This document shows, piece by piece, positions 1-64,000 of a DNA stretch of 64,000 nucleotides. A program made the position numbers and the translations under genes. A model generated the notes under the pieces. The model saw only the letters and a list, made by a program, of their open reading frames with translations, made no database searches and was not told where the DNA came from. The DNA is from Lactobacillus helsingborgensis (GTDB lineage: Bacteria; Bacillota; Bacilli; Lactobacillales; Lactobacillaceae): NCBI RefSeq assembly GCF_000970855.1, contig NZ_KQ034047.1:409623-473622 (forward strand). Direction: 5' to 3'. The stretch's first letter is position 1; each line of letters opens with the position of its first letter.

Positions 1-1
1 A

Positions 2-1102
2 TTTGATAAAAAATTTTTAAAAAATCAAATTGAGGAAACTTTTAATTCCTTACTTAATCAGACAAAGAATCAATGCAAGCAAAATTATCATTTTTCAAAA
101 AAAAGGATAACTCCATACTATAAAAATGTTTTTTCTTATTCCTATGGACTAGCTGGAATTGAGAACGTACTTTTTAACATTACAAAAGACAAAAAATATA
201 AAAAATTATTTTATAAAGAATTTAAAAACTTTAATTATACAGATAATTTATCATTAACTTTAAGCGGTGGGTTAGCAGGTATATTATATTCTTTACCCTC
301 GCAAAGCAAATTACATGCCACAATTATTAAAAAGTTAGTTGATTACATCAATAAAAGTGAAGATTCAAATTTTGGACTATTCAATGGCTACTCGGGAGTG
401 GGATTATCCCTAATTAATAATTCAAAGCTTAATAAAAGTACAAGATCTACTCTTTCATTATTAGCGACTAAATTAACAAGTGAAGAAATTTTACTCAATA
501 ACGATTTCGTTGGCTTAGCTGAAGGGGGCGCTGGTATAGCATATTTTTTATTAAGATATGAGCAAAAAATGGAATCCCATGAGTATGATGATTTTATTTA
601 TAAATGGATTTTACATGATTTTAATTGTGCAATATCTGACAAAAACGAAAAATTTGTCGGCCTGCCGTCAAAAAAGGGTAAAACCATAGCCTACCCATAT
701 TTACTATATGGAACAGCTGGGTTACTCCGAGTAACTTTAGAAACTTATGACCATTGCCCTAAATTAAGACCTTATTTAAAAGAAAAAATTATTCAAATGG
801 CAGAAAGTTTAGACCTACCATATACTGCATATTATGGCTATTTTTTTGGAGCTGCTGGAATTGTAGACACGATGATTGAGTTTAATAATCGTTTTCCTTC
901 AAATAAAGCTCAACGTATCATTAATCGTCTTTTATCATATATTATGCTTCATAAATTTAAAGCACCTTTTGGTGACATTTTAATTTTGTCTGACCAATTA
1001 CAAGGAGTTGGAACAGATTTAGGATCAGGTATGATTGGTATGCTCAAAGTCTTTGGCAAATATTGCAATGATTTAGAATATGATAGTTTGTGGAAAATAT
1101 AG
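2..1102 (+). CDS. LanC-like cyclase domain, probably C-terminal part of a class III lanthipeptide synthetase (5' partial)
   Basis: The frame is open from the left edge, so the true start lies outside the window; 366 codons are visible. The protein shows the repeating Gly-rich turns of LanC-type alpha/alpha barrels: SGGLAGI, FNGYSGVGLSL, LAEGGAGIAYF, LYGTAGLLRV, YFFGAAGIVDT and GTDLGSGMIGML, each ending a helical hairpin. In stand-alone LanC and LanM cyclases the zinc is held by two Cys and one His in W-C and C-H-G motifs. None is present here; the matching places read LYGTAG and GYFFGAAG. Absence of zinc ligands is characteristic of the cyclase domain of class III synthetases (lyase-kinase-cyclase, LanKC), which modify Ser/Thr in a precursor peptide and close lanthionine or labionin rings. 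No precursor peptide or exporter is visible downstream. It could instead be a non-catalytic LanC-like protein. The fold is fairly sure, the class inferred. Confidence 0.62.
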   Translation, partial: FDKKFLKNQIEETFNSLLNQTKNQCKQNYHFSKKRITPYYKNVFSYSYGLAGIENVLFNITKDKKYKKLFYKEFKNFNYTDNLSLTLSGGLAGILYSLPSQSKLHATIIKKLVDYINKSEDSNFGLFNGYSGVGLSLINNSKLNKSTRSTLSLLATKLTSEEILLNNDFVGLAEGGAGIAYFLLRYEQKMESHEYDDFIYKWILHDFNCAISDKNEKFVGLPSKKGKTIAYPYLLYGTAGLLRVTLETYDHCPKLRPYLKEKIIQMAESLDLPYTAYYGYFFGAAGIVDTMIEFNNRFPSNKAQRIINRLLSYIMLHKFKAPFGDILILSDQLQGVGTDLGSGMIGMLKVFGKYCNDLEYDSLWKI

Positions 1103-1279
1103 TTGACCTTAAATAATTTTCATTACTTAGTTTCACCAAATGTACTTTTAGAACTCAAAATAGTAACTGAACTGAGAACATGATTAATGTAGGAAAAAGA
1201 AAATTTGCTAGGTTCTCATAGCTCAATGATAATAAAAAAACAAAACTTTAATTTCAAATTAGTAAAATCAAAACACTAT

Positions 1280-1322
1280 AAAAGGATTAACTCTTTAATA
1301 ATCAGAGCTAATCCTTTTTACT
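1280..1322 (+). terminator. Rho-independent terminator
   Basis: AAAGGATTA and CTCT pair with AGAG and TAATCCTTT across a short AT loop, followed by a short T tract. It lies about 180 bases after the stop of the LanC-like gene and may end that transcript. Confidence 0.5.
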
Positions 1323-1635
1323 TGCTGTTAATTTTTACAGCCCCAACAATCATTCTATTAAATGAAATATAACCATACAACAAAATAATAGTGCAGCAAA
1401 TTTAACTTTTGTTTGTACAATGTCCGTGCTTTTCTCATCCACAGCTTTATGAACAACAAAACTTGATAGCCTTTACTTATTTATTTGTGGATAAATTATC
1501 CTCGAGTTACAACATAATTGTTTCTGCCAGTGCAGCATAAATTAGTGCCCAAACGAATACTGTTAGCAAAATCTACTAAAGTAGTTTTGTTGCTGTGTGC
1601 TTATAAGAAAGTTTAACAGACTATATTTTAAGAAT
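1323..1635. other. Intergenic stretch with degenerate coding traces
   Basis: No intact gene is seen. On the minus strand there are short hydrophobic reading stretches (around 1500-1600 and 1330-1480) broken by stops and frame changes, which could be the remains of a small membrane protein; no family is recognised. One perfect DnaA-box nonamer (TTATCCACA, reverse orientation, near 1486) lies here, but a single box is not an origin. Confidence 0.25.
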
Positions 1636-2673
1636 TTATTCAACCACATTTAGCCAGGAATCAATTGTTGATGCATTACCTTTATTTAATTCTGATTCAA
1701 TTATACTGTCTGGTATTACTTTACCGTTCTTTACAATTGGCTCAAGTTCATCATTATCACTCAAACTTGTAATAAATTGATATCCACTACACCAGTCATC
1801 TCTATTAGTGTATTTTTGGCAAATTTTTTTATAGATCGTAAAATAACTATTAAAGTAAAAGTTTCCTTGCTTTCTAACTAAATAATATTGATTATCCCTT
1901 CTTATTTTATAAAAATGGTAATTTTCTTTTAATTTATTTAGATATTTTTTACCTCGTTTAGATATTGAGCTTTTAGAAGTATCATTGAAAAGTTTATTTA
2001 CCTTTAAATTATTACATTCTCTGCAAACTAAGGCCCAATTCAGGTAATAATTGTTGCCCCCTTCTTTAATTGGCACAATATGATCTATTTGTGTAATACT
2101 ATTCTTCTTATCAGAAAACTTTTCCAATTCTTTATTGCAATATACACATTTGTGATTAAAAAGTTCATATATATGATTTTTATCACATATGTTAATTTTT
2201 CTTGCCTTCTGCGTTATTCCAGTTTTCTGACCTTGCTTTATTTTAAACCCAAACCTACCATGGTATTGAGCTGCTGTAATGAACTGGCTGCCATTGATTT
2301 TTGTTATAGTATGATAGAGTTTAGTTAATTCATCATCATCTTTTTTCATATTCTTCAAGAATTGGTCTTCTTCTATGACGAATAGCGTACTTAAACATGT
2401 AAAATTAGTGTTTCTATCAGCTAGGTTTCTAAAAAAATTTTTTATATTTTTCTTATGCTCTATTTCGGATTGCGTTAGTAAATTAATATAATAAATCAAA
2501 TCACCATTATAAGTTGAATATATAAAAATATCATTTCTACCTATATAAGCAATTGCATCATATTCTGTTAAATCAATACTATTAACTTCTTTTCTTTTCT
2601 CATCAGTTAGACTTGATTTAGAACATTCATTTAAATTTTTTAGAATACTAAAATCCTTTTTAAAACAGTTCAT
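1636..2673 (-). CDS. HNH endonuclease domain protein of unknown role
   Basis: A 345-residue protein with a clear HNH nuclease core in the middle. Cys176 and Cys179 form the first zinc knuckle (CVYC), followed by QIDHIVP with His198 as the expected general base, an NNYYLNW segment, and a second knuckle CREC followed by NNLKVNK. The upstream 170 residues and the basic C-terminal 120 residues are not recognised. The ATG at 2673 is preferred over one 18 codons upstream because AGGAAAGG lies about 8 bases before it. HNH proteins of this layout occur as restriction, homing or phage-defence nucleases. No methylase, intron or phage gene adjoins it, so the role is open. It stands alone in AT-rich DNA next to a broken antitoxin gene, which suggests an accessory insertion. 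Confidence 0.72.
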   Translation of the reverse strand: MNCFKKDFSILKNLNECSKSSLTDEKRKEVNSIDLTEYDAIAYIGRNDIFIYSTYNGDLIYYINLLTQSEIEHKKNIKNFFRNLADRNTNFTCLSTLFVIEEDQFLKNMKKDDDELTKLYHTITKINGSQFITAAQYHGRFGFKIKQGQKTGITQKARKINICDKNHIYELFNHKCVYCNKELEKFSDKKNSITQIDHIVPIKEGGNNYYLNWALVCRECNNLKVNKLFNDTSKSSISKRGKKYLNKLKENYHFYKIRRDNQYYLVRKQGNFYFNSYFTIYKKICQKYTNRDDWCSGYQFITSLSDNDELEPIVKNGKVIPDSIIESELNKGNASTIDSWLNVVE

Positions 2674-2894
2674 AATATTTCCTTTCCTAAAGAAGAAACT
2701 GAGCAAGGCATAAAATCTATATGTCAACTATTAAAATAATAACATATAATTTATATAGAATCATTTATTTTTTAATTTAATTATAAATTCTTTTGACAAA
2801 AATCTTGTTAATGCGAAAGTGTAAAAATATTCTGAAAAAGTTCAATTATCTTATTTAGTTATTAATTTATGTCTGCCTTTTTTACCCTCAATAG
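2674..2894. other. AT-rich intergenic DNA
   Basis: Upstream region of the HNH gene. No further gene or clear regulatory site is seen. Confidence 0.3.
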
Positions 2895-3131
2895 CTAAAT
2901 CTCTTGGAGTAAAAATTTTTTCTTAATAGTAGCAGACTTAGTAATCTCGTTATCTTCACTCATATCAGCTAAAACATAAGCAACAACTTTAATGACCACT
3001 TTTTCAATAGGAATGCTAGTATGAGGCTTCTAAACCTTCTTTACCATTGTCAGAGCTTTAAAGAACCTTTTATCTTCATCTACAGCTTCTGAAACATCTG
3101 GAAAAATCACCGTGTAAATGCCTTTCCTCAT
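2895..3131 (-). pseudogene. Remnant of a HicB-like antitoxin gene
   Basis: On the minus strand an ATG at 3131 opens a frame reading MRKGIYTVIFPDVSEAVDED, broken by an in-frame TAG after about 35 codons. It resumes in the same frame with IPIEKVVIKVVAYVLADM and then KSATIKKK, and stops near 2895; a one-base shift would extend the tail with FTPRDLAIEGKKGRHKL. The order of a Y-V-I-F-P-D start, a central V-V-I-K-V strand and a K-x-A-T-I end is that of HicB antitoxins (partial RNase H-like fold plus DNA-binding tail). No HicA toxin is seen beside it. The internal stop makes it inactive. The family assignment is by pattern only and tentative. Confidence 0.42.
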
Positions 3132-3311
3132 TTTTGAAAACAAGAAAAGATAGTTTTTTTAATTATCCTTAGCTAAATAAACTATGACCGTCATAAAGCT
3201 AAACTTATTAGTTTTTAACTATATCTTGACACACAAAGCCTTCCTAATTATCAGTGAGAGCGCTAAAATATTTTTAACTCGCAAAACAGCAAATATAAGA
3301 AGGAAATATTT

Positions 3312-3749
3312 ATGATTAGAAAATGCCAAGTTGCTGACAGTCCTACTATTCAAAAAATCAATCAAATTGAACTAGGTTACGATTATCCTGTCGAAAAAAC
3401 GGCCGCTAACATTAAAAAGTTGCTAAATGATCCCAAACATCACTATCTCTGGGTCTTTGAAGATGAAGATACCAAAAAGGTTGAGGGATATTTACATGCA
3501 GAAATTTTTGAAGAAACCTACTTTGACCCCATGTTCAATGTTTTAGCTTTAGCCGTAGATTCTTCTGTGCAGAAAAAAGGTATTGGCAGTCAGCTTATGC
3601 ATACTTTGGAAAAACAAGCTCGAGCTTTAGGAATGAAAGAAATCAGATTAAATTCCGGAGAATCACGCACAGGTGCCCATCAATTTTATGAAAAACTCGG
3701 TTATACCAGCAATAAAATGCAAAAAAGATTTGGTAAAAAATTAAATTAG
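3312..3749 (+). CDS. GNAT family N-acetyltransferase
   Basis: A 145-residue single-domain GNAT protein. The acetyl-CoA pyrophosphate loop is visible as VQKKGIGSQLMHTLEKQA in the middle, preceded by the beta-4 strand NVLALAVDSS and followed by IRLNSGESRTGAHQFYEKLGY, the typical closing motif of the fold. Length is normal for the family. It should transfer an acetyl group from acetyl-CoA to an amine; the substrate cannot be read from sequence. AAGGAA lies 8 bases before the ATG. It stands alone, convergent with the malate genes and separated from them by a weak hairpin. Confidence 0.85.
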   Translation: MIRKCQVADSPTIQKINQIELGYDYPVEKTAANIKKLLNDPKHHYLWVFEDEDTKKVEGYLHAEIFEETYFDPMFNVLALAVDSSVQKKGIGSQLMHTLEKQARALGMKEIRLNSGESRTGAHQFYEKLGYTSNKMQKRFGKKLN

Positions 3750-3787
3750 CGGCTTAGCAACATAGGAGAATGATTTAAATTTTCCCA

Positions 3788-3832
3788 ACAAAAACCCGCC
3801 TTATCTACATGATCAAAGACAGGTTTTTATAA
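3788..3832. terminator. Weak hairpin between convergent genes
   Basis: AAAAACC pairs with GGTTTTT across about 25 bases, followed by an AT-rich run. It sits between the convergent acetyltransferase and malate transporter genes and may serve both. Confidence 0.35.
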
Positions 3833-3849
3833 CATAAAATTCTCATTAA

Positions 3850-4815
3850 TTATATTAGTATTTGGGTAATTTCCAAAACCAGTGGTACGACAATTACAAA
3901 TAAAACTGTGGAGGTGGTCACAACATTGGTGGCATATTGCACATCCCCATGTGATTCACCCACTAAGATTGGCAAAACTGCTAAGGCTGGAGTAGCTGAC
4001 TGCACCACTAAAGTTTGTTTAGCCAAACTTGTCAAAGTCGGCAGCCAATTTGCACCAACAAAGATTAAAATCATCATCAAAGCCGGGACTAAGACAAAAC
4101 GACCAAGTAATGCCCAGATAGTATCGCGGTCGAGGTGGATTGATTTCAAACCGGCATCTGCCAATATAATACCGATATAGATCAGTGACATTGGGGTGAC
4201 GATGCCGCCGACCATACTTAACACAGCCGTAATCCAGCTGGGAATTGGTACTTCAACCAATAAGCAAATTAAGGCAATTAGAAAACCAACTAATGGCGCT
4301 GGCAACAACTTTTTCCAGTTGAATTTTTGCTGCTTGTTCTTTTGCGCGGTCGGATCATCACTGGAAATGAAGAAGACACCAATTGCCCATGTAGAAACCG
4401 TATTTAACACATAATAAATTAAAAAGTACGGCATACTTTTTTGCCCAAACAGGGCAATATTTAGCGGTAACCCAATAAAAATAGTATTGGCATTCGTAAT
4501 GGCGTTAATGAAAGTACCGCGGCGGCCTTTGCGGATCCGCAAAACCTTACATAATATCCATGCAAACAAATAGCTGAGAGCAAAACAGATAATGGCATAG
4601 ATCAATCCGCCTGTTAAGCCAAACAATTTTTGCCGGTTCAAGTATTTTAAGACCGAAACAAAAATTGAAGCTGGTAAAGCAATATTCATAATTAAATAGG
4701 AAATATTACCTTTAAACTGATCGCCCAGCTTGCCACTGGTGCGCAGCCAATACCCTAAAGCAATTACAAGTAACAGCTCAACGACGCTAGTTAATGAAGT
4801 AATAAAGGCTTGCAT
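3850..4815 (-). CDS. mleP: AEC-family malate permease
   Basis: A 321-residue membrane protein of the auxin efflux carrier (AEC) family, with about ten hydrophobic helices split by a basic loop near the middle (DDPTAQKNKQQKFNWKK). Typical family features are the N-terminal LGYWLRTSGKL and the SYLIMNIALPASIF helix with its broken Pro. AEC members next to malolactic enzymes take up L-malate (MleP). Its start lies 6 bases after the stop of the malolactic enzyme gene, with AGGAG upstream, so the two are co-translated or at least co-transcribed. The expected job is malate uptake coupled to lactate exit, which together with cytoplasmic decarboxylation yields a proton gradient. The membrane fold is sure; the substrate is inferred from context. 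Confidence 0.85.
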   Translation of the reverse strand: MQAFITSLTSVVELLLVIALGYWLRTSGKLGDQFKGNISYLIMNIALPASIFVSVLKYLNRQKLFGLTGGLIYAIICFALSYLFAWILCKVLRIRKGRRGTFINAITNANTIFIGLPLNIALFGQKSMPYFLIYYVLNTVSTWAIGVFFISSDDPTAQKNKQQKFNWKKLLPAPLVGFLIALICLLVEVPIPSWITAVLSMVGGIVTPMSLIYIGIILADAGLKSIHLDRDTIWALLGRFVLVPALMMILIFVGANWLPTLTSLAKQTLVVQSATPALAVLPILVGESHGDVQYATNVVTTSTVLFVIVVPLVLEITQILI

Positions 4816-4821
4816 TTATTC

Positions 4822-6465
4822 TCACTCCTGCTCATCTGAATATTCGGGTGCCCAGCGAAGGGCAGCCACTGCCTTATCACCGTCTTGATAATCATTCTGG
4901 TTAAGATGATCAGCAATCGCCTTATTAGCCACAGCTTTTGCTACAGTTTGGGAAAAGACATTTAGTTTCTCCACAGGTGGTAACACGGCTGCACCTGGTT
5001 TACTGGAATCAACAATACCGCCAAGTGAATGAGCTGCTACACTAATCATTTCATCACTTAAAATCTTAGCATTAACTGCTAAAGCACCAAGACCAAGTCC
5101 TGGATAAACCAAAGCATTGTTGGCTTGACCAATTTCGTACTTGGTTCCTTCATATTCAACTGGATCGGCAGGAATACCGGTTGCTACCAAGGCTTTGCCC
5201 TTAGTCCAATGAATTAAATCTTCTGCTTTTGCTTCTGCTAATTGAGTTGGGTTTGACAATGGGAAAATGATTGGTCGCTCGGTATGAGTTGCCATTTCCG
5301 TCACAATATCTTGAGTAAAAGCACCTGAACGGGTTGAAGTTCCCACTAATATATCAGGATGAACTGCTTGCACAACGCTCTTTAAGTCCTTAAGTTGATC
5401 AGCATTACTGAACTCTGAGCGTTTTCTAACAAATGGCTTCTGCGCTGGTGTTAAGTCGGGGGTGTCTTCAAAGAGCAGACCTTGTTTATCTACTAAGTAG
5501 AAATGCTTACGTGCTTCTTCAGGTTGCAAACCTGCTTGCAACATCTCAGAATATACCTGCTCAACTATTCCCGTACCAGCAGTACCAGCACCGAAGCAGA
5601 CATACTTTTGATCAGTTAGTTTTTGTCCACTAATCTTTAATGCTCCCAAGATACCCGCCAAAACAATGACTCCAGTGCCTTGAATATCATCATTAAATGT
5701 TAAGATATGATCACGGTAATGTTTTAAAATATTATCAGCATTATCCCTGCCAAAATCTTCAAAATGTAAATATAGTCCCGGAAACAGCTTTTCTACAGTT
5801 TGCACAAAGCGATCAACAAATTGATAATAAGGATCTCCATTCACCCGACGCTGGTGGTTGCCTAAGTAGAGCGAATCATTAAGTAATTTGTCATTGTTAG
5901 TGCCAACATCAAGAACTACCGGCAGTACGCACGCAGGGTCAACACCAGCTGCTGCGGTGTAAACCATTAGCTTACCTACAGAAATGTCGACGCCTTGAGT
6001 ACCCCAGTCACCAATTCCTAAAATTTCTTCGCCGTCAGTGACTACAATCAACTTAATGTCACGTCCATCTGCCGCGTTTTTTAAACTTTCTTCAATTTTA
6101 TCTGGTTCATTAATTGACAGAAATGCGGCGTTTTGGGGGTTAACAAACAAATGACTGTAATTTTCAATAGTTTCAGCTATTGTCGGATCATACACAATTG
6201 GCATAAATTCAGTAACATGTTCACTAAAAATTTTAAAAAACAGTACACGATTAGTATTAAAAATTGTCATCAGAAAAATACGTTTTTCAAGGTTTGAAGA
6301 CTTTTCCTGATATTGCAAGTAAACTTCACGAGCCTGTTCTTCCAATGTTTGTATCTTTGGTGGCAGCATCCCCACCAAATGATACTTTTCCCGCTGTTCT
6401 TTTGTATAAGCAGTACCTCTGTTCAAAAACGGATCATTCAACCTGTCTTGTCCTGTTTTAGTCAT
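4822..6465 (-). CDS. mleS: Malolactic enzyme
   Basis: A 547-residue enzyme converting L-malate to L-lactate and CO2 with bound NAD+ and Mn2+. Hallmarks are the N-terminal [17 protein letters not shown], the [11 protein letters not shown] segment, the malic-enzyme metal and substrate region [23 protein letters not shown] with the metal-binding acids, and the Rossmann loop [10 protein letters not shown]. Length and sequence, including [12 protein letters not shown] and [14 protein letters not shown], agree with the lactic acid bacterial malolactic group rather than ordinary malic enzymes. A GTG three codons earlier directly abuts the GGAGAG sequence, so the ATG at 6465 with 8-base spacing is taken as the start. 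It is the first gene of an operon with the malate permease; no mleR-type regulator is adjacent. Confidence 0.93.
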
Positions 6466-6617
6466 TTTTTCCACTCTCCGTCTAGTTAATTATTATTAGC
6501 ACGTACTATATGATTAGACTATAACCAGCAAGTTAAAAGTGCAAAGAATTTAGCTTATAGTAATATTGTATAGTATATATAAAATATTAAAATATACTTT
6601 TGTTGAATAATTATGAA

Positions 6618-6655
6618 AATAAAAAACCAGTTTAACTTAATAAACTGGTTTTTCT
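6618..6655 (-). terminator. Terminator of nagA
   Basis: AAAACCAGTTTA pairs with TAAACTGGTTTT around a 6-base loop, with a run of T on the minus strand. It lies 25 bases beyond the nagA stop codon. Confidence 0.85.
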
Positions 6656-6678
6656 GTAAAATTTAATTACAGAGTATT

Positions 6679-7833
6679 TTATGCCTTGTAGCGTGATTCG
6701 CCATTTAAGTAGGTTTCACTTAAAGTCATATCTGGATTTAACACCAAAAAGTCAGCATCCTTATCAGGTGCAATTGTACCGCACTTATCCAAAACGTGTG
6801 CGCTTTTAGCCGGGACATAAGAAGCCATCATGATTGCTTCTTCCGGTGTAGCAATATTCCAGTCAACCAGATTTTTAACAGCGGTCTTTAACTGCAATAT
6901 GCTGCCGGCCAAATTGTTACCATCTTTAAGGCGTGCCATACCGTCTTTAACATAAACCGGTAATTCACCTAACATATAATCACCGTCTGGCATCATGCCG
7001 GCTTCCATACAATCAGTGATTAGGCAAATATGTTCTGCACCCTTGACTTGAATTAAAGCTTGTACCATTTCTTTTTTGACATGGTGGCCATCACAAATTA
7101 ATTCAGCCGTAACATTGTGTAAAGCCAGAGCTGCATTAGAAATTGATGAATCATGGTGAGATGGATCCGGCATCCCGTTAAAAGTATGGGTAAACATGGT
7201 CGCACCTGCTTCAACTCCAGCTTTGGCTTCTGCAAAATTAGCACTTGAATGACCTAAAGAAACAACTACACTTTCATTAACAGCAGCTCGAATAAATTCT
7301 TTAGCACCTTTTCTCTCGGGCGCAAGTGAAATTTTGTTTAACAAGCCCTTTGATTGCTCACGCCACTCATTAAATTGATTAATATCTGGGTCGAGTAAAT
7401 ATTTCGGATTTTCTGCTCCAGCGTGTTCCGCAGTAAAGTAAGGTCCCTCAAAATGAAGACCTTGAATTTTGGCACCAGTTTCCTCACCCTTGTGGTTACC
7501 AAACATCTGACAAATGTGGGATAAAGTATCAGCACCGGCAGTATAAGTAGTTGGTAGCCAGCTGGTAACACCAGAACGTAGAAAGCCTTCTGACAAGCGG
7601 TTAATACCCGTCCAATCGCTTTTCATTACATCTTCTTTTAGCGAGCCGTGAACATGAGTATCAACAAGCCCTGGAGCTATCCATTTGCCGCTATAATCGA
7701 CAATTTTACCTGCTGGTTTCTCGTCTTCTGTATAATAAAAACCGAACTTACCATTATCTTGAACTTCCAGATAACCCCCTTCTTCTGTCACATTTTTAAG
7801 AAAGAATTTATCAGCATGAATATAATAAGTCAT
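6679..7833 (-). CDS. nagA: N-acetylglucosamine-6-phosphate deacetylase
   Basis: A 384-residue amidohydrolase that removes the acetyl group from GlcNAc-6-phosphate, feeding amino sugars toward glucosamine-6-P and fructose-6-P. Seen motifs are APGLVDTHVHG (first metal histidines), LHFEGPYF with the metal-binding Glu, VVSLGHSSA and MFTHTFNGM (later metal histidines), ELICDGHHV, and LITDCMEAGM carrying the catalytic Asp. Length matches the family. GGAAGG precedes the ATG. It is transcribed away from the GH31-type glycosidase gene across a 156-base spacer that holds a candidate GntR-type operator, so both may answer to the same amino-sugar signal. No nagB is in the window. Confidence 0.93.
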   Translation of the reverse strand: MTYYIHADKFFLKNVTEEGGYLEVQDNGKFGFYYTEDEKPAGKIVDYSGKWIAPGLVDTHVHGSLKEDVMKSDWTGINRLSEGFLRSGVTSWLPTTYTAGADTLSHICQMFGNHKGEETGAKIQGLHFEGPYFTAEHAGAENPKYLLDPDINQFNEWREQSKGLLNKISLAPERKGAKEFIRAAVNESVVVSLGHSSANFAEAKAGVEAGATMFTHTFNGMPDPSHHDSSISNAALALHNVTAELICDGHHVKKEMVQALIQVKGAEHICLITDCMEAGMMPDGDYMLGELPVYVKDGMARLKDGNNLAGSILQLKTAVKNLVDWNIATPEEAIMMASYVPAKSAHVLDKCGTIAPDKDADFLVLNPDMTLSETYLNGESRYKA

Positions 7834-7925
7834 AGTTTTTTGCCTTCCTTTTAAAAGAAAAATTGGATATTGCCAGTTTAATTCTAGCTTAATCTACCAA
7901 TCATTTCCAGTTCAATCTTAATTAG

Positions 7926-7971
7926 TACAGAAAGTTTTAATTTTTTAGTTATAATAGTGGTATAGGTAACT
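7926..7971 (+). promoter_or_regulatory. Promoter and candidate GntR (NagR-like) operator
   Basis: A TATAAT -10 box lies at 7950-7955. Directly overlapping and following it is AGTGGTATAGGTAACTA (7955-7971), which resembles the TGGTATAGACCA-type half-palindromic sites bound by GntR/HutC regulators of GlcNAc genes such as NagR. The site is between divergent nagA and the GH31-like gene. The match to the operator class is by eye; no regulator gene of this type is nearby. Confidence 0.4.
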
Positions 7972-7989
7972 AATTAGGAAGCAAATATC

Positions 7990-10980
7990 ATGATCCAAAA
8001 TACGCAAACAAACAAACATCAATTAGGGGCACTTACAGGTGCCAGCAAATGTGAAAACTATTATGAATTACACTTTGCAACTGGCGAAATTGCGCACTTT
8101 TACATCTTGGCTAACGGCATTTTTCGTCTCTTGCTTGACCCGACACAAGAATTCAATGAAAATCGGACTGAACTTATTCAGTTAGCGCAATTTGACCATT
8201 CGGCGTTTGAACGTTCGCAGGTTAGAGCTACCAATGATTCATTAATCATTCATTCAGATAAATATCAGATTATTTGGGCACAAAACCCGGCAGTAATTAG
8301 CATTTTTGATGAAACGCTCCACCATAACAGAATGCACCAATCACTGCCTTTAGAATTAAGTAATGATGGCACCACAGAATTTCTGGCAGAAAATAAAAAT
8401 GAATTTTTCTATGGTGGCGGTTTGCAGAACGGCTATTTTAGTCACAAAGGTCACAGAATAGTAATCAAACATGATCAGATAACCGGAAAAGGCGGCGTCA
8501 TTATGCCCGTGCCATTTTTCTGGTCAAACGCCGGCTACGGAGAGTTGAGAAACACAAACCAACCAGGAATTTATGATTTCGGCAAAAGTACTCCGGGAAC
8601 AACTATCCTCACTCATCAGGACAAGATTTTTGACTGCTTTTATTTACTTGGTAGTAACCCACAGGAGATCTTGCAGCATTACTACACTTTAACTGGTAAA
8701 CCTATAATGTTACCAGAATATGCCTTTGGCTTAGGTCACATTGGTGATTTCTGTACAACTCTGTGGCAACCAAGCAAGGCGCAGGAACGCAATGCCTGTA
8801 AAATTGGCAACAATTATTATATTCGGACAAAAGATCAAGATGCCGCTTCGGGTAAAGCCTCACTAAATGGGGAAGAAAATTATCAGTTTTCTGCGCGCGC
8901 AATGATTGACCAATATCATGCGCAGCATTTTCCTTTAAGCTGGTTCATTCCCAACTATGCTGTACAAACTAACAATGTCCATGCCTTAGAGTTCTTTAAT
9001 GACTATGCGCTCAATCAGGACGTTCAACCCGGCTTTTGGCATCAAAGTGAAACCGAACTGCCGGCCAAAACTGCTTTCACTTTTACTGATGCTCAATCTG
9101 CTAACCATGATGCTAAACAACTGCAAGGTGAGTCTCACTTAACACAACCTATGGTGCTGGCTGGAAGCGGCTCAACAGGAATGCAAAAATCAGCGGCGCT
9201 TATCTTTGGTGATATAGGTGGCAATTGGGATAATATTACTACCCAAATTGCCGGGATGCTTGGAGCAAATCTATCTGGCCAACCCTTAGTCGGCGCAGCA
9301 ATTGATGGTCTTCAGGGCGGCGGCAATGCCCAAATCAATGTCCGCGATTTTGAATGGAAAAGTTTTACTCCGCTGCTATTTTACTTTGATGATCAAGGCG
9401 ATTTTTGCAAAAATCCGTTTGCCTATAACAAGAAAATTACGGAAATCAATTTAGCTTATCTTAAATTACGTCAACATTTGACCAACTACTTGTGTACACT
9501 AAATAAACAAGCCCGAGATGGCGAGCCCATTATGCGTCCTTTATTTAGCGATTTCCCCGATGAAAAAGCCAATTATACTTCCCAATTTGGTAACGAATTC
9601 ATGCTGGGACACAATATACTGGTAGCGCCAATTACCAATGGGCGTGAAGATGAGCAAGGAAATTCACGCAAGGATAACTTATATTTACCGGGCAAAAAGT
9701 CGATGTGGATTGATCTTTTTACCGGGAAGAAATACGCTGGTGGCAAAGTTTACAATAATTTATTATTTCCACTTTGGCATTTACCAGTATTTGTTAAAAG
9801 CGGCAGTATTTTTGACTGGGGCAAACGCAATTTTCTCCTTTATCCCCAAGAACAAAGTGAAACTGTTATTTATAATAATACCGCTTCAGCTAATTCTGAA
9901 AATGGTGCTTCTTTTACTAGAATCTCCAGCCAAGTTAAAAACGAGCAGCTACGTGTAACTATTGAACCAGTTGCAGAAGAAGTGCCTGATGCATTTAAAG
10001 AGCAGCCCACTGAACTGACTATTATGTGTGATTCTTACCCTGACCGCGTAACCATTAAAATTAATGATCAAATTGTCCCCGTGCAGGAATACGGATCAAT
10101 TGATGCTTTTAACCATGCTCACGAAGGTATTTTTTATAATGTCAATTACGGCTTAGATGAATTTAGACAGTATCAAAAGAATAAGCAGTCTGCTTTACAA
10201 ATTAAACTGGCCAAACGTGATATTACAACTACTAAAATAGAAATTAGTGTTCATAATATGCAGTATGGCAAAAATGTTTTAGTTCATGAAATTACCAGTG
10301 GCGTATTGCCGTCGCCTAAATTGCCAGCTGTAGATTCAAGTAAAATTTCCGCACATTCTTTCGAACTTGCTTGGCCGCACAACAGTGCCGTTCAAATTGA
10401 AATTAATAACCTGCTCTATGTGGGTATTACCGGCAAAAATTTTGCTTTTCATGAATTAACGCCTAATACCCGTTACATCATTAGAATGCGGTACGTGATT
10501 GGAAACAAGGTTTCTGAATGGTCTGATCTTTTTGGAGTTATTACTAAGCACGCTGCTAAAGATTATGCCATAGAAAATATTAAAGTTGACTGTAACTATG
10601 CCAGCAAAGAAAACCATCCTCTTTCCTACTTAACCGATCTTAAGCTGGCAAGCGAATGGCAAACTGAACAAAGCCCCTCACATGAACAGCCATTGGAACT
10701 AACTTTTACTTTTGAAAAAGTAGAAAAATTAAGCAGGATGGTTTATGTGCCACGTAATATTGACCATAAAGGAGCACCATTGGCTCTGGCAATTGCTGTT
10801 TCAAGTGATGGCGTAAACTTTACCACTTACGCAGATAATTTACACTGGAAACCTGATACTAAAAACAAAGTAGTGGGAATGCGGGATGTACGCGCCCAAA
10901 AAGTTCGTCTCACTATTTACCAGTCCTCCCAAGAGATGCTTGCGGCTCGAGAAGTTATCTTTTTTAGAGCAAAAAGGTAG
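7990..10980 (+). CDS. GH31-family glycoside hydrolase with FN3 and discoidin-like domains
   Basis: A 996-residue protein without signal peptide, so probably cytoplasmic. The N-terminal beta-sandwich leads into FFYGGGLQNGYFSHKG and the barrel; SWFIPN at 317-322, IFGDIGGNW with Asp408 in the usual acid/base position, and RDFEWKSFTPLLF follow the GH31 scheme, nearest in style to the subgroup containing alpha-N-acetylgalactosaminidases. After the GH31 C-terminal sandwich come an FN3-like domain (about 775-860) and a discoidin/F5-8C-like domain (about 865-990). The segment between FWHQSE (349-354) and VLAGSG, where the nucleophile Asp should lie, shows no clear nucleophile motif and seems short or divergent. 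Its pairing with divergent nagA suggests an amino-sugar glycan substrate. The family is secure; substrate and activity are inferred. Confidence 0.78.
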   Translation: MIQNTQTNKHQLGALTGASKCENYYELHFATGEIAHFYILANGIFRLLLDPTQEFNENRTELIQLAQFDHSAFERSQVRATNDSLIIHSDKYQIIWAQNPAVISIFDETLHHNRMHQSLPLELSNDGTTEFLAENKNEFFYGGGLQNGYFSHKGHRIVIKHDQITGKGGVIMPVPFFWSNAGYGELRNTNQPGIYDFGKSTPGTTILTHQDKIFDCFYLLGSNPQEILQHYYTLTGKPIMLPEYAFGLGHIGDFCTTLWQPSKAQERNACKIGNNYYIRTKDQDAASGKASLNGEENYQFSARAMIDQYHAQHFPLSWFIPNYAVQTNNVHALEFFNDYALNQDVQPGFWHQSETELPAKTAFTFTDAQSANHDAKQLQGESHLTQPMVLAGSGSTGMQKSAALIFGDIGGNWDNITTQIAGMLGANLSGQPLVGAAIDGLQGGGNAQINVRDFEWKSFTPLLFYFDDQGDFCKNPFAYNKKITEINLAYLKLRQHLTNYLCTLNKQARDGEPIMRPLFSDFPDEKANYTSQFGNEFMLGHNILVAPITNGREDEQGNSRKDNLYLPGKKSMWIDLFTGKKYAGGKVYNNLLFPLWHLPVFVKSGSIFDWGKRNFLLYPQEQSETVIYNNTASANSENGASFTRISSQVKNEQLRVTIEPVAEEVPDAFKEQPTELTIMCDSYPDRVTIKINDQIVPVQEYGSIDAFNHAHEGIFYNVNYGLDEFRQYQKNKQSALQIKLAKRDITTTKIEISVHNMQYGKNVLVHEITSGVLPSPKLPAVDSSKISAHSFELAWPHNSAVQIEINNLLYVGITGKNFAFHELTPNTRYIIRMRYVIGNKVSEWSDLFGVITKHAAKDYAIENIKVDCNYASKENHPLSYLTDLKLASEWQTEQSPSHEQPLELTFTFEKVEKLSRMVYVPRNIDHKGAPLALAIAVSSDGVNFTTYADNLHWKPDTKNKVVGMRDVRAQKVRLTIYQSSQEMLAAREVIFFRAKR

Positions 10981-11147
10981 AACTGATTAAAAAATAATAC
11001 CTCAAAATTGATTTCCTACATTAAAATTAAAATTTCCTTTTAAGCAGTGTATTTATTGCACTAACATAAATTAGGGTGCTGATAGTAACGGAAAAATAAA
11101 CTGGATAACTTGAGTTCTCCGTTTCATTTTTTGAAATTTATTTCAAA

Positions 11148-11178
11148 CAAAAAAACTGGCACCAATATAGTACCAGCA
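11148..11178 (-). terminator. Terminator of the membrane protein gene
   Basis: On the minus strand CTGGTAC pairs with GTGCCAG (one G-T pair) around a 7-base loop, followed by seven T. It lies 65 bases downstream of the stop at 11243. Confidence 0.7.
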
Positions 11179-11242
11179 CTAATGCTAACTAGTTTAGATA
11201 TTAAACTAAGAACAAGCTGTTTCCCTTAAGTCTACTGGGTAA

Positions 11243-12172
11243 CTATACGAACCTGTCCTTTTTAATGACCCGGTAAACAGAAATAACCAAAACTAAAAGC
11301 GCGCAAAGCATCGCAACGTAAGCCATTGGTCCCACGCTGATAGCAGCTTGGGCTTGGCTGCTGGCCATGCGATTTTCTACCGCATATTCTACAATCCACT
11401 TACTTAGTAAACGCGGGGTTAACACAAAACTTACAGTCGCTATGATTGAAGCTACTAAAGCCGTGTTACGTGAATATGGTTCACGGAAAAATTGTGCTAA
11501 AACACAAAATGCTGGGGCAATCATCAAAAGCAATACCCACATAATAATTAGTCGTCCTGCGCCACTGCTCATCATTTGGGCACTATTAGTGGCATAACGG
11601 TATTTACCCCACAATTGTCCGCCGGTTAAGGTATTCAATAAACTCAGAAAATACGATCCCTGTTGTCCATATACACCGCCACGATTAGACAATATTCCCT
11701 GAATTATTTGCAAGCCATCAGTCGAGCCAGCTGTAGTGAAATTAACGGTAACTACTTTTTTCATATAAGTAGCTAAAAACATCACAATTGAGCCACCAAA
11801 TTGCAATGCCCGCAACATGCTTAGTTTTCTGGACGACTTCATCTTAAATTCTAAACTTAGTACACGGTCAGGGTGGTGGCTGCGACCAATTACAAAGATA
11901 CCGATTGCAACAACGATCGCAAGTACAACCAGCAGCCACCAGAGTTTAGCCATGATCAAAAATATGGCGAGTACCACAATTGCCACCGCAACGTATGGTC
12001 GGTCTGCAAATATATCCCAGAAGTTTAGCTTCAAATGACGGTAATCAGCACGAGTCTGAAGGTTGTTATGCTCTTTGAGCGTTACCTTAGAAGTCACTTT
12101 TGCATTAGACCGAGATTTTTGGCTGTGTTTTTGGCGATATTCCTGCCTTGTTATGTGTGAATCTCTTTCCAT
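11243..12172 (-). CDS. Membrane protein of unknown function
   Basis: A 309-residue protein not recognised beyond its membrane nature. The first 60 residues are hydrophilic and strongly basic (RQEYRQKHSQKSRSNAK). Two adjacent hydrophobic helices follow (about 60-95), then a charged loop, a helix near 125-140, a 70-residue likely extracytoplasmic region rich in Gly and Ser (GILSNRGGVYGQQGS, TLTGGQLWGKYRY), and three further helices to a basic end VIKKDRFV. AGGAAGAG lies about 9 bases before the start. It is transcribed divergently from a drug-type MFS gene. Function cannot be given. Confidence 0.6.
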   Translation of the reverse strand: MERDSHITRQEYRQKHSQKSRSNAKVTSKVTLKEHNNLQTRADYRHLKLNFWDIFADRPYVAVAIVVLAIFLIMAKLWWLLVVLAIVVAIGIFVIGRSHHPDRVLSLEFKMKSSRKLSMLRALQFGGSIVMFLATYMKKVVTVNFTTAGSTDGLQIIQGILSNRGGVYGQQGSYFLSLLNTLTGGQLWGKYRYATNSAQMMSSGAGRLIIMWVLLLMIAPAFCVLAQFFREPYSRNTALVASIIATVSFVLTPRLLSKWIVEYAVENRMASSQAQAAISVGPMAYVAMLCALLVLVISVYRVIKKDRFV

Positions 12173-12321
12173 ACCGGCATCTCTTCCTTTCAGAAATAAT
12201 ATCCTATCATGTTTAAGATGAAAATATCATCTATTTAGCAAATTCTTAGCAAATTTATTGTGCTAAAATATAAAAGATATCGTATTTTTTAGGAAAATAT
12301 TAAAAAGAAAGCGAGGACGTT

Positions 12322-13560
12322 TTGACAGTTTCCGACAAATTTCCAGCTGGCTGGCACAAGGCATTTGTTACTTTGTGGCTAGGCTGCTTTATCACAGGCA
12401 TGGGCTATTCCATGACGATGCCCTTCATTTCATTATTTATCGCTGACCTGGGAAACTATAGCAAATTACAGATTAGTATGTATTCCGGCCTTGCGTTTGC
12501 TATGACTTTTATTGCCCAAGCAATAGTTTCACCTTATTGGGGCAATCTAGCCGACAGAAAAGGACGTAAATTAATGTGTATGCGTGCCTCCGGTGTGATG
12601 GCCTTAACCATCACTGCTACCGGTTTTGCACCTAATGCTCTTTATATTATCGTCATGCGCTTTATTCAAGGTGCCTTTTCTGGATACATTAATAATGCCA
12701 CTGCTTTAATTGCGGGAGAAACCCCTCATAGAAAAAGTGGCTGGGTCATGAGCCAAATGATGACTGCCGGTACGGCAGGAAACTTGGTAGGTCCACTTTT
12801 AGGTGGGGTATTGTCAAACTTCTTTGGCAATTGGCTCGGCGGAGTCTGGGGTTACCGCATTCCGTTCTTTATCACCGGCTTTTTAATGGTACTCGTTTTC
12901 TTAGGGTCAACTTTTTTAGTTCACGAAAACTTCACTCCAATTTCTCGAGCAGAAATGAAGCCGATGAAGGAAATTATGCGTTCTCTACCCAACGTTAAAT
13001 TGATTGTGGTGATGTTCTTTACCACACTCTTAGTTCAAGCTGCCAACATGTCAATTGATCCAATTGTTTCTTTATACGTTAAATCAATGATGCCTAATAG
13101 CAAAAACATCGCATTTGTGGCGGGCGTCGTAGCTGCTACACCGGGACTGGGAACATTGCTAGCTGCTTCCAAAATTGGTCATAAAATGGATGAAATTGGT
13201 CCTCTGAAGATATTACGCCTAGGTTTGATTGTAGGAGCTGTTCTCTTTATTCCTATGGCTTTGACACACTCACCTTGGGTGCTGGCAGGATTGCGTTTTC
13301 TGCTCGGAATTGCCAGTGCTGCCATGTTACCGGCAGCACAGACCGTTTTGACTCTGAACACTCCAGCCGAAAGCTTTGGTCGTATCTTTAGCTACAATCA
13401 GTCTTTCCAAGCAGTTGGCTCTGTGTTTGGGTCAATCATGGGCTCCACTATCTCGGGACTGTTCAACTATGCTACAGTTTTCTGGACTACAGGCTTTACC
13501 CTACTGATTAACTTTATTCTCATTATCTTTTTCAGTTTAAGAAAAAGTCCTAATAAATAA
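12322..13560 (+). CDS. MFS transporter of the multidrug efflux type
   Basis: A 412-residue, 12-helix major facilitator protein. Motif A is intact between helices 2 and 3 (WGNLADRKGRK), the helix 4 region has MRFIQGAFSG, and helix 5 carries a motif-C-like stretch TAGNLVGPLLGGVLSNFFG, which marks drug:H+ antiporters of the DHA1 group. The start is taken as TTG at 12322, with GCGAGG a few bases upstream; no better ATG lies near. It probably exports small toxic compounds, but the substrate is unknown. A hairpin terminator follows its stop. Confidence 0.8.
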   Translation: MTVSDKFPAGWHKAFVTLWLGCFITGMGYSMTMPFISLFIADLGNYSKLQISMYSGLAFAMTFIAQAIVSPYWGNLADRKGRKLMCMRASGVMALTITATGFAPNALYIIVMRFIQGAFSGYINNATALIAGETPHRKSGWVMSQMMTAGTAGNLVGPLLGGVLSNFFGNWLGGVWGYRIPFFITGFLMVLVFLGSTFLVHENFTPISRAEMKPMKEIMRSLPNVKLIVVMFFTTLLVQAANMSIDPIVSLYVKSMMPNSKNIAFVAGVVAATPGLGTLLAASKIGHKMDEIGPLKILRLGLIVGAVLFIPMALTHSPWVLAGLRFLLGIASAAMLPAAQTVLTLNTPAESFGRIFSYNQSFQAVGSVFGSIMGSTISGLFNYATVFWTTGFTLLINFILIIFFSLRKSPNK

Positions 13561-13579
13561 GAACTAACTTACAACTAAT

Positions 13580-13632
13580 AAAGTATCCTAATTTTGGTGG
13601 TCACATCATATTTCGTTCAGGATGCTTTTTTG
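13580..13632 (+). terminator. Terminator after the MFS gene
   Basis: AAGTATCCT pairs with AGGATGCTT (one G-T pair) across about 29 bases, then a T-rich run. It separates the MFS gene from the toxin-antitoxin pair. Confidence 0.65.
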
Positions 13633-13638
13633 TTTTGC

Positions 13639-13667
13639 TTGATCTCCATAGATAAACATTGTATAAT
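13639..13667 (+). promoter_or_regulatory. Promoter of the mazEF-like pair
   Basis: TTGATC at 13639-13644, a 17-base spacer and TATAAT at 13662-13667, 50 bases before the antitoxin start. The motif ACATTGT occurs on both sides of the expected start point, a possible binding site for the autoregulating complex. Confidence 0.6.
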
Positions 13668-13716
13668 TTTATTACATTTCAGGATATACATTGTTTATTT
13701 TTTATGGGGGGAAATT

Positions 13717-13968
13717 ATGATTCGTGCTACTATATCTAAATGGGGTAATTCTAAAGGTATCCGATTAAACCAAGCAGTCTTGCAAGCATTAAACGCTACT
13801 ATAGGAGATCAGTTAAACTTTAAAATTGAGGACAACAAAGTAATAATGTCAAAGCAAGATGATTCAACTGATTTAACTTTTGAAGAACTTTTTAAAGATT
13901 ATTCAGGTGAAGAATTTGATACCGAAATTAAGTTACCAGATGAGAGAAAAGGAAATGAAAGATGGTAA
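13717..13968 (+). CDS. mazE: MazE-like antitoxin (AbrB/SpoVT fold)
   Basis: An 83-residue protein opening with MIRATISKWGNSKGIRLN, the classical swapped-hairpin DNA-binding domain of MazE/PemI antitoxins. It continues with ALNATIGDQLNFKIEDNKVIMSK and an acidic, probably disordered tail (FEELFKDYSGEEFDTEIKL) that would wrap the toxin. The ATG at 13717 follows GGGGGGAA at 6 bases; longer in-frame readings upstream lack this signal. Its last codons overlap the toxin start by 7 bases, the usual translational coupling. It should neutralise the toxin and repress the operon. Confidence 0.88.
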   Translation: MIRATISKWGNSKGIRLNQAVLQALNATIGDQLNFKIEDNKVIMSKQDDSTDLTFEELFKDYSGEEFDTEIKLPDERKGNERW

Positions 13969-14294
13969 TTAAGCAAGGATCTATTCTATTAATGGATTTA
14001 AGTCCTAAACAGGGGCATGAACAATCTGGCAAACGACCTTATTTATATTTAAGCTATAAAGGGGTTGAAAAATACGCTCATATTGCTGTGTTTGCTCCTA
14101 TATCTACTACTAAAAGACGCTACCCATTATATCAAGAATTACCTGCTGTATCTCAAACAAAAGGCGTAGTCATGCTAGACCAGCTAGTTACAATCGATTA
14201 TCATAATCAATCATTTCAATATTTAGAGCAACTACCTGATGACTATATGGAAAAGATACTCAAAATTGTAAAAGTAGTTTTTCAGAAAGATTAG
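13962..14294 (+). CDS. mazF: MazF/PemK-type mRNA interferase toxin
   Basis: A 110-residue protein with the PemK/MazF fold. Near the N-terminus GSILLMDLSPKQGHEQSGKR bears the conserved P-x-x-G-x-E-Q-x-G-x-R-P active-site strand. VFAPISTT supplies the Ser/Thr loop, and VVMLDQLVTIDY the later conserved strand. Length is typical. It would cleave mRNA at short sequence motifs in the absence of its antitoxin. Whether it acts as a stress switch, plasmid-type stabiliser or phage defence cannot be told from the sequence. Confidence 0.88.
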   Translation: MVIKQGSILLMDLSPKQGHEQSGKRPYLYLSYKGVEKYAHIAVFAPISTTKRRYPLYQELPAVSQTKGVVMLDQLVTIDYHNQSFQYLEQLPDDYMEKILKIVKVVFQKD

Positions 14295-14302
14295 CCAAGC
14301 AG

Positions 14303-14512
14303 TTGGTGGAAAAATCCCATGAGATTCACACTCGGCCACTAACCTGCTTTAGTAAGATGACTTTATTATTTTTGGAGAACATGATTAACTATCATTTTGA
14401 TCCCCAACAGCTTTATCTGGATAATAGCGCAAGGCAAATAGAAGAGTTTGCCTTAATCGGCATGACTGAATATAGTAAGCAGTTGCAAAAAATTGTGCAA
14501 GAAAACACCTGA
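14303..14512 (+). pseudogene. Small open frame, probably a gene remnant
   Basis: A 69-codon frame from a TTG just after the toxin gene; the frame stays open upstream into the toxin gene. A GGAG lies 5 bases before an internal ATG, which would give a shorter peptide starting MINYHFDPQQLY. The sequence is ordinary and amphipathic, ending MTEYSKQLQKIVQENT, and matches no family I recognise. It may be the C-terminus of a lost gene or a small third gene of the toxin-antitoxin unit. A terminator follows directly. Confidence 0.25.
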
Positions 14513-14532
14513 AAAAATTAAACTTATAAAAG

Positions 14533-14573
14533 CAAAACTGGTATTCAATCTTTATTTGAAACCAGTTTTTTTA
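14533..14573. terminator. Bidirectional terminator
   Basis: AAAACTGGT and TTCAA pair with TTGAA and ACCAGTTTT around a short loop, with T runs on both strands. It ends the toxin-antitoxin unit on the + strand and the LysR gene on the minus strand. Confidence 0.85.
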
Positions 14574-14576
14574 TTG

Positions 14577-15479
14577 TTAGTTAATAATGTTTTCCTTAAT
14601 TACCTGTTCCAGTGCAGTGCTAATCCAGCCAATATTATGCGGCTTACCGTCTTTAAGATAAGTCAAGCCGTAAGAACAATTACTCTTATATTTTAAAGGA
14701 CGGTAGGAGACAAAATTAATATTTTTGTTAATGCAAAAATTCGGGATTATCCCAATACCCTGTCTTGCTTTAATAAAATCATACATTAAAAAGTATTCAT
14801 CCACCCATTTGATCTGATCGGGACCGAGCTTAGTTAAAAAAGTTTGATTTAAGCGGAATATATCAGGCAAAGAGCGGTCAGTATATGGCAGAAGAATTTT
14901 TTGCTGATAAAGTTGGCTAAAAGTAATAGCTTCGTACCTTTCTAGAGGATGACCGGAAGGTAATGCTACCCAATATTTGACTGGAAAGTAGGGTCTGAAA
15001 ATGACATCGTCTGAGTCTTTAATGACGTCACTAGTTAAAAGTGCCATATCTATCTTACGCTCTTGCAATTGGGATAAATAATCTACTAGAAAATTAATAA
15101 TAAAAGTAAAATCATAGTTTTTATATTGCAAGTTAAATTTTTGCAAGAACAAAGGAATGATGTAGTGCTCCAAGGGATTAGCTGACATCCCTATCCTTAT
15201 GTGAGTGAGATCAGAAGCAACCGACTTATGCTGCATGTAATCTACTGCACTATCTCTTTTTTTCAAAATATCTAAAGCAATTTGATAAAAATATTTGCCG
15301 GCAGCAGTCACCATTAATTTATGCGGTGAACGATCTAATAATTTCACATTAACTTCTTTTTCCAGTTCCTTAATGCTTTTAGAAACAGCAGATTGAGAAA
15401 AGTCTAACTTACGGGCTGCCACGGTAAAACTTAAATTATCAACAACATAGATAAAGCAACGCAATTGTGAGAAATTCAT
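14577..15479 (-). CDS. LysR-family transcriptional regulator
   Basis: A 300-residue LysR protein. The winged helix-turn-helix is at the N-terminus (MNFSQLRCFIYVVDNLSFT, ARKLDFSQSAVSKSIKELE), followed by the linker helix and a substrate-binding domain beginning around HIRIGMSANPLEHYIIP. It is divergent, with a 105-base spacer, from an MFS carrier plus flavoprotein operon, the classical LysR arrangement, so it most likely activates that operon when its co-inducer (probably the transported acid) binds. No clear T-N11-A site could be singled out in the spacer. Confidence 0.88.
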   Translation of the reverse strand: MNFSQLRCFIYVVDNLSFTVAARKLDFSQSAVSKSIKELEKEVNVKLLDRSPHKLMVTAAGKYFYQIALDILKKRDSAVDYMQHKSVASDLTHIRIGMSANPLEHYIIPLFLQKFNLQYKNYDFTFIINFLVDYLSQLQERKIDMALLTSDVIKDSDDVIFRPYFPVKYWVALPSGHPLERYEAITFSQLYQQKILLPYTDRSLPDIFRLNQTFLTKLGPDQIKWVDEYFLMYDFIKARQGIGIIPNFCINKNINFVSYRPLKYKSNCSYGLTYLKDGKPHNIGWISTALEQVIKENIIN

Positions 15480-15584
15480 AATTTATTATTCCTTTTGGTA
15501 CTACCTTATTCCATTATGCGTTAAGAAAGCGCCTTTAGCAATGATACTATGTGATTAAATTCATTAAGGAGGTAATTTTAATAA

Positions 15585-16826
15585 ATGAAACAGAAAATTT
15601 ATCCGTGGTTAATCGTCTTATTTTCTGGACTGATGTGCGCTGTTATAGCTAATACCTATACTGTCATGATGAGTCTGTTTTTGGATCCTTTAGTACACGC
15701 ATTACATGCACCATTATCGGCAGTCTCGTACTTTATGACCATTACTATCATTTCCATGTCATTTGGGTTTGTTTTAGTAGGGCACTTTATTAAAAAAGTT
15801 CAATTCAATTGGGCATTGGCTCTGGCTGTAATTATGACGGCAGCAGCGGTAGCAATTTTATCACAAGCCCGCAATCTGGTTGTTTTATATTTAACCGCCG
15901 TAGTCATTGGGCTAGGCTGTGCCTTCACGGGATACATTGTCCAAGGCATTTTAGTCAATAATTGGTTTATCGCTAAGAAAAATTTTGCTTTTTCATTATG
16001 CGCTGTTGTTGTTTCCATTTACCTAATGTTTTCCAGTTCTTTTACTTCAATTTTAATCACTAAATTAGGTTGGCGCTCAGCACTTTTAACACTGAGCGGT
16101 ATTAGCCTGGTTATCGGTTTACTTGGCGCCTGCATCATGAAATTAAGACCTGAAGACATAGGACTTAAAGCATACGGAGCTGATCAAGTTCAAAACAATT
16201 CCACTGCTGCGCCTGAGCAAGCAGCGCCACAAATTAAAACTAAGACTGTCGTTTTTTCAGCGGCTTTTGTTTTAGTTCTACTATTCTATGCTTTGGTCGA
16301 ATTTGGAGGCAATATTCAAAGTTTAATTCCGGTTTTCACAACTCGTAGTGGTTTTGGACCTACTGCTGGGGGTTTTATTATTACCCTAGTTAGTGCAACC
16401 CAAATCTTCATTACCCCACTTTTTGGAATTACTACAGATAAATGGGGCAGTAGAGCTGTAGCCGTGTGGTTAATGTGCCCAATAGCAGCAATGATGCTAT
16501 TCATACTCGCGGCTAAAACTAAGTCCTTCGTTCTTCTATATTCCGCTGCCCTTCTCTCTACTGCTTGTGCTACGGTCATGGGAACTGGTGAACAGGTTTT
16601 TGGAGCCGAAATGTTTGGGCCGGCTTTTGATATTGGTTACTCCAATGTTAGTGCCATCACAGGTGTGATAGGCGCATTTGCCACTCCAGTATTTAGTTAC
16701 ATTTATGAAGGCAGCAATTCATTCATAGTAGTTTTCATTGTAGTAGCAATAATTTATTTCATTGCTTTAATCATCCCTATAATTGGGCCAAAATTCCGCT
16801 TAAGATTCGAAAATAAAGGAGAATAA
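15585..16826 (+). CDS. MFS transporter, oxalate/formate- or monocarboxylate-type
   Basis: A 413-residue, 12-helix major facilitator protein. The halves are joined by a hydrophilic loop around residues 190-225 (KLRPEDIGLKAYGAD, then PEQAAPQIKTKT). The ending of the first half in a K-L-R-P-E-D-x-G pattern is common in OFA-type and related carboxylate carriers. GGAGG lies upstream of the ATG. It is separated by only 4 bases from a fumarate-reductase-like flavoprotein, so it probably imports, or exchanges, the carboxylate that the enzyme reduces. The exact substrate is unknown. Confidence 0.78.
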   Translation: MKQKIYPWLIVLFSGLMCAVIANTYTVMMSLFLDPLVHALHAPLSAVSYFMTITIISMSFGFVLVGHFIKKVQFNWALALAVIMTAAAVAILSQARNLVVLYLTAVVIGLGCAFTGYIVQGILVNNWFIAKKNFAFSLCAVVVSIYLMFSSSFTSILITKLGWRSALLTLSGISLVIGLLGACIMKLRPEDIGLKAYGADQVQNNSTAAPEQAAPQIKTKTVVFSAAFVLVLLFYALVEFGGNIQSLIPVFTTRSGFGPTAGGFIITLVSATQIFITPLFGITTDKWGSRAVAVWLMCPIAAMMLFILAAKTKSFVLLYSAALLSTACATVMGTGEQVFGAEMFGPAFDIGYSNVSAITGVIGAFATPVFSYIYEGSNSFIVVFIVVAIIYFIALIIPIIGPKFRLRFENKGE

Positions 16827-16830
16827 TATT

Positions 16831-18270
16831 ATGACTAAAAAATATGACGTGATTATTATCGGTGGCGGTCTTGCAGGTTTCGCTGCAGCCACAGAAGCTG
16901 CAGACAGAAATTTAACTGCCCTAGTACTAGAAAAAGGCAGAACTACTGGCGGAACTGGTAATTATGTTGAAGGTGTTTTTGCGGCAGAATCTAAATTGCA
17001 AAAAGAGGCAGGAATTGATATTAAGCGTGAGCAAATTCTCCAGTTGGAAATGGATTATTCACACTACAAAGCTGATCATGAAATGTGGCGCCATTATATT
17101 GACCACTCTGCAGAAAATGTTGACTGGCTCCAAAAGCACGGCGTTCAGTTTGACAAAGTTACGGAAATGGGCACTGATTTGCCAACTTGGCACTTATTCA
17201 CAGGTCATGGGAACAAAGCAATCCATGAAGCTTTACAGCCGTATGTTGAAAAAAATAATATTGCGATTAAAACTTCTACTCAGGCAGTTGACTTAAAGCA
17301 TGATGCTGACGGCAGTTGGACTGTGATTGCCCAAGACTTAGCTGCCGACAAGAAAATTACTTTACAAACTAAAAACGTAATTTTAGCTACTGGTGGATAT
17401 TTAAACAATCCAGAAATAATGGAAAATGCCAACAAGTTTAATCCTGAACGGATCGTTCCCGTTAATTCCGGCAAGTCAACCGGTGACGGTCTCAAAATGG
17501 CATGGAAACAGGGGGCGAAACACTTCTTTACCGGCATGACAATGAACTTTGGCGGTCAGATTCACGACTCGCAAACTCCGAGTTACGAATTTGCAACATG
17601 GGATCTGGGTAGCGCTGTTTGTGACGAGCCTATTCTCTGGGTAAATGAAAGTGGCAATCGTTTTACCAATGAATATGATTGCGTAAGTAACTGGGCTAAC
17701 GAGGGTAACGCTATGATTCGGCAAGACCGCGTTTTTGCCATTCTAGACCAAAAGACTATTGATGATTTTACTGATAAAGGTTTCCCGCTAGATTTACACC
17801 CATTTTATGAACTGCCAAATTATCCGCACTTACGTGAAAATGTAAAAGAGGCTATCGCTAAGAACTATGACTTTATGAATTCTGCTTCAACGCTAGCAGA
17901 ACTGGCAGAGAAGATCGCTGCTCCTAATCTGGAAGAAACGGTTAATCATTATAATGATCTTGCTGAAAAAGGCGTTGACACTGATTTTGGCAAGGATAAA
18001 AAGTTTCTCCTACCAGTTGTACAAGGACCATTTTACGCAATAGAATTGGGCGTTGGTGCTTTTACTACCGGAGATGGTCTAAAAGTCAACTTGCATAATG
18101 AAGTCTTAGACAACAAGAGTCAGCCTATTGAGCATTTATATGCAATCGGCAGTGATGGCTCAGGCGTAATTTATGGCGATACCTATGGAGTTAAAGTTCC
18201 TGGTAGTCATGCCGGCTACTGTGTTTACTCAGCCAGAAATGCTGTTAAAAATTTGACAGCTGATTTATAA
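16831..18270 (+). CDS. FAD-dependent reductase of the fumarate reductase flavoprotein family
   Basis: A 479-residue protein of the FAD-binding-2 type. The N-terminal dinucleotide loop is VIIIGGGLAGFAAATEA; the FAD-contact motif is GRTTGGTGNYVEG; the second FAD motif is NVILATGGYLNNPE; and the C-terminal part has GAFTTGDGLKVN and IGSDGSGVIYGDTYG. There is no heme, FMN-attachment or NADH domain and no signal peptide, so it is a short soluble enzyme. Relatives include fumarate, urocanate and hydroxycinnamate reductases, which reduce the double bond of an enoate. The adjoining LysR gene and MFS carrier suggest a specific unsaturated acid used as electron sink. The family is sure, the substrate is not. 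Confidence 0.8.
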   Translation: MTKKYDVIIIGGGLAGFAAATEAADRNLTALVLEKGRTTGGTGNYVEGVFAAESKLQKEAGIDIKREQILQLEMDYSHYKADHEMWRHYIDHSAENVDWLQKHGVQFDKVTEMGTDLPTWHLFTGHGNKAIHEALQPYVEKNNIAIKTSTQAVDLKHDADGSWTVIAQDLAADKKITLQTKNVILATGGYLNNPEIMENANKFNPERIVPVNSGKSTGDGLKMAWKQGAKHFFTGMTMNFGGQIHDSQTPSYEFATWDLGSAVCDEPILWVNESGNRFTNEYDCVSNWANEGNAMIRQDRVFAILDQKTIDDFTDKGFPLDLHPFYELPNYPHLRENVKEAIAKNYDFMNSASTLAELAEKIAAPNLEETVNHYNDLAEKGVDTDFGKDKKFLLPVVQGPFYAIELGVGAFTTGDGLKVNLHNEVLDNKSQPIEHLYAIGSDGSGVIYGDTYGVKVPGSHAGYCVYSARNAVKNLTADL

Positions 18271-18299
18271 AATAATCACTAATTAAGATAATTAGAAAA

Positions 18300-18338
18300 C
18301 AAAACCAAACTTTCTTATTGAAAAGTTTGGTTTTTATT
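18300..18338 (+). terminator. Terminator of the MFS-flavoprotein operon
   Basis: AAAACCAAACTTT pairs with AAAGTTTGGTTTT around a 7-base loop, followed by a T-rich run, 30 bases after the flavoprotein stop. Confidence 0.9.
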
Positions 18339-18675
18339 TTAGCGGTAATCTTTTCTAATTTTTGCATTTATTTTGGGTAAGCTTATTAAAAATTACCTGT
18401 ATTTGCTGGTGACAAAGGGATGTAAAAAACTAAAGACAGCTAGTCAGAAATATTTTTAATTTTGACAAATTTTAGTTTGAAAACACCTTTCTATGATTCT
18501 CAACATCAATAATTAATCTAACTATTATTTTATAATTTTAGAAAATATAACTTTATTTTAAAATATATCTTCCAATTATAAAATGCTTAGCGTATAGTGA
18601 ACAGATGTAGAGAAATTTAAAATAATTATATATTTTTGATGATGCTTTTTTAAAATAGAGAGGATGTATATATTA
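18339..18675. other. AT-rich upstream region of the ABC exporter
   Basis: No gene is seen. The region is very AT-rich near the ABC gene. TATAGT at 18593-18598 could be a -10 box, but no good -35 box stands before it. The ribosome binding sequence GAGAGG ends at 18663. Confidence 0.3.
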
Positions 18676-20397
18676 ATGAAAAGTTTTAAAAAATATGATC
18701 ACCTTAATTATTCACTGGCAATAATTTTTTCGGCCGTGGTTTACCCGTTAATAAACTTATTGCTGGCTCTCGTATTAAAAAGATTAATTGATGCAGGCAT
18801 TGACCGTAATGTAAATGATTTAAAATTGGCAATTTTTGCCTGTTTGCTAGTGTGTATCTTCTTAGCACTGTCAGTCTTTATTAGTGAATGGGCCAAAAAC
18901 AAATTCGTTAATAATTTTAGTAAGAAATATAGGAAATTCATTTTTAAAAGGATTATCCTCAGTGATTTAAATGAATTCAGCGCTAATAGCGTGGGGGATT
19001 TTTTAGCAACTATGACAAACACTATTTCAACTATTGAGGAAAAATATATCAAGTCATATTTTAATATCGCGTCTAACTCAGCGTTGTTGCTTTTTTCAAT
19101 TATGGGAATGTTTTTTATTAACTGGAAATTGTCAATAGCCGTGTTAATAGTCAGCTTAGCGCCAATTTTTATTTTGAATTTATTAGGTGGAAAAATGCAG
19201 GCAACGCAAAATGCTGCTTTAACTCAGCAGAACGCGTATGTTTCCAAAGTGAAGGATGCCTTTTCAGGCTTTTTAGTAATTAAAAGCTTTAATATTGCAA
19301 AACAGATAAGCACAGAATTTGAAAATTGCAATAACAAGCGTGCAGATAGTGAATTTTCTCTGTCAGAAATAAACAACGTTTCAGTATCAATCTCAAATTT
19401 TTCAGGATACTTAGTTTTTCTAGTAGCTTATGGGCTAGGTATGTTCATGGTAATTAATGGAAGTACAAGTATTGGTGCAGTTACAGCAATTGTCCAATTA
19501 GTTAATTTTATTGTGATGCCGCTGAGTAAATTAGGCATTGAGCTGAACAATAAAAAAGCTGGGTTAGCTGCCACTAAGACTTTAAATCAATTATTAGAAA
19601 ATTTACATACTCCAGTAAAAAACGATAGCAACTACTTGGAATTGAGTAAGTTTGAGCATGAGATTGAATTATCTAACGTCAGTTTTTCTTATCCCCAAAA
19701 AAATAAAGTAGGAAAAAAGGTGCTAACTAACATTAACTTAGATATTGAGAAAGGTAAAAAATACGCGCTTGTGGGCATGTCAGGCAGTGGTAAAACTACA
19801 CTATTGAAATTATTAATGAGATATTACAAGCTGACTAATAATGGTAGTATTAGCATAGATCATGTGAATATTAATCAAATTAATCTTTCTTCACTTTATC
19901 ATCTGATAAACATTGTTCAGCAGGATGTTTACATTTTTGATAATTCACTTGCTTATAATATAACTCTGGGACAATCCTTTACTAAGCAGGAGCTAAATGA
20001 AGCCATCAATAAATCAGGTTTAAGAAAACTGGTAGACAATAATGCTGCCGGAATTAAAATGAATGTTGGTGAAGAAGGAAAAGAACTATCTGGCGGACAA
20101 AAACAAAGAATTTCTATCGCTCGCGCATTGATCAGAAGAACCCCTATTTTACTAATGGATGAAGCAACATCATCTTTAGATCAAAAAAACACGACGGAGA
20201 TTGAAAATGCTATTTTAGCAGTCAAAGATCTGACCGCAATTGTAGTTACCCACAAATTAAATCCTAATCTATTGCAAAAATATGATGCAATAATTTTTAT
20301 GAAAGATGGCACAATAACTGAAGAAGGCTCTTATGATGAATTAATGAAGCAAAAAGGTGATTTATATAATCTGTGCAGCTTAACTATTGATAATTAG
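18676..20397 (+). CDS. ABC exporter, fused permease and ATPase
   Basis: A 573-residue half-transporter of the exporter type. Six membrane helices occupy about residues 1-310 and the nucleotide-binding domain the rest: Walker A GMSGSGKTT, Q-loop VQQDVYIFDN, signature ELSGGQKQRISIARAL, Walker B ILLMDEATSSLD and H-loop VVTHK. It would act as a dimer. An ATG at 18664 sits directly against AGAGG, too close for use, so the ATG at 18676 is preferred. No regulator or precursor peptide gene adjoins it; lipid, peptide or drug export are all possible. A similar transporter with no close sequence likeness lies at 51641-53245. Confidence 0.85.
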   Translation: MKSFKKYDHLNYSLAIIFSAVVYPLINLLLALVLKRLIDAGIDRNVNDLKLAIFACLLVCIFLALSVFISEWAKNKFVNNFSKKYRKFIFKRIILSDLNEFSANSVGDFLATMTNTISTIEEKYIKSYFNIASNSALLLFSIMGMFFINWKLSIAVLIVSLAPIFILNLLGGKMQATQNAALTQQNAYVSKVKDAFSGFLVIKSFNIAKQISTEFENCNNKRADSEFSLSEINNVSVSISNFSGYLVFLVAYGLGMFMVINGSTSIGAVTAIVQLVNFIVMPLSKLGIELNNKKAGLAATKTLNQLLENLHTPVKNDSNYLELSKFEHEIELSNVSFSYPQKNKVGKKVLTNINLDIEKGKKYALVGMSGSGKTTLLKLLMRYYKLTNNGSISIDHVNINQINLSSLYHLINIVQQDVYIFDNSLAYNITLGQSFTKQELNEAINKSGLRKLVDNNAAGIKMNVGEEGKELSGGQKQRISIARALIRRTPILLMDEATSSLDQKNTTEIENAILAVKDLTAIVVTHKLNPNLLQKYDAIIFMKDGTITEEGSYDELMKQKGDLYNLCSLTIDN

Positions 20398-20518
20398 TGC
20401 ATAACATGTGAGTTGTTAGTTCTTTAAGATGACCACTTTTGATTTTAGAAAACATTATTAATTTTCATATTGAACTTAAATAAGTTTATTTCGATAATTG
20501 CACGCGGTAAGTAGAACA

Positions 20519-20552
20519 ATTTACTAAATTTGCATGACCAAATTTAGTAAAT
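20519..20552. repeat. Perfect 14-bp inverted repeat
   Basis: ATTTACTAAATTTG (20519-20532) and CAAATTTAGTAAAT (20539-20552) are perfect reverse complements separated by 6 bases. It lies between the convergent ABC exporter and PBECR4-like genes and lacks a T run, so it is not a standard terminator. It could be an operator or a leftover of a mobile element. Confidence 0.7.
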
Positions 20553-20628
20553 ATAATGACTAAAAGTAATAGATGAACAAATTGACAACTAAACTCCGAT
20601 TTAAATTTGTGGTTAATTTAGTATAAAT

Positions 20629-20668
20629 AGAAGCTGGTTTCAGGTAAATACTGAAACCAGCTTTTTAT
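20629..20668. terminator. Terminator between convergent genes
   Basis: AAGCTGGTTTCAG pairs perfectly with CTGAAACCAGCTT around a 7-base loop, followed by T on the + strand. It serves the ABC exporter and perhaps the convergent gene. Confidence 0.85.
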
Positions 20669-20698
20669 TATGCAGTACAATTTAAATTAACTTGGGAA

Positions 20699-21310
20699 TC
20701 ATTTCATATTAGAGTTATAGGACGGATTTTTGAAAATAATTTTTTGTTGTGCACCATCAATTAATGTTGTTTGCAATAACGTCATGTTTATTTGACCTAA
20801 ACTATAATCTTTTCTTTTTTTAAAATCTGTTACGCAAACATAATTACCAGGTTGTCTGCGGTATTTATTTAAAAATAAGTAGCCATGATAGCCTTGAACT
20901 GTCATAAATTCCAACAGATATTGCCATAAAATTTTACTATTTAAAATGTTGATTTTGGAGAATTTAAAAACAAGGTTGTCCTTAGTAAAAATATCATTTA
21001 TCTGACTTATAATTTCTATTCTTTCAGCAATATCCGGAAAAAATGTAGACTTGGTAATATCATTAATACCTATTTTCCCCTTCAAGATATCATTAAAAAC
21101 TAATTTGGCGTTTTTCTTGTATACAACTTGTATATCTTTTAACTTATGTAAACCTGCTAAATGATGGAAATCACTAGAGTCAAATACTATTGTTACTTCT
21201 TCGCTTCTTCCTTTACGACCTAATATTAATTTAACCTTTTTTCCAATTAGCTTATTGAATTCACTTGCAGCAACTTGTAAAAGATCTTGCCCTCTCCTGT
21301 GTATGTGCAT
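20699..21310 (-). CDS. PBECR4-like putative nuclease domain protein
   Basis: A 203-residue soluble protein. The pattern SSDFHHLAGLHKLKDIQV, then FNDILKGKIGINDITKS, LNSKILWQYLLEF, YLFLNKYR and the end LGQINMTLLQTTLIDG, recalls the PBECR4 domain, one of the predicted barnase/EndoU/colicin/RelE-like nuclease families named from phage-encoded proteins. In that scheme the HHLAGLHK histidines would be catalytic. The start codon has no good ribosome binding site in front, so the true start may lie further inside. It is monocistronic, between convergent and divergent terminators. If the assignment holds it could be a toxin or defence nuclease; no immunity gene is seen beside it. Confidence 0.45.
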   Translation of the reverse strand: MHIHRRGQDLLQVAASEFNKLIGKKVKLILGRKGRSEEVTIVFDSSDFHHLAGLHKLKDIQVVYKKNAKLVFNDILKGKIGINDITKSTFFPDIAERIEIISQINDIFTKDNLVFKFSKINILNSKILWQYLLEFMTVQGYHGYLFLNKYRRQPGNYVCVTDFKKRKDYSLGQINMTLLQTTLIDGAQQKIIFKNPSYNSNMK

Positions 21311-21331
21311 CTATCTTAGATATTTCTTTCA

Positions 21332-21361
21332 AAAAAATAGGAACTCCTTTAAAGAGTTCCT
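21332..21361 (-). terminator. Terminator, minus strand
   Basis: GGAACTC and GAGTTCC pair around a 6-base loop, and the minus strand continues into a long T run. It lies about 200 bases beyond the GH1 gene and just upstream of the PBECR4-like gene, so it likely ends the beta-glucoside operon transcript. Confidence 0.7.
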
Positions 21362-21557
21362 TTGTTATTTGCAACAATGAGTGTTTTACTATTGGCTTGA
21401 GGTGTTCACACACAACCCTATTAAGACTCCTTGAGTGAGTGCAACTAAGTCCAATCCACCCATCTCAAATCAACATCTAACAGATACTCTAGTTACCTGC
21501 TTTCATATATCATGATACATTGTCTTAATTTAATAGTCAACCTTTAAATCAAGGCAT

Positions 21558-23006
<1,449 letters not shown>

Positions 23007-23018
23007 TTACTCCTCTCA

Positions 23019-24995
<1,977 letters not shown>

Positions 24996-25001
24996 TCAAA
25001 A

Positions 25002-25092
25002 CCCGAGAACTTCAAGAAACACCTTAACAAGATAAATTGTCAGGTTGCTAGTTAAAGTTCTCGGGTTAATGCCTGTAAACAGTAACACACCG
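25002..25092 (-). promoter_or_regulatory. LicT-type antiterminator (RAT) and overlapping terminator before the PTS gene
   Basis: On the minus strand the leader reads GTGTGTTACTG, an internal loop, CAGGCATTAACCC (25063-25090), the conserved RNA hairpin bound by BglG/LicT proteins. Its 3' end overlaps the strong stem CCCGAGAACTT / AAGTTCTCGGG (about 25003-25066) that is followed by a T-rich run. Binding of active LicT would block the terminator and let transcription enter the PTS and GH1 genes. Confidence 0.92.
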
Positions 25093-25124
25093 TTTAAACT
25101 AAATATTATTAAATTAAGGTAGAA

Positions 25125-25994
25125 TTAACCCTTTTCTGAATGGTTGTCATCTTGCCTATGAGTGACCCGCCAAACATGCAGGGTTAAATATACCTGATCA
25201 TCAGGCTGCAACTGCCAGCCTGCCTGATTGTATAAGTACGTGTCGATTTTTTGGACAGTATCGTATGCCTTGCGGTATTTGACCTTCATTAGTTCAATTA
25301 AAGAATTATCAAGCTCACTACCAGAGTCCTTGTCACATTCACCACACATGTGTCGCACCATAAAAGCACGTAAATGTGTCATAAAACGGTTAAAGTTGAA
25401 TGATTCATTATCAAGCTGCATACCATATTGGTACTGGATAATGTCAATTACGCCGCGAATTAACTTAGTAATTTTAATTGTATCCTGCAGTTTGGTTTGA
25501 CCAGAACCAGCGTTAATAAAGTGATATGTCAGATAAGCTACTTCACTTTTGGGAAATTCCAGCTTGGTTTTTTTCTTTATTAACTCAAGAGCCTCTTGTG
25601 CTGTGTTATATTCCTTGGGAAACAATTTTTGCATTTCCCAGCCTAATGTATCTTGGCCTAATTCAATATTTTCATCAGCTCGGGTTAACATAAAATCAAT
25701 ATGATCGGCTAACACCAAAAATTGATAATCGGAAAAAGTTATTTGTAATTTTTGGCTCGCTAAATTAATCACAGCAGTAGTCAACGCCAATGTTCGCTGA
25801 TCAATATCTCTCACGCTGTCAACCATTTTAATGTTCTTTTCGACAGCGATAAAGCGACGCGAAATTTTGTCCTTATCAATGGGATCGCCTGCTTTTTTGC
25901 CAAAGCCAATCCCGTTACCAATCACCACCCAATCTACTCCGGATTCATCTGACACTAAAGCAGCGTTGTTGTTAAAATTCTTAATAAATTTCAC
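25125..25994 (-). CDS. licT: BglG/LicT-family transcriptional antiterminator
   Basis: A 289-residue RNA-binding antiterminator. The first 55 residues form the co-antiterminator domain (FNNNAALV, VVIGNGIGFGKKAGD, RRFIAVE). Two PTS regulation domains follow, with the phosphorylatable histidines visible in VLADHIDFML and LTYHFINAG (PRD1) and in FMTHLRAF, VRHMCGE and LTLHVWRV (PRD2). Phosphorylation of PRD1 by the cognate EIIB inactivates it and PRD2 phosphorylation by HPr activates it, linking expression to sugar supply and catabolite control. It is the first gene of the operon and has its own RAT/terminator upstream. Confidence 0.94.
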   Translation of the reverse strand: MKFIKNFNNNAALVSDESGVDWVVIGNGIGFGKKAGDPIDKDKISRRFIAVEKNIKMVDSVRDIDQRTLALTTAVINLASQKLQITFSDYQFLVLADHIDFMLTRADENIELGQDTLGWEMQKLFPKEYNTAQEALELIKKKTKLEFPKSEVAYLTYHFINAGSGQTKLQDTIKITKLIRGVIDIIQYQYGMQLDNESFNFNRFMTHLRAFMVRHMCGECDKDSGSELDNSLIELMKVKYRKAYDTVQKIDTYLYNQAGWQLQPDDQVYLTLHVWRVTHRQDDNHSEKG

Positions 25995-26017
25995 TCAACT
26001 TACTCCTTTTTTTCAAT

Positions 26018-26091
26018 AAAAAAACCTACAAACAGTACCAGAAATAAGTATTGTTCATAGGTTAATGCCTGATCGAATCAGTAACACGACT
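26018..26091 (-). promoter_or_regulatory. Second LicT-type RAT and terminator before licT
   Basis: On the minus strand CGTGTTACTG, loop, TCAGGCATTAACC (26061-26088) is another RAT, overlapping a weaker terminator whose arms are AACCTATGAACA and TGTTTGTAGGTT, followed by seven T. licT is therefore itself controlled by antitermination, and the operon has two serial switches. Confidence 0.85.
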
Positions 26092-26250
26092 ACTTACGCT
26101 TACATTATAAATCAGTATTAAAGCGATCTCAATACTTATTTGATTATTTTTTATAAGTGTTTCTTTTCAAGATAAATAATTGTGCTTTAAACCGATTTAT
26201 ACTTAAATAGTATCTGAAAGCACTATATAAGTTTAAAGGAAAACAATTCA

Positions 26251-27204
26251 ATGGCAAGTAAAAAGCAAAAACATTCATTAAAAGACCGAGTATGGTCTAC
26301 AATACGCGTCTTACTTTTAAGTGCCCTTTTTTATATTGGAGTTACCTTAATTTTTTTCGGTTCAGGATTTGGCAACTCCTATGTAGTGCAGCAAAATGCG
26401 GAAAAAGCAAATACCACTTTAACACAGAAAAAAGCAGATATAAATAAAAAACGCAAAACAAGTTATGACGCCAGCAAAACCAAATCAGTCAGTGCAGCCA
26501 GCGTTCTGAGAGCAAAGCAAATTAAGGCCTATGCTATAGGTCGCATTGCTATTCCTGCTGTTAATATTCACAATCCTCTCTTTGCCGGTTACGGTGATCA
26601 AAACCAAAATTTGGAATATGGTGTCGTTACCTGCCTGCCCGATCGCGTTATGGGCGGTGCCAATAATTATGTACTTGCAGGACACTATATGGGTTCATAC
26701 GGCCCTGCAGTTTTAGATAATTTGCATCTGGCACATCCCGGTGACCTCATTTATGTGACAGATTTACACCATATTTATACTTATGAAATTAAAAGGATTT
26801 CTTTTGCCATTAAACCTACACAAGTTGAAGTTGAAAACAACATGCAGGATAAGAGCATGATTACTCTTATTACCTGTTCTGATTTCAATACTTCTAAGTA
26901 TGGGTATGGACAGCACCGCACTGTTGCACAAGGTGATTTAATCGGCAAAATGAAGGCTACTAAGCATAATCTGGCGGCTAGCGAATTAATTGCTAAACCA
27001 AAGCAAATTAATAAAAAGAAACACGTGACCCTTACGACTAGCAATGGGCGCAAAACAGTTCAAAAGGCTACTAAAGTACGTGCAGAAGCACAGCCTAAAT
27101 TTTTCCAAAACATGACTTTAATCAGAACAGTAATCATTACCTTTAATATTATTTTTATATTATTTATTTTCTGGCGGCTGGCTCGTATCTGGCTTTTTAA
27201 ATAA
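26251..27204 (+). CDS. Sortase with N- and C-terminal membrane segments
   Basis: A 317-residue transpeptidase that joins LPxTG surface proteins to the cell wall. An N-terminal helix (about 17-40) and a basic coiled linker precede the catalytic beta-barrel. His145 in VLAGHYMG, Cys209 in TLITC (205-209) and Arg223 in QHRTVAQGDL form the active triad. After the barrel comes a basic, Lys/Thr-rich spacer and a second hydrophobic helix near the end (about 290-312) closing with WRLARIWLFK. A C-terminal anchor is usual in class C pilin sortases, but no lid motif or pilin gene is obvious, and the barrel reads as class A-like. Its position at the head of the LPQTG adhesin island suggests those are its substrates. 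GGAAA lies before the ATG. Confidence 0.88.
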   Translation: MASKKQKHSLKDRVWSTIRVLLLSALFYIGVTLIFFGSGFGNSYVVQQNAEKANTTLTQKKADINKKRKTSYDASKTKSVSAASVLRAKQIKAYAIGRIAIPAVNIHNPLFAGYGDQNQNLEYGVVTCLPDRVMGGANNYVLAGHYMGSYGPAVLDNLHLAHPGDLIYVTDLHHIYTYEIKRISFAIKPTQVEVENNMQDKSMITLITCSDFNTSKYGYGQHRTVAQGDLIGKMKATKHNLAASELIAKPKQINKKKHVTLTTSNGRKTVQKATKVRAEAQPKFFQNMTLIRTVIITFNIIFILFIFWRLARIWLFK

Positions 27205-27451
27205 GCTCTTTAGCATCAGTTATATAAGGTAATAAAACTACTTATTTCAAATAGTCAGCTTTTTAAATACATGCTATACTGGGGTTAAGATGGTATTATT
27301 AGGATAGTATATGGTTGCGGTTACTTTAATACTTAATATTAATATTTGATTTTCACATAAATAATTTTATTTAATCATTATTACGTAAAGGTAAACGCTA
27401 TTAAAAATGTTAAATTACTGCTAATTGAATCAGTAAAGAAGATGATGACTA

Positions 27452-29320
27452 ATGACGACCAAAAATCAAAATTCTGCCAGCTCAGAAAAGGCATCTGAAC
27501 CTGAACTAAAAACTAAAAATTATGATTTTGATATTGGCCCCAACACAATTTCCAATTGGATGCCTGATAGGGCCTTACAAAAAATCGTGGCTGCTAATTT
27601 AGGGCGGGAATTAGATCAAGTTACTAAAGAAGACCTTGCCAACTTAACAGAAATTAATCTTATTGCAGCAAGTGAAACTACTATAGTTCAAGGCAGGAAG
27701 CAATACGTTATTTCCCCTAGTGAATATCAGTCACGTTTAAAGCTTAAATCACTGGCTGGATTAGAATACGCAACTAATCTGGTTAAACTTAATCTTGCTC
27801 CTGACCGGCAGCTTAATCATGAGTGGCTCCACCGTACTTTTAGCAGGTCAAGCTTAATAGATATTTCGGCTCTGCAAAACCTGACTAAACTAGCCCGTGT
27901 TGATTTAGAAATGTGCAGCATTGCTGATATTTCTGCGTTGGCAAATAAGCCGCAGTTAATGCAACTCAATCTGTCATATAACGCAATAAGTGATTTTTCA
28001 CCCTTAAAAGCAAATAAGCAATTGCTTGCAAGTGGCAGTATTGAACTGAAAAAGCAGATTATTATAGCTGAACCGGTACATATCACAAGCGGAACATTTT
28101 CTTATACCTCTGGACCTTATCAGCTGCTAGATCTTAATGGTGCAAGTATGCCGATCAAGATCGAAACTGGGAAGCATATCGGCGCCAGATGCAACATCAA
28201 GCAGTATTGCAGCAATTGGGACGAACATGTGGGGCAAGTTAATGGTAAGCAAACTGTGACGTGGGATCTTACAAGCTTAAAGCCGGATAGCAATGCAGCA
28301 ATGACTATTAAGTTTAATAGTAATAGTGCTACACAAAAGCCATTGATTTCCGGCTGGTACATCATCCCCTTCAGAATTGTTAGCGGACAACCCATTACCT
28401 TCCATTTTAAAGATGATGCTGATAATACAATTGCTTGTGAACAAAAGTTGTATGGTGACATTAATAACAGCTGTACTGCTCCAGTTCCTACATTTAACGG
28501 TTATTCGATTGAAGCTAAACTGGTCAATGGGGTTAAAACGCCATTAAATCAAGGTTCACTAACTACTACTATTACTGCCCAACCGCAAGACATTTTTTTG
28601 CTTTATAACCGTAATAAAGCTGCAGATATTACCGTTCATTACCAAGACGAAAATGGTGAGACCATTGCTCCCGCAACTACGATTAGCGGCGTTTTTAGTG
28701 AGCAAAAAATCGTTAAGCCACAGGAAATCTCAGGTTATACTCCTAGTCGTTATCAGATTGATCATAATGGTATTTCTCATCATCCGGGCAGCGTTGCTAT
28801 TTTACTAAATAATCAGTCACAGGAAATTACCTTTTATTATAATAGGCAAAAGGTTTCGAATGTGATTGTTCATTATCAAGACATTGAGGGCCAAAAAGTG
28901 GCCTCGGATGAAATACTAAGTGGCTATGTTAATGATCAGCAAATGGTTCATACATTAAAGTTACCGGGGTACACTATTCAATCCAAAAATTTAAACGGAT
29001 TAAGTACTAAAAGCGAGCTAAATGCCACAGCAATTACCCTTAAGGAAAAGCCACAGAAATTGACCTATATTTATACTAAGGATATTATCGGCGATAAAAA
29101 AGTGGCTAATAACAAGCCTTTACCAAAATATAAAAACAGGTCATACCATCATATAACTAACAAGATAAAAACACTTAATAATAGGGAGAAAAAAGTACAG
29201 CAGTCGCATACAAAAATAAAAAATAAATGGCAGTTTTTGCTGTTAATATTAGGTTTATCATCGTTATTTAGCATTTTAGGATTAACGCTAATATACTATA
29301 ACAGGAAGAATAGAAAATAA
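27452..29320 (+). CDS. Internalin-like LRR protein with MucBP repeats, lacking a signal peptide
   Basis: A 622-residue protein. An N-terminal cap (ISNWMPDRALQKIVAANLG) leads into internalin-type leucine-rich repeats (about 95-190: LKSLAGLEYATNL, ISALQNLTKL, ISALANKPQLMQL), then an Ig-like domain to about 310. Three MucBP-type modules follow; the last two begin ADITVHYQDENG and NVIVHYQDIEG. A basic region and one hydrophobic helix (593-616) with a YYNRKNRK tail end the protein. There is no LPxTG. In-frame TGA codons just before the ATG exclude a longer N-terminus, and the first 30 residues are polar, so export by the Sec route is unexplained. Its paralogue downstream has a signal peptide but no MucBP or anchor. 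It may be a recombined, non-exported copy. Confidence 0.75.
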   Translation: MTTKNQNSASSEKASEPELKTKNYDFDIGPNTISNWMPDRALQKIVAANLGRELDQVTKEDLANLTEINLIAASETTIVQGRKQYVISPSEYQSRLKLKSLAGLEYATNLVKLNLAPDRQLNHEWLHRTFSRSSLIDISALQNLTKLARVDLEMCSIADISALANKPQLMQLNLSYNAISDFSPLKANKQLLASGSIELKKQIIIAEPVHITSGTFSYTSGPYQLLDLNGASMPIKIETGKHIGARCNIKQYCSNWDEHVGQVNGKQTVTWDLTSLKPDSNAAMTIKFNSNSATQKPLISGWYIIPFRIVSGQPITFHFKDDADNTIACEQKLYGDINNSCTAPVPTFNGYSIEAKLVNGVKTPLNQGSLTTTITAQPQDIFLLYNRNKAADITVHYQDENGETIAPATTISGVFSEQKIVKPQEISGYTPSRYQIDHNGISHHPGSVAILLNNQSQEITFYYNRQKVSNVIVHYQDIEGQKVASDEILSGYVNDQQMVHTLKLPGYTIQSKNLNGLSTKSELNATAITLKEKPQKLTYIYTKDIIGDKKVANNKPLPKYKNRSYHHITNKIKTLNNREKKVQQSHTKIKNKWQFLLLILGLSSLFSILGLTLIYYNRKNRK

Positions 29321-29322
29321 AA

Positions 29323-29370
29323 ATTACACTCAATCAAAGTATAAATGCACTCTATTGAGTGTATTTTTAT
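29323..29370 (+). terminator. Terminator
   Basis: TACACTCAAT pairs with ATTGAGTGTA across about 19 bases, followed by five T, right after the first LRR gene. Confidence 0.85.
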
Positions 29371-29402
29371 ATACTATTTTAGAAAAGTATAGTTGTTACA
29401 TC

Positions 29403-29431
29403 TTGAAATTATTATATTATGGATATACAAT
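29403..29431 (+). promoter_or_regulatory. Promoter of the secreted LRR gene
   Basis: TTGAAA, 17 bases, TACAAT, 45 bases before the ATG at 29477. Confidence 0.55.
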
Positions 29432-29476
29432 GATAGTGTAAATTGTTATTGGTTAATAATTTGAGAGGTAAAAATT

Positions 29477-30547
29477 ATGAATAAACACATAGAACTAAGT
29501 AAACAAAGCAAGAAATTGCTATTTAGTGGAATTACTGCTGCTGCACTGGCACTAGTTGTTGGTGGCCCACATGTAGTTAAGGCTGACAGCGTATCTGGAA
29601 GCACACTGGCTGCAAGCAGTTTAACGAAAACTGCTAAAACATTTCCATCGAAATCTTTGTGGCCAACTTTACCAGCTTCAGCAAAAACTACCGGTGTTAA
29701 AAATAAGGTAACAACCAAATCTGATGATTCTATTGACGCTTGGATGCCTGATAAGAATTTACAACAAGTAGTTGCCTATAATTTATATGGTAATCCAAAT
29801 AGCGTAGATAAAATTACCAAAGATGATTTGGCTAAATTAACGAACCTAAGCGTTACCAGTGAGCTTGCAGAAAATGATGCCAATTATTATGCAGCTGCAA
29901 TCAGCATTAAATCACTAACTGGTCTAGAGTACGCTACTAATCTAGTATCAATTGATTTAGCACCAAATATTAACTATAGTATTGATCACTTTGGGCCTGC
30001 ATATGCATTATTGCACAGCACTCTATCCGATATTAGTGCAATAAAGGGACTAAAGAACTTAGATTATGTCAACTTCCAACAATGCTCTATTTCTGATATA
30101 TCTGCATTAGCAAATAAACCTTCGTTAACACGAGTTTCTATTTCTTATAATGGTATTACTGACTTCTCCCCATTAGGTTCAGATACTAATTTAAAATTAA
30201 ACCTAACACAGGCTTATTATCAGGACGTTAGCTCAAATGGATACTACCTTTCATCAAGCACACCATTCTATACATTCCGTTATAATAATTTAATTGGTAT
30301 TGACGGAAAACCAATGAAGATTCGGGTGGCTGATACAGATGATGTCCAACACGATCATTATGTTAAATATTACCTCAGCAATTGGAAGAAAAATGCTGGT
30401 GTAGTTTCAAGTGATGGCAAATCAGTTACTTGGGATATCACTGGAATTACTCCAGATCCTCAGACCACTCACTACATGACAATTAATTATAAAGGTTCTA
30501 ACGGTGAAGGTGGATGGTTCATTATCCCATTCATCGTATATGATTAA
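29477..30547 (+). CDS. Secreted internalin-like LRR protein without anchor
   Basis: A 356-residue protein with a signal peptide (basic start, hydrophobic KLLFSGITAAALALVVGG, probable cut after VVKA). After a Ser/Lys-rich linker it repeats the layout of the gene before it: cap (AWMPDKNLQQVVAYNL), LRRs (SLTGLEYATNL, ISAIKGLKNL, ISALANKPSLTR) and the Ig-like domain ending GEGGWFIIPFIVYD. It stops exactly where the relative continues into MucBP modules, so no wall or membrane anchor is present and it should be released or held by other contacts. GAGAGG precedes the ATG. The role, probably binding of a host or microbial surface, is inferred. Confidence 0.78.
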   Translation: MNKHIELSKQSKKLLFSGITAAALALVVGGPHVVKADSVSGSTLAASSLTKTAKTFPSKSLWPTLPASAKTTGVKNKVTTKSDDSIDAWMPDKNLQQVVAYNLYGNPNSVDKITKDDLAKLTNLSVTSELAENDANYYAAAISIKSLTGLEYATNLVSIDLAPNINYSIDHFGPAYALLHSTLSDISAIKGLKNLDYVNFQQCSISDISALANKPSLTRVSISYNGITDFSPLGSDTNLKLNLTQAYYQDVSSNGYYLSSSTPFYTFRYNNLIGIDGKPMKIRVADTDDVQHDHYVKYYLSNWKKNAGVVSSDGKSVTWDITGITPDPQTTHYMTINYKGSNGEGGWFIIPFIVYD

Positions 30548-30591
30548 TTCAATTATTTTTGATGATTAATATAATTTAATATAAAAAGATA

Positions 30592-30631
30592 GTGTTCTAA
30601 TTTATAAATGAATTAGAACATTATTTTTTTC
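30592..30631 (+). terminator. Terminator
   Basis: GTTCTAATT pairs with AATTAGAAC around an 8-base loop, followed by a run of T. Confidence 0.85.
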
Positions 30632-30664
30632 TTTGTTATCAATGTGCTAAGTATCACAATGAAT

Positions 30665-30718
30665 TTGACTTTTGCCTAAGCCAACCATATACTAAACTTA
30701 TATTAATATGCAGTTTAG
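30665..30718 (+). promoter_or_regulatory. Shared adhesin promoter and dyad, copy 1
   Basis: TTGACT, 17 bases, TATACT (30688-30693). The dyad CTAAAC (30692-30697) / GTTTAG (30713-30718) overlaps the -10 box and spans the expected start point, so it acts on DNA rather than as a full RNA hairpin. The same block occurs at three later adhesin genes. Confidence 0.75.
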
Positions 30719-30730
30719 AAGAGGAATTAT

Positions 30731-33226
30731 ATGAATACACATAAGAATGCTAACAAGCAAGGAGAAAAAATATTGCTCGGCGGCGTGGCCGCAGCTGCTT
30801 TAGGCTTAATTAATGCCAAACCCCAGACGGTGAAGGCAGCTAATCAGAATGGCAACCGTGCTACCAAGAAGGCTGCGAGCAGAGCAGTCAAGACTAAATT
30901 GACCTACCAAAATGAAACTGATACAGAAACTGAAGGTGAAACAGCTACTAATGATGACCCTGCTGGTCAAAACAGCGGCAGTCAAACCGCTGGCAGTGAA
31001 AATAATGCAGGAACAGCAAGCAGCAACCCAGCAGGTGGCAGTAATCAAGATGCAGCTGCAGGCAATACCAGCGCTCCAAGCACCACAGACAATACAAAAA
31101 CTGAAAAACTCGGAAAAGCTGTCAAAAGAGATAACGAAAACCCTACCGTACTAACCGGTGTTTGGCTTGGTGTCGATGTAACTTATCAGCCTGGACTCGG
31201 GATATTTACTGTTAAAGGTAACAATCAAACTATTAATACTGTTAACGATCGTTCTACTAGTATCTTAAAAGCAAAAAAGAGTCGTGATCTTCTTGCTGAC
31301 CCTCTTATTGTAGATAGAAATCAAGTTAGAGAAGTACGTTTTGAAGGGTCTTTGACCATTAACGGTACAGTCCAAAGTATGTTCGACACTTTACCAAATT
31401 TAACCACCGTTACTGGATTAGAAAACCTGAATACATCTAATGTATATAGCATGTATGGCATGTTTGCTAATTGTTCAAGCCTAAGGTCAGTTGAGGGAAT
31501 AAATAAATTAGACGCTTCCAAAGTAACTGATATGTCCTACATGTTTGAAAACTGTTTTGAAAACTCTAAAGATTTAATTAACTTAGATTTAAGTGGCTTA
31601 AATATCGGTTTAAATATTAATAAGAATGATACTATTACCATGAAAGAGATGTTTAGGGGTTGTTCTAAACTTAAAAGCATAATTTTACCAGATAAAATTG
31701 ATACTTCTCAGGTTACCGATATGACAGGTATGTTTTATGGCTGCTCAAACTTAGTTTCTGTAAGTTATCCAAGTTCCGACAATTCTGAAGATCCAGCAAA
31801 TCCAAAAGTAGACTTATCCAAATTTAATACTAATGGCCTGCAATATATGGATTACATGTTTAGTGGATGTACTAATTTAACAACGTTGAATATTGCTAGC
31901 TTTGATATGTCAAAAGCTATAAAAACTAATGGGATTAAGAATGCTCTCAATAATTTACCTGATCTGAGAAAATTAGTACTGGGTAAGAATTGCAAATTTT
32001 ACAGAAATGATACTAATACTAATGTTGGTCTTGATACTCCAGGGACATGGGTTAATGTCGGTAACGGTACTGAAGAAAACCCGCAAATGAGTAAAAAATG
32101 GTCTTCCATCGATTTAATGAATAATTATAATGGTAACACGGATCACGATACTTATATCAGGTTTTATGATGGCTACCCTGTAAAAATTCATTACGTATAC
32201 TGCGTATACCCAGATAAATCTGATAACCTCAAAAAACAACCACCAATTTTAGATAAAGACGGAAAATCCTATGACTATGTAGTTGCCGGTGATAACGGTA
32301 AAACCAGCGACCCTATTAAAACTAAAAATATATATGGTTATACTATCAAATCCATTTATGTCAATAATGATAAACAATCTAGTACTGACAAAGTCACAGT
32401 CACATTTACTGATCACGAACAAGATGTTTACTTCGTTTATGACAGGGCAACAGGTAAACCTATTACGGTTAATTATTTATACTATGTGGATGATAAAGGC
32501 CACACAAAACCTCTTCTTGATAAAGACAATAAACCGATGACGGAAAATGTTGACGGGGTACTTTATGGTGATCAGAAAGATATTATCCCAAAACCAGTAC
32601 CTGGTTACACGATCAAGCAAATTATCATTGACGGCGTCAAACAGCCTGGAACTGATAAAGCAACTGTTGGCTACTCCGATAACGATCAAATCGTCGACTT
32701 TATTTATACTAAAAACCCTGTTAATAACGAAAATAAAGTTAAAGCAGCAGATGTAACTGTTCACTATAAAGACGAATTTGGTAATACTATTGCTCCCGAT
32801 GAGATACTGAGCGGCTATGTTGGCGATGGCTATACTACTGGGGCTAAAAATATTTCCGGCTATACATTAAAGACGAGACCAGATAATGCTACAGGGTTCT
32901 TTAGCACTTTTCCGCAAGATGTAACTTATATTTATACTAAGATAGGTACAAACAATACACCAAATATTAATGAGCCTAATACCCCTACTAAAATACCTAA
33001 GCAGAACAAAAAGAGAAAGGAAAAGAAAAATCCTACTAAGCAAACAGCAAGTCGCAATTTGTCTAAAAAGCAAGGCATTTCAAGCGTTGCTAAAAGTAAA
33101 AAAGCTGCTGCTTTACCACAGACAGGTACTAATAAGCATTCCAGTCTAACTCTGCTTGCGCTAGGAAGCTTAACTTTAGTTGGCGCATTAGGTGCAGCAT
33201 GGTTTAGTCGTAAGAAAATTAAATAA
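30731..33226 (+). CDS. BspA/DUF285-type LRR adhesin with MucBP repeats and LPQTG anchor
   Basis: An 831-residue wall-anchored protein. The signal peptide (MNTHKNANKQGEKILLGG start, cut after VKA) and a Thr/Glu/Asn/Ser-rich linker to about residue 135 are almost identical to three other genes here. Then come DUF285 repeats (about 135-475) of the form D-M-S-Y-M-F-x-N-C..L..L-D-L, the BspA-type leucine-rich repeat. Two long MucBP-like modules (about 478-660) and one standard MucBP module (ADVTVHYKDEFGNTIAPDE) follow. A Lys-rich wall-spanning stretch leads to LPQTG at 795-799, a hydrophobic helix and RKKIK. It should be cut by the sortase and linked to peptidoglycan; adhesion to mucin or other glycoproteins is inferred from family. 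Confidence 0.88.
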   Translation: MNTHKNANKQGEKILLGGVAAAALGLINAKPQTVKAANQNGNRATKKAASRAVKTKLTYQNETDTETEGETATNDDPAGQNSGSQTAGSENNAGTASSNPAGGSNQDAAAGNTSAPSTTDNTKTEKLGKAVKRDNENPTVLTGVWLGVDVTYQPGLGIFTVKGNNQTINTVNDRSTSILKAKKSRDLLADPLIVDRNQVREVRFEGSLTINGTVQSMFDTLPNLTTVTGLENLNTSNVYSMYGMFANCSSLRSVEGINKLDASKVTDMSYMFENCFENSKDLINLDLSGLNIGLNINKNDTITMKEMFRGCSKLKSIILPDKIDTSQVTDMTGMFYGCSNLVSVSYPSSDNSEDPANPKVDLSKFNTNGLQYMDYMFSGCTNLTTLNIASFDMSKAIKTNGIKNALNNLPDLRKLVLGKNCKFYRNDTNTNVGLDTPGTWVNVGNGTEENPQMSKKWSSIDLMNNYNGNTDHDTYIRFYDGYPVKIHYVYCVYPDKSDNLKKQPPILDKDGKSYDYVVAGDNGKTSDPIKTKNIYGYTIKSIYVNNDKQSSTDKVTVTFTDHEQDVYFVYDRATGKPITVNYLYYVDDKGHTKPLLDKDNKPMTENVDGVLYGDQKDIIPKPVPGYTIKQIIIDGVKQPGTDKATVGYSDNDQIVDFIYTKNPVNNENKVKAADVTVHYKDEFGNTIAPDEILSGYVGDGYTTGAKNISGYTLKTRPDNATGFFSTFPQDVTYIYTKIGTNNTPNINEPNTPTKIPKQNKKRKEKKNPTKQTASRNLSKKQGISSVAKSKKAAALPQTGTNKHSSLTLLALGSLTLVGALGAAWFSRKKIK

Positions 33227-33230
33227 ATTA

Positions 33231-33264
33231 GAGAACTCATCAGCAAGATACTGGTGAGTTTTTA
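33231..33264 (+). terminator. Terminator
   Basis: AACTCATCAG pairs with CTGGTGAGTT (one G-T pair) around a 7-base loop, then T. Confidence 0.85.
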
Positions 33265-33298
33265 CTATAAATAACAACAAATATATATTTATTTAGTC

Positions 33299-33327
33299 TT
33301 GATTTAACTCATATATGGTCATATACT
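33299..33327 (+). promoter_or_regulatory. Promoter of the anchorless BspA gene
   Basis: TTGATT, 17 bases, TATACT. The -10 region matches the shared adhesin promoter, but the downstream GTTTAG arm of the dyad is missing. Confidence 0.6.
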
Positions 33328-33368
33328 AATATTGAATTGTGTATGTTATTAAAGAAAGAATGAGGAAA

Positions 33369-34598
33369 ATGAATAAACACAAAATTATCAAACAAGGTAA
33401 AAAGCTGCTATTTAGTAGCATAGCAGCTGCAGTTTTAGGCATGATTTGTGTAACTACTAAACCCGTTAAAGCTGCCACTGTAAATGGTGATTATCCTTCA
33501 ACCAATAGTGTTAATACAAAAAAAGCTGAACTAAATTATCAGGCTAAAAATAATGCACCTACGGTTAAAAATGATAGTGCTAAATTTGATTCTACCAAAG
33601 CTATTAAGAGTGATACTATCGAAACAGGTACTTGGGATGGAATACCTGTAGAATATGATACTGTTACCCATACACTCACAATTGGTGGTGGCACCATTAA
33701 TAACACCATGCATGTGCCAAATGTGCCAAATACTTTACAACTTTTACGCATTGACTGGAATGACCCATCGTATACCTATGACACACTAGAAGTTAAAACT
33801 ATCAACTTTACTAAAAAATTAGTTATCAATGGTTCTGCTGCTGAATGGTTTAGATTTTATAATAATTTAACGACCATTAACGGTTTTGAAAATGTTGACC
33901 TAACCCACGCTACTGATATGAACTCTATGTTTATTAATTGTACTGCTTTAGAGAATATAGACTTAAACAAGTTATTTCAGCCAGATAAAACATATGCCGT
34001 AACTAATGTTGCGCATATGTTTGAGGGCTGTAAGAAAATAACAAATCTGGACTTTTCTAATTTTGATACTTCAAATGTTGTTGACATGTCAGGTATGTTC
34101 AATGGTGACATTAATTTAACCCAACTTGATTTAAGCAAATTTAATACTTCTAATGTAACGAATATGAATGCTATGTTCAGTGACTGTCCAAAACTGACCT
34201 CAATAAAAGGGTTAGACAAATTTGATACTTCTAAAGTAACTTCAATGGGACAAATGTTTGCTTATTGTTCTTCTTTGAATAAATTAGATCTAAGTAACTT
34301 TAACACTTCTAAAGTAACTCAATTCTATTTTATGTTCTACAGATGTACTAATTTACAGAATTTAAACATTAGCAGTTTTGATATGACACATGCTAATTTT
34401 AATTTTAATATGTTTGCAAGCTTACCTAATTTAAAAACTCTTGTACTTGGAAAGAAATGTGTTATGGCTAATACTGGTCTCGATACACCAGGAAAATGGA
34501 TAAGTGATAATGGAGATTTGTGGACATCAGATGAGCTAATGGCTAATTATAATGGTAGTACCGATTATGGTAAATATCGTCATAAGGATATGAATTAA
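33369..34598 (+). CDS. Secreted BspA/DUF285-type protein without anchor
   Basis: About 409 residues from the preferred ATG (MNKHKIIKQGKKLLFSS, matching its relatives); in-frame starts at 33339 (GTG) and 33360 exist but give odd N-termini. A signal peptide ends near KPVKA. A non-repetitive domain follows, then about eight DUF285 repeats such as VVDMSGMFNGDINLTQLDLS, with the pattern of a Met-x-x-Met-Phe turn and a D-L-S strand. The protein ends at DELMANYNGSTDYGKYRH, the place where siblings go on into MucBP modules and an anchor. It is therefore probably a released form, or a truncated copy. It has its own promoter and terminator. Confidence 0.8.
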   Translation: MNKHKIIKQGKKLLFSSIAAAVLGMICVTTKPVKAATVNGDYPSTNSVNTKKAELNYQAKNNAPTVKNDSAKFDSTKAIKSDTIETGTWDGIPVEYDTVTHTLTIGGGTINNTMHVPNVPNTLQLLRIDWNDPSYTYDTLEVKTINFTKKLVINGSAAEWFRFYNNLTTINGFENVDLTHATDMNSMFINCTALENIDLNKLFQPDKTYAVTNVAHMFEGCKKITNLDFSNFDTSNVVDMSGMFNGDINLTQLDLSKFNTSNVTNMNAMFSDCPKLTSIKGLDKFDTSKVTSMGQMFAYCSSLNKLDLSNFNTSKVTQFYFMFYRCTNLQNLNISSFDMTHANFNFNMFASLPNLKTLVLGKKCVMANTGLDTPGKWISDNGDLWTSDELMANYNGSTDYGKYRHKDMN

Positions 34599-34631
34599 GT
34601 TTAATTAAAATACAATATTTATATAAGTCTC

Positions 34632-34672
34632 TAAAAATACTCATTAGTAAAATACTAATGAGTATTTTTTGT
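34632..34672 (+). terminator. Terminator
   Basis: AAATACTCATTAGT pairs perfectly with ACTAATGAGTATTT around a 5-base loop, then T. Confidence 0.92.
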
Positions 34673-34686
34673 CTATCGATGATTAT

Positions 34687-34740
34687 TTGACTTTGATTTA
34701 GCTCAGTCATATACTAAACCTATATTAACATGCAGTTTAG
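34687..34740 (+). promoter_or_regulatory. Shared adhesin promoter and dyad, copy 2
   Basis: TTGACT, 17 bases, TATACT (34710-34715), with CTAAAC (34714-34719) and GTTTAG (34735-34740), identical in spacing to the copy at 30665. Confidence 0.75.
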
Positions 34741-34752
34741 AAGAGGAATTAT

Positions 34753-37700
34753 ATGAATACACATAAGAATGCTAATAAGCAAGGAGAAAAAATATTGCTT
34801 GGCGGCGTAGCCGCAGTTGCTTTAGGCTTAATTAATGCCAAGCCCCAGACGGTGAAGGCAGCTAATCAAAATGGCACTCGTGCCACCAAGAAGACTGCGA
34901 GCAGAGCAGTCAAGACTAAATTGACCTACCAAAATGAAACTGATTCAGAAACTGAAGGAGAAACAGCTACTAATGATGACCCCATTGGCAGTGAAAATAG
35001 TGTAGGAACAGCAAGCAGCAACCCTGAAATTGGACAGGGGCAAGCCGGTGCTAATAGCAATCCAGCAAGTGGCAGTAATCAAAATCCAGCTGCTGACGAT
35101 GCAATAGGTGATAAGCAAGAAGCTGGCTCAGCACAATTTGATCATGCTAACGAAATTCGTGACAGCAATACTACTATCTCAAGTACTTGGGAAAATATAC
35201 CTGTCACGTTTCACAATGGCGTACTATCAATTGGTGAAAAAGGCAAAACCTATACAATAAATAATTCAGACAATAAAGATATTAGCATTGACATGAACAT
35301 TGACAATGTTTCTGGAACCGACATTACAGAGATCGATATTAATGCTCCCATTGCCATCATTGGATCAGCTGAAACACTTTTCTACCACCTCTTGAACCTT
35401 ACATCAATAAATGGTTTAGATAAACTAGATACTTCTAAAGTAACGAGTATGCTACAAATGTTTATGGACTGTACAAAAATGACTTCTTTAGATTTATCCA
35501 GTTTCAATACTACTAATGTAACCAATTTTAGTACAATGTTTGCCTTTGACCCCAGCCTAACTAGCGTAGATCTATCTAGTTTTACTGTTAGAGATGGCGC
35601 TACAACTATGGGAATGTTTGTAATAAGCGATGATGATACTCCCAGTTTGTCCAAATTAATTTTAGGTAAAGGTTTTAAATTCACTACAAGAAATGGTAGA
35701 CCCAACAATTCACTTCAACAGCCAGGAACTTGGGTAAACATGGGGGAAGGCGATGGTTCTCTGACCAAGGGTACTAATCAGTGGTCTTCAGCCGATTTCA
35801 TGACTAAGTACCAAGGTGATAGAGACCATGATACTTATGTTAGATATACTGGTGGCATCGTAACTGTTCATCGCCAAGATGAAGATGGCAAGCAGCTAGT
35901 TGATCAAGATGGTAAGGAAATTCCTGATGAAAAGCTTTTCGGCAACATTTCAGACTCAGTAACTGTTGACACCAGTAAAGAATTTGCTGGCTACAAGTTC
36001 AAAGAAAACAAGAATTCTGATATAAAAGCATTTATCTCTGATCCACAAACTATCACTCTAGTCTATTCTAAGAGTAAAACTGATAATACTTGGGAAGGTG
36101 TTCCTTATACCTTTAATAATGGCGTCTTATCACTTGGTGAAAAAGACAAAGACTATTTAATTGACAACACCGCCGAAAAAGAAATTGGCATTAATAATAA
36201 TATAAATAATATAAATACTGATAATATTAATGAAATAGATATTTTGGGAAAAATAACAATTAATGGGCCAGCTGATTCATTATTTGATACTCTTCCTAAT
36301 TTAACTCAAATTAACGGCTTAAATAACCTCATTACTTCAGATGTCACTGACATGAGCTACATGTTTGCCAATTGTCCAAAATTAGTTTCATTAGATCTCT
36401 CAAGTTTTGATACTAGCAAAGTTGCATTCTTTTCTTCTATGTTTTATGCAGATACTGACCTATCTAGCGTAAACTTATCTAGTTTTACAATTACTGATGA
36501 TGCTGTAGATTATAGTTTGTTTGATTCATGTACAAATTTAACTAAATTAGTTTTAGGTAAAGGTTTTAAATTCACTACAACGAATGATCTACCAAATGAT
36601 TCACTTCAACAGCCAGGTACTTGGGTAAACATGGGTGAAGGAAACGGTTCCTTGACTAAAGGTACTAATCAGTGGTCTTCAGCTGATTTAATGACCAATT
36701 ACCAAGGTGATAGAGACCATGATACTTATGTTAGATATACTGGTGGCATCGTTACTGTTCATCGCCAAGACGAAGAAGGCAAGCAGCTAGTTGATCAAGA
36801 TGGTAAGCAGATTCCTGATGAAAAGCTTTTCGGCAACATTTCAGACCTGGTAACTGTTGACACCAGCAAAGAATTTGCTGGCTACAAGTTCAAAGAAAAC
36901 AAGAATTCTGATATAAAAGCATTTATCTCTGACCCGCAAGATATTACTTTGGTCTACTCTAAGAGTAAAACTGATAACACTTGGGAAGGTGTTCCTTATA
37001 CCTTTAATAATGGCGTCTTATCGCTAGGTGAAAATGGTAAAACCTATCCAATTGACAACTCAGGAAACAAAGAAAGGAGCTACGCACTTGACACTCGAGA
37101 TATTAGCATTAGCCAAAATATTAAGGGCGTAAATGTTGATGAGATTAAAGAAATTGATCTTAATGCGAATATTAAAATTAAGGGCAGTGCCAACGGACTT
37201 TTTAAGAACCTGAAGAATTTAGCTACAATAAAAGGCTTAAGTAATTTAGATACTTCGCAAGTAACGAATATGGAACAAATGTTTTCGAACTGCCCTAAAT
37301 TGACTGCATTGGACCTTTCAAGTCTCAACACTGATAATGTTGTTTCCTATTCTTCGATGTTTAGTGGCGACACAGCTTTAACTAGTGTAGACCTATCCAG
37401 TTTTAAAGTTGCAGCTAATACCGAAGTGAAGGACATGTTCAATTCTTGTTCCAGCTTAACTAAGCTAACTTTAGGCAAAGACTTTAAGTTTATTGGCTCC
37501 ATTGGATTAAATGATTTATCAGGTACTTGGGTAAACATGGGAGAAGGCAATGGCTCTCTGACTAAAGGTACTAATCATTGGTCTTCAGCCGATTTCATGA
37601 CTAAATACCAAGGAGACAGAGACCATGACACTTACGTTAGATATACTGGTGGTACTGTTACTGTTCATCGCCAAGATGAAAATGACAACCAGTTAGTTCC

Positions 37701-38460
37701 TGATGAATATCTCTTTGGCAATATTTCAAACCCGGTAACTGTTGACACCAGCAGGGAAATTGCCGGTTACACCTTCAAGGAAAACAAAAATTCTGATGTC
37801 AAGACATTCAAATCTAATGAACAGTTTGTTAACCTTATTTATACCAAATCAGATAACAATAATGGTTCAAACACTGTTAATACTGGAACAACTGCGACCA
37901 GTCCTGCTGCTATAGCACCTGCAGTCACAGTTCATTACCAAGATGAATATGGCAATACTATTGCTCCTGATCGTGTTGTTCAAGGTCGGATTGGCGATGG
38001 CTATACTACTGGTGCTGAGACGGTTTCCGGCTATAGTTTAAAGACTAGACCGGATAATGCAACGGGTTTCTTTAGCAACAATCCGCAAAGCGTTACCTAT
38101 GTTTACAGCAAGAGTGCTGGCAATACTACTGCCACTGTACCAGCAGATAACACGGCCTCTGCTGAGAATGAGCCTACTCCAATCCCAACTCATAAAACGA
38201 AAAAGTCTAAAGCAGTTAAGCATCATCAGACTGCTAATAAAGGACTTAAAGAAAGGCATCAAGCTAAACGTCAAACTAGATTGACAGCGGCAAGCGGCAA
38301 GCTGAATAAAGCTGCTAATGACCCGCAAAAAGGCAGGCAAGATAACACCCTGCCGCAAACTGGCACTGAGAAACGCAACAGCCTCGCCATGCTCGCTTTA
38401 GGCAGCTTAGCCTTGGCAACCGCCTTAGGCGCTGCTTGGCTTAACCGTAAGAAAGACTAA
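34753..38460 (+). CDS. BspA/DUF285-type adhesin with three near-identical modules and LPQTG anchor
   Basis: A 1235-residue wall-anchored protein. After the shared signal peptide and linker, a module of about 300 residues occurs three times. Each has a start of the type TWEGVPYTFNNGVLSLGE, a short DUF285 repeat block, a conserved W-V-N-M-G-E-G stretch, and a MucBP-like domain opening VTVHRQDE and closing LVYSKSK or similar. A final standard MucBP module (VTVHYQDEYGNTIAPD), a basic Lys/His/Gln-rich wall region and LPQTG at 1200-1204 follow, with a hydrophobic helix and RKKD. The module junctions are nearly identical in DNA, showing recent duplication. Sortase anchoring is expected. Module number may vary between strains. 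Confidence 0.88.
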   Translation: MNTHKNANKQGEKILLGGVAAVALGLINAKPQTVKAANQNGTRATKKTASRAVKTKLTYQNETDSETEGETATNDDPIGSENSVGTASSNPEIGQGQAGANSNPASGSNQNPAADDAIGDKQEAGSAQFDHANEIRDSNTTISSTWENIPVTFHNGVLSIGEKGKTYTINNSDNKDISIDMNIDNVSGTDITEIDINAPIAIIGSAETLFYHLLNLTSINGLDKLDTSKVTSMLQMFMDCTKMTSLDLSSFNTTNVTNFSTMFAFDPSLTSVDLSSFTVRDGATTMGMFVISDDDTPSLSKLILGKGFKFTTRNGRPNNSLQQPGTWVNMGEGDGSLTKGTNQWSSADFMTKYQGDRDHDTYVRYTGGIVTVHRQDEDGKQLVDQDGKEIPDEKLFGNISDSVTVDTSKEFAGYKFKENKNSDIKAFISDPQTITLVYSKSKTDNTWEGVPYTFNNGVLSLGEKDKDYLIDNTAEKEIGINNNINNINTDNINEIDILGKITINGPADSLFDTLPNLTQINGLNNLITSDVTDMSYMFANCPKLVSLDLSSFDTSKVAFFSSMFYADTDLSSVNLSSFTITDDAVDYSLFDSCTNLTKLVLGKGFKFTTTNDLPNDSLQQPGTWVNMGEGNGSLTKGTNQWSSADLMTNYQGDRDHDTYVRYTGGIVTVHRQDEEGKQLVDQDGKQIPDEKLFGNISDLVTVDTSKEFAGYKFKENKNSDIKAFISDPQDITLVYSKSKTDNTWEGVPYTFNNGVLSLGENGKTYPIDNSGNKERSYALDTRDISISQNIKGVNVDEIKEIDLNANIKIKGSANGLFKNLKNLATIKGLSNLDTSQVTNMEQMFSNCPKLTALDLSSLNTDNVVSYSSMFSGDTALTSVDLSSFKVAANTEVKDMFNSCSSLTKLTLGKDFKFIGSIGLNDLSGTWVNMGEGNGSLTKGTNHWSSADFMTKYQGDRDHDTYVRYTGGTVTVHRQDENDNQLVPDEYLFGNISNPVTVDTSREIAGYTFKENKNSDVKTFKSNEQFVNLIYTKSDNNNGSNTVNTGTTATSPAAIAPAVTVHYQDEYGNTIAPDRVVQGRIGDGYTTGAETVSGYSLKTRPDNATGFFSNNPQSVTYVYSKSAGNTTATVPADNTASAENEPTPIPTHKTKKSKAVKHHQTANKGLKERHQAKRQTRLTAASGKLNKAANDPQKGRQDNTLPQTGTEKRNSLAMLALGSLALATALGAAWLNRKKD
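35180..37860 (+). repeat. Three in-frame modules of about 0.9 kb
   Basis: Repeat units begin near 35185, 36088 and 36979. The second halves of units 1 and 2 (from the WVNMGEG codons through the MucBP-like part) are nearly identical in DNA; unit 3 is more divergent and has a short deletion in its MucBP-like part. Confidence 0.85.
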
Positions 38461-38471
38461 ATAAATTCTAA

Positions 38472-38513
38472 CAAAAAAACGTTCTATATTATTAAATATA
38501 GGACGTTTTTCGG
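38472..38513 (+). terminator. Terminator
   Basis: AAAACGTTCTATAT pairs with ATATAGGACGTTTT around a 6-base loop, then T. The same sequence follows the next gene at 42184. Confidence 0.92.
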
Positions 38514-38529
38514 TCTAGCTTAGCTTAGT

Positions 38530-38583
38530 TTGACTTTTAATAATCTCAGCCATATACTAAACTTATATTAATATGCAGTTTAG
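38530..38583 (+). promoter_or_regulatory. Shared adhesin promoter and dyad, copy 3
   Basis: TTGACT, 17 bases, TATACT (38553-38558), with CTAAAC (38557-38562) and GTTTAG (38578-38583). Confidence 0.75.
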
Positions 38584-38595
38584 AAGAGGAATTAT

Positions 38596-41500
38596 ATGAA
38601 TACACATAAGAATGCTAACAAGCAAGGAGAAAAAATATTGCTCGGCGGCGTGGCCGCAGCTGCTTTAGGCTTAATTAATGCCAAACCCCAGACGGTGAAG
38701 GCAGCTAATCAGAATGGCAACCGTGCTACCAAGAAAGCTGCGAGCAGAGCAGTCAAGACTAAATTGACCTACCAAAATGAAACTGATTCAGAAACTGAAG
38801 GTGAAACAGCTACTAATGATGACCCTGCTGGTCAAAACAGCGGCAGTCAAACCGCTGGCAGTGAAAATAATGCAGGAACAGCAAGCAGCAATCCAGCAAG
38901 TGGCAGTAATCAAAATGCAGCTGCAGGCAATACCAGCGCTCCAAGCACTACAGACAATGCAAAAGCTGATAAGCAAGAAACGGGCTCTACACAATTTGAC
39001 CCTGCTAAAGCTACTCGAGATGGCGCAATTTCAGGTACTTGGAATAGTATACCTACCACTTTTTCTGATGGAGTATTGTCTATTGGAGAACAAGGAAATA
39101 ATTACTCGTTTGGTAACATAAACTCCGACTACCAGGGACTTTCATTTAGTGACAATAAGAAAAACTTAAAAATTGATGATTTATCTACTATTACAGAAGT
39201 TGATTTTAATGCTCCTATCAAAGTTTTGGGTGGGGTAATAAATTTTTTTGGTGGTTTAACTAACTTAACTACAATTAAGGGACTGCCTAATTTAGATACT
39301 GAGAATGTAACTAGCATGTATGGCTGGTTTGATGGTTGCAAGTCTTTAACCAGTTTAGATTTATCCCATTTTGATACTTCTAATGTTACTAATATGTCTC
39401 GTATGTTTGATAAATGCTCATCACTAGCATCTATTACCTTCTCTAATAAATTTAAGACAGATCAAACAACTGACATGTCCTATATGTTCAATGGCTGCCA
39501 AAAACTACCAAATATTGATATGTCTACGTTTAAAATAGCAAGCGGAACAGACACGTCCTATATGTTTAAAGATTGCAAATCTTTTACTAAATTAGATTTA
39601 TCTAGTTCTTCCTGTACTGGTGACGCAAGTCATATGTTTGAGGGTTGCGATAATCTTGAATATTTAAATTTACTTAACCTTACTACAATTGATCAAGTTG
39701 ATCATGGAGAACACTTTATTAGAGGTACTTGCTACTCTATGCTTAAAGATCTTCCTAAACTAAAAGTAATAGTATTAGGCCGCTATACCCATATAAAACA
39801 GTCCGATTTTAATACTGAAGGGATATGGGTAAACATGGGTATTCCTCAAGGGACTTGGCCAGCCCCCCAAAAAGGTTCAATCCAACTAAGTTCTGCTGAC
39901 CTTGCCCAGAAGTATGATAATAGTGTCTTTAACGAAGATCTTTACCAAGACACTTATATTAACTTTAGGAACCTCGGTAAAGGAATTACTGTTCAATACC
40001 GTGACGAAGATGGCAACAAAATTCCTGGTGTTGACGATGATATTCAATTTGGTAATATTGATGACTTTCTCGTAAACAACGATCCCTATACTGCCTTTAA
40101 ACCACAAGAAAAGTTTACTGATAGTTCAGGAAACGAGTATGATTTTGATAATTTAGCTAAGATGAATAATAGTACGGTTAACTATAACGCTGTGAAATTT
40201 ACCCCTAATGACCAGACTATTACTTTCTTCTATACTAAAAAAGCTAATAATTCTGACACTTCCAATGGTTCAGACTCTTCTAATGGCTCTAATACTTCTA
40301 ATGGTTCAGACTCTTCCAACGGCTCTGATACCTCTAATGGCTCAGACTCTTCCAACGGCTCTGATACTTCTAACGGTTCAGACACCTCCAATGGCTCTGA
40401 CCCTAGTGATTCTGGTCCTTCTGTTTCAAGTACTTGGGAAGGTGTGCCTGTTATCTTCTATACTGATTCTGGTAAATTAAAAATAGGTAATCCTAAAAAT
40501 ACTTATACCGTTAAAGGTGATAGTTTATCTACCAATATTGGCATCAAGAACAATATATCTTTTGTAGACACATCAAAAATCAAAGAAATAAATATAGTAG
40601 GAAACATAGAAATCGAAGGGTATGCTCAAAACCTATTTTCGGGCCTTCCTAGTTTACAAACTTTTAAGGGATTAGAAAACTTAAAAACAGATAAAGTAAC
40701 ACGGATGGACAATATGTTTGAAGGCTGTTCATCACTAACCTCACTATCACTTCCTAAAAGTTTTAATACAAGTAAAGTAACCAATATGGGAGGCATGTTT
40801 TGGAACTGTACTGCTCTAAAAACTTTAGATTTGTCATATTTTGATACTTCTCAAGTAACTAATATGTTAAATATGTTTAGCGGGTGTACCAGTCTAAAAA
40901 GCTTAAACCTACAAAATTTCAATACCGATGAGATAGATGATTTTTTGGGATTAGGTTCTATGTTTGAGAATTGTACCAATCTTGAAGAACTAAATATCGA
41001 AAACTTTAATATGCCATCTGCTAAGTCCGCTACTTCAATGTTTGAAAATGACTCTAATCTACGAAAATTAGTTTTGGGACCTAAGTGCAATATTTCAAAT
41101 TCTAATCTTAATGTTCAAGGTACTTGGGTAAACATGGGACTAGGAAAAGGTTCCCCTAAAAAAGGTACATGCAAGTGGTATTATCCAGAGGCATTCTTAG
41201 ATGAATTTAATCCTTCGACTCAACATGATACTTATGTATGTTTTGCTGATCTTGGAGGACCAATTACAGTTCACTATCAAAATGACAATAAAGATATTGC
41301 TGATGCAGAACAGCAATATGGTGACATAGATACTAAACTTGTCAACGACGGCTCATTCACTGCTTTTAATCCCAAAGAAATTAAGGGATATAAATTTGAC
41401 CACGCAGAATTCAATGGATCGGGAACGGATATAAATAGCTTTCTGTTCACAAGCAAGCCTCAAACCGTTAATCTTATATATAAGAAAACTACTGGTGGTT

Positions 41501-42171
41501 CTGGTAGTGAAAGCTCAAGTAGTAGTAGTTCTGGATCTACTCCTGACAGTGGAAGTTCTAGCAGCAGTACTTCTGGTTCCACTTCTGACAGTGGAAATTC
41601 TAGTAGCAGTGCTTCTGGATCTACTTCTGACAGTGGAAGTTCTAGCAGCAGCTCCTCTACTTCCACACCTGGGAATGGCAGCACTAGCAGTAGCGCCTCA
41701 AACTCTAACTCCAGTAGTACTAGTTCTATGCCTTCTGGCAGCTCTGGTATTTCCAATGGCTCCAATAGTTCCAATGGTTCAGGATCAAACAATAGTAGTG
41801 GCAGCAATGTGATTAACAATAATACGCCTACCCCAATTCCGACCAATAATAAGCCAAAAAAGAAATCTACTAAGAAGTCACATAAAAAACACCGGATGGA
41901 TAAGCAGAATAATTCAAAAGCAGTTAAGCGTCACCAGACTGCTAATAAAGGACTTAGAGAAAGGCATCAAGCTAAGCGCCAAACTAAATTGGCAGCGACA
42001 AGCGGCAAGCTGAATAACACCGCTAATGACCCGCAAAAAGTTACACAAGGTAACACCACCCTGCCGCAAACTGGCACTGAGAAACGCAACAACCTCGCCA
42101 TGCTGGCCTTAGGCAGCTTAGCCTTGGCAACCGCCTTAGGTGCTGCTTGGCTTAACCGCAAGAAAGACTAA
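38596..42171 (+). CDS. BspA/DUF285-type adhesin with two modules, Ser-rich linkers and LPQTG anchor
   Basis: A 1191-residue wall-anchored protein. The N-terminal 130 codons are nearly identical to the gene at 30731. A first DUF285 block and MucBP-like domain reach about residue 550; a Ser/Asn/Gly/Asp tandem repeat (about 552-605) links to a second DUF285 block opening STWEGVPVIF and a second MucBP-like domain ending near 970. A long Ser/Gly/Thr stalk (about 972-1075), a very basic region (KPKKKSTKKSHKK) and LPQTG at 1156-1160 with helix and RKKD complete it. The last 85 codons and the terminator are near-copies of those of the gene before it. Surface display via sortase is expected; the ligand is unknown. 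Confidence 0.88.
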   Translation: MNTHKNANKQGEKILLGGVAAAALGLINAKPQTVKAANQNGNRATKKAASRAVKTKLTYQNETDSETEGETATNDDPAGQNSGSQTAGSENNAGTASSNPASGSNQNAAAGNTSAPSTTDNAKADKQETGSTQFDPAKATRDGAISGTWNSIPTTFSDGVLSIGEQGNNYSFGNINSDYQGLSFSDNKKNLKIDDLSTITEVDFNAPIKVLGGVINFFGGLTNLTTIKGLPNLDTENVTSMYGWFDGCKSLTSLDLSHFDTSNVTNMSRMFDKCSSLASITFSNKFKTDQTTDMSYMFNGCQKLPNIDMSTFKIASGTDTSYMFKDCKSFTKLDLSSSSCTGDASHMFEGCDNLEYLNLLNLTTIDQVDHGEHFIRGTCYSMLKDLPKLKVIVLGRYTHIKQSDFNTEGIWVNMGIPQGTWPAPQKGSIQLSSADLAQKYDNSVFNEDLYQDTYINFRNLGKGITVQYRDEDGNKIPGVDDDIQFGNIDDFLVNNDPYTAFKPQEKFTDSSGNEYDFDNLAKMNNSTVNYNAVKFTPNDQTITFFYTKKANNSDTSNGSDSSNGSNTSNGSDSSNGSDTSNGSDSSNGSDTSNGSDTSNGSDPSDSGPSVSSTWEGVPVIFYTDSGKLKIGNPKNTYTVKGDSLSTNIGIKNNISFVDTSKIKEINIVGNIEIEGYAQNLFSGLPSLQTFKGLENLKTDKVTRMDNMFEGCSSLTSLSLPKSFNTSKVTNMGGMFWNCTALKTLDLSYFDTSQVTNMLNMFSGCTSLKSLNLQNFNTDEIDDFLGLGSMFENCTNLEELNIENFNMPSAKSATSMFENDSNLRKLVLGPKCNISNSNLNVQGTWVNMGLGKGSPKKGTCKWYYPEAFLDEFNPSTQHDTYVCFADLGGPITVHYQNDNKDIADAEQQYGDIDTKLVNDGSFTAFNPKEIKGYKFDHAEFNGSGTDINSFLFTSKPQTVNLIYKKTTGGSGSESSSSSSSGSTPDSGSSSSSTSGSTSDSGNSSSSASGSTSDSGSSSSSSSTSTPGNGSTSSSASNSNSSSTSSMPSGSSGISNGSNSSNGSGSNNSSGSNVINNNTPTPIPTNNKPKKKSTKKSHKKHRMDKQNNSKAVKRHQTANKGLRERHQAKRQTKLAATSGKLNNTANDPQKVTQGNTTLPQTGTEKRNNLAMLALGSLALATALGAAWLNRKKD
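40250..40415 (+). repeat. Tandem repeat coding for Ser-Asn-Gly-Ser-Asp units
   Basis: About nine short units of six codons (SNGSDT / SNGSDS type), often in 36-base pairs, form a flexible linker. Such repeats can change length by slippage in frame. Confidence 0.85.
41500..41820 (+). repeat. Ser/Gly-rich stalk repeats
   Basis: Imperfect units of about 16 codons of the type SSSSSSGSTPDSG give a stalk between the last MucBP-like domain and the basic wall region. Confidence 0.8.
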
Positions 42172-42182
42172 ATAAATTCTAA

Positions 42183-42222
42183 CAAAAAACGTTCTATATT
42201 ATTAAATATAGGACGTTTTTCT
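42183..42222 (+). terminator. Terminator
   Basis: A copy of the hairpin at 38472-38513: AAAACGTTCTATAT / ATATAGGACGTTTT, then T. Confidence 0.92.
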
Positions 42223-42239
42223 GTCTAGCTTAGCTTAGT

Positions 42240-42293
42240 TTGACTTTTAATAGGGTCAGCCATATACTAAACTTATATTAATATGCAGTTTAG
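42240..42293 (+). promoter_or_regulatory. Shared adhesin promoter and dyad, copy 4
   Basis: TTGACT, 17 bases, TATACT (42263-42268), with CTAAAC (42267-42272) and GTTTAG (42288-42293). Confidence 0.75.
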
Positions 42294-42305
42294 AAGAGGA
42301 ATTAT

Positions 42306-45300
42306 ATGAATACACATAAGAATGCTAACAAGCAAGGAGAAAAAATATTGCTCGGCGGCATAGCCGCAGCTGCTTTAGGCTTAATTAATGCCAAACCCCA
42401 AACGGTGAAGGCAGCTAATCAAAATGGCAACCGTGCCACCAAGAAGGCTGCAAGAAGAGCAGTCAAGACTAAATTGACCTACCAAAATGAAACTGATTCA
42501 GAAACGGAAGGCGAAACAGCTACTGAAGATGACCACATTGGCAGTGAAAATAATGCAGGAACAGCAAGCAGCAATCCAGCAAGTGGCAGTAATCAAAATG
42601 CAGCTGCAGGCAATACCAGCGATCCAAGCACTACAGACAATGCAAAAGCTGATAAGCAAGAAACGGGCTCTACACAATTTGACCCTGCTAAAGCCACTAG
42701 GGCAAGCTTTCCAAGTAAATGGCAAGGATTAGACATCAGTTTCGACGATGAAGGTGATATATTAAAAATTAGTGGTGGTACAATTGATAACAGTGATAAT
42801 CATACTATCAGCTTGTACTACAACCTAAATAGTCAAAATCAAACGTTAGCTGCTGATATTAAAGAAATTGATATCACTGGCAAACTCAAAATTATTGGCT
42901 CTGCAGCGGATCTGTTTACTAGCCTTGAGAATTTAGAAACTATCAAAGGTCTAGATAACCTTGATACTTCTGAAGTTACCAGCATGGAAAACATGTTTAG
43001 TAAAGATAAAAAACTAAAAAATATCGATTTATCTAGTTCAACTACTTTTAAAACAGATAAAGTGACAGACATGTCATACATGTTCGCTAGTGACGAGTCT
43101 TTAACTAAGTTAGATTTATCCCACTTTGATACCTCAAATGTTACAAACATGGCGCATATGTTTGAAAGCTGTGTGGGACTTCATAGTTTTGCATTCCCAG
43201 CTACTTTTAACACGGATAAAGTAACAGACATGTCATACATGTTTGATAACTGTAATCAAGTTTGGTCAATTGACGTAACCAAATTCAATACTTCTAATGT
43301 TGAAAACATGGCATATATGTTTTATAATTGTCAAAGTTTTCTTACATTAGACGTATCAAGCTTTGATACGTCAAAAGTGACAGATATGTCATATATGTTT
43401 GGTGCTTGTGTTAATTTGCTTAAATTAAATCTGCCGACTACCTTTGTTACCGACAATGTTCAAAATATGAAGGGAATGTTTAGCGGTTGTGAGTACATAA
43501 CTGAGTTAGACTTATCAAAGTTTAATACTGCTAAAGTAACTAATATGGCGAATATGTTCGGAGGTTGTAGCAAATTGACAAAGATTACTGCCTCTGATAA
43601 CTTTACTACCGCAAATGTTACTAACATGAGTGACATGTTTTCTGGCGATATCGTAATTACTACTGATAGTATAAACAAATTAATATCCAGATTCGATACT
43701 AGCAAAGTCACAGACATGACAGAAATGTTTGATGGCTGCTCACAAGTAACTTCACTTGATTTGTCTAAATTTGATACTGCAAATGTCGGAAATGTTTCTG
43801 AAGAACTATCTCGTGCTGGTATGGAAAGAATGTTTAGTGGCTGTGGTAACTTAACTACTTTAGACTTAAGCAATTTTGATACTAAAAATGTCCGTGATAT
43901 GAGCTGGATGTTTAATAACAATAAAAATTTAGCAAGTATAAACCTAAATCCTTCACTTTTCAATACCTCTAACGTTATTGACATGAATCACATGTTTGAA
44001 GATTGTCATTCATTAACTAGTGTTGATGTCAGTCATTTTGATACTTCAAACGTACGTGATATGAGTTACATGTTTGATGAATGTATTAAATTAACTGCAA
44101 TAGATGTTAGTCATTTTAATACTGCCAAAGTAAAAGATATGACGAATATGTTTGCTTATTGTGAATCTTTACCAAGTTTAGATGTCACTAATTTCAACAC
44201 GGCAGCTGTTACTGATATGTTAAAAATGTTCTGGCAATGTTCAAATTTAATCAGTTTGGACCTATACAACTTTAATACCAGAACAGTTTCTGACTATACT
44301 GACATGTTTCAAGGCTGTGATAAACTAGCAAAACTTGACCTTAGTAGTTTTGATATGCAAATTTCAGCATCAACTATTGGTGATATGCTTAGTGATCTTC
44401 CATCTCTTGAAGTGCTTATACTAGGCAGAAGAAATGATTTGAATATAGTCAAAAATTATTGGGACGGTGGTTTAGGCAACAATCATGATGGCAAAGAAGA
44501 AGATTTCTGGGTTAACATGGGAGTAAATAAAGACAACGGTGGTCTTCAGCCTAGAGTTCATTCTTGGACTGGTGCTGATTTAATGAAAAATTATGATGGC
44601 AGTAAGGATTATGATGTGTATGTTAATATCAATAAAATTCCAAATCCTTGCAGTATTACCATTAATTATCAATTTGAGGACGATAAAACCGCCAAACTTT
44701 CGCCAAACGATTATCAATTCGGTACCGCTGGTAAAGACGTGGTTATCCCAATCACAGCCAGAAAGTTGCCTACCTACAAACTTGCTTACGTTGAAATTAA
44801 TGGCAACAAATACGCCACAGATAAATATGAAGATGCGTTGAGTAAACTAAAGTTTACTAATGATCCTCAAACTATTACCTTTGGATATGAAAAGAGTAAT
44901 GCTGGTAAGGGTAATAGTTCTAATGGAACAGGTTCAGATAGTAATAGTTCTAGCGGCAGTTCTTCTGGTTCTAACTCTGGCAGTAACAGCTCCAGCGGCA
45001 GTTCCTCTGGTTCTAATCCTGGCAGTAATAATTCCAACGGCAGTTCCTCTGGTTCTAATCCTGGCAGTAACAGTTCCAGCGGCAATTCCTCTGGTTCTAA
45101 TCCTGGCAGCAGCAGTTCCAGCGGCAATTCCTCTGGTTCTACCCCAAGCAGTAACAGTTCCAGCGGCAGTTCTTCTGGTTCTAATCCTGGCAGTAACAGT
45201 TCATCTGGTTCCAATGCTGGTAACAATACGAACAATCCTGGTAGTGTCAATAATGGAAGTTCAAATAATTCTGGCGTAACCAGCACTGGACAAAATAGTA

Positions 45301-45719
45301 ATTCATCTAACACTTCAACTGACAATAATACCGAAAAAACTCCAACGAAGAATGGTGTTAAGAGAATAGTTGCCCACAATGCTTACATCTTTAATGAAAA
45401 GGGTCAACGTCTAGAAGGCGAATACTTTATTGGCAATACCATTACTACCTATGGTACTAAGTTCATTAAAGGTAAGAAGTTCTATGACTTAGGCAAGAAC
45501 CAATTTGTTAAGGCTAACAATATTACTGGCATCAATCGTAGATTAAGACATAATGCCTTTATTTACACTAAGAAAGCTAATAAGAAAGTCAAACGTTATG
45601 GTCGTATTGTTCTAAAGAAGAACAAAAAAGTTAAAACTTATGGTGGTACTATTAAAATACACAATAAGTTGTATTACATTGTAGGTAAGAACCAATTTGT
45701 TAAGAAAGCTAATTTTTAA
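42306..45719 (+). CDS. BspA/DUF285-type adhesin ending in two SLAP domains
   Basis: A 1137-residue exported protein. The promoter, signal peptide and linker are those of the LPQTG relatives. An unusually long array of about 17 DUF285 repeats follows (about 215-690; DMSYMF, NMAHMF, NMKGMF and so on), then a MucBP-like domain (NPCSITINYQFEDDKT, to about 865) and a Ser/Gly/Asn/Pro stalk. The C-terminal 120 residues are two SLAP domains (NAYIFNEKGQRLEGEYF, then NAFIYTKKANKKVKRYG), which bind cell-wall polymers without covalent linkage, as in Lactobacillus S-layer proteins. There is no LPxTG. This is therefore the same adhesin head on a different anchor. SLAP end and stalk resemble the next gene, pointing to exchange of gene ends. 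Confidence 0.88.
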   Translation: MNTHKNANKQGEKILLGGIAAAALGLINAKPQTVKAANQNGNRATKKAARRAVKTKLTYQNETDSETEGETATEDDHIGSENNAGTASSNPASGSNQNAAAGNTSDPSTTDNAKADKQETGSTQFDPAKATRASFPSKWQGLDISFDDEGDILKISGGTIDNSDNHTISLYYNLNSQNQTLAADIKEIDITGKLKIIGSAADLFTSLENLETIKGLDNLDTSEVTSMENMFSKDKKLKNIDLSSSTTFKTDKVTDMSYMFASDESLTKLDLSHFDTSNVTNMAHMFESCVGLHSFAFPATFNTDKVTDMSYMFDNCNQVWSIDVTKFNTSNVENMAYMFYNCQSFLTLDVSSFDTSKVTDMSYMFGACVNLLKLNLPTTFVTDNVQNMKGMFSGCEYITELDLSKFNTAKVTNMANMFGGCSKLTKITASDNFTTANVTNMSDMFSGDIVITTDSINKLISRFDTSKVTDMTEMFDGCSQVTSLDLSKFDTANVGNVSEELSRAGMERMFSGCGNLTTLDLSNFDTKNVRDMSWMFNNNKNLASINLNPSLFNTSNVIDMNHMFEDCHSLTSVDVSHFDTSNVRDMSYMFDECIKLTAIDVSHFNTAKVKDMTNMFAYCESLPSLDVTNFNTAAVTDMLKMFWQCSNLISLDLYNFNTRTVSDYTDMFQGCDKLAKLDLSSFDMQISASTIGDMLSDLPSLEVLILGRRNDLNIVKNYWDGGLGNNHDGKEEDFWVNMGVNKDNGGLQPRVHSWTGADLMKNYDGSKDYDVYVNINKIPNPCSITINYQFEDDKTAKLSPNDYQFGTAGKDVVIPITARKLPTYKLAYVEINGNKYATDKYEDALSKLKFTNDPQTITFGYEKSNAGKGNSSNGTGSDSNSSSGSSSGSNSGSNSSSGSSSGSNPGSNNSNGSSSGSNPGSNSSSGNSSGSNPGSSSSSGNSSGSTPSSNSSSGSSSGSNPGSNSSSGSNAGNNTNNPGSVNNGSSNNSGVTSTGQNSNSSNTSTDNNTEKTPTKNGVKRIVAHNAYIFNEKGQRLEGEYFIGNTITTYGTKFIKGKKFYDLGKNQFVKANNITGINRRLRHNAFIYTKKANKKVKRYGRIVLKKNKKVKTYGGTIKIHNKLYYIVGKNQFVKKANF
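44920..45225 (+). repeat. 42-base tandem repeats coding for a Ser/Gly/Asn/Pro stalk
   Basis: About six or seven units of 14 codons of the type SSSGSSSGSNPGSN, highly alike in DNA, next to the SLAP domains. Copy number may vary. Confidence 0.88.
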
Positions 45720-45744
45720 CAATTAAAAACACTTTTCCCATCAA

Positions 45745-45783
45745 TAAAAGAACCTAGCCAGTACTAGTTGTGTTCTTTTTCTC
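45745..45783 (+). terminator. Terminator of the SLAP adhesin gene
   Basis: AAAAGAAC pairs with GTTCTTTT; an inner CTAG / CTAG pair extends the stem. A T run follows. Confidence 0.75.
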
Positions 45784-45903
45784 CACTCAAAAATTAAACT
45801 ATTCCCTAACCGGCTCTAAATGAACAAGCTAAATTTACTGCTTTGTAGCAAATATCATCAGTACAGTAGGTGCTGGTTTAATCTAACTAAATTTAATACC
45901 AAT

Positions 45904-45952
45904 TAAAAAGTACTCCGTAAGATGCGATTAGCTTTTGCGGAGTATTTTTTAT
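45904..45952 (+). terminator. Orphan terminator
   Basis: A perfect stem of at least 10 pairs around a long loop, then T; no coding gene precedes it within 180 bases. Confidence 0.8.
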
Positions 45953-46061
45953 TCGAATAGTCTCCCTATTATTCAACTGCCAAAGTAAAATTTTTTCACA
46001 ATTAAAACAACGTTAAACCTGGAAACGCTAACCATAAGTAAAATATTAAGGGCTATTAATA

Positions 46062-46145
46062 ATGGAATTAGCCGAGTTAAACAGCATTATTCTAGTATTT
46101 TTAACTTGTTTTTTGGCCTTATTTATTATTTCAGTTAATGCTTGA
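46062..46145 (+). CDS. Possible 27-residue membrane peptide
   Basis: An ATG-started frame coding for a peptide with a short acidic start (MELAELNS) followed by one continuous hydrophobic helix (IILVFLTCFLALFIISVNA). An AAGGG lies about 11 bases upstream. Size and make-up are those of small membrane toxins or regulatory peptides, but nothing proves translation and AT-rich spacers give such frames by chance. Confidence 0.2.
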   Translation: MELAELNSIILVFLTCFLALFIISVNA

Positions 46146-46322
46146 TTTTGGCATAAATAAAATTAGCCTATTCTTAATTAAGTCCATTTTTTATTTGAAT
46201 AAGCTTATTTTATGAATAATTGGCAAAATTTTGTTTACTAGTAATATGCAAAAGTATTAAATCTATATGAAAATACCAATCACAGTATTGAATTAGACAG
46301 GATATATGTATATACTTAATAA

Positions 46323-46331
46323 TGGTATAAT
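46323..46331 (+). promoter_or_regulatory. Extended -10 promoter of the second SLAP gene
   Basis: TGGTATAAT, an extended -10 element, 32 bases before the ATG at 46363. No good -35 box is seen. Confidence 0.5.
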
Positions 46332-46362
46332 GAAATTTAGATGGTATAAATGGAGGAAAAAT

Positions 46363-48009
46363 ATGAGTAAGCATAACAATTTTTATCATAAAGGTAAAAA
46401 GGTACTATTCTCTAGTATGGCAGTTGCTGCGTTAAGCGTAATTGCAGTTAATCCTGTTGCAGCTAAGGCTGCCGAAGCACAGAAAGAGCAACCTGTTAAG
46501 CCAGCTGAAACTAAGTCAACAACAAATAATGATAAGGGCAATAAAAAAGATATAGAGGATCATACTGCCAAAGATGATTCAAAATGGACTAGAGACAATT
46601 GCAGTTACGACGAAAAGACTAAGACTTTAACTATTGAAGCTGATACAATTGACAATAGTAATTATACAAGTGACACAAACCCTATCAATCCTGCTCAAAT
46701 AGCTTGGAATATTGATGGTGTTGATACAGATGAAATTGAAACCATTGTAATTGAAAATTCCGTTACTTTTAAGGGCGATGCTAGTTCCTTATTTGCTAAT
46801 TTACCAAACTTGAAGGAAATTGTGGGATTAAACAAACTTAAGACAGAAAATGTCACTAACATGAAACAAATGTTTGCCAATGATCCTAAATTAACTTCAT
46901 TGGACCTGTCAAACTTTGACACTTCTAACGTAACTGATATGATGGGCATGTTCATGGATGACTCTAGTTTAACTTCATTAGATGTATCACACTTTAATAC
47001 TGAAAAAGTGACTGATATGTCATACATGTTTGCTCAGGTTGATGCATCTAATGAGGACGATAAACCAAGTAAAGACGCTGCTCCGAAATTGACTGAAATT
47101 AAAGGTTTGAATAAGTTTGATACTGCCAAGGTAGAACGGATGGGCAATATGTTTACTAACCAGAGCGCTTTAACATCTTTGGACATCAGTAGTTTCAAAA
47201 CTCCAAAGGAATCAGTACCAGTAAAAGATGAAAACGGAAAAACACTTTATAATGAGCCCGCTGAAACTGATATGTTAAAGGGACTGGATAGCTTAACCTC
47301 TCTAAAACTTGGTAAAGACAATATTATTAAAAGTTCTGGTCTTAACACAAAGGGTACATGGAACCTGAACGGTAAGAACTTAACTTCTGATGAATTTGCA
47401 AGTCAATTTGATGGTAAGAAAGATGCTGGTGACTTCACTTCAACTCCTGCAAGCACACCTTCAACTCCAAGTACTCCAACTACACCAAGCACACCGACTA
47501 CTCCAAGTAATACTACTAACACAGGTAATACCAACACAAATACTACGACTGATAAGCAAGACACTAATAAGACGGATACTAACAAGCCAGAAACTAACAA
47601 GCCTGCTACTGACAACAAGAAGCCAGCTAAAAAGGCCAAGAAAGGTGTCAAGAGAGTAGTTACCCACAACGCTTATATCTTTAACCAAAAAGGCAAGCGT
47701 GTAAAAGCTGAATACTTCGTTGGTAAAACTATTACTACTTATGGCACTAAGACCATTAACGGCAAGAAGTTTTATGATTTAGGCAAGAACCGTTTCGTTA
47801 AGGCTAATAATGTTACTGGTATCAACCGTAAATTAAAGCACAATGCCTTTATTTACACTAAGAAAGCCAATAACAAAGTTAAACGTTATGGTCGTGATGT
47901 TCTGAAGAAGAACAAGTCAGTTAGAACTTACGGTGGTGCTGTTAAGATGCACAATAAGTTATATTACATCGTAGGCAAGAATCAATTTGTCAAGAAAGCT
48001 AACTTTTAA
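46363..48009 (+). CDS. BspA/DUF285-type protein ending in two SLAP domains
   Basis: A 548-residue exported protein. The ATG at 46363 is chosen because GGAGG lies 6 bases upstream and the product then opens with a normal signal peptide (MSKHNNFYHKGKKVLFSS, cut after AKA). After a charged linker come five or six DUF285 repeats (about 150-290: NMKQMFANDPKLTSLDLSNF, DMMGMFMDDSSLTSLDVSHF), no MucBP module, a Thr/Pro/Ser stalk (about 360-426) and two SLAP domains (427-548) nearly the same as those of the gene upstream. It should sit non-covalently on the wall. Its promoter differs from the shared adhesin promoter, so it may be expressed under other conditions. Confidence 0.86.
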   Translation: MSKHNNFYHKGKKVLFSSMAVAALSVIAVNPVAAKAAEAQKEQPVKPAETKSTTNNDKGNKKDIEDHTAKDDSKWTRDNCSYDEKTKTLTIEADTIDNSNYTSDTNPINPAQIAWNIDGVDTDEIETIVIENSVTFKGDASSLFANLPNLKEIVGLNKLKTENVTNMKQMFANDPKLTSLDLSNFDTSNVTDMMGMFMDDSSLTSLDVSHFNTEKVTDMSYMFAQVDASNEDDKPSKDAAPKLTEIKGLNKFDTAKVERMGNMFTNQSALTSLDISSFKTPKESVPVKDENGKTLYNEPAETDMLKGLDSLTSLKLGKDNIIKSSGLNTKGTWNLNGKNLTSDEFASQFDGKKDAGDFTSTPASTPSTPSTPTTPSTPTTPSNTTNTGNTNTNTTTDKQDTNKTDTNKPETNKPATDNKKPAKKAKKGVKRVVTHNAYIFNQKGKRVKAEYFVGKTITTYGTKTINGKKFYDLGKNRFVKANNVTGINRKLKHNAFIYTKKANNKVKRYGRDVLKKNKSVRTYGGAVKMHNKLYYIVGKNQFVKKANF

Positions 48010-48035
48010 AGATTAAGAGATTTACTCTATAAATG

Positions 48036-48082
48036 AAAAGAACTCAACTAGCAGTTAAAAATGCTAATTGAGTTCTTTTTCT
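48036..48082 (+). terminator. Terminator
   Basis: AAAAGAACTCAA and TAGC pair with GCTA and TTGAGTTCTTTT around a 10-base loop, then T. Confidence 0.92.
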
Positions 48083-48265
48083 ATGCTCAAAAATTAATAA
48101 ATTACTTTAAAATAGTGTGTCTATATTACTATCTAGTGCCATATCTTCCAGCAAATAACCAAATTGAATTTAAAAATCAAAAATTACCTCTTAGCTAAGG
48201 TTAATTATTTATTCTTTTAAAACAAGTTGAAATGTATAGATGGTGCTATTAAGTAAAATGAATTG

Positions 48266-48271
48266 TATAAT
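48266..48271 (+). promoter_or_regulatory. Possible -10 box of the last BspA gene
   Basis: TATAAT 73 bases before the ATG; no convincing -35 box. Confidence 0.35.
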
Positions 48272-48343
48272 AAGTTAAACAAGGTATAAGCTAAATGTTA
48301 ATCATGTATATGTTTATTTTATCATTTAAGAAAGAATAGTAAT

Positions 48344-50308
48344 ATGAGTAAGAAAAAAGATTCTAATCAAACAGAAGCTTCAATAATATACTTTAGTGTT
48401 GCTGCTGCAGCCTTAAGTTTATTAGCTATATCCCCCCAAACAACTAAAGCAGACGAAATAGTGCCTTCATCGACTTTTGTAACAAAATCTCCAACCACAA
48501 CAGGTCAAAACAATAACAAAGTTAATCATGTTAACGCTAAAACCGATACCAAGCAGGAAGTTATTTCTCCAAAAAACTTGCCACCTAAAGATTCAGAACT
48601 GCATACTCAAAGTGCTACTAATTTCAAGTGGGGCAATCTTGATGTTAGCTACAATAATCATGTAATTACCATCCCAAGTGGCAGTATGGATCAACCGGGG
48701 TCTTTAGCTCACATTAACGGCATTAATAGTGACGATGTGCAAGAAGTTCGATTTGCCGGTTCATTAAAAGTTAACTCGGCTTCTGAAATGTTCAGAGGGC
48801 TAACTAATCTAACTAAAATCACTGGTTTAGAAAACCTTGATACTTCTGCCACCATAGACATGAGGTACATGTTTGCAAATTGTGAAAATTTAACCAGCAT
48901 AGAAGGCATTGGTGATTTGCAGACCACCAAAGTTACTAACATGTCTTTTATGTTTGCGGGCTGTAGTAAATTAACTAGTCTAGACTTATCAAATTTTGAT
49001 ACTGCTAATACTAGCCACGCAGAGAGCATGTTTCAGGATTGTGAAAATTTGCAGAGCATTAAATTTCCACCTAATTTCACAATAGCCAAGGTGGACGATA
49101 TAAGTCGCATGTTCAGTGGGTGTTCAAGTTTAACTGCTTTAGATCTCAGTAAGTTTAATACTAGCCAAGTTAAAAAAATGATTTGGACTTTTAAAGATTG
49201 CTCCAGCTTAACCAAGTTGGATTTATCTTCATTTGACACTTCTAACGTAATTGATATGAATGGAATGTTTAATAATTGTAGTAGCTTAAAAGAACTTAAT
49301 CTCAGGAGTTTTGTCATAGATCCTAATATTGATAAAGGTTATATGTTAGACGGACTTGCTAAATTAAACACCCTTAAACTAGGTAAAAATACATATATTA
49401 ATGATACACATCTTAACACTTCAGGAACTTGGGTCAATATCGGCAATGGAAAAGAAGATGCACCACAGGCAAACAATAAATATCTGTCTGAAGACTTAAT
49501 TGCCCATGCTGACGACATTCTTGGCGACACTTATATTCGACCAGGTAGTCCTATTACTGTTTCTTACTTGGATACTAATAAAAGATCACTTACACCTGAT
49601 ATTAGTTTGAAGGGCAAAATTGGCGATGATTATAAGGTGACGGCGAAGACAATTCCGGGATATATCGTAAAGGAAGTCCCAGATAATGCCACTGGGGTTT
49701 TCACTGATCAACAGAAAAATGTCAAGTTTATTTATTCTGTTGACCCCGAATCTACCTCTACCACCACACCAATTAAAGCTGCAGATGTTACCGTCTCTTA
49801 TCAAGATGAAAACGGCAATCAAATTGCACCTGAAACGATAATACAGGGTAATGTGGGTGATGGTTACACCACTGGTGCTAAGGCGATACCGGGTTATACC
49901 TTAAAAGTTAGGCCTAAAAATGCCACCAGCTTTTTTGGCACTGCACCGCAAAGCGTAACCTATATCTATGTTAAAGATGAACCTCAAGCTAATACCAGCC
50001 CTGAGCATAGCGGTCAAAATAGTTCGACCAACTCGGCTAGTCAAACTCAAAGCAAGGCTAAAAATCCTCATCAAAATAAAAATAACTCTACTTCAAACGG
50101 TATTACTGAGAACTATACCATTTTTAAACCAGCTGAAAGTGAACCTGACTCCACCAAGTCAGTGCTGTTCACTGACAATGGTCGCCATGAAAAATTGCCA
50201 CAAACCGGTACTAATAAGCATTCCCAGATAACAATGCTTTTATTGGGCTTCATGGCAGTAATTGGCAGTCTATTTAGCAACTGTTTTAGCAAAAAGAAAA
50301 AAGATTAA
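48344..50308 (+). CDS. BspA/DUF285-type adhesin with two MucBP modules and LPQTG anchor
   Basis: A 654-residue wall-anchored protein. The signal peptide is different from the shared type (basic start, then YFSVAAAALSLLAIS, cut near TTKA). About seven DUF285 repeats (about 135-340) are followed by two MucBP modules (ITVSYLDTNKRSLTPD and VTVSYQDENGNQIAPE) and a Ser/Asn/Gln-rich stalk. LPQTG lies at 618-622, then a hydrophobic helix and KKKKD. It lies at the end of the island with its own terminator. Expected to be attached by the sortase at 26251. Confidence 0.87.
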   Translation: MSKKKDSNQTEASIIYFSVAAAALSLLAISPQTTKADEIVPSSTFVTKSPTTTGQNNNKVNHVNAKTDTKQEVISPKNLPPKDSELHTQSATNFKWGNLDVSYNNHVITIPSGSMDQPGSLAHINGINSDDVQEVRFAGSLKVNSASEMFRGLTNLTKITGLENLDTSATIDMRYMFANCENLTSIEGIGDLQTTKVTNMSFMFAGCSKLTSLDLSNFDTANTSHAESMFQDCENLQSIKFPPNFTIAKVDDISRMFSGCSSLTALDLSKFNTSQVKKMIWTFKDCSSLTKLDLSSFDTSNVIDMNGMFNNCSSLKELNLRSFVIDPNIDKGYMLDGLAKLNTLKLGKNTYINDTHLNTSGTWVNIGNGKEDAPQANNKYLSEDLIAHADDILGDTYIRPGSPITVSYLDTNKRSLTPDISLKGKIGDDYKVTAKTIPGYIVKEVPDNATGVFTDQQKNVKFIYSVDPESTSTTTPIKAADVTVSYQDENGNQIAPETIIQGNVGDGYTTGAKAIPGYTLKVRPKNATSFFGTAPQSVTYIYVKDEPQANTSPEHSGQNSSTNSASQTQSKAKNPHQNKNNSTSNGITENYTIFKPAESEPDSTKSVLFTDNGRHEKLPQTGTNKHSQITMLLLGFMAVIGSLFSNCFSKKKKD

Positions 50309-50320
50309 TTACAATAGTAT

Positions 50321-50357
50321 GAAAAAGTTCCGTCAATTTACGCTGGAATTTTTTGTC
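50321..50357 (+). terminator. Terminator
   Basis: AAAAAGTTCC pairs with GGAATTTTTT (one G-T pair) around a 13-base loop. Confidence 0.7.
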
Positions 50358-50421
50358 TTGCATAAAAATAACTGAACCGTTTTAATTAAAGAAGAATATT
50401 TTTTAAGCAAAAGGAGTAAAA

Positions 50422-51495
50422 ATGGGACTTAATAAGCCACTTTTATTTGCGCTTAGCGATACTAAGCCAGGACCAAAAAATTTAATTACAGATGTTGCCG
50501 GCGTTACTGTCGGGCATAAAACAGTTGTTACTGATAGACTCAGAACCGGTGTTACTGTGGTCAACCCCTGTCCAGATAATATCTTCCGGGAAAAAATGCC
50601 AGCCGCTGCACACGTTATCAACGGCTTTGGCAAAAGCACAGGACTTGTTCAGGTTAACGAACTGGGCACAATTGAAACACCACTGGTTTTAACCAATACT
50701 CTCAGCGTGGGTACCGCATCAATGGCTTTAGTCAAAAGAATGCTGGCTGAAAATCCAGAAATTGGTCTTTCCACTGGTAGTGTCAATCCGATCATCATGG
50801 AGTGCAATGACAGTTCGATTAACCACATTCGCGATTTAGGTGTCACTGAAGACGATGTGAATGATGCTTTTGCAGCTGCTAGTACAGATTTTGCTGAAGG
50901 CGGAGTTGGCGGTGGAACGGGCATGCGCTGCTACGAACTTAAGGGCGGCATTGGTTCTGCTTCAAGACAAGTAGAAATTGACGGTAAGACCTTTACAATG
51001 GGCGCACTAGTCATGTCTAATTTTGGTCTTAGTGCTGATTTGAACATTTATGGTCATGCTATTGGTAAAAAATTTGTGGATAACAAGGACACTAAGGAAA
51101 AAGGCAGTATCATCACAATAATTGCTACCGATATCCCGTTTAACTCGAGACAATTAAAACGCATTGCCAAACGCTCCGGTATCGGCATCACTCGCAGTGG
51201 CTCATTTAGCGGCAACGGTAGTGGCGAGATTACTCTAGCTTTCTCTACTGCTAACCGGGTAAGTCATTTCCCTGAACACGAGTTGAGTACAATCCAGGCA
51301 ATTACTGATGACAAAATTGACCGCTACTTCAGAATTACGGTAGATATTGTTCACGAAGCCATTCTCAGTTCTTTGGCTCATGCACAAACAACGCCCGACC
51401 GTGACGGTAAGCCAATGTTATGCCTAAAAGACGCCCTCATGCAGCTTGGTGATGATAAAGAGGCAATGCAATTAATTGCAGACTTAGGTTTTTAA
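50422..51495 (+). CDS. P1-family (DmpA-type) aminopeptidase
   Basis: A 357-residue member of peptidase family S58, the DmpA/BapA group of N-terminal-nucleophile hydrolases. The N-terminal ITDVAGVTVGHKTV, the central EGGVGGGTGMRCYELKGGIGS and MGALVMSNFG are family marks. The self-cleavage site is visible at KGSIITIIATD; by family, the bond Gly228-Ser229 would be cut and Ser229 would become the nucleophile. Substrates in the family are L-aminopeptides, D-esters and beta-peptides. There is no signal peptide, so it acts in the cytoplasm. AAGGAG precedes the ATG. It is not part of the adhesin island, being set off by terminators on both sides. Confidence 0.9.
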   Translation: MGLNKPLLFALSDTKPGPKNLITDVAGVTVGHKTVVTDRLRTGVTVVNPCPDNIFREKMPAAAHVINGFGKSTGLVQVNELGTIETPLVLTNTLSVGTASMALVKRMLAENPEIGLSTGSVNPIIMECNDSSINHIRDLGVTEDDVNDAFAAASTDFAEGGVGGGTGMRCYELKGGIGSASRQVEIDGKTFTMGALVMSNFGLSADLNIYGHAIGKKFVDNKDTKEKGSIITIIATDIPFNSRQLKRIAKRSGIGITRSGSFSGNGSGEITLAFSTANRVSHFPEHELSTIQAITDDKIDRYFRITVDIVHEAILSSLAHAQTTPDRDGKPMLCLKDALMQLGDDKEAMQLIADLGF

Positions 51496-51600
51496 TTAAG
51501 CCAAAAAAATTACACCGCAAAGTTCTACACCTTGTAAAATAATACCAGCTATTAGGTATTAAAATTATTTGCTAATGATGTAGTTCATGACACAAACAAA

Positions 51601-51643
51601 TAAAAGCCGTATTTGAATTTAAACTCAAATACGACTTTTTTTA
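51601..51643. terminator. Bidirectional terminator
   Basis: AAAG..GTATTTGA pairs with TCAAATAC..CTTT around an 8-base loop, with T runs on both strands, between the convergent peptidase and ABC exporter genes. Confidence 0.85.
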
Positions 51644-53245
51644 TTTATTCAATACAATATTTTCGTCGAATAAGTCGGCTGTCTCTTTTTGTAAATGGTG
51701 TGTTACTAAAACAATGGTTTTATTCTTCTGCGTTAAAATCAGTTTTTCCAACGAAATGCTGGCCACCTTGTCTAATGACGAGGTCGCCTCATCAAAAAGA
51801 TATACGGGCGTATCACGCAAAAGCGCTCGTGCAAGCGCAATCCTCTGCTTCTGCCCACCAGATAGATTAGTCCCTTGGTTTGCCAGTATCGTGTTGATAC
51901 CAGCGGGTAAATGAGCAATTATTTGCTCAATGCCACACGCCGTAATGACCTGTTTTAGCTTTGCAGGAGCAACCTTTTGCCCCAAAGTTAAATTCCACTT
52001 TAAACTAGCCGTAAAAATATATGGTGTTTGTTCGACATAAGAAATTATTTGATGCAGCTGAGTATCAGAAATTTTAGCATAGTCTATGCCACCCAATTTG
52101 ATCGTACCGGTATAATTTTTTAACAGGCCTCTAATAATATTAAGCAGCGTTGATTTACCTGCAGCTGAATCACCGAGCAAGAGGTATTTTTTCCCTTCTG
52201 CAATAGTCAAATTCAGGTTATCTAAAATTGGTTGCCTCTTTTCCTTATAAGTATACGAAAGGTTCTCAATTTGAATTTGTTTAGCAGAAATTTCTTGTTT
52301 CTGATCAGGCTGCGTGGTCGTTTTAATATTTGCCAGCTTATCCATAATTGGTTTAAGTGATTTAAATTCCTGCCAATTAAAGCTGATGCCACTCAGTTCA
52401 GCAAAAATTGTACCGGCAAAATATTGCGCGCCGCTTATAGTTCCCACTGGAGTAAGATGCCGCAAAATTAAATAACCGCTTTGAGCTAAAACAATCACTT
52501 GACTTAAATAGGCAATGCAATTGGTAAAGGCTTGAGTAAAGCCCGCCGCCTTAACGTAATCAACAGCATTTTTTTGGACATCTGCAGATCCTTGATTAAT
52601 TCTTTTAACAATTACTTGGGGTAAATTTACCAAAAATAAGGTATTGAAGCCATTCAGGACATCATTAATTTTATTAACCAACCGTTCTTGCGCATGGGAG
52701 AGTTCAAGCGAACGTTTAGATAACCATTTTGAAAACAAATTAGGCACTACCGCCATAATTGTGGTTAAGATAACAACAGTAGCAAGTAAACTGACCTGAA
52801 AATACGCTAAAGTGACTGCTCCCAACAAGATTTCGCTAATTTGTTGTACAATCATCATCAAATCGTTGACACCAAATTCATTGATCGTATTAATATCATT
52901 GGTTAGCCATGAGGCGTAGGTAGCAGTGGTTTGCTGATGAAAAGACTGATAATCCGACTGTGACAACTTTTGTGCCACATCCTGTCGAATCAGCAGATCA
53001 ATTTGCTGCTTCAATTTTGTTTGATTGACCGAAATTAAATAGGTAAAGATCGCGTACATGACATAGGCAGCAGCCATAATTGTGACCCAAATAAAAAACA
53101 GTTGGGCATGCAGTTTGGTGACCTGAGTTAGGGCATTTGCACTGGCAATTCCTGCAAGTGTTGAAAACCCTGAATTAATAACAGTTAGGGCAATTACTAT
53201 ACTAAATTGCCACTTAGCTCTTTTAAAATATTTGAATAAGGGCAT
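51641..53245 (-). CDS. ABC exporter, fused permease and ATPase
   Basis: A 534-residue half-transporter. Membrane helices fill about the first 290 residues; the ATPase domain shows Walker A GDSAAGKST, Q-loop VEQTPYIFTA, signature NLSGGQKQRIALARAL, Walker B VYLFDEATSSLD and H-loop LVTHH. The architecture is that of exporters of lipids, peptides or drugs, acting as dimer. AGGAGG lies before the ATG. It is monocistronic and no precursor peptide is visible next to it. The substrate is unknown. Confidence 0.85.
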   Translation of the reverse strand: MPLFKYFKRAKWQFSIVIALTVINSGFSTLAGIASANALTQVTKLHAQLFFIWVTIMAAAYVMYAIFTYLISVNQTKLKQQIDLLIRQDVAQKLSQSDYQSFHQQTTATYASWLTNDINTINEFGVNDLMMIVQQISEILLGAVTLAYFQVSLLATVVILTTIMAVVPNLFSKWLSKRSLELSHAQERLVNKINDVLNGFNTLFLVNLPQVIVKRINQGSADVQKNAVDYVKAAGFTQAFTNCIAYLSQVIVLAQSGYLILRHLTPVGTISGAQYFAGTIFAELSGISFNWQEFKSLKPIMDKLANIKTTTQPDQKQEISAKQIQIENLSYTYKEKRQPILDNLNLTIAEGKKYLLLGDSAAGKSTLLNIIRGLLKNYTGTIKLGGIDYAKISDTQLHQIISYVEQTPYIFTASLKWNLTLGQKVAPAKLKQVITACGIEQIIAHLPAGINTILANQGTNLSGGQKQRIALARALLRDTPVYLFDEATSSLDKVASISLEKLILTQKNKTIVLVTHHLQKETADLFDENIVLNK

Positions 53246-53429
53246 ATTCCTCCTAAAACTTATTTTTTATTAATGTTTTCAATTAATAATATGATATTTT
53301 TCATTTTTATTCAATTTTATTTAGCATAAATAGTTTAATTGCAAATGTTTACTGCAGTGCTATTATTAAAACATGTATTAAACAATTGGACGTATAAATT
53401 AATATTAGATTAATAAATATTGTAAGTGA
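53246..53429. other. AT-rich spacer
   Basis: Upstream region of the ABC exporter; no gene or firm regulatory site is seen. Confidence 0.3.
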
Positions 53430-53528
53430 GCTGTCAAAGAAGCACTTAAAAATGGTAAAATCACCCAAGAACATTACGACAATTTTCTCAAGTATCAAAA
53501 TAAAATTAATACTCAAAAAAAGTATTAA
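53430..53528 (+). pseudogene. Possible remnant of an rsgA-like GTPase gene end
   Basis: A frame of 32 codons after a TGA reads AVKEALKNGKITQEHYDNFL and a short basic tail, then stops. The spacing of A-V-x-x-A-x-x-x-G-x-I-x-x-x-x-Y-x-x-x-L-K is that of the last helices of the ribosome-assembly GTPase RsgA, but the zinc-binding part that should precede it is absent. It is probably the scar of a deleted second copy; the likeness is short and may be chance. Confidence 0.3.
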
Positions 53529-53577
53529 TATCATTATGTATCATAAACAACGCCTTAAAAATTGTTTTCAATAATTA

Positions 53578-53618
53578 GCAAAAGGTTCTCAGAAAATATT
53601 TTCTGGGAACCTTTTAGT
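53578..53618 (-). terminator. Terminator of the LacI gene
   Basis: AAAAGGTTC(T)CAG pairs with CTGGGAACCTTTT around a short AT loop, just after the stop at 53629 on the minus strand; T follows on both strands. Confidence 0.85.
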
Positions 53619-53628
53619 TACATTTATA

Positions 53629-54621
53629 CTAGGTCGTTTTTCTTTTCACTAATGAAACCGGAATAGTAAATTTATGTTCTAAAATATCTTCTCTTTTCAG
53701 TATTTTTAATAAATTGGTAGATGAAACCCGGGCAATCTCTGAAGTATTCTGTCTAATTGTGGTTAATTGCAGCTTGCTGGCCACTGGGGTATCGTCAAAA
53801 CCAACTATACTCAATTGTTCCGGTACTCTAATCCCCTCACCTATTGCGGCCTGATAAATATAACTTGCCACATTATCATTGATGGCAAAAATACCCAGTT
53901 TTTGATGTTCTTTAAGTAGCTTTTTTATCTGCTTAAATATTTTATCTTTGACTAGATAAATCTCGTCTGAATTAGTTTTAGAATTAATAATTATTGGTTT
54001 ATTTATGCCGCGACTTTTGACCGTTTGCGTGAAACCCAGAATACGGCTCTTATTGCTGGAAAATTCATTATTTTTGTTTGTAAGCATAATAGGATAACAA
54101 CCTCTATCAACCAAATGGTTAGCGGCTATCACTGCACCCGCGTAATTGTCAGAAGAAGCTGTAATTGTGTTGTTACTTAGTTTTGGTGACCGATCTATAA
54201 ATACCGTAGGTAAATCTGCCCGGTTTTTGCTTATTGCTCTTTGAGTAGAAATAACCACCAAACCATCAACTATATGATTACTTAACTTCGCGATATATTT
54301 TTCTTCTATTTCCGCATTTCTTTCTGTATTGCACACAATAGTTAAATAATCTTTTTCAAAAAAATATTGCTCACATTTTTTAACTATAGCAGCATAATAA
54401 GCGTTAGTAATATCGGGTACCAGAATACCAATTATTGCAAGGCTGCCCTTACGCATCCCTTTAGCAATTATATTCTGTGAATAGTGATTTTCCTTAGCTA
54501 TTTTTAAAATTTTATCCCTGGTTTGATCGGAAAACCTACCCGTATTATTTAACACTCGCGAAACTGTTGAAACTGAAAAGCCACTTAAACGAGCAATATC
54601 TTTAATTGATTTTACTGCCAT
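53629..54621 (-). CDS. LacI-family regulator of the transaldolase/PTS operon
   Basis: A 330-residue repressor. The helix-turn-helix and hinge are at the N-terminus (SIKDIARLSGFSVSTVSRVL), followed by a periplasmic-binding-protein-like domain from about residue 60 (AIIGILVPDITNAYYAAIV) with the C-terminal LSIVGFDDTPVASKLQLTTI segment that contacts effector. It is divergent from the operon starting at 54824; the spacer holds two inverted copies of a 14-base site flanking the operon promoter, so it most likely represses that operon, and perhaps itself, until a sugar or sugar phosphate binds. Confidence 0.9.
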   Translation of the reverse strand: MAVKSIKDIARLSGFSVSTVSRVLNNTGRFSDQTRDKILKIAKENHYSQNIIAKGMRKGSLAIIGILVPDITNAYYAAIVKKCEQYFFEKDYLTIVCNTERNAEIEEKYIAKLSNHIVDGLVVISTQRAISKNRADLPTVFIDRSPKLSNNTITASSDNYAGAVIAANHLVDRGCYPIMLTNKNNEFSSNKSRILGFTQTVKSRGINKPIIINSKTNSDEIYLVKDKIFKQIKKLLKEHQKLGIFAINDNVASYIYQAAIGEGIRVPEQLSIVGFDDTPVASKLQLTTIRQNTSEIARVSSTNLLKILKREDILEHKFTIPVSLVKRKTT

Positions 54622-54712
54622 TCTGCAATTTATCCTAATTTAAATTCTATTTTTATTTTTCTAATTTTACTTTACATCTTGTCAACAACATTATACAATA
54701 AAAATGTAGTTA

Positions 54713-54791
54713 GCGGAAACGCTTGCATTAATTAACTTTAAGGCCTTTAACTTAGGCCTATAATTTTTACTGTTTGCGCAAACGTTACCGC
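54713..54791 (+). promoter_or_regulatory. Twin operators around the operon promoter
   Basis: GCGGAAACGCTTGC at 54713-54726 and, in opposite orientation, GCAAACGTTACCGC at 54778-54791 (reverse complement GCGGTAACGTTTGC) agree at 12 of 14 bases, with centres 65 bases apart. A TATAAT -10 box lies between them at 54759-54764. The second site overlaps a 12-base palindrome GTTTGCGCAAAC (54772-54783). Arrangement fits a LacI-family repressor binding both sites with looping; a catabolite-response role for one site is possible. Confidence 0.65.
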
Positions 54792-54823
54792 ATTTTTGCT
54801 ATAACAGCAGGAGGAGAAAAAGC

Positions 54824-55540
54824 ATGAAAATTAATGATTTAAATGTGCAAATTTATGCTGACGGCGCTGTAATCAGTGATATGGTCAAGGCCAAAGAAAG
54901 TGGTGTAGTTAAAGGTTTTACTACCAACCCCTCATTAATGAAAAAAGCAGGCGTCACCGACTATCTTAGTTTTGCTAAAGAAGTATTAGCAAAAGTAACT
55001 GGTCTGCCAATTTCATTTGAGGTTTTCAGCGATGATTTTGACACAATGGCCAAGGAAGCTCGAAAAATTTCAGCTTTAGGCGAGAACGTTTTTGTAAAAA
55101 TACCAATTACCAATACCAAAGGTGAATCTTCTGTACCTTTAATTAAAAAATTATCCGCGGAAGGAATCAAGTTAAACGTTACTGCAATGTTTACATTAGA
55201 GCAAACCAAGGATGTATTAGCGGCATTAAAACCTGGTTCGCAGAATATTCTCTCAATTTTTGCCGGTCGTTTGGCAGATACTGGCATTGACCCAATGCCG
55301 TTAATGAAAGAAGCGGCAAAACTTTGTCATGAAAATGGTAATGGCTGGCTGTTGTGGGCAAGCTGCCGCGAAGTGTTTAATATTTTTCAAGCTGAAGAAT
55401 GCGGCTGTGACATTATTACCTGCACCGCACCCGTTATTGCCAAATTCCCACTAATTGGAACCTCTCCTAAAGAGCGTTCCTTACAGACAGTCCAAGACTT
55501 TAACAAGGATGTTAAAGCGCTGGGATTCTCCATTTTATAA
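54824..55540 (+). CDS. Transaldolase / fructose-6-phosphate aldolase-like protein
   Basis: A 238-residue class I aldolase of the transaldolase family. KGFTTNPSLMKKAGV at the N-terminus, ENVFVKIPITNT with the Schiff-base Lys92, and GIKLNVTAMFTLEQ are the family marks; ILSIFAGRLADTGIDP follows. The length is between the short FSA type (about 215-220) and longer transaldolases, closest to the FSA/TalC branch. It should cleave or form a ketose phosphate, probably the phosphorylated sugar supplied by the PTS encoded just downstream. GGAGGAG stands before the ATG. First gene of the operon. Confidence 0.85.
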   Translation: MKINDLNVQIYADGAVISDMVKAKESGVVKGFTTNPSLMKKAGVTDYLSFAKEVLAKVTGLPISFEVFSDDFDTMAKEARKISALGENVFVKIPITNTKGESSVPLIKKLSAEGIKLNVTAMFTLEQTKDVLAALKPGSQNILSIFAGRLADTGIDPMPLMKEAAKLCHENGNGWLLWASCREVFNIFQAEECGCDIITCTAPVIAKFPLIGTSPKERSLQTVQDFNKDVKALGFSIL

Positions 55541-55572
55541 GCTACTGAAAATAAGAAAGTTGAGGCGTTAAA

Positions 55573-57252
55573 ATGTTTTTATCTGCGTTGTTAGTAGCTT
55601 TACTCGCTATTATTTCCCAATGGTGGTTTTTTGCTCCGATAACAAGATGTTTAACTTATCCATTAACCACCGGCCTTTTAGTAGGTATTTTTATGGGTAA
55701 TCCAATGCTGGGAATGCTATCTGGTGCCACTATCCAGCTGGTTTATCTGGGCTGGATCAATACTGGTGGTGTAATGCCGAGTAACACTATGGTTGCCGGT
55801 ATTTTCGGTACCGCATTAACCATCCTTTCCGGAGCAAATCCTAAATTAGCAGTTACCTTTGCTGTACCTTTCTCATTAATCGGACTTTTAATGGTAGAAA
55901 TTTACCAAAGCGTTAACTCATTTTGGGTTCACAGAGCTGATGCCGAATTGGCTAAGGGCAATGTTAAAGCTATCAGGTTCTTAAATTATGTACCTTCATT
56001 CATTGTGTCACTGATTGTCTACGGTATTCCTGCCTTTTGTCTAGTATATTTTGGCAAAGGTTGGGCACAAAGCATGTTACGCATGATTCCTAAGAGCTTA
56101 ACCACTGCACTTGAAGTCGTTGGTGCCATCATGCCTGCTCTAGGTATCGCAATGTTACTTAATTACTTAGGTAAGAAATCACTAGTACCATACTTCTTTA
56201 TTGGTTTCTTCCTGACCGCTTATCTTAAACTGCAAATTATGGCTGTTGCTATTTTCGCAGGTTTATTAGCCTACCTACTTTACATCAATGAAAAGTTCAG
56301 AACTACCGCTGCTAATGCCGCACCAGCAAAGAAAAAGGTTAATAGACTAACTTTGCAAAATAGAACAGGAGCACCACAAACTGTAACTCCTGCTACAGCT
56401 GATAGTACTAGTATTGCTCAAGACATTTCCCCATTAAACTATAAAATTAAATTGACCCATAGCGACTTAGTTAAAACTTGGCTATGGGAGCAATCAGACG
56501 AGGCCTGCTATAACTATGAAAGGCTGCAGGCTTTGGGCTTAACCAACATGATGATCTACCCTATCCGAAAATTATATCCACAAAACAAACAGGCAGACGA
56601 ACTTAAAAAGTACATGGTATTCTTTAACACTGAACCACACATGGTTGGACCTGTTATTCACGGTATTGCACTTTCGATGGAAGAAGCACGTGCAAACGGT
56701 GCGAATGTGAGCGCTGAGGATATTAACGGTGTTCGTACAGGATTAATGGGACCCGCAGCAGGTATTGGTGACACAGTACAGCAGGGTATAATCTTCCCAA
56801 TTTTGGCAAGTATTGGAGCCACTATGGCATTAGAGCGTAATTACTTTGGTCCAATTATGTTCACTGTCGTATTCGAATTGATTATCTATTCTATTGGTTA
56901 TTTGATGTTTATGTATGGTTATAAAAAAGGTAAGGCTTCAGTTGTATCCATTCTAAAGAGTGGCTTGCTTGATAAAGTCACAAATGCGTTCTCAATTGTA
57001 GGCTTAATGGTTGTCGGCACTATGGCAGCCACGAGGGTAACTATTAAAACACCATTAATTTGGCATGTAGGTCAAAGCGTAATTAAGGTGCAGTCTTTAT
57101 TTAATCAGTTAGCACCCAGTTTAATTCCACTATTAATTACTCTGTTAGTATGGTGGCTTTTAAGAAAGAAAGTTAACGCAAGTATTATTGTTGTCGGCAT
57201 TTTTGTAATAGGTATTTTATGTTCTTACTTGGGCATCTTGGCAACTATTTAA
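55573..57252 (+). CDS. Mannose-family PTS permease, EIIC-EIID fusion
   Basis: A 559-residue membrane protein in which two normally separate subunits are joined. Residues 1-240 are EIIC (LVGIFMGNPMLGMLSGATIQ and LGWINTGGVMPSNTM motifs). A linker rich in Ala, Lys and Thr (about 245-285) leads to EIID (about 288-559: SDLVKTWLWEQSDEACYNYE, NTEPHMVGPVIHGIALSMEE, GLMGPAAGIGDTVQQG). In most bacteria the mannose/sorbose-type C and D subunits are separate polypeptides. No stop or frameshift interrupts the join, and the linker is regular, so this appears to be a true fusion. It transports and phosphorylates a sugar with the EIIA and EIIB encoded behind it. Confidence 0.88.
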   Translation: MFLSALLVALLAIISQWWFFAPITRCLTYPLTTGLLVGIFMGNPMLGMLSGATIQLVYLGWINTGGVMPSNTMVAGIFGTALTILSGANPKLAVTFAVPFSLIGLLMVEIYQSVNSFWVHRADAELAKGNVKAIRFLNYVPSFIVSLIVYGIPAFCLVYFGKGWAQSMLRMIPKSLTTALEVVGAIMPALGIAMLLNYLGKKSLVPYFFIGFFLTAYLKLQIMAVAIFAGLLAYLLYINEKFRTTAANAAPAKKKVNRLTLQNRTGAPQTVTPATADSTSIAQDISPLNYKIKLTHSDLVKTWLWEQSDEACYNYERLQALGLTNMMIYPIRKLYPQNKQADELKKYMVFFNTEPHMVGPVIHGIALSMEEARANGANVSAEDINGVRTGLMGPAAGIGDTVQQGIIFPILASIGATMALERNYFGPIMFTVVFELIIYSIGYLMFMYGYKKGKASVVSILKSGLLDKVTNAFSIVGLMVVGTMAATRVTIKTPLIWHVGQSVIKVQSLFNQLAPSLIPLLITLLVWWLLRKKVNASIIVVGIFVIGILCSYLGILATI

Positions 57253-57264
57253 AGGAGAATTAAT

Positions 57265-57684
57265 TTGATACAAATTATTTTAGCTAGTCACGGTCAATTT
57301 TGTTTAGGGTTGAAACAAACCGTGGAAATGATTGCCGGAAAAACAGACTACTTGGAAACAATTTCTTTTAAACCCGGTCAAGATCCTGATAATTATAGGG
57401 ATAATTTTGAACAAGTACTAAAATCGCAAAATGACCAACCTACATTAGTACTGGTAGATTTAAAGGGTGGTACGCCTTTTAATACAGCAATGTATTTAAA
57501 ACAAAAATATAATTTAGAACTAGTTACTGGGGTTAATGTGCCTATGCTTTTAAGCATTGTTACTAGTAGAACAGCAAAAAGTTCGATTAGTGATTTGCTC
57601 AATATCTGTTTAAATAATGAAAACTGGGGTATTCAAAATAGTAAATTAGGAGGAACACATCATGCAAAACTTAGTCTTAACTAG
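57265..57684 (+). CDS. Mannose-family PTS EIIA component
   Basis: A 139-residue cytoplasmic EIIA of the mannose family. The phosphorylated residue is His9 in IILASHGQF; the LVDLKGGTPFNTAMYL helix and VTGVNVPMLLSI are conserved. It accepts phosphate from HPr and hands it to the EIIB encoded next. The start is a TTG with AAGGAG 8 bases upstream. Its end overlaps the EIIB gene by 23 bases, indicating coupled translation. Confidence 0.9.
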   Translation: MIQIILASHGQFCLGLKQTVEMIAGKTDYLETISFKPGQDPDNYRDNFEQVLKSQNDQPTLVLVDLKGGTPFNTAMYLKQKYNLELVTGVNVPMLLSIVTSRTAKSSISDLLNICLNNENWGIQNSKLGGTHHAKLSLN

Positions 57685-58147
57685 AATTGATGACCGTTTA
57701 ATTCATGGTCAAGTCATGACCAAGTGGCTCAAAGAAACCGGAGCACAAAACGTTGTTATTGTGGATGACGCAACATCAAATAATGACTTTATGATCAACG
57801 TTTTTGAGCAGGCAGTACCCGAAGATATTGGTATTGGTATATTTAATAAAGAAGACGGCGTCACATTCTTTTCACAACCACTGGAAGCCCCGACCATTAT
57901 CTTGGTTAAGGTTCCTGAAACTATCGAATATATGGTTGATCATGGTATTGACATTACAGAAGTTGACTTGGGAGGTATGGGAGCAAAAGATGGTCGCAGC
58001 ACCCTATACCAATACATCTCTACCAGCCCAGCAGAAGACGAATGCTTCGAGCGTTTACTAAATAAAGGCGTAAATGTTTACGTGCAAATAGTACCGCAAA
58101 ACGAAAAACAGCCAATAAAGCCATTGCTCACTAAAAAGGATAAATAA
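57662..58147 (+). CDS. Mannose-family PTS EIIB component
   Basis: A 161-residue cytoplasmic EIIB. The phosphorylated His15 is in TRIDDRLIHGQVMTKW; VIVDDATSNND and LGGMGAKDGR are family motifs. It passes phosphate to the sugar held by the EIIC-EIID fusion. AGGAGG lies inside the end of the EIIA gene. A hairpin terminator ends the operon. Confidence 0.92.
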   Translation: MQNLVLTRIDDRLIHGQVMTKWLKETGAQNVVIVDDATSNNDFMINVFEQAVPEDIGIGIFNKEDGVTFFSQPLEAPTIILVKVPETIEYMVDHGIDITEVDLGGMGAKDGRSTLYQYISTSPAEDECFERLLNKGVNVYVQIVPQNEKQPIKPLLTKKDK

Positions 58148-58173
58148 ATTATTTTATTACTTTTGCTAATAAT

Positions 58174-58222
58174 TAAGAGGACCAGTTTTCATCATTTTGA
58201 GTAAAACTGGTCCTCTTAGTAT
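58174..58222. terminator. Terminator between convergent genes
   Basis: AAGAGGACCAGTTTT pairs perfectly with AAAACTGGTCCTCTT around a 13-base loop. It serves the PTS operon and the convergent macrodomain gene. Confidence 0.9.
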
Positions 58223-58244
58223 ATTTACAGCAACATTAAATTGA

Positions 58245-58751
58245 CTATTCTGCAAGCTCTTGACGATAAAGCTGAGCAGTTTTAGAATCGAACGCACACA
58301 TAATAATCTTCATTTGATAGTCGGCGTTCTGTTCCAGCCAATTTTTGACAGCAGCAAAAGCAATGTGAGCTGCCCGTGATGCAGGAAAACCATAAGCTCC
58401 CGTAGAAATGGCGGGAAAAGCAATACTGTGTAATCCGCGACTTTTAGCCAAATTTAAAGAATTTAAATAGCAGTTTCTTAGTAACTTATCGTCTTGGTTA
58501 GAACCTGAATAAATGGGACCCACAGTATGAATGACATACTTTGCCGGTAACTGATAACCATTAGTAATTTTAGCTTGTCCGGTCTCGCAACCGTGCAATT
58601 GACGACATTCAGCTAATAATTTGGGTCCTGCCGCACGGTGAATTGCACCATCAACGCCTAAGCCGCCAAGAAGCGACTTATTTGCGGCATTGACAATTGC
58701 ACCGATTGTTAATTTGGTAATGTCACCCTGAACGATTTTGAGATTTTCCAT
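58245..58751 (-). CDS. Macrodomain protein, probable ADP-ribosyl hydrolase / O-acetyl-ADP-ribose deacetylase
   Basis: A 168-residue single macrodomain. The ligand loop IVNAANKSLLGGLGVDGAIH, the TVGPIYSG strand and loop, and the phosphate loop AISTGAYGFPA are all present, matching the MacroD/YmdB-type group. It should remove acetyl from O-acetyl-ADP-ribose or mono-ADP-ribose from proteins or nucleic acid. There is no sirtuin or ADP-ribosyl transferase gene next to it. It is monocistronic, framed by terminators. Confidence 0.9.
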   Translation of the reverse strand: MENLKIVQGDITKLTIGAIVNAANKSLLGGLGVDGAIHRAAGPKLLAECRQLHGCETGQAKITNGYQLPAKYVIHTVGPIYSGSNQDDKLLRNCYLNSLNLAKSRGLHSIAFPAISTGAYGFPASRAAHIAFAAVKNWLEQNADYQMKIIMCAFDSKTAQLYRQELAE

Positions 58752-58803
58752 GATTTTAGCCTCTTTTTATTCTATTCTAAACCTAAAGCTATTTTTGCCA
58801 AAA

Positions 58804-58836
58804 CAAAAATGCGATCACATTGTGGTCGCATTTTAT
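58804..58836 (-). terminator. Terminator of the glycosidase gene
   Basis: AAAATGCGA(C/T)CACA pairs with its complement around a tiny loop, then T on the minus strand; 20 bases beyond the glycosidase stop. Confidence 0.9.
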
Positions 58837-58855
58837 GCATTCAACTTCATTTTCT

Positions 58856-60391
58856 TTAATGTTTTTCAGTTAAAAGTAAGACTTGGTATGGTTTTCTTGG
58901 AAGATGAAATTTGTCTTTGTTAGTAATTTCAGCCGCAAAATCTTGTGTTGTTTCTGTCCAAGCGTTAATTAGTTTGGCAGTATATTTCTTGTTTTCAGGT
59001 AAAAAGTCCAAGATAACAAATTCAGACCCATTGTCGCCAAAATAAACCAACCATTTATCTTCTTCAGGGTTTGAACCAACCGCGTAGTCCCAGTGGGGAC
59101 CGGATGTAGCTTGAGGCTTTACCCAGCTAAAACCGTTATCTTGGAGCAAATCATTTAAGAAATTAATTTTCTTTTGACTTTCTCCGTATAATTTACCTCC
59201 ATGTGCCCACCAGATCGGTCGGTCAGTATTAGGCTTGTCAATGTAAGTTTCGCCGTGTGTACAACCACCACCACGCAAGATGACCCGCCAGAAGCTGTCC
59301 ATCATTCCTTGAGCCGTATTATCACCCCAGCCAAATTCAATATTGCCTTCATAGCGGCATTCATCAACCACTACCGGCTTTTGGTATTCAGCAATCCATT
59401 TAGGCACCATGAATAAATTATCAGTTTGGATACTTAAGTGCGTGATCCACGGCTTAGTATGATCATACCAATTTTTAATTGTGTCTTTATGCTGAGGGGG
59501 ATCATAAAAGTTATGGATTGATTCCAAGTGGTTAGACGGATCTTTTTCACAAACATACTGTCCGATTACATCCCAATCTTTTAGCGGAATTTGTCCACAC
59601 ATATCCATTAAATCGTACTCATTGGCTAACGACCACCAAACATTCTTATACGATGCCAAACGGGCAACTATATATTTTACATATTCTAAGTTATTCTTCA
59701 GCCCCATACGGGCAAAGCCCCAGCGGTCATAGGGGCTGAATAAAATCAGATCAGCTTCTATTCCCAGCTCATCCAGCTTGTCAATATTATTCTCCAGGTT
59801 TTGGAAGTACTGGGGCACTGGACGGGTAAAATCAAAGCCAGTATTGGCACCATCAAAGACCCAATCAGTTCCTCCGCGCTTAACATTAGGCTGACCTGCG
59901 AAAGGATAGATTTCAGGTTCATTATTGTTATAGTCATAGCTTTTCGGAAAAACCAGCATTCTAATTTTATTGAAACTATTCTCTTTCAAAGTTTGAATAG
60001 TCTGCTTTTGGATATTTGCTGGTTGAACAGTCCAAGCATAAGCTGTAGTGCCAAACGGAATAAAACCTGTGCCGTCCGCATAGGCGAAATGAGTTTTACC
60101 GGCAACCCGAACCGGTCCATGATTATTGGCTTCAGCGTTTGTAACTGTAAAATGAACCTCTTTTTTATCAAGAGCAGGTATATTAGAAGCTGTAGTCAAG
60201 GTATATTCGCCCACTTGTTCCGGCATATACCTAATCTTGTAAATACCATTGCCATCATAAAAACCGTCAACGGTGACAAAATGATTGTTATGGTTGATCG
60301 TTCCAGTCAAGTTGACATCTCTAAACGGATTACCATTTTTTGGTCCATCTAGGGCTAATTCATATCTGTGCCATTTTTCAATTGTCGTCAT
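58856..60391 (-). CDS. DUF5060-type TIM-barrel glycoside hydrolase
   Basis: A 511-residue cytoplasmic protein. The first 95 residues form a beta-sandwich of the DUF5060 type (KWHRYELALDGPKNGNPF, then IYKIRYMPEQVGEYTL). A TIM barrel follows with FIPFGTTAYAWT, the acid/base candidate Glu258 in WSLANEYDLM and the nucleophile candidate Glu344 in VVVDECRYEGN, the spacing of clan A glycosidases, and then a small C-terminal sandwich (DUF5605-like; YTAKLINAWTETTQ). No signal peptide. It lies 23 bases behind an MFS carrier gene, so it probably splits a glycoside brought in by that carrier. GAGGGGAG lies before the ATG. The exact substrate is unknown. Confidence 0.82.
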   Translation of the reverse strand: MTTIEKWHRYELALDGPKNGNPFRDVNLTGTINHNNHFVTVDGFYDGNGIYKIRYMPEQVGEYTLTTASNIPALDKKEVHFTVTNAEANNHGPVRVAGKTHFAYADGTGFIPFGTTAYAWTVQPANIQKQTIQTLKENSFNKIRMLVFPKSYDYNNNEPEIYPFAGQPNVKRGGTDWVFDGANTGFDFTRPVPQYFQNLENNIDKLDELGIEADLILFSPYDRWGFARMGLKNNLEYVKYIVARLASYKNVWWSLANEYDLMDMCGQIPLKDWDVIGQYVCEKDPSNHLESIHNFYDPPQHKDTIKNWYDHTKPWITHLSIQTDNLFMVPKWIAEYQKPVVVDECRYEGNIEFGWGDNTAQGMMDSFWRVILRGGGCTHGETYIDKPNTDRPIWWAHGGKLYGESQKKINFLNDLLQDNGFSWVKPQATSGPHWDYAVGSNPEEDKWLVYFGDNGSEFVILDFLPENKKYTAKLINAWTETTQDFAAEITNKDKFHLPRKPYQVLLLTEKH

Positions 60392-60414
60392 TTTAAATAA
60401 CTCCCCTCTTTAAG

Positions 60415-61644
60415 CTACGCCACATTTCTAGCTTTATTACTGCCTTTACTTCTAAGAATTGCCATTATTACAAAGACAACTGCTATTATGCCTAATATAC
60501 CTGCACTAATCTTCATTTGATCAACTGCCGTACTTAAGCCTGTTATTTTGCATAAGATCGAAATAACATAAGGAGAAGCAAATGCACCTAAATTATTGCA
60601 GACTTGCGCAATTGAAATAATCATATTACTGATTGAGCCGTCAACTTCTCCCAAGATTGTGTCATAAACATAAGGGATAATTAAGTTGGCAATCATCATT
60701 AATAGTAAACCGATAAAGAAAATAGCCATATTGCCTGCTTTTGAGCAAACAATAAAGCCAACCGCACCGCAGGCAACTGCTACTGCCGGGGTAAAGTGCT
60801 TTAACATCTTAAAGATTTTCGAATATGCCATAGAAATCACTGCGCCAATTAGGCCCGCGATTGCGATTTCTGTAGAAAGTGCACCCTGATTGGCAAGATG
60901 ATTCTGTTCAATAACTAAAGCCGAAGCTGTAGCTTCAACCATAAAAGCTGAAAAGAATAGAAACAGCATCAAAAAGGCAATATATATTAAACCGGGTATT
61001 TTAACGTGCTTTTTTGTTTGCGTATTATTCGCTGCAACACTTTGCCCTTCAACAGTCGTTTCCTGCTCTATTTTTGGTGTGTAACCCATCATAAAGAGAA
61101 CTAAGAACGGAATTACAATTAAAAAGTACAAGAAGGTTGCTTGCCATTTGATTCCCAAAAGCAAGCCTGAAACAAAGGTCATCGAGCTGTTACCCAGAGT
61201 CCCCATAGCTCCTTGAATACCAATTAAAGTCTTCTGTTCTTCACCGCTAAAGCAGTCGCCAATTAAAGAAACGGCAAGAGATGTAAACAGCCCTATACCT
61301 GCTCCAACCAGCAAACGGCTAATCACAATAATAGTAAAATTATTAACAAAAAACGGAATAATACCACCAATTACAGCTACAATCATGCCTATGATTACGG
61401 TATTTCTTTTACCAAACCACTTAATGACAGCATTGCTGAACAAGATGAACAACATGATTGTGAATGATGGAATAGTAAATAATGCCTGCACCGAAGTCAC
61501 AGATTCATGGGGAAAAGATTTGGCAATTAGAGGTATCGCCGCCAGGTTAGAACCAGCAACCTGCAAAAAAAGTGAGATCCCCAAAATTCCTACTTTGAGT
61601 TTCCAGTTACCCTTATTTTTCTCCCGCAAATTTTCAACGTTCAT
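60415..61644 (-). CDS. MFS transporter, probable glycoside carrier
   Basis: A 409-residue, 12-helix major facilitator protein. The cytoplasmic loop between the halves (about 195-215, KIEQETTVEGQSVAANNTQT) is typical, and a motif-A-like KWFGKRNTVIIG lies between helices 2 and 3. AAAGGAG lies before the ATG. It is the first gene of a two-gene operon with the DUF5060 glycosidase, under a promoter with a LacI-type operator between its -35 and -10 boxes. This context suggests import of a glycoside or oligosaccharide rather than drug export. Confidence 0.82.
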   Translation of the reverse strand: MNVENLREKNKGNWKLKVGILGISLFLQVAGSNLAAIPLIAKSFPHESVTSVQALFTIPSFTIMLFILFSNAVIKWFGKRNTVIIGMIVAVIGGIIPFFVNNFTIIVISRLLVGAGIGLFTSLAVSLIGDCFSGEEQKTLIGIQGAMGTLGNSSMTFVSGLLLGIKWQATFLYFLIVIPFLVLFMMGYTPKIEQETTVEGQSVAANNTQTKKHVKIPGLIYIAFLMLFLFFSAFMVEATASALVIEQNHLANQGALSTEIAIAGLIGAVISMAYSKIFKMLKHFTPAVAVACGAVGFIVCSKAGNMAIFFIGLLLMMIANLIIPYVYDTILGEVDGSISNMIISIAQVCNNLGAFASPYVISILCKITGLSTAVDQMKISAGILGIIAVVFVIMAILRSKGSNKARNVA

Positions 61645-61694
61645 AATTAAAACTCCTTTCTAAAGTATTAGGTTTGACGTTGATTTACATTTTT

Positions 61695-61723
61695 ATATTA
61701 TCTTGTAACCGGTTACAAGGCAA
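61695..61723 (-). promoter_or_regulatory. Promoter with LacI-type operator before the MFS-glycosidase operon
   Basis: On the minus strand TTGCCT (61723-61718), 17 bases and TAATAT (61700-61695). The spacer is filled by the perfect 18-base palindrome CTTGTAACCGGTTACAAG (61702-61719). A repressor there would block RNA polymerase directly. Confidence 0.8.
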
Positions 61724-61772
61724 TAGCAATTTACTTAACTATGACTAAAATAGTATAAATTAATTTATGAGT

Positions 61773-61797
61773 TATAATAAAAATGTAACCCATTACA
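61773..61797 (+). promoter_or_regulatory. -10 box and second operator before the LacI gene
   Basis: TATAAT at 61773-61778, followed by TGTAACCCATTACA at 61784-61797, a near-palindrome sharing the TGTAACC half-site with the operator at 61702. Points to autoregulation. Confidence 0.7.
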
Positions 61798-61818
61798 GTA
61801 ATTAAAAAAGGATCAATC

Positions 61819-62778
61819 ATGTCTACTATTAAAGATGTGGCTAAATTAGCCGGAGTTTCTGTAGCTACTGTTTCTCGAATTATTAATGATTCGCCTAACG
61901 TCAGCCCTGCTACTAGAAAAAAAGTCGAACGAGTTATCAAAGAAATAAATTATCAGCCTAATCAAGTAGCACGAACTTTATACCAAAAAAAATCGCGGAT
62001 GATTGGCATCATCATCCCCGACCTAAACAACCGCTTTTATGCCCAAATTATTGACGGCATTCAATCTATTCTCCAAAAAAAAGGCTATTCTGCGCTAATT
62101 TCTTTTAGCGCCAATTCAAATAAAAAAAACTATTTGAATTTTATTAACGAGTTCCAAAAAAATAATATTGACGGCATTATCACTGCCGCTTTTGATCTGC
62201 CAGCTACTTTAAACTTGGCAACACCTCTTGTAATGTATGATAGCGCTAATATTGATGATAATGTTGCCCGCATAGTTTCAGACAACATCAAAGGTGGCAA
62301 AGACTGTATTTCTCTATTGCAAAATCAGGCAACTAGGGTAATGATTCAGCATTGGCCGCTGAGATTGCCAACAGTAAGGGAAAGAGTAGAGTCACTAGTT
62401 AACGAGCTAAACAAGCTTAATATTCCCTACATACTTAAAAAGGTTTCCGAAAACGATCCTGAGAAAGCTGCGCAAGAAGTCTTAAAGAAAAGCAATCGTT
62501 TTGACGCTGTAATTGCAGTTAATGATATCTATGCTGCGGAAATTATTAAGGAAGCTCAACGGCGTAATCTTAAAATCCCAGCTGATTTTCAACTTATAGG
62601 CTATGATAATAACGTGCTATGCGAATATACTACGCCTACAATTTCTACAATTGATCAACAGCCAAAATTGATTGGTCAAACTGCAGCAAGGCGATTATTA
62701 GATTTAATCAATGGAAAAAAATCTAGCCAAAATAGTATTATTAACGTCATTCCTATTAAGAGAAATTCAACATATTAA
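61819..62778 (+). CDS. LacI-family regulator of the MFS-glycosidase operon
   Basis: A 319-residue repressor. STIKDVAKLAGVSVATVSRI is the helix-turn-helix, NYQPNQVARTLYQKKS the hinge, and IGIIIPDLNNRFYAQIIDGI opens the effector domain, which ends FQLIGYDNNVLCEYTTPTIS. It is divergent from the MFS-glycosidase operon, and both promoters carry a TGTAACC-type site. On the other side lies a convergent ribose-type ABC gene; sequence style is close to RbsR/ScrR-type regulators, so control of that system is also possible. Confidence 0.9.
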   Translation: MSTIKDVAKLAGVSVATVSRIINDSPNVSPATRKKVERVIKEINYQPNQVARTLYQKKSRMIGIIIPDLNNRFYAQIIDGIQSILQKKGYSALISFSANSNKKNYLNFINEFQKNNIDGIITAAFDLPATLNLATPLVMYDSANIDDNVARIVSDNIKGGKDCISLLQNQATRVMIQHWPLRLPTVRERVESLVNELNKLNIPYILKKVSENDPEKAAQEVLKKSNRFDAVIAVNDIYAAEIIKEAQRRNLKIPADFQLIGYDNNVLCEYTTPTISTIDQQPKLIGQTAARRLLDLINGKKSSQNSIINVIPIKRNSTY

Positions 62779-62780
62779 AT

Positions 62781-62822
62781 AAAATAGGAGCTTAAAGTCT
62801 AACTTTAAGTTCCTATTCGTTT
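62781..62822. terminator. Terminator between convergent genes
   Basis: AATAGGA-G-CTTAAAG pairs with CTTTAAG-T-TCCTATT around a short loop. It serves the LacI gene and the convergent binding-protein gene. Confidence 0.85.
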
Positions 62823-62852
62823 TTATTAATAATCTATCAACAATTGATTTTA

Positions 62853-63854
62853 TTATTTATTGTAAACTTGCTTCTTAAATGAAGCTACATTATTCTTAGT
62901 AATAATCTTGACTGCTACTTTGTCGTTCTTAGGAACCTTCTTATTCTGGTAGTGATCGTAAACCTTTTGGACAGATTCTTGACCTATCTTATTCCATTGC
63001 TGACCAACAGTAGCCGTAATTTGACCCTTTTGAATTAAATTCAAGCTGGCAAGAGTACCATCAAAACCAATGATAGTTATTTTCTTGTTAGCTGCTTTAA
63101 CAGCTCGAGCTGCACCAACTGCTTCTTCGTCGTTTTGGGCAAAAATACCTTTAATATCGCTATGAGCTTGTAAAATGTTTTCGGTAACGGTCAGGGCCTT
63201 GGCACGGTCAAACTGAGCGGTCTGCTTAGTCACAATATTTAATTTCTTATCACCAATACTATCAAAACCTTTACCACGTTCACGTGTGGCAGAAGCTCCA
63301 GGAATTCCTTGAATTTCAGCAATTTTAGCATTTTCGCCTAATTTTTCAATTAACCAATTAGCAGCTTTTTTACCTCCGGCAATATTGTCAGAAGCAACTG
63401 TTGAAACTACTTTACCGGAGTCAGCACTACGGTCAACACAGATTACAGGAATTTTAGCATCATTAGCTTTTTTAACTACTGTAGAAATAGCTGAAGAATC
63501 ACAAGGGTTGATAATTAAGGCATCTACCTTTTGTGTGATTAAATCTTCAACGTCGTTATTTTGCTTTGAAGTATCATTATTTGCGTCATCGATGATGACT
63601 TTTGAACCATGCTTTTTAGCATAGTCACTAATAACATTCTTTAAATTAACAAATGCGGGGTTAGTCAATGTTGAGATAGACACACCAATTTTCAAATCTT
63701 TTGGTGCCTTCTTTTCTACTTTAGAAGACGAACCCGAACTGTTGCTTAAGCCTGTGGAACCACAGCCCGCAAGTATTCCCCCTGCTAAAAGCAAGACAGA
63801 AGCTGCAGTAGCAATTTTCATCAATCGTTTGGAAAAATTTTTAATATTCATCAT
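62853..63854 (-). CDS. rbsB: Sugar ABC transporter substrate-binding lipoprotein, ribose type
   Basis: A 333-residue lipoprotein. The ATG at 63854 (GAGGAG 5 bases before; a second ATG follows at once) gives a signal peptide with lipobox LLAGGILAGC. A Ser-rich tether leads into a type I periplasmic-binding fold: LKIGVSISTLTNPAFVNLK, DALIINPCDSSAIS, IPVICVDRSADSGKVVSTVASDN, FAQNDEEAVGAARAV and IIGFDGTLASLNLIQ are the RbsB-type segments. It delivers a pentose or hexose to the permease encoded upstream. Ribose is the best guess, but related proteins bind other sugars. Confidence 0.85.
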   Translation of the reverse strand: MMNIKNFSKRLMKIATAASVLLLAGGILAGCGSTGLSNSSGSSSKVEKKAPKDLKIGVSISTLTNPAFVNLKNVISDYAKKHGSKVIIDDANNDTSKQNNDVEDLITQKVDALIINPCDSSAISTVVKKANDAKIPVICVDRSADSGKVVSTVASDNIAGGKKAANWLIEKLGENAKIAEIQGIPGASATRERGKGFDSIGDKKLNIVTKQTAQFDRAKALTVTENILQAHSDIKGIFAQNDEEAVGAARAVKAANKKITIIGFDGTLASLNLIQKGQITATVGQQWNKIGQESVQKVYDHYQNKKVPKNDKVAVKIITKNNVASFKKQVYNK

Positions 63855-63876
63855 TATTTCTCCTCTAAAAATAATT

Positions 63877-64000
63877 TTATTCCCTGTTCTTTTGTGTTTG
63901 GGAATCAATCATAACCGCAATTAAAATTACGACACCTTTAACAATTTGTTGATAGAAACTATTAATCCCGAGTAAATTCATACCATTGCTTAAAGAAGCA
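63877..64000 (-). CDS. rbsC: Ribose-type ABC permease, C-terminal end (5' partial)
   Basis: On the minus strand, from the right edge, the last 40 codons read ASLSNGMNLLGINSFYQQIV then KGVVILIAVMIDS and a short polar end before TAA. This is the C-terminal membrane segment and closing sequence of RbsC-type permeases (the G-x-N-L-x-G-x-x-S-F-Y-Q-Q-x-V-K-G motif). It lies 22 bases before the binding-protein start, so the two are in one operon that continues beyond the window. Confidence 0.85.
   Translation of the reverse strand, partial: ASLSNGMNLLGINSFYQQIVKGVVILIAVMIDSQTQKNRE

Follow-up and report, generated by a model that had tools for sequence, protein, structure and literature searches.

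Four tandem surface-protein genes in a 64,000-nucleotide stretch of Lactobacillus helsingborgensis DNA (hereafter the window) begin almost identically, carry dissimilar bodies and end in two kinds of anchor, which raises the question of how these parts came to be combined. The reading that we favour, with a probability of about 0.78, is that this is a sortase-linked, probably adhesin-encoding locus of the Firm-5 type, in which homologous recombination, largely between species, replaces gene middles or blocks. The genes are numbered 1 to 4 by start position (30731, 34753, 38596 and 42306). They were compared with one genome per species, including L. laiwuensis F551-2 (G030), Lactobacillus sp. 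W8174 (G024) and a sister genome (G063) whose assembly is 66% complete. We take the window genome, G030 and G024 to be bee-gut Firm-5 bacteria, with which the long SLAP frames (2400-4663 aa) elsewhere in this genome agree.

Layout of the locus and its products

A search of the genome itself found two sortases, one heading this locus (Table 1) and the other on contig C1. The best solved-structure matches of the former are mostly class A and its best NCBIfam class model is class C, below that model's cut-off; relatives at E<=1e-60 occur in 19 of 75 genomes of the genus, its own included. TIGR02167 repeats were detected above the curated cut-off in genes 1-4, 46363 and 48344 (61-381 bits against 30), and the bodies also match PF03382. 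Identity with internalins was not supported for four of the proteins, which scored 64-103 bits against 1700 for InlJ (NCBIfam). An AlphaFold model of the gene 4 body (three sequences, mean pLDDT 72.5) displays repeated strands across the PARCEL part and, among the best 50 Foldseek rows, matches LRR proteins with low E-values; since the query TM-scores are low (0.10-0.19), the model says no more than that the body is LRR-like.

PF00746 scored above its cut-off in genes 1, 2, 3 and 48344, all of which end in LPxTG, a hydrophobic stretch and a basic tail as sortase substrates do, and was not listed for gene 4. Instead, PF03217 (SLAP) was found in gene 4 (87.6 bits) and 46363 (102.6 bits, against 23), and the product of gene 4 resembles a solved S-layer chain (7qeh_A, E 1.8e-13), so that a sequence-only reading was right to assign LPQTG ends to three of the four genes and SLAP domains to one. 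The array products may function as adhesins, displayed covalently or non-covalently according to anchor.

Table 1. Positions, within the window, of genes and sequence elements at the locus.
Feature	Position	Strand	Remarks
Sortase gene	26251..27204	+	PF04203, E 2e-22
MucBP surface protein, left flank	27452..29320	+	DNA 96.8% to G063, 71-72% to G024/G030
LRR gene	29477..30547	+	First ~134 nt G063-like, remainder L. laiwuensis-like
Promoter-like site and 5' leader, head copy 1	30665..30730	+	TTGACT-N17-TATACT
Surface gene 1	30731..33226	+	Shared head, DUF285/PARCEL body, MucBP, LPQTG
DUF285 gene	33360..34598	+	Different signal peptide; anchor motif not recognised
Promoter-like site and leader, head copy 2	34687..34752	+	TTGACT-N17-TATACT
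Surface gene 2	34753..38460	+	Shared head to ~codon 77, DUF285 and MucBP blocks, LPQTG
562-bp stretch	35296..35857	+	Identical to L. laiwuensis (G030) array gene
Junction repeat copy A	38199..39015	+	Anchor-terminator-promoter-head; 91% to copy B
Terminator-like stem	38474..38512	+	Common with 42184-42222; read directly, absent from consensus-scan list
Promoter-like site and leader, head copy 3	38530..38595	+	TTGACT-N17-TATACT
Surface gene 3	38596..42171	+	Shared head, two body types, LPQTG
36-bp tandem repeat	40252..40401	+	Ser/Asp/Gly/Asn-rich linker at seam of gene 3's two bodies
Junction repeat copy B	41907..42698	+	From self-comparison
Promoter-like site and leader, head copy 4	42240..42305	+	TTGACT-N17-TATACT
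Surface gene 4	42306..45719	+	Shared head, long PARCEL body, Ser-rich linker, SLAP anchor
42-bp tandem repeat	44940..45202	+	Ser-rich linker, gene 4
SLAP anchor, gene 4	45348..45719	+	
SLAP-anchored DUF285 gene	46363..48009	+	Differs strongly from G063 only in body, ~46.50-47.45 kb
LPQTG DUF285/MucBP gene, right flank	48344..50308	+	DNA 95.9% to G063
S58 peptidase gene, outer right flank	50422..51495	+	

The locus is probably of the same kind as the Firm-5 LRR/LPXT/SLAP clusters whose expression was raised with pollen in four species in a gnotobiotic-bee RNA-seq study, where an L. kullabergensis region is compared with an L. melliventris region; mosaicism and anchor exchange, by contrast, are not described in the available part of that text (PMC8456714).

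Conserved ends and divergent bodies

Genes 1-4 have promoter, signal peptide and head in common and unlike PARCEL/DUF285 bodies. Codons 1-75 are 93.3-99.1% identical in DNA among the four, and each gene is preceded by the same promoter-like motif, in a scan that returned 76 matches against 69.5 expected, many of them due to chance. Self-comparison aligned 30664-31104 with 38529-38969 (96.8%, 442 columns) and with 42239-42652 (86.2%, 29 gaps), and 34685-34982 with 30663-30960 (93%); the E-values of the long repeats, 2e-99 or lower, exclude chance. The claim that the four genes share nearly the same DNA from the promoter to about codon 100 therefore holds overall but not for gene 2, whereas their continuation into different DUF285 arrays was borne out, the bodies sharing 27-47% protein identity in aligned parts.

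The 3' ends and terminators of genes 2 and 3 had also been called near-copies, and rightly: the last 270 nt are identical at 240 of 267 aligned positions and the following intergenic parts at 130 of 134, with a stem in both. The self-comparison that had been proposed as a check recovered the long head and tail repeats and, in addition, a feature absent from the earlier account, as a single unbroken repeat of about 820 bp runs from the tail through terminator and promoter into the head. Calling the SLAP ends of gene 4 and 46363 near-copies was an overstatement: they are 83.7% identical over 380 columns, and gene 4's end is just as close (83-84%) to SLAP genes of G030, G063, G029, G018, G027 and G024, so that recent conversion from 46363 is not favoured.

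If the genes arose long ago by tandem duplication and purifying selection then acted strongly on signal peptide, promoter and anchor, exchange would be unnecessary. Signal peptides and sorting signals are under functional constraint, and the heads of G024 and G030, too, match those here at 88-93%. However, genes 1 and 3 differ in their heads by a dS of 0.02 while the bodies have diverged as above, and protein constraint does not hold synonymous sites and cannot account for such a value. Since, moreover, heads sort by genome and not by body and the 562-bp block identical in another species lies within a body, this explanation is highly improbable, being refuted here by synonymous divergence and trees if the assembly is right.

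The discordance between heads, bodies and tails is read directly from the trees. The four heads form one clade (support 92/94 in the head tree, not starred), and the hypothesis that heads follow bodies was rejected for three body groups (AU p 0.0007, 0.0002 and 0.0007), as was, for sorting signals in the one group tested (gene 2's), that tails follow bodies (p 2e-31). Six G065 tails form one clade (96/87), those of genes 2 and 3 group at 74/82 only, and those of G024, G030 and G029 are interleaved. These results support separate histories of heads, bodies and anchors in the groups tested. Heads in the window differ among themselves by dS 0.02-0.20, from those of G030/G024 by 0.16-0.33 and from one G065 gene by 0.68; as the second range is barely above the first, the case for homogenisation within the genome comes mainly from the tree. 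Conserved pairings in relatives, which if found throughout would have meant to the sequence-only reading that shuffling is inactive, were found in part: G024 keeps the body-anchor pairing of gene 1, as does G030 across two contigs, and in four G029/G024 pairs divergent heads have stayed with orthologous bodies.

The conserved ends and variable middles, together with a headless SLAP remnant that G063 carries 3' of its array and fragments resembling SLAP in G065, G024 and G030, would also suit programmed antigenic variation, in which a dedicated system converts silent cassettes into an expression site. All four genes, however, have a promoter-like site and a single intact frame, which appears unlike a layout of one expression site with silent copies, and a Pfam scan of 10 neighbouring proteins found no recombinase; we consider such a system improbable.

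Probable exchange with other species at the locus

The mosaic structure and its boundaries can be read directly. The flanking DNA matches G063 at about 97%; the region 29.6-45.65 kb is without a close G063 counterpart (scattered 67-75% matches only, 6 tiles) and resembles L. laiwuensis and Lactobacillus sp. W8174, with 85-97% identity to G030/G024 for the gene 4 body and 86-96% to G030 for the LRR gene. Exact matches of at least 60 bp number 46, 0 and 26 with G063 in left flank, array and right flank, and 3, 16 and 0 with G030, the latter including the 562-bp block in the gene 2 body. Synonymous divergence from G030/G024 is 0.86-1.36 in four flank genes. For three of the five body segments it is lower, at 0.18-0.41: 0.18-0.23 for the body of gene 4, 0.32-0.40 for the second body of gene 3 and 0.38-0.41 for the body of gene 1. 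Higher values for the gene 3 first body (0.91) and the gene 2 body (0.39-1.02) point to greater age and indicate that recent exchange does not account for everything.

The left boundary of the block was placed between 29611 and 29614 by a MaxChi-type scan (chi2 539; 0 of 1000 permutations), and on the right G063 identity resumes at about 45640-45680, within the gene 4 SLAP anchor. Each of the four boundaries against G063 either follows directly on a signal peptide (identified visually) or lies no more than 200 bp from an anchor, a pattern noticed after the fact. Between G063 and G029, dS is 0.04 for the SLAP gene, against 0.78-1.44 across four genes of the left flank and 0.37 and 0.50 for two of the right. 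The favoured reading also draws on the SLAP remnant and fragments in relatives mentioned above and on the varying number of head genes, which ranges from 0 at the locus of G018 to at least 9 in G024, where the array runs off the contig.

Gene 4 is orthologous to gene 9955 of L. laiwuensis (body 93% identical in DNA), which ends in LPQTG, and to 26269 of G024, which likewise leads to LPQTG; homology to these orthologues stops at about 44915. The G030 contig is unjoined to the flank, as are all its array contigs (C18, C19, C23 and C26); 26269, on a joined contig, is one of two G024 genes broken by N runs, here between body and LPQTG. The anchor difference is read directly: at a single locus, an orthologous head-body combination carries anchors of two classes, one apparent instance of anchor exchange. 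With a SLAP end in one of the 17 head-family genes whose 3' end is covered, the earlier idea that covalent and non-covalent display are interchangeable thus holds for gene 4, a single demonstration. Gene 3 provides a body fusion, equally direct on sequence comparison, as its two body types are separate genes in L. laiwuensis.

Could short reads have been mis-joined at near-identical heads, making the pairings partly false? The exact repeats reach 186 bp, the assembly has 9 contigs, and the sequences 3' of the gene 1 and gene 3 heads may have been swapped. The longest exact repeats nevertheless do not include the anchor seam (44.9-45.3 kb), the seam of the fusion or any species boundary, and every ORF is intact, which makes an artefact unlikely.

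A stronger competitor, possible though at somewhat less than an even chance, is that new combinations of head, body and anchor arise within a strain as the tandem copies undergo unequal crossing-over and gene conversion, with interspecies exchange secondary. Genes 1 and 3 share those 186 bp within their heads, the junction repeat is an obvious substrate, gene 3 joins bodies that are apart in G030, and two G065 heads (24759 and 28209) show no difference over 225 bp. Against this, the array genes are missing from the sister genome and their bodies have their matches in other species. The recombination of heads, repeats and anchors proposed from the sequence therefore stands as regards separate histories (AU tests, gene 4), but the clearest exchanges, those best shown by the genome comparison, appear to be between species at a shared locus and not shuffling inside this genome.

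Proposed mechanism and biological meaning

In the favoured reading of interspecies exchange, homologous recombination, mostly with other Firm-5 species, would swap gene middles or entire gene blocks. The two ends, one made up of promoter, signal peptide and head and the other of anchor and terminator, are alike within the genome and similar across species, and could serve as homology arms. The resulting gene would still be transcribed, secreted and anchored while displaying a different LRR (PARCEL) body, and an exchange whose right-hand joint separates body from anchor may change the anchor class, as in gene 4. RecA-type recombination after DNA uptake or transfer would presumably suffice, without a dedicated recombinase.

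The arrangement, for which homology is not claimed, resembles the pspC locus of Streptococcus pneumoniae, where the signal peptide, the N-terminal part and a proline-rich linker of PspC/Hic proteins are joined to a choline-binding or LPxTG-type anchor, the criterion that splits the family in two (PMC7814132). Here, by contrast, the non-covalent anchor is SLAP, and the genes form a tandem array of terminator-promoter units with PARCEL LRR bodies, in which interspecies exchange is readable at the locus. Horizontal transfer and intra-genomic shuffling of PARCEL repeats (DUF285; TIGR02167, PF03382), the same repeat family as the bodies here, were proposed in 2010 in a paper whose accessible text stresses Mollicute lipoproteins and mobile elements (PMC2996958), whereas here corresponding loci exchange and the ends supply secretion and anchoring. 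Tandem, variable-number YSIRK-DUF1542-SLAP giant genes, also surface genes with SLAP ends in the same kind of bacteria, are reported in a 2015 Firm-5 genome paper, but their bodies are DUF1542 and their genome positions differ (PMC4449606). PspC/Hic anchor alleles and PARCEL transfer are known, and this mosaic is not described in the titles and abstract openings returned by literature searches (subscription papers outside their scope).

Firm-5 core genes reportedly show little recombination, with evidence for it in 89 of 1015 (PMC4449606), and four Firm-5 populations reportedly occurred together in all bees examined (PMC6347622), against which a species-crossing surface locus stands out. We suggest tentatively, at rather less than even odds, that co-resident Firm-5 species draw on one pool of LRR bodies, with homogenised heads and anchors as portable homology arms at a docking locus linked to a sortase. 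An imported body would then be immediately expressed, secreted and displayed, and the same exchange could move it from covalent display (LPQTG) to a releasable form (SLAP) or back. A natural pair, alike in head and body but ending in LPQTG or SLAP, could be used to ask how the class of anchor affects retention and release. The mosaic array points to a way in which gut bacteria living together could exchange surface proteins, and the locus can be used to test whether coexisting gut species diversify their attachment to host or pollen by trading bodies.

The surface-gene locus and its repeated ends

The window is part of contig C3; the assembly totals 2.02 Mb and has 9 contigs. A tandem array of surface genes, for whose products the domains suggest an adhesin function, forms the interior of the locus. 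To its left lie genes for a BglG/LicT-type antiterminator, a sortase and a MucBP protein, and to its right those for an LPQTG protein and an S58 peptidase. Among the 75 genomes of the genus, relatives of the sortase at E<=1e-60 are present in 19 (its own counted), and the head, the promoter-proximal and signal-peptide part of the surface genes, in 6 as DNA and in 12 as protein at E<=1e-3 (strong, E<1e-10, in 6). The lactobacilli with this head are taken as Firm-5 (bee gut) species, and the window's genome carries very long SLAP genes, as described for Firm-5 (PMC4449606). In the relatives G018 (contig L090) and G027 (L091), the corresponding locus is without this head family and has the order sortase, 375-aa surface gene, SLAP gene, LPQTG gene and peptidase, with a 349-aa ORF ahead of the shortened SLAP gene in G027. 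The window also encodes a protein with a PBECR4 nuclease-like domain and an apiosidase-like glycosidase (DUF5060/DUF5605); that the latter acts on plant sugars is a guess.

Features of the window (window positions)
Feature	Position	Strand	Remark
Sortase gene	26251-27204	+	left edge of array locus
Gene 1	starts 30731	+
Gene 2	starts 34753	+
Gene 3	starts 38596	+
Gene 4	starts 42306	+
Tail-to-head repeat, first copy	38199-39015
Tail-to-head repeat, second copy	41907-42698
PBECR4-domain protein	20699-21310	-
Beta-glucosidase-like gene	21558-23003
Apiosidase-like glycosidase	58856-60391	-

A promoter-like TTGACT-N17-TATACT and the leader are common to genes 1-4, whose codons 1-75 are 93.3-99.1% identical (dS 0.02-0.20). 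The near-identity that the sequence-only reading had extended to about codon 100 runs beyond that codon in genes 1, 3 and 4 (with gaps in gene 4) but ends near codon 77 in gene 2. The bodies of all four are PARCEL/DUF285 arrays with a mutual identity of 27-47% over aligned parts. The likeness noticed between the 3' ends of genes 2 and 3 was borne out, with 240/267 tail positions and 130/134 intergenic positions identical. Tail, terminator, promoter and head form one continuous repeat, the two copies of which are 91% identical. As for related genes, the leader of gene 9955 in L. laiwuensis (G030, L063:9897-9954) is the sole one of 21 compared that does not have the TATACT box; the gene lies 58 bp downstream of its neighbour and is perhaps co-transcribed with it. 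An array gene of the sister genome G063 (L061, about 11110-14937, minus strand) has the sorting motif LSQTG, not LPQTG, and anchoring of its product may be impaired.

A mosaic against the sister genome

The window was compared in 300-bp tiles with G063, a 66%-complete assembly; each species is represented by one genome. Between 20 and 29.6 kb the tiles reach 93-100% identity, except for an 85-92% patch at 21.5-22.4 kb, and between 45.65 and 54 kb they reach 90-100%, except for the body of gene 46363; 51.6-64 kb matches at 98%. From 29.6 to 45.65 kb, just 6 scattered tiles match, at 67-75%, and G063's own array consists of two different genes plus a SLAP remnant that lacks a head. The window's array resembles those of L. 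laiwuensis and Lactobacillus sp. W8174 (G024); in the flanks, the similarity of these two genomes to the window is mostly 70-90%. Identical stretches of 60 bp or longer, counted for the left flank (20.0-29.6 kb), array (29.62-44.9 kb) and right flank (45.66-51.5 kb), number 46, 0 and 26 with G063, 3, 16 and 0 with L. laiwuensis, 0, 7 and 3 with W8174, 0, 3 and 0 with the relative G065, and 1, 0 and 12 with the relative G029.

The dS from W8174 and L. laiwuensis is 0.86-1.36 for four flank genes, 0.18-0.23 for the body of gene 4, 0.32-0.40 for the second body of gene 3 and 0.38-0.41 for the body of gene 1, and gene 2 contains a 562-bp internal stretch identical to an L. laiwuensis gene. The low array dS and this identity indicate that part of the array was recently exchanged, in either direction, between the window's lineage and that of L. 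laiwuensis/W8174. The body of gene 2 (dS 0.51-1.02 from four L. laiwuensis/W8174 relatives, 0.39 and 0.61 from two of G065) and the first body of gene 3 (0.91) are older than the other array bodies.

The left boundary of the exchanged block falls at 29611 to 29614, codon 45-46 of LRR gene 29477 (723 informative sites, chi2 539, matched by 0/1000 permutations), directly past a putative signal peptide recognised by eye; the right boundary falls within roughly the last 25 codons of the SLAP end of gene 4. The body of SLAP gene 46363 makes up another exchanged tract: identity to G063 is full up to ~46.50 kb and 51-90% from there to ~47.45 kb, where it recovers to 96% about 190 bp ahead of the SLAP repeat. 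Each of the four boundaries against G063 is thus located at a head or else at or close to an anchor, a pattern spotted post hoc. Between G063 and G029, dS is 0.04 over the entire counterpart of 46363; four genes on the left flank give 0.78-1.44 and two on the right flank 0.37 and 0.50, which points to a further between-species exchange of this SLAP gene.

Outside the array, a patch at 21.05-21.35 kb (within 21050-21650) is 96-99% identical to L. laiwuensis and G029, and the adjoining beta-glucosidase-like gene is 92% identical (dS 0.42) to G063, most surrounding DNA being 95-100% identical; the 21-23 kb region is perhaps another, smaller exchange.

Anchor switch, fused bodies and separate histories

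Gene 4 is the orthologue of L. laiwuensis 9955 (93.1% DNA identity over 736 body codons) and of W8174 26269 (89.9% over 734). Homology to both stops at ~44915, from where dissimilar Ser-rich linkers lead to two SLAP stretches in gene 4, to LPQTG in an uninterrupted frame in 9955, and also to LPQTG, with an N run in between, in 26269. The idea that anchors are interchangeable on one head type is upheld by this pair of ends, but as a single case: gene 4 alone has a SLAP end among the 17 head-family genes with a 3' end present (4 in the window, 6 in G065, 4 in W8174, two of them across N runs, and 3 in L. laiwuensis). The DNA 3' of gene 4 is that of the G063 SLAP remnant (95-100% from ~45.68 kb), and SLAP fragments also follow array genes in G065, W8174 and L. 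laiwuensis. A SLAP-ended gene probably once stood last in the array, its end becoming joined via the linker to the incoming head and body. Alternatively, an unsampled donor may already have had the SLAP end. A DNA search of 75 genomes found close copies of the gene 4 body only in L. laiwuensis (93%) and W8174 (90%). In G065 (L057, about 3.9-5.2 kb, minus strand), a frame-broken SLAP end lies directly past the last LPQTG gene, followed by what looks like a transposase remnant.

Gene 3 combines the bodies of two separate L. laiwuensis genes, 13926 (residues 1-551, 67%) and 6927 (609-975, 81%), with a 36-bp repeat linker at the seam.

The four window heads form one clade in the tree built from 31 heads (support 92/94, not starred), and trees in which heads follow bodies were rejected for the groups of gene 4, gene 1 and gene 2 (AU p 0.0007, 0.0002 and 0.0007). 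The tree of sorting signals, 32 in number, places six G065 tails in a single clade (96/87) and unites the tails of genes 2 and 3 at only 74/82; for gene 2's group, of which 5 members have tails, trees in which tails follow bodies were rejected (p 2e-31). In each of the two trees, labels of W8174, L. laiwuensis and G029 are interleaved. However, the tail of gene 1 clusters with its orthologues' tails (99/98; the L. laiwuensis tail and body lie on different contigs), and four divergent-head pairs of G029 and W8174 group with orthologues at 99-100 in the head tree. The proposed shuffling of heads, bodies and anchors therefore holds in part and is uneven.

Mechanism and relation to known systems

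Ordinary homologous recombination, with the conserved ends as arms, would account for the mosaic; no dedicated recombinase was found among the 10 neighbouring proteins scanned. Exact repeats reach at most 186 bp (heads 1 and 3), so a misassembly swapping what follows these two heads is conceivable, but neither the two seams (anchor and fusion) nor the species boundaries would arise from it.

Little recombination has been reported for Firm-5 core genes (PMC4449606). In PspC/Hic, one surface-protein family has two anchor classes (PMC7814132), as does the window's head family, and a 2010 paper put forward horizontal transfer of PARCEL repeats (PMC2996958). A literature search of titles and abstract openings did not find a tandem sortase-linked locus combined with homogenised ends and between-species exchange of bodies and anchor classes.
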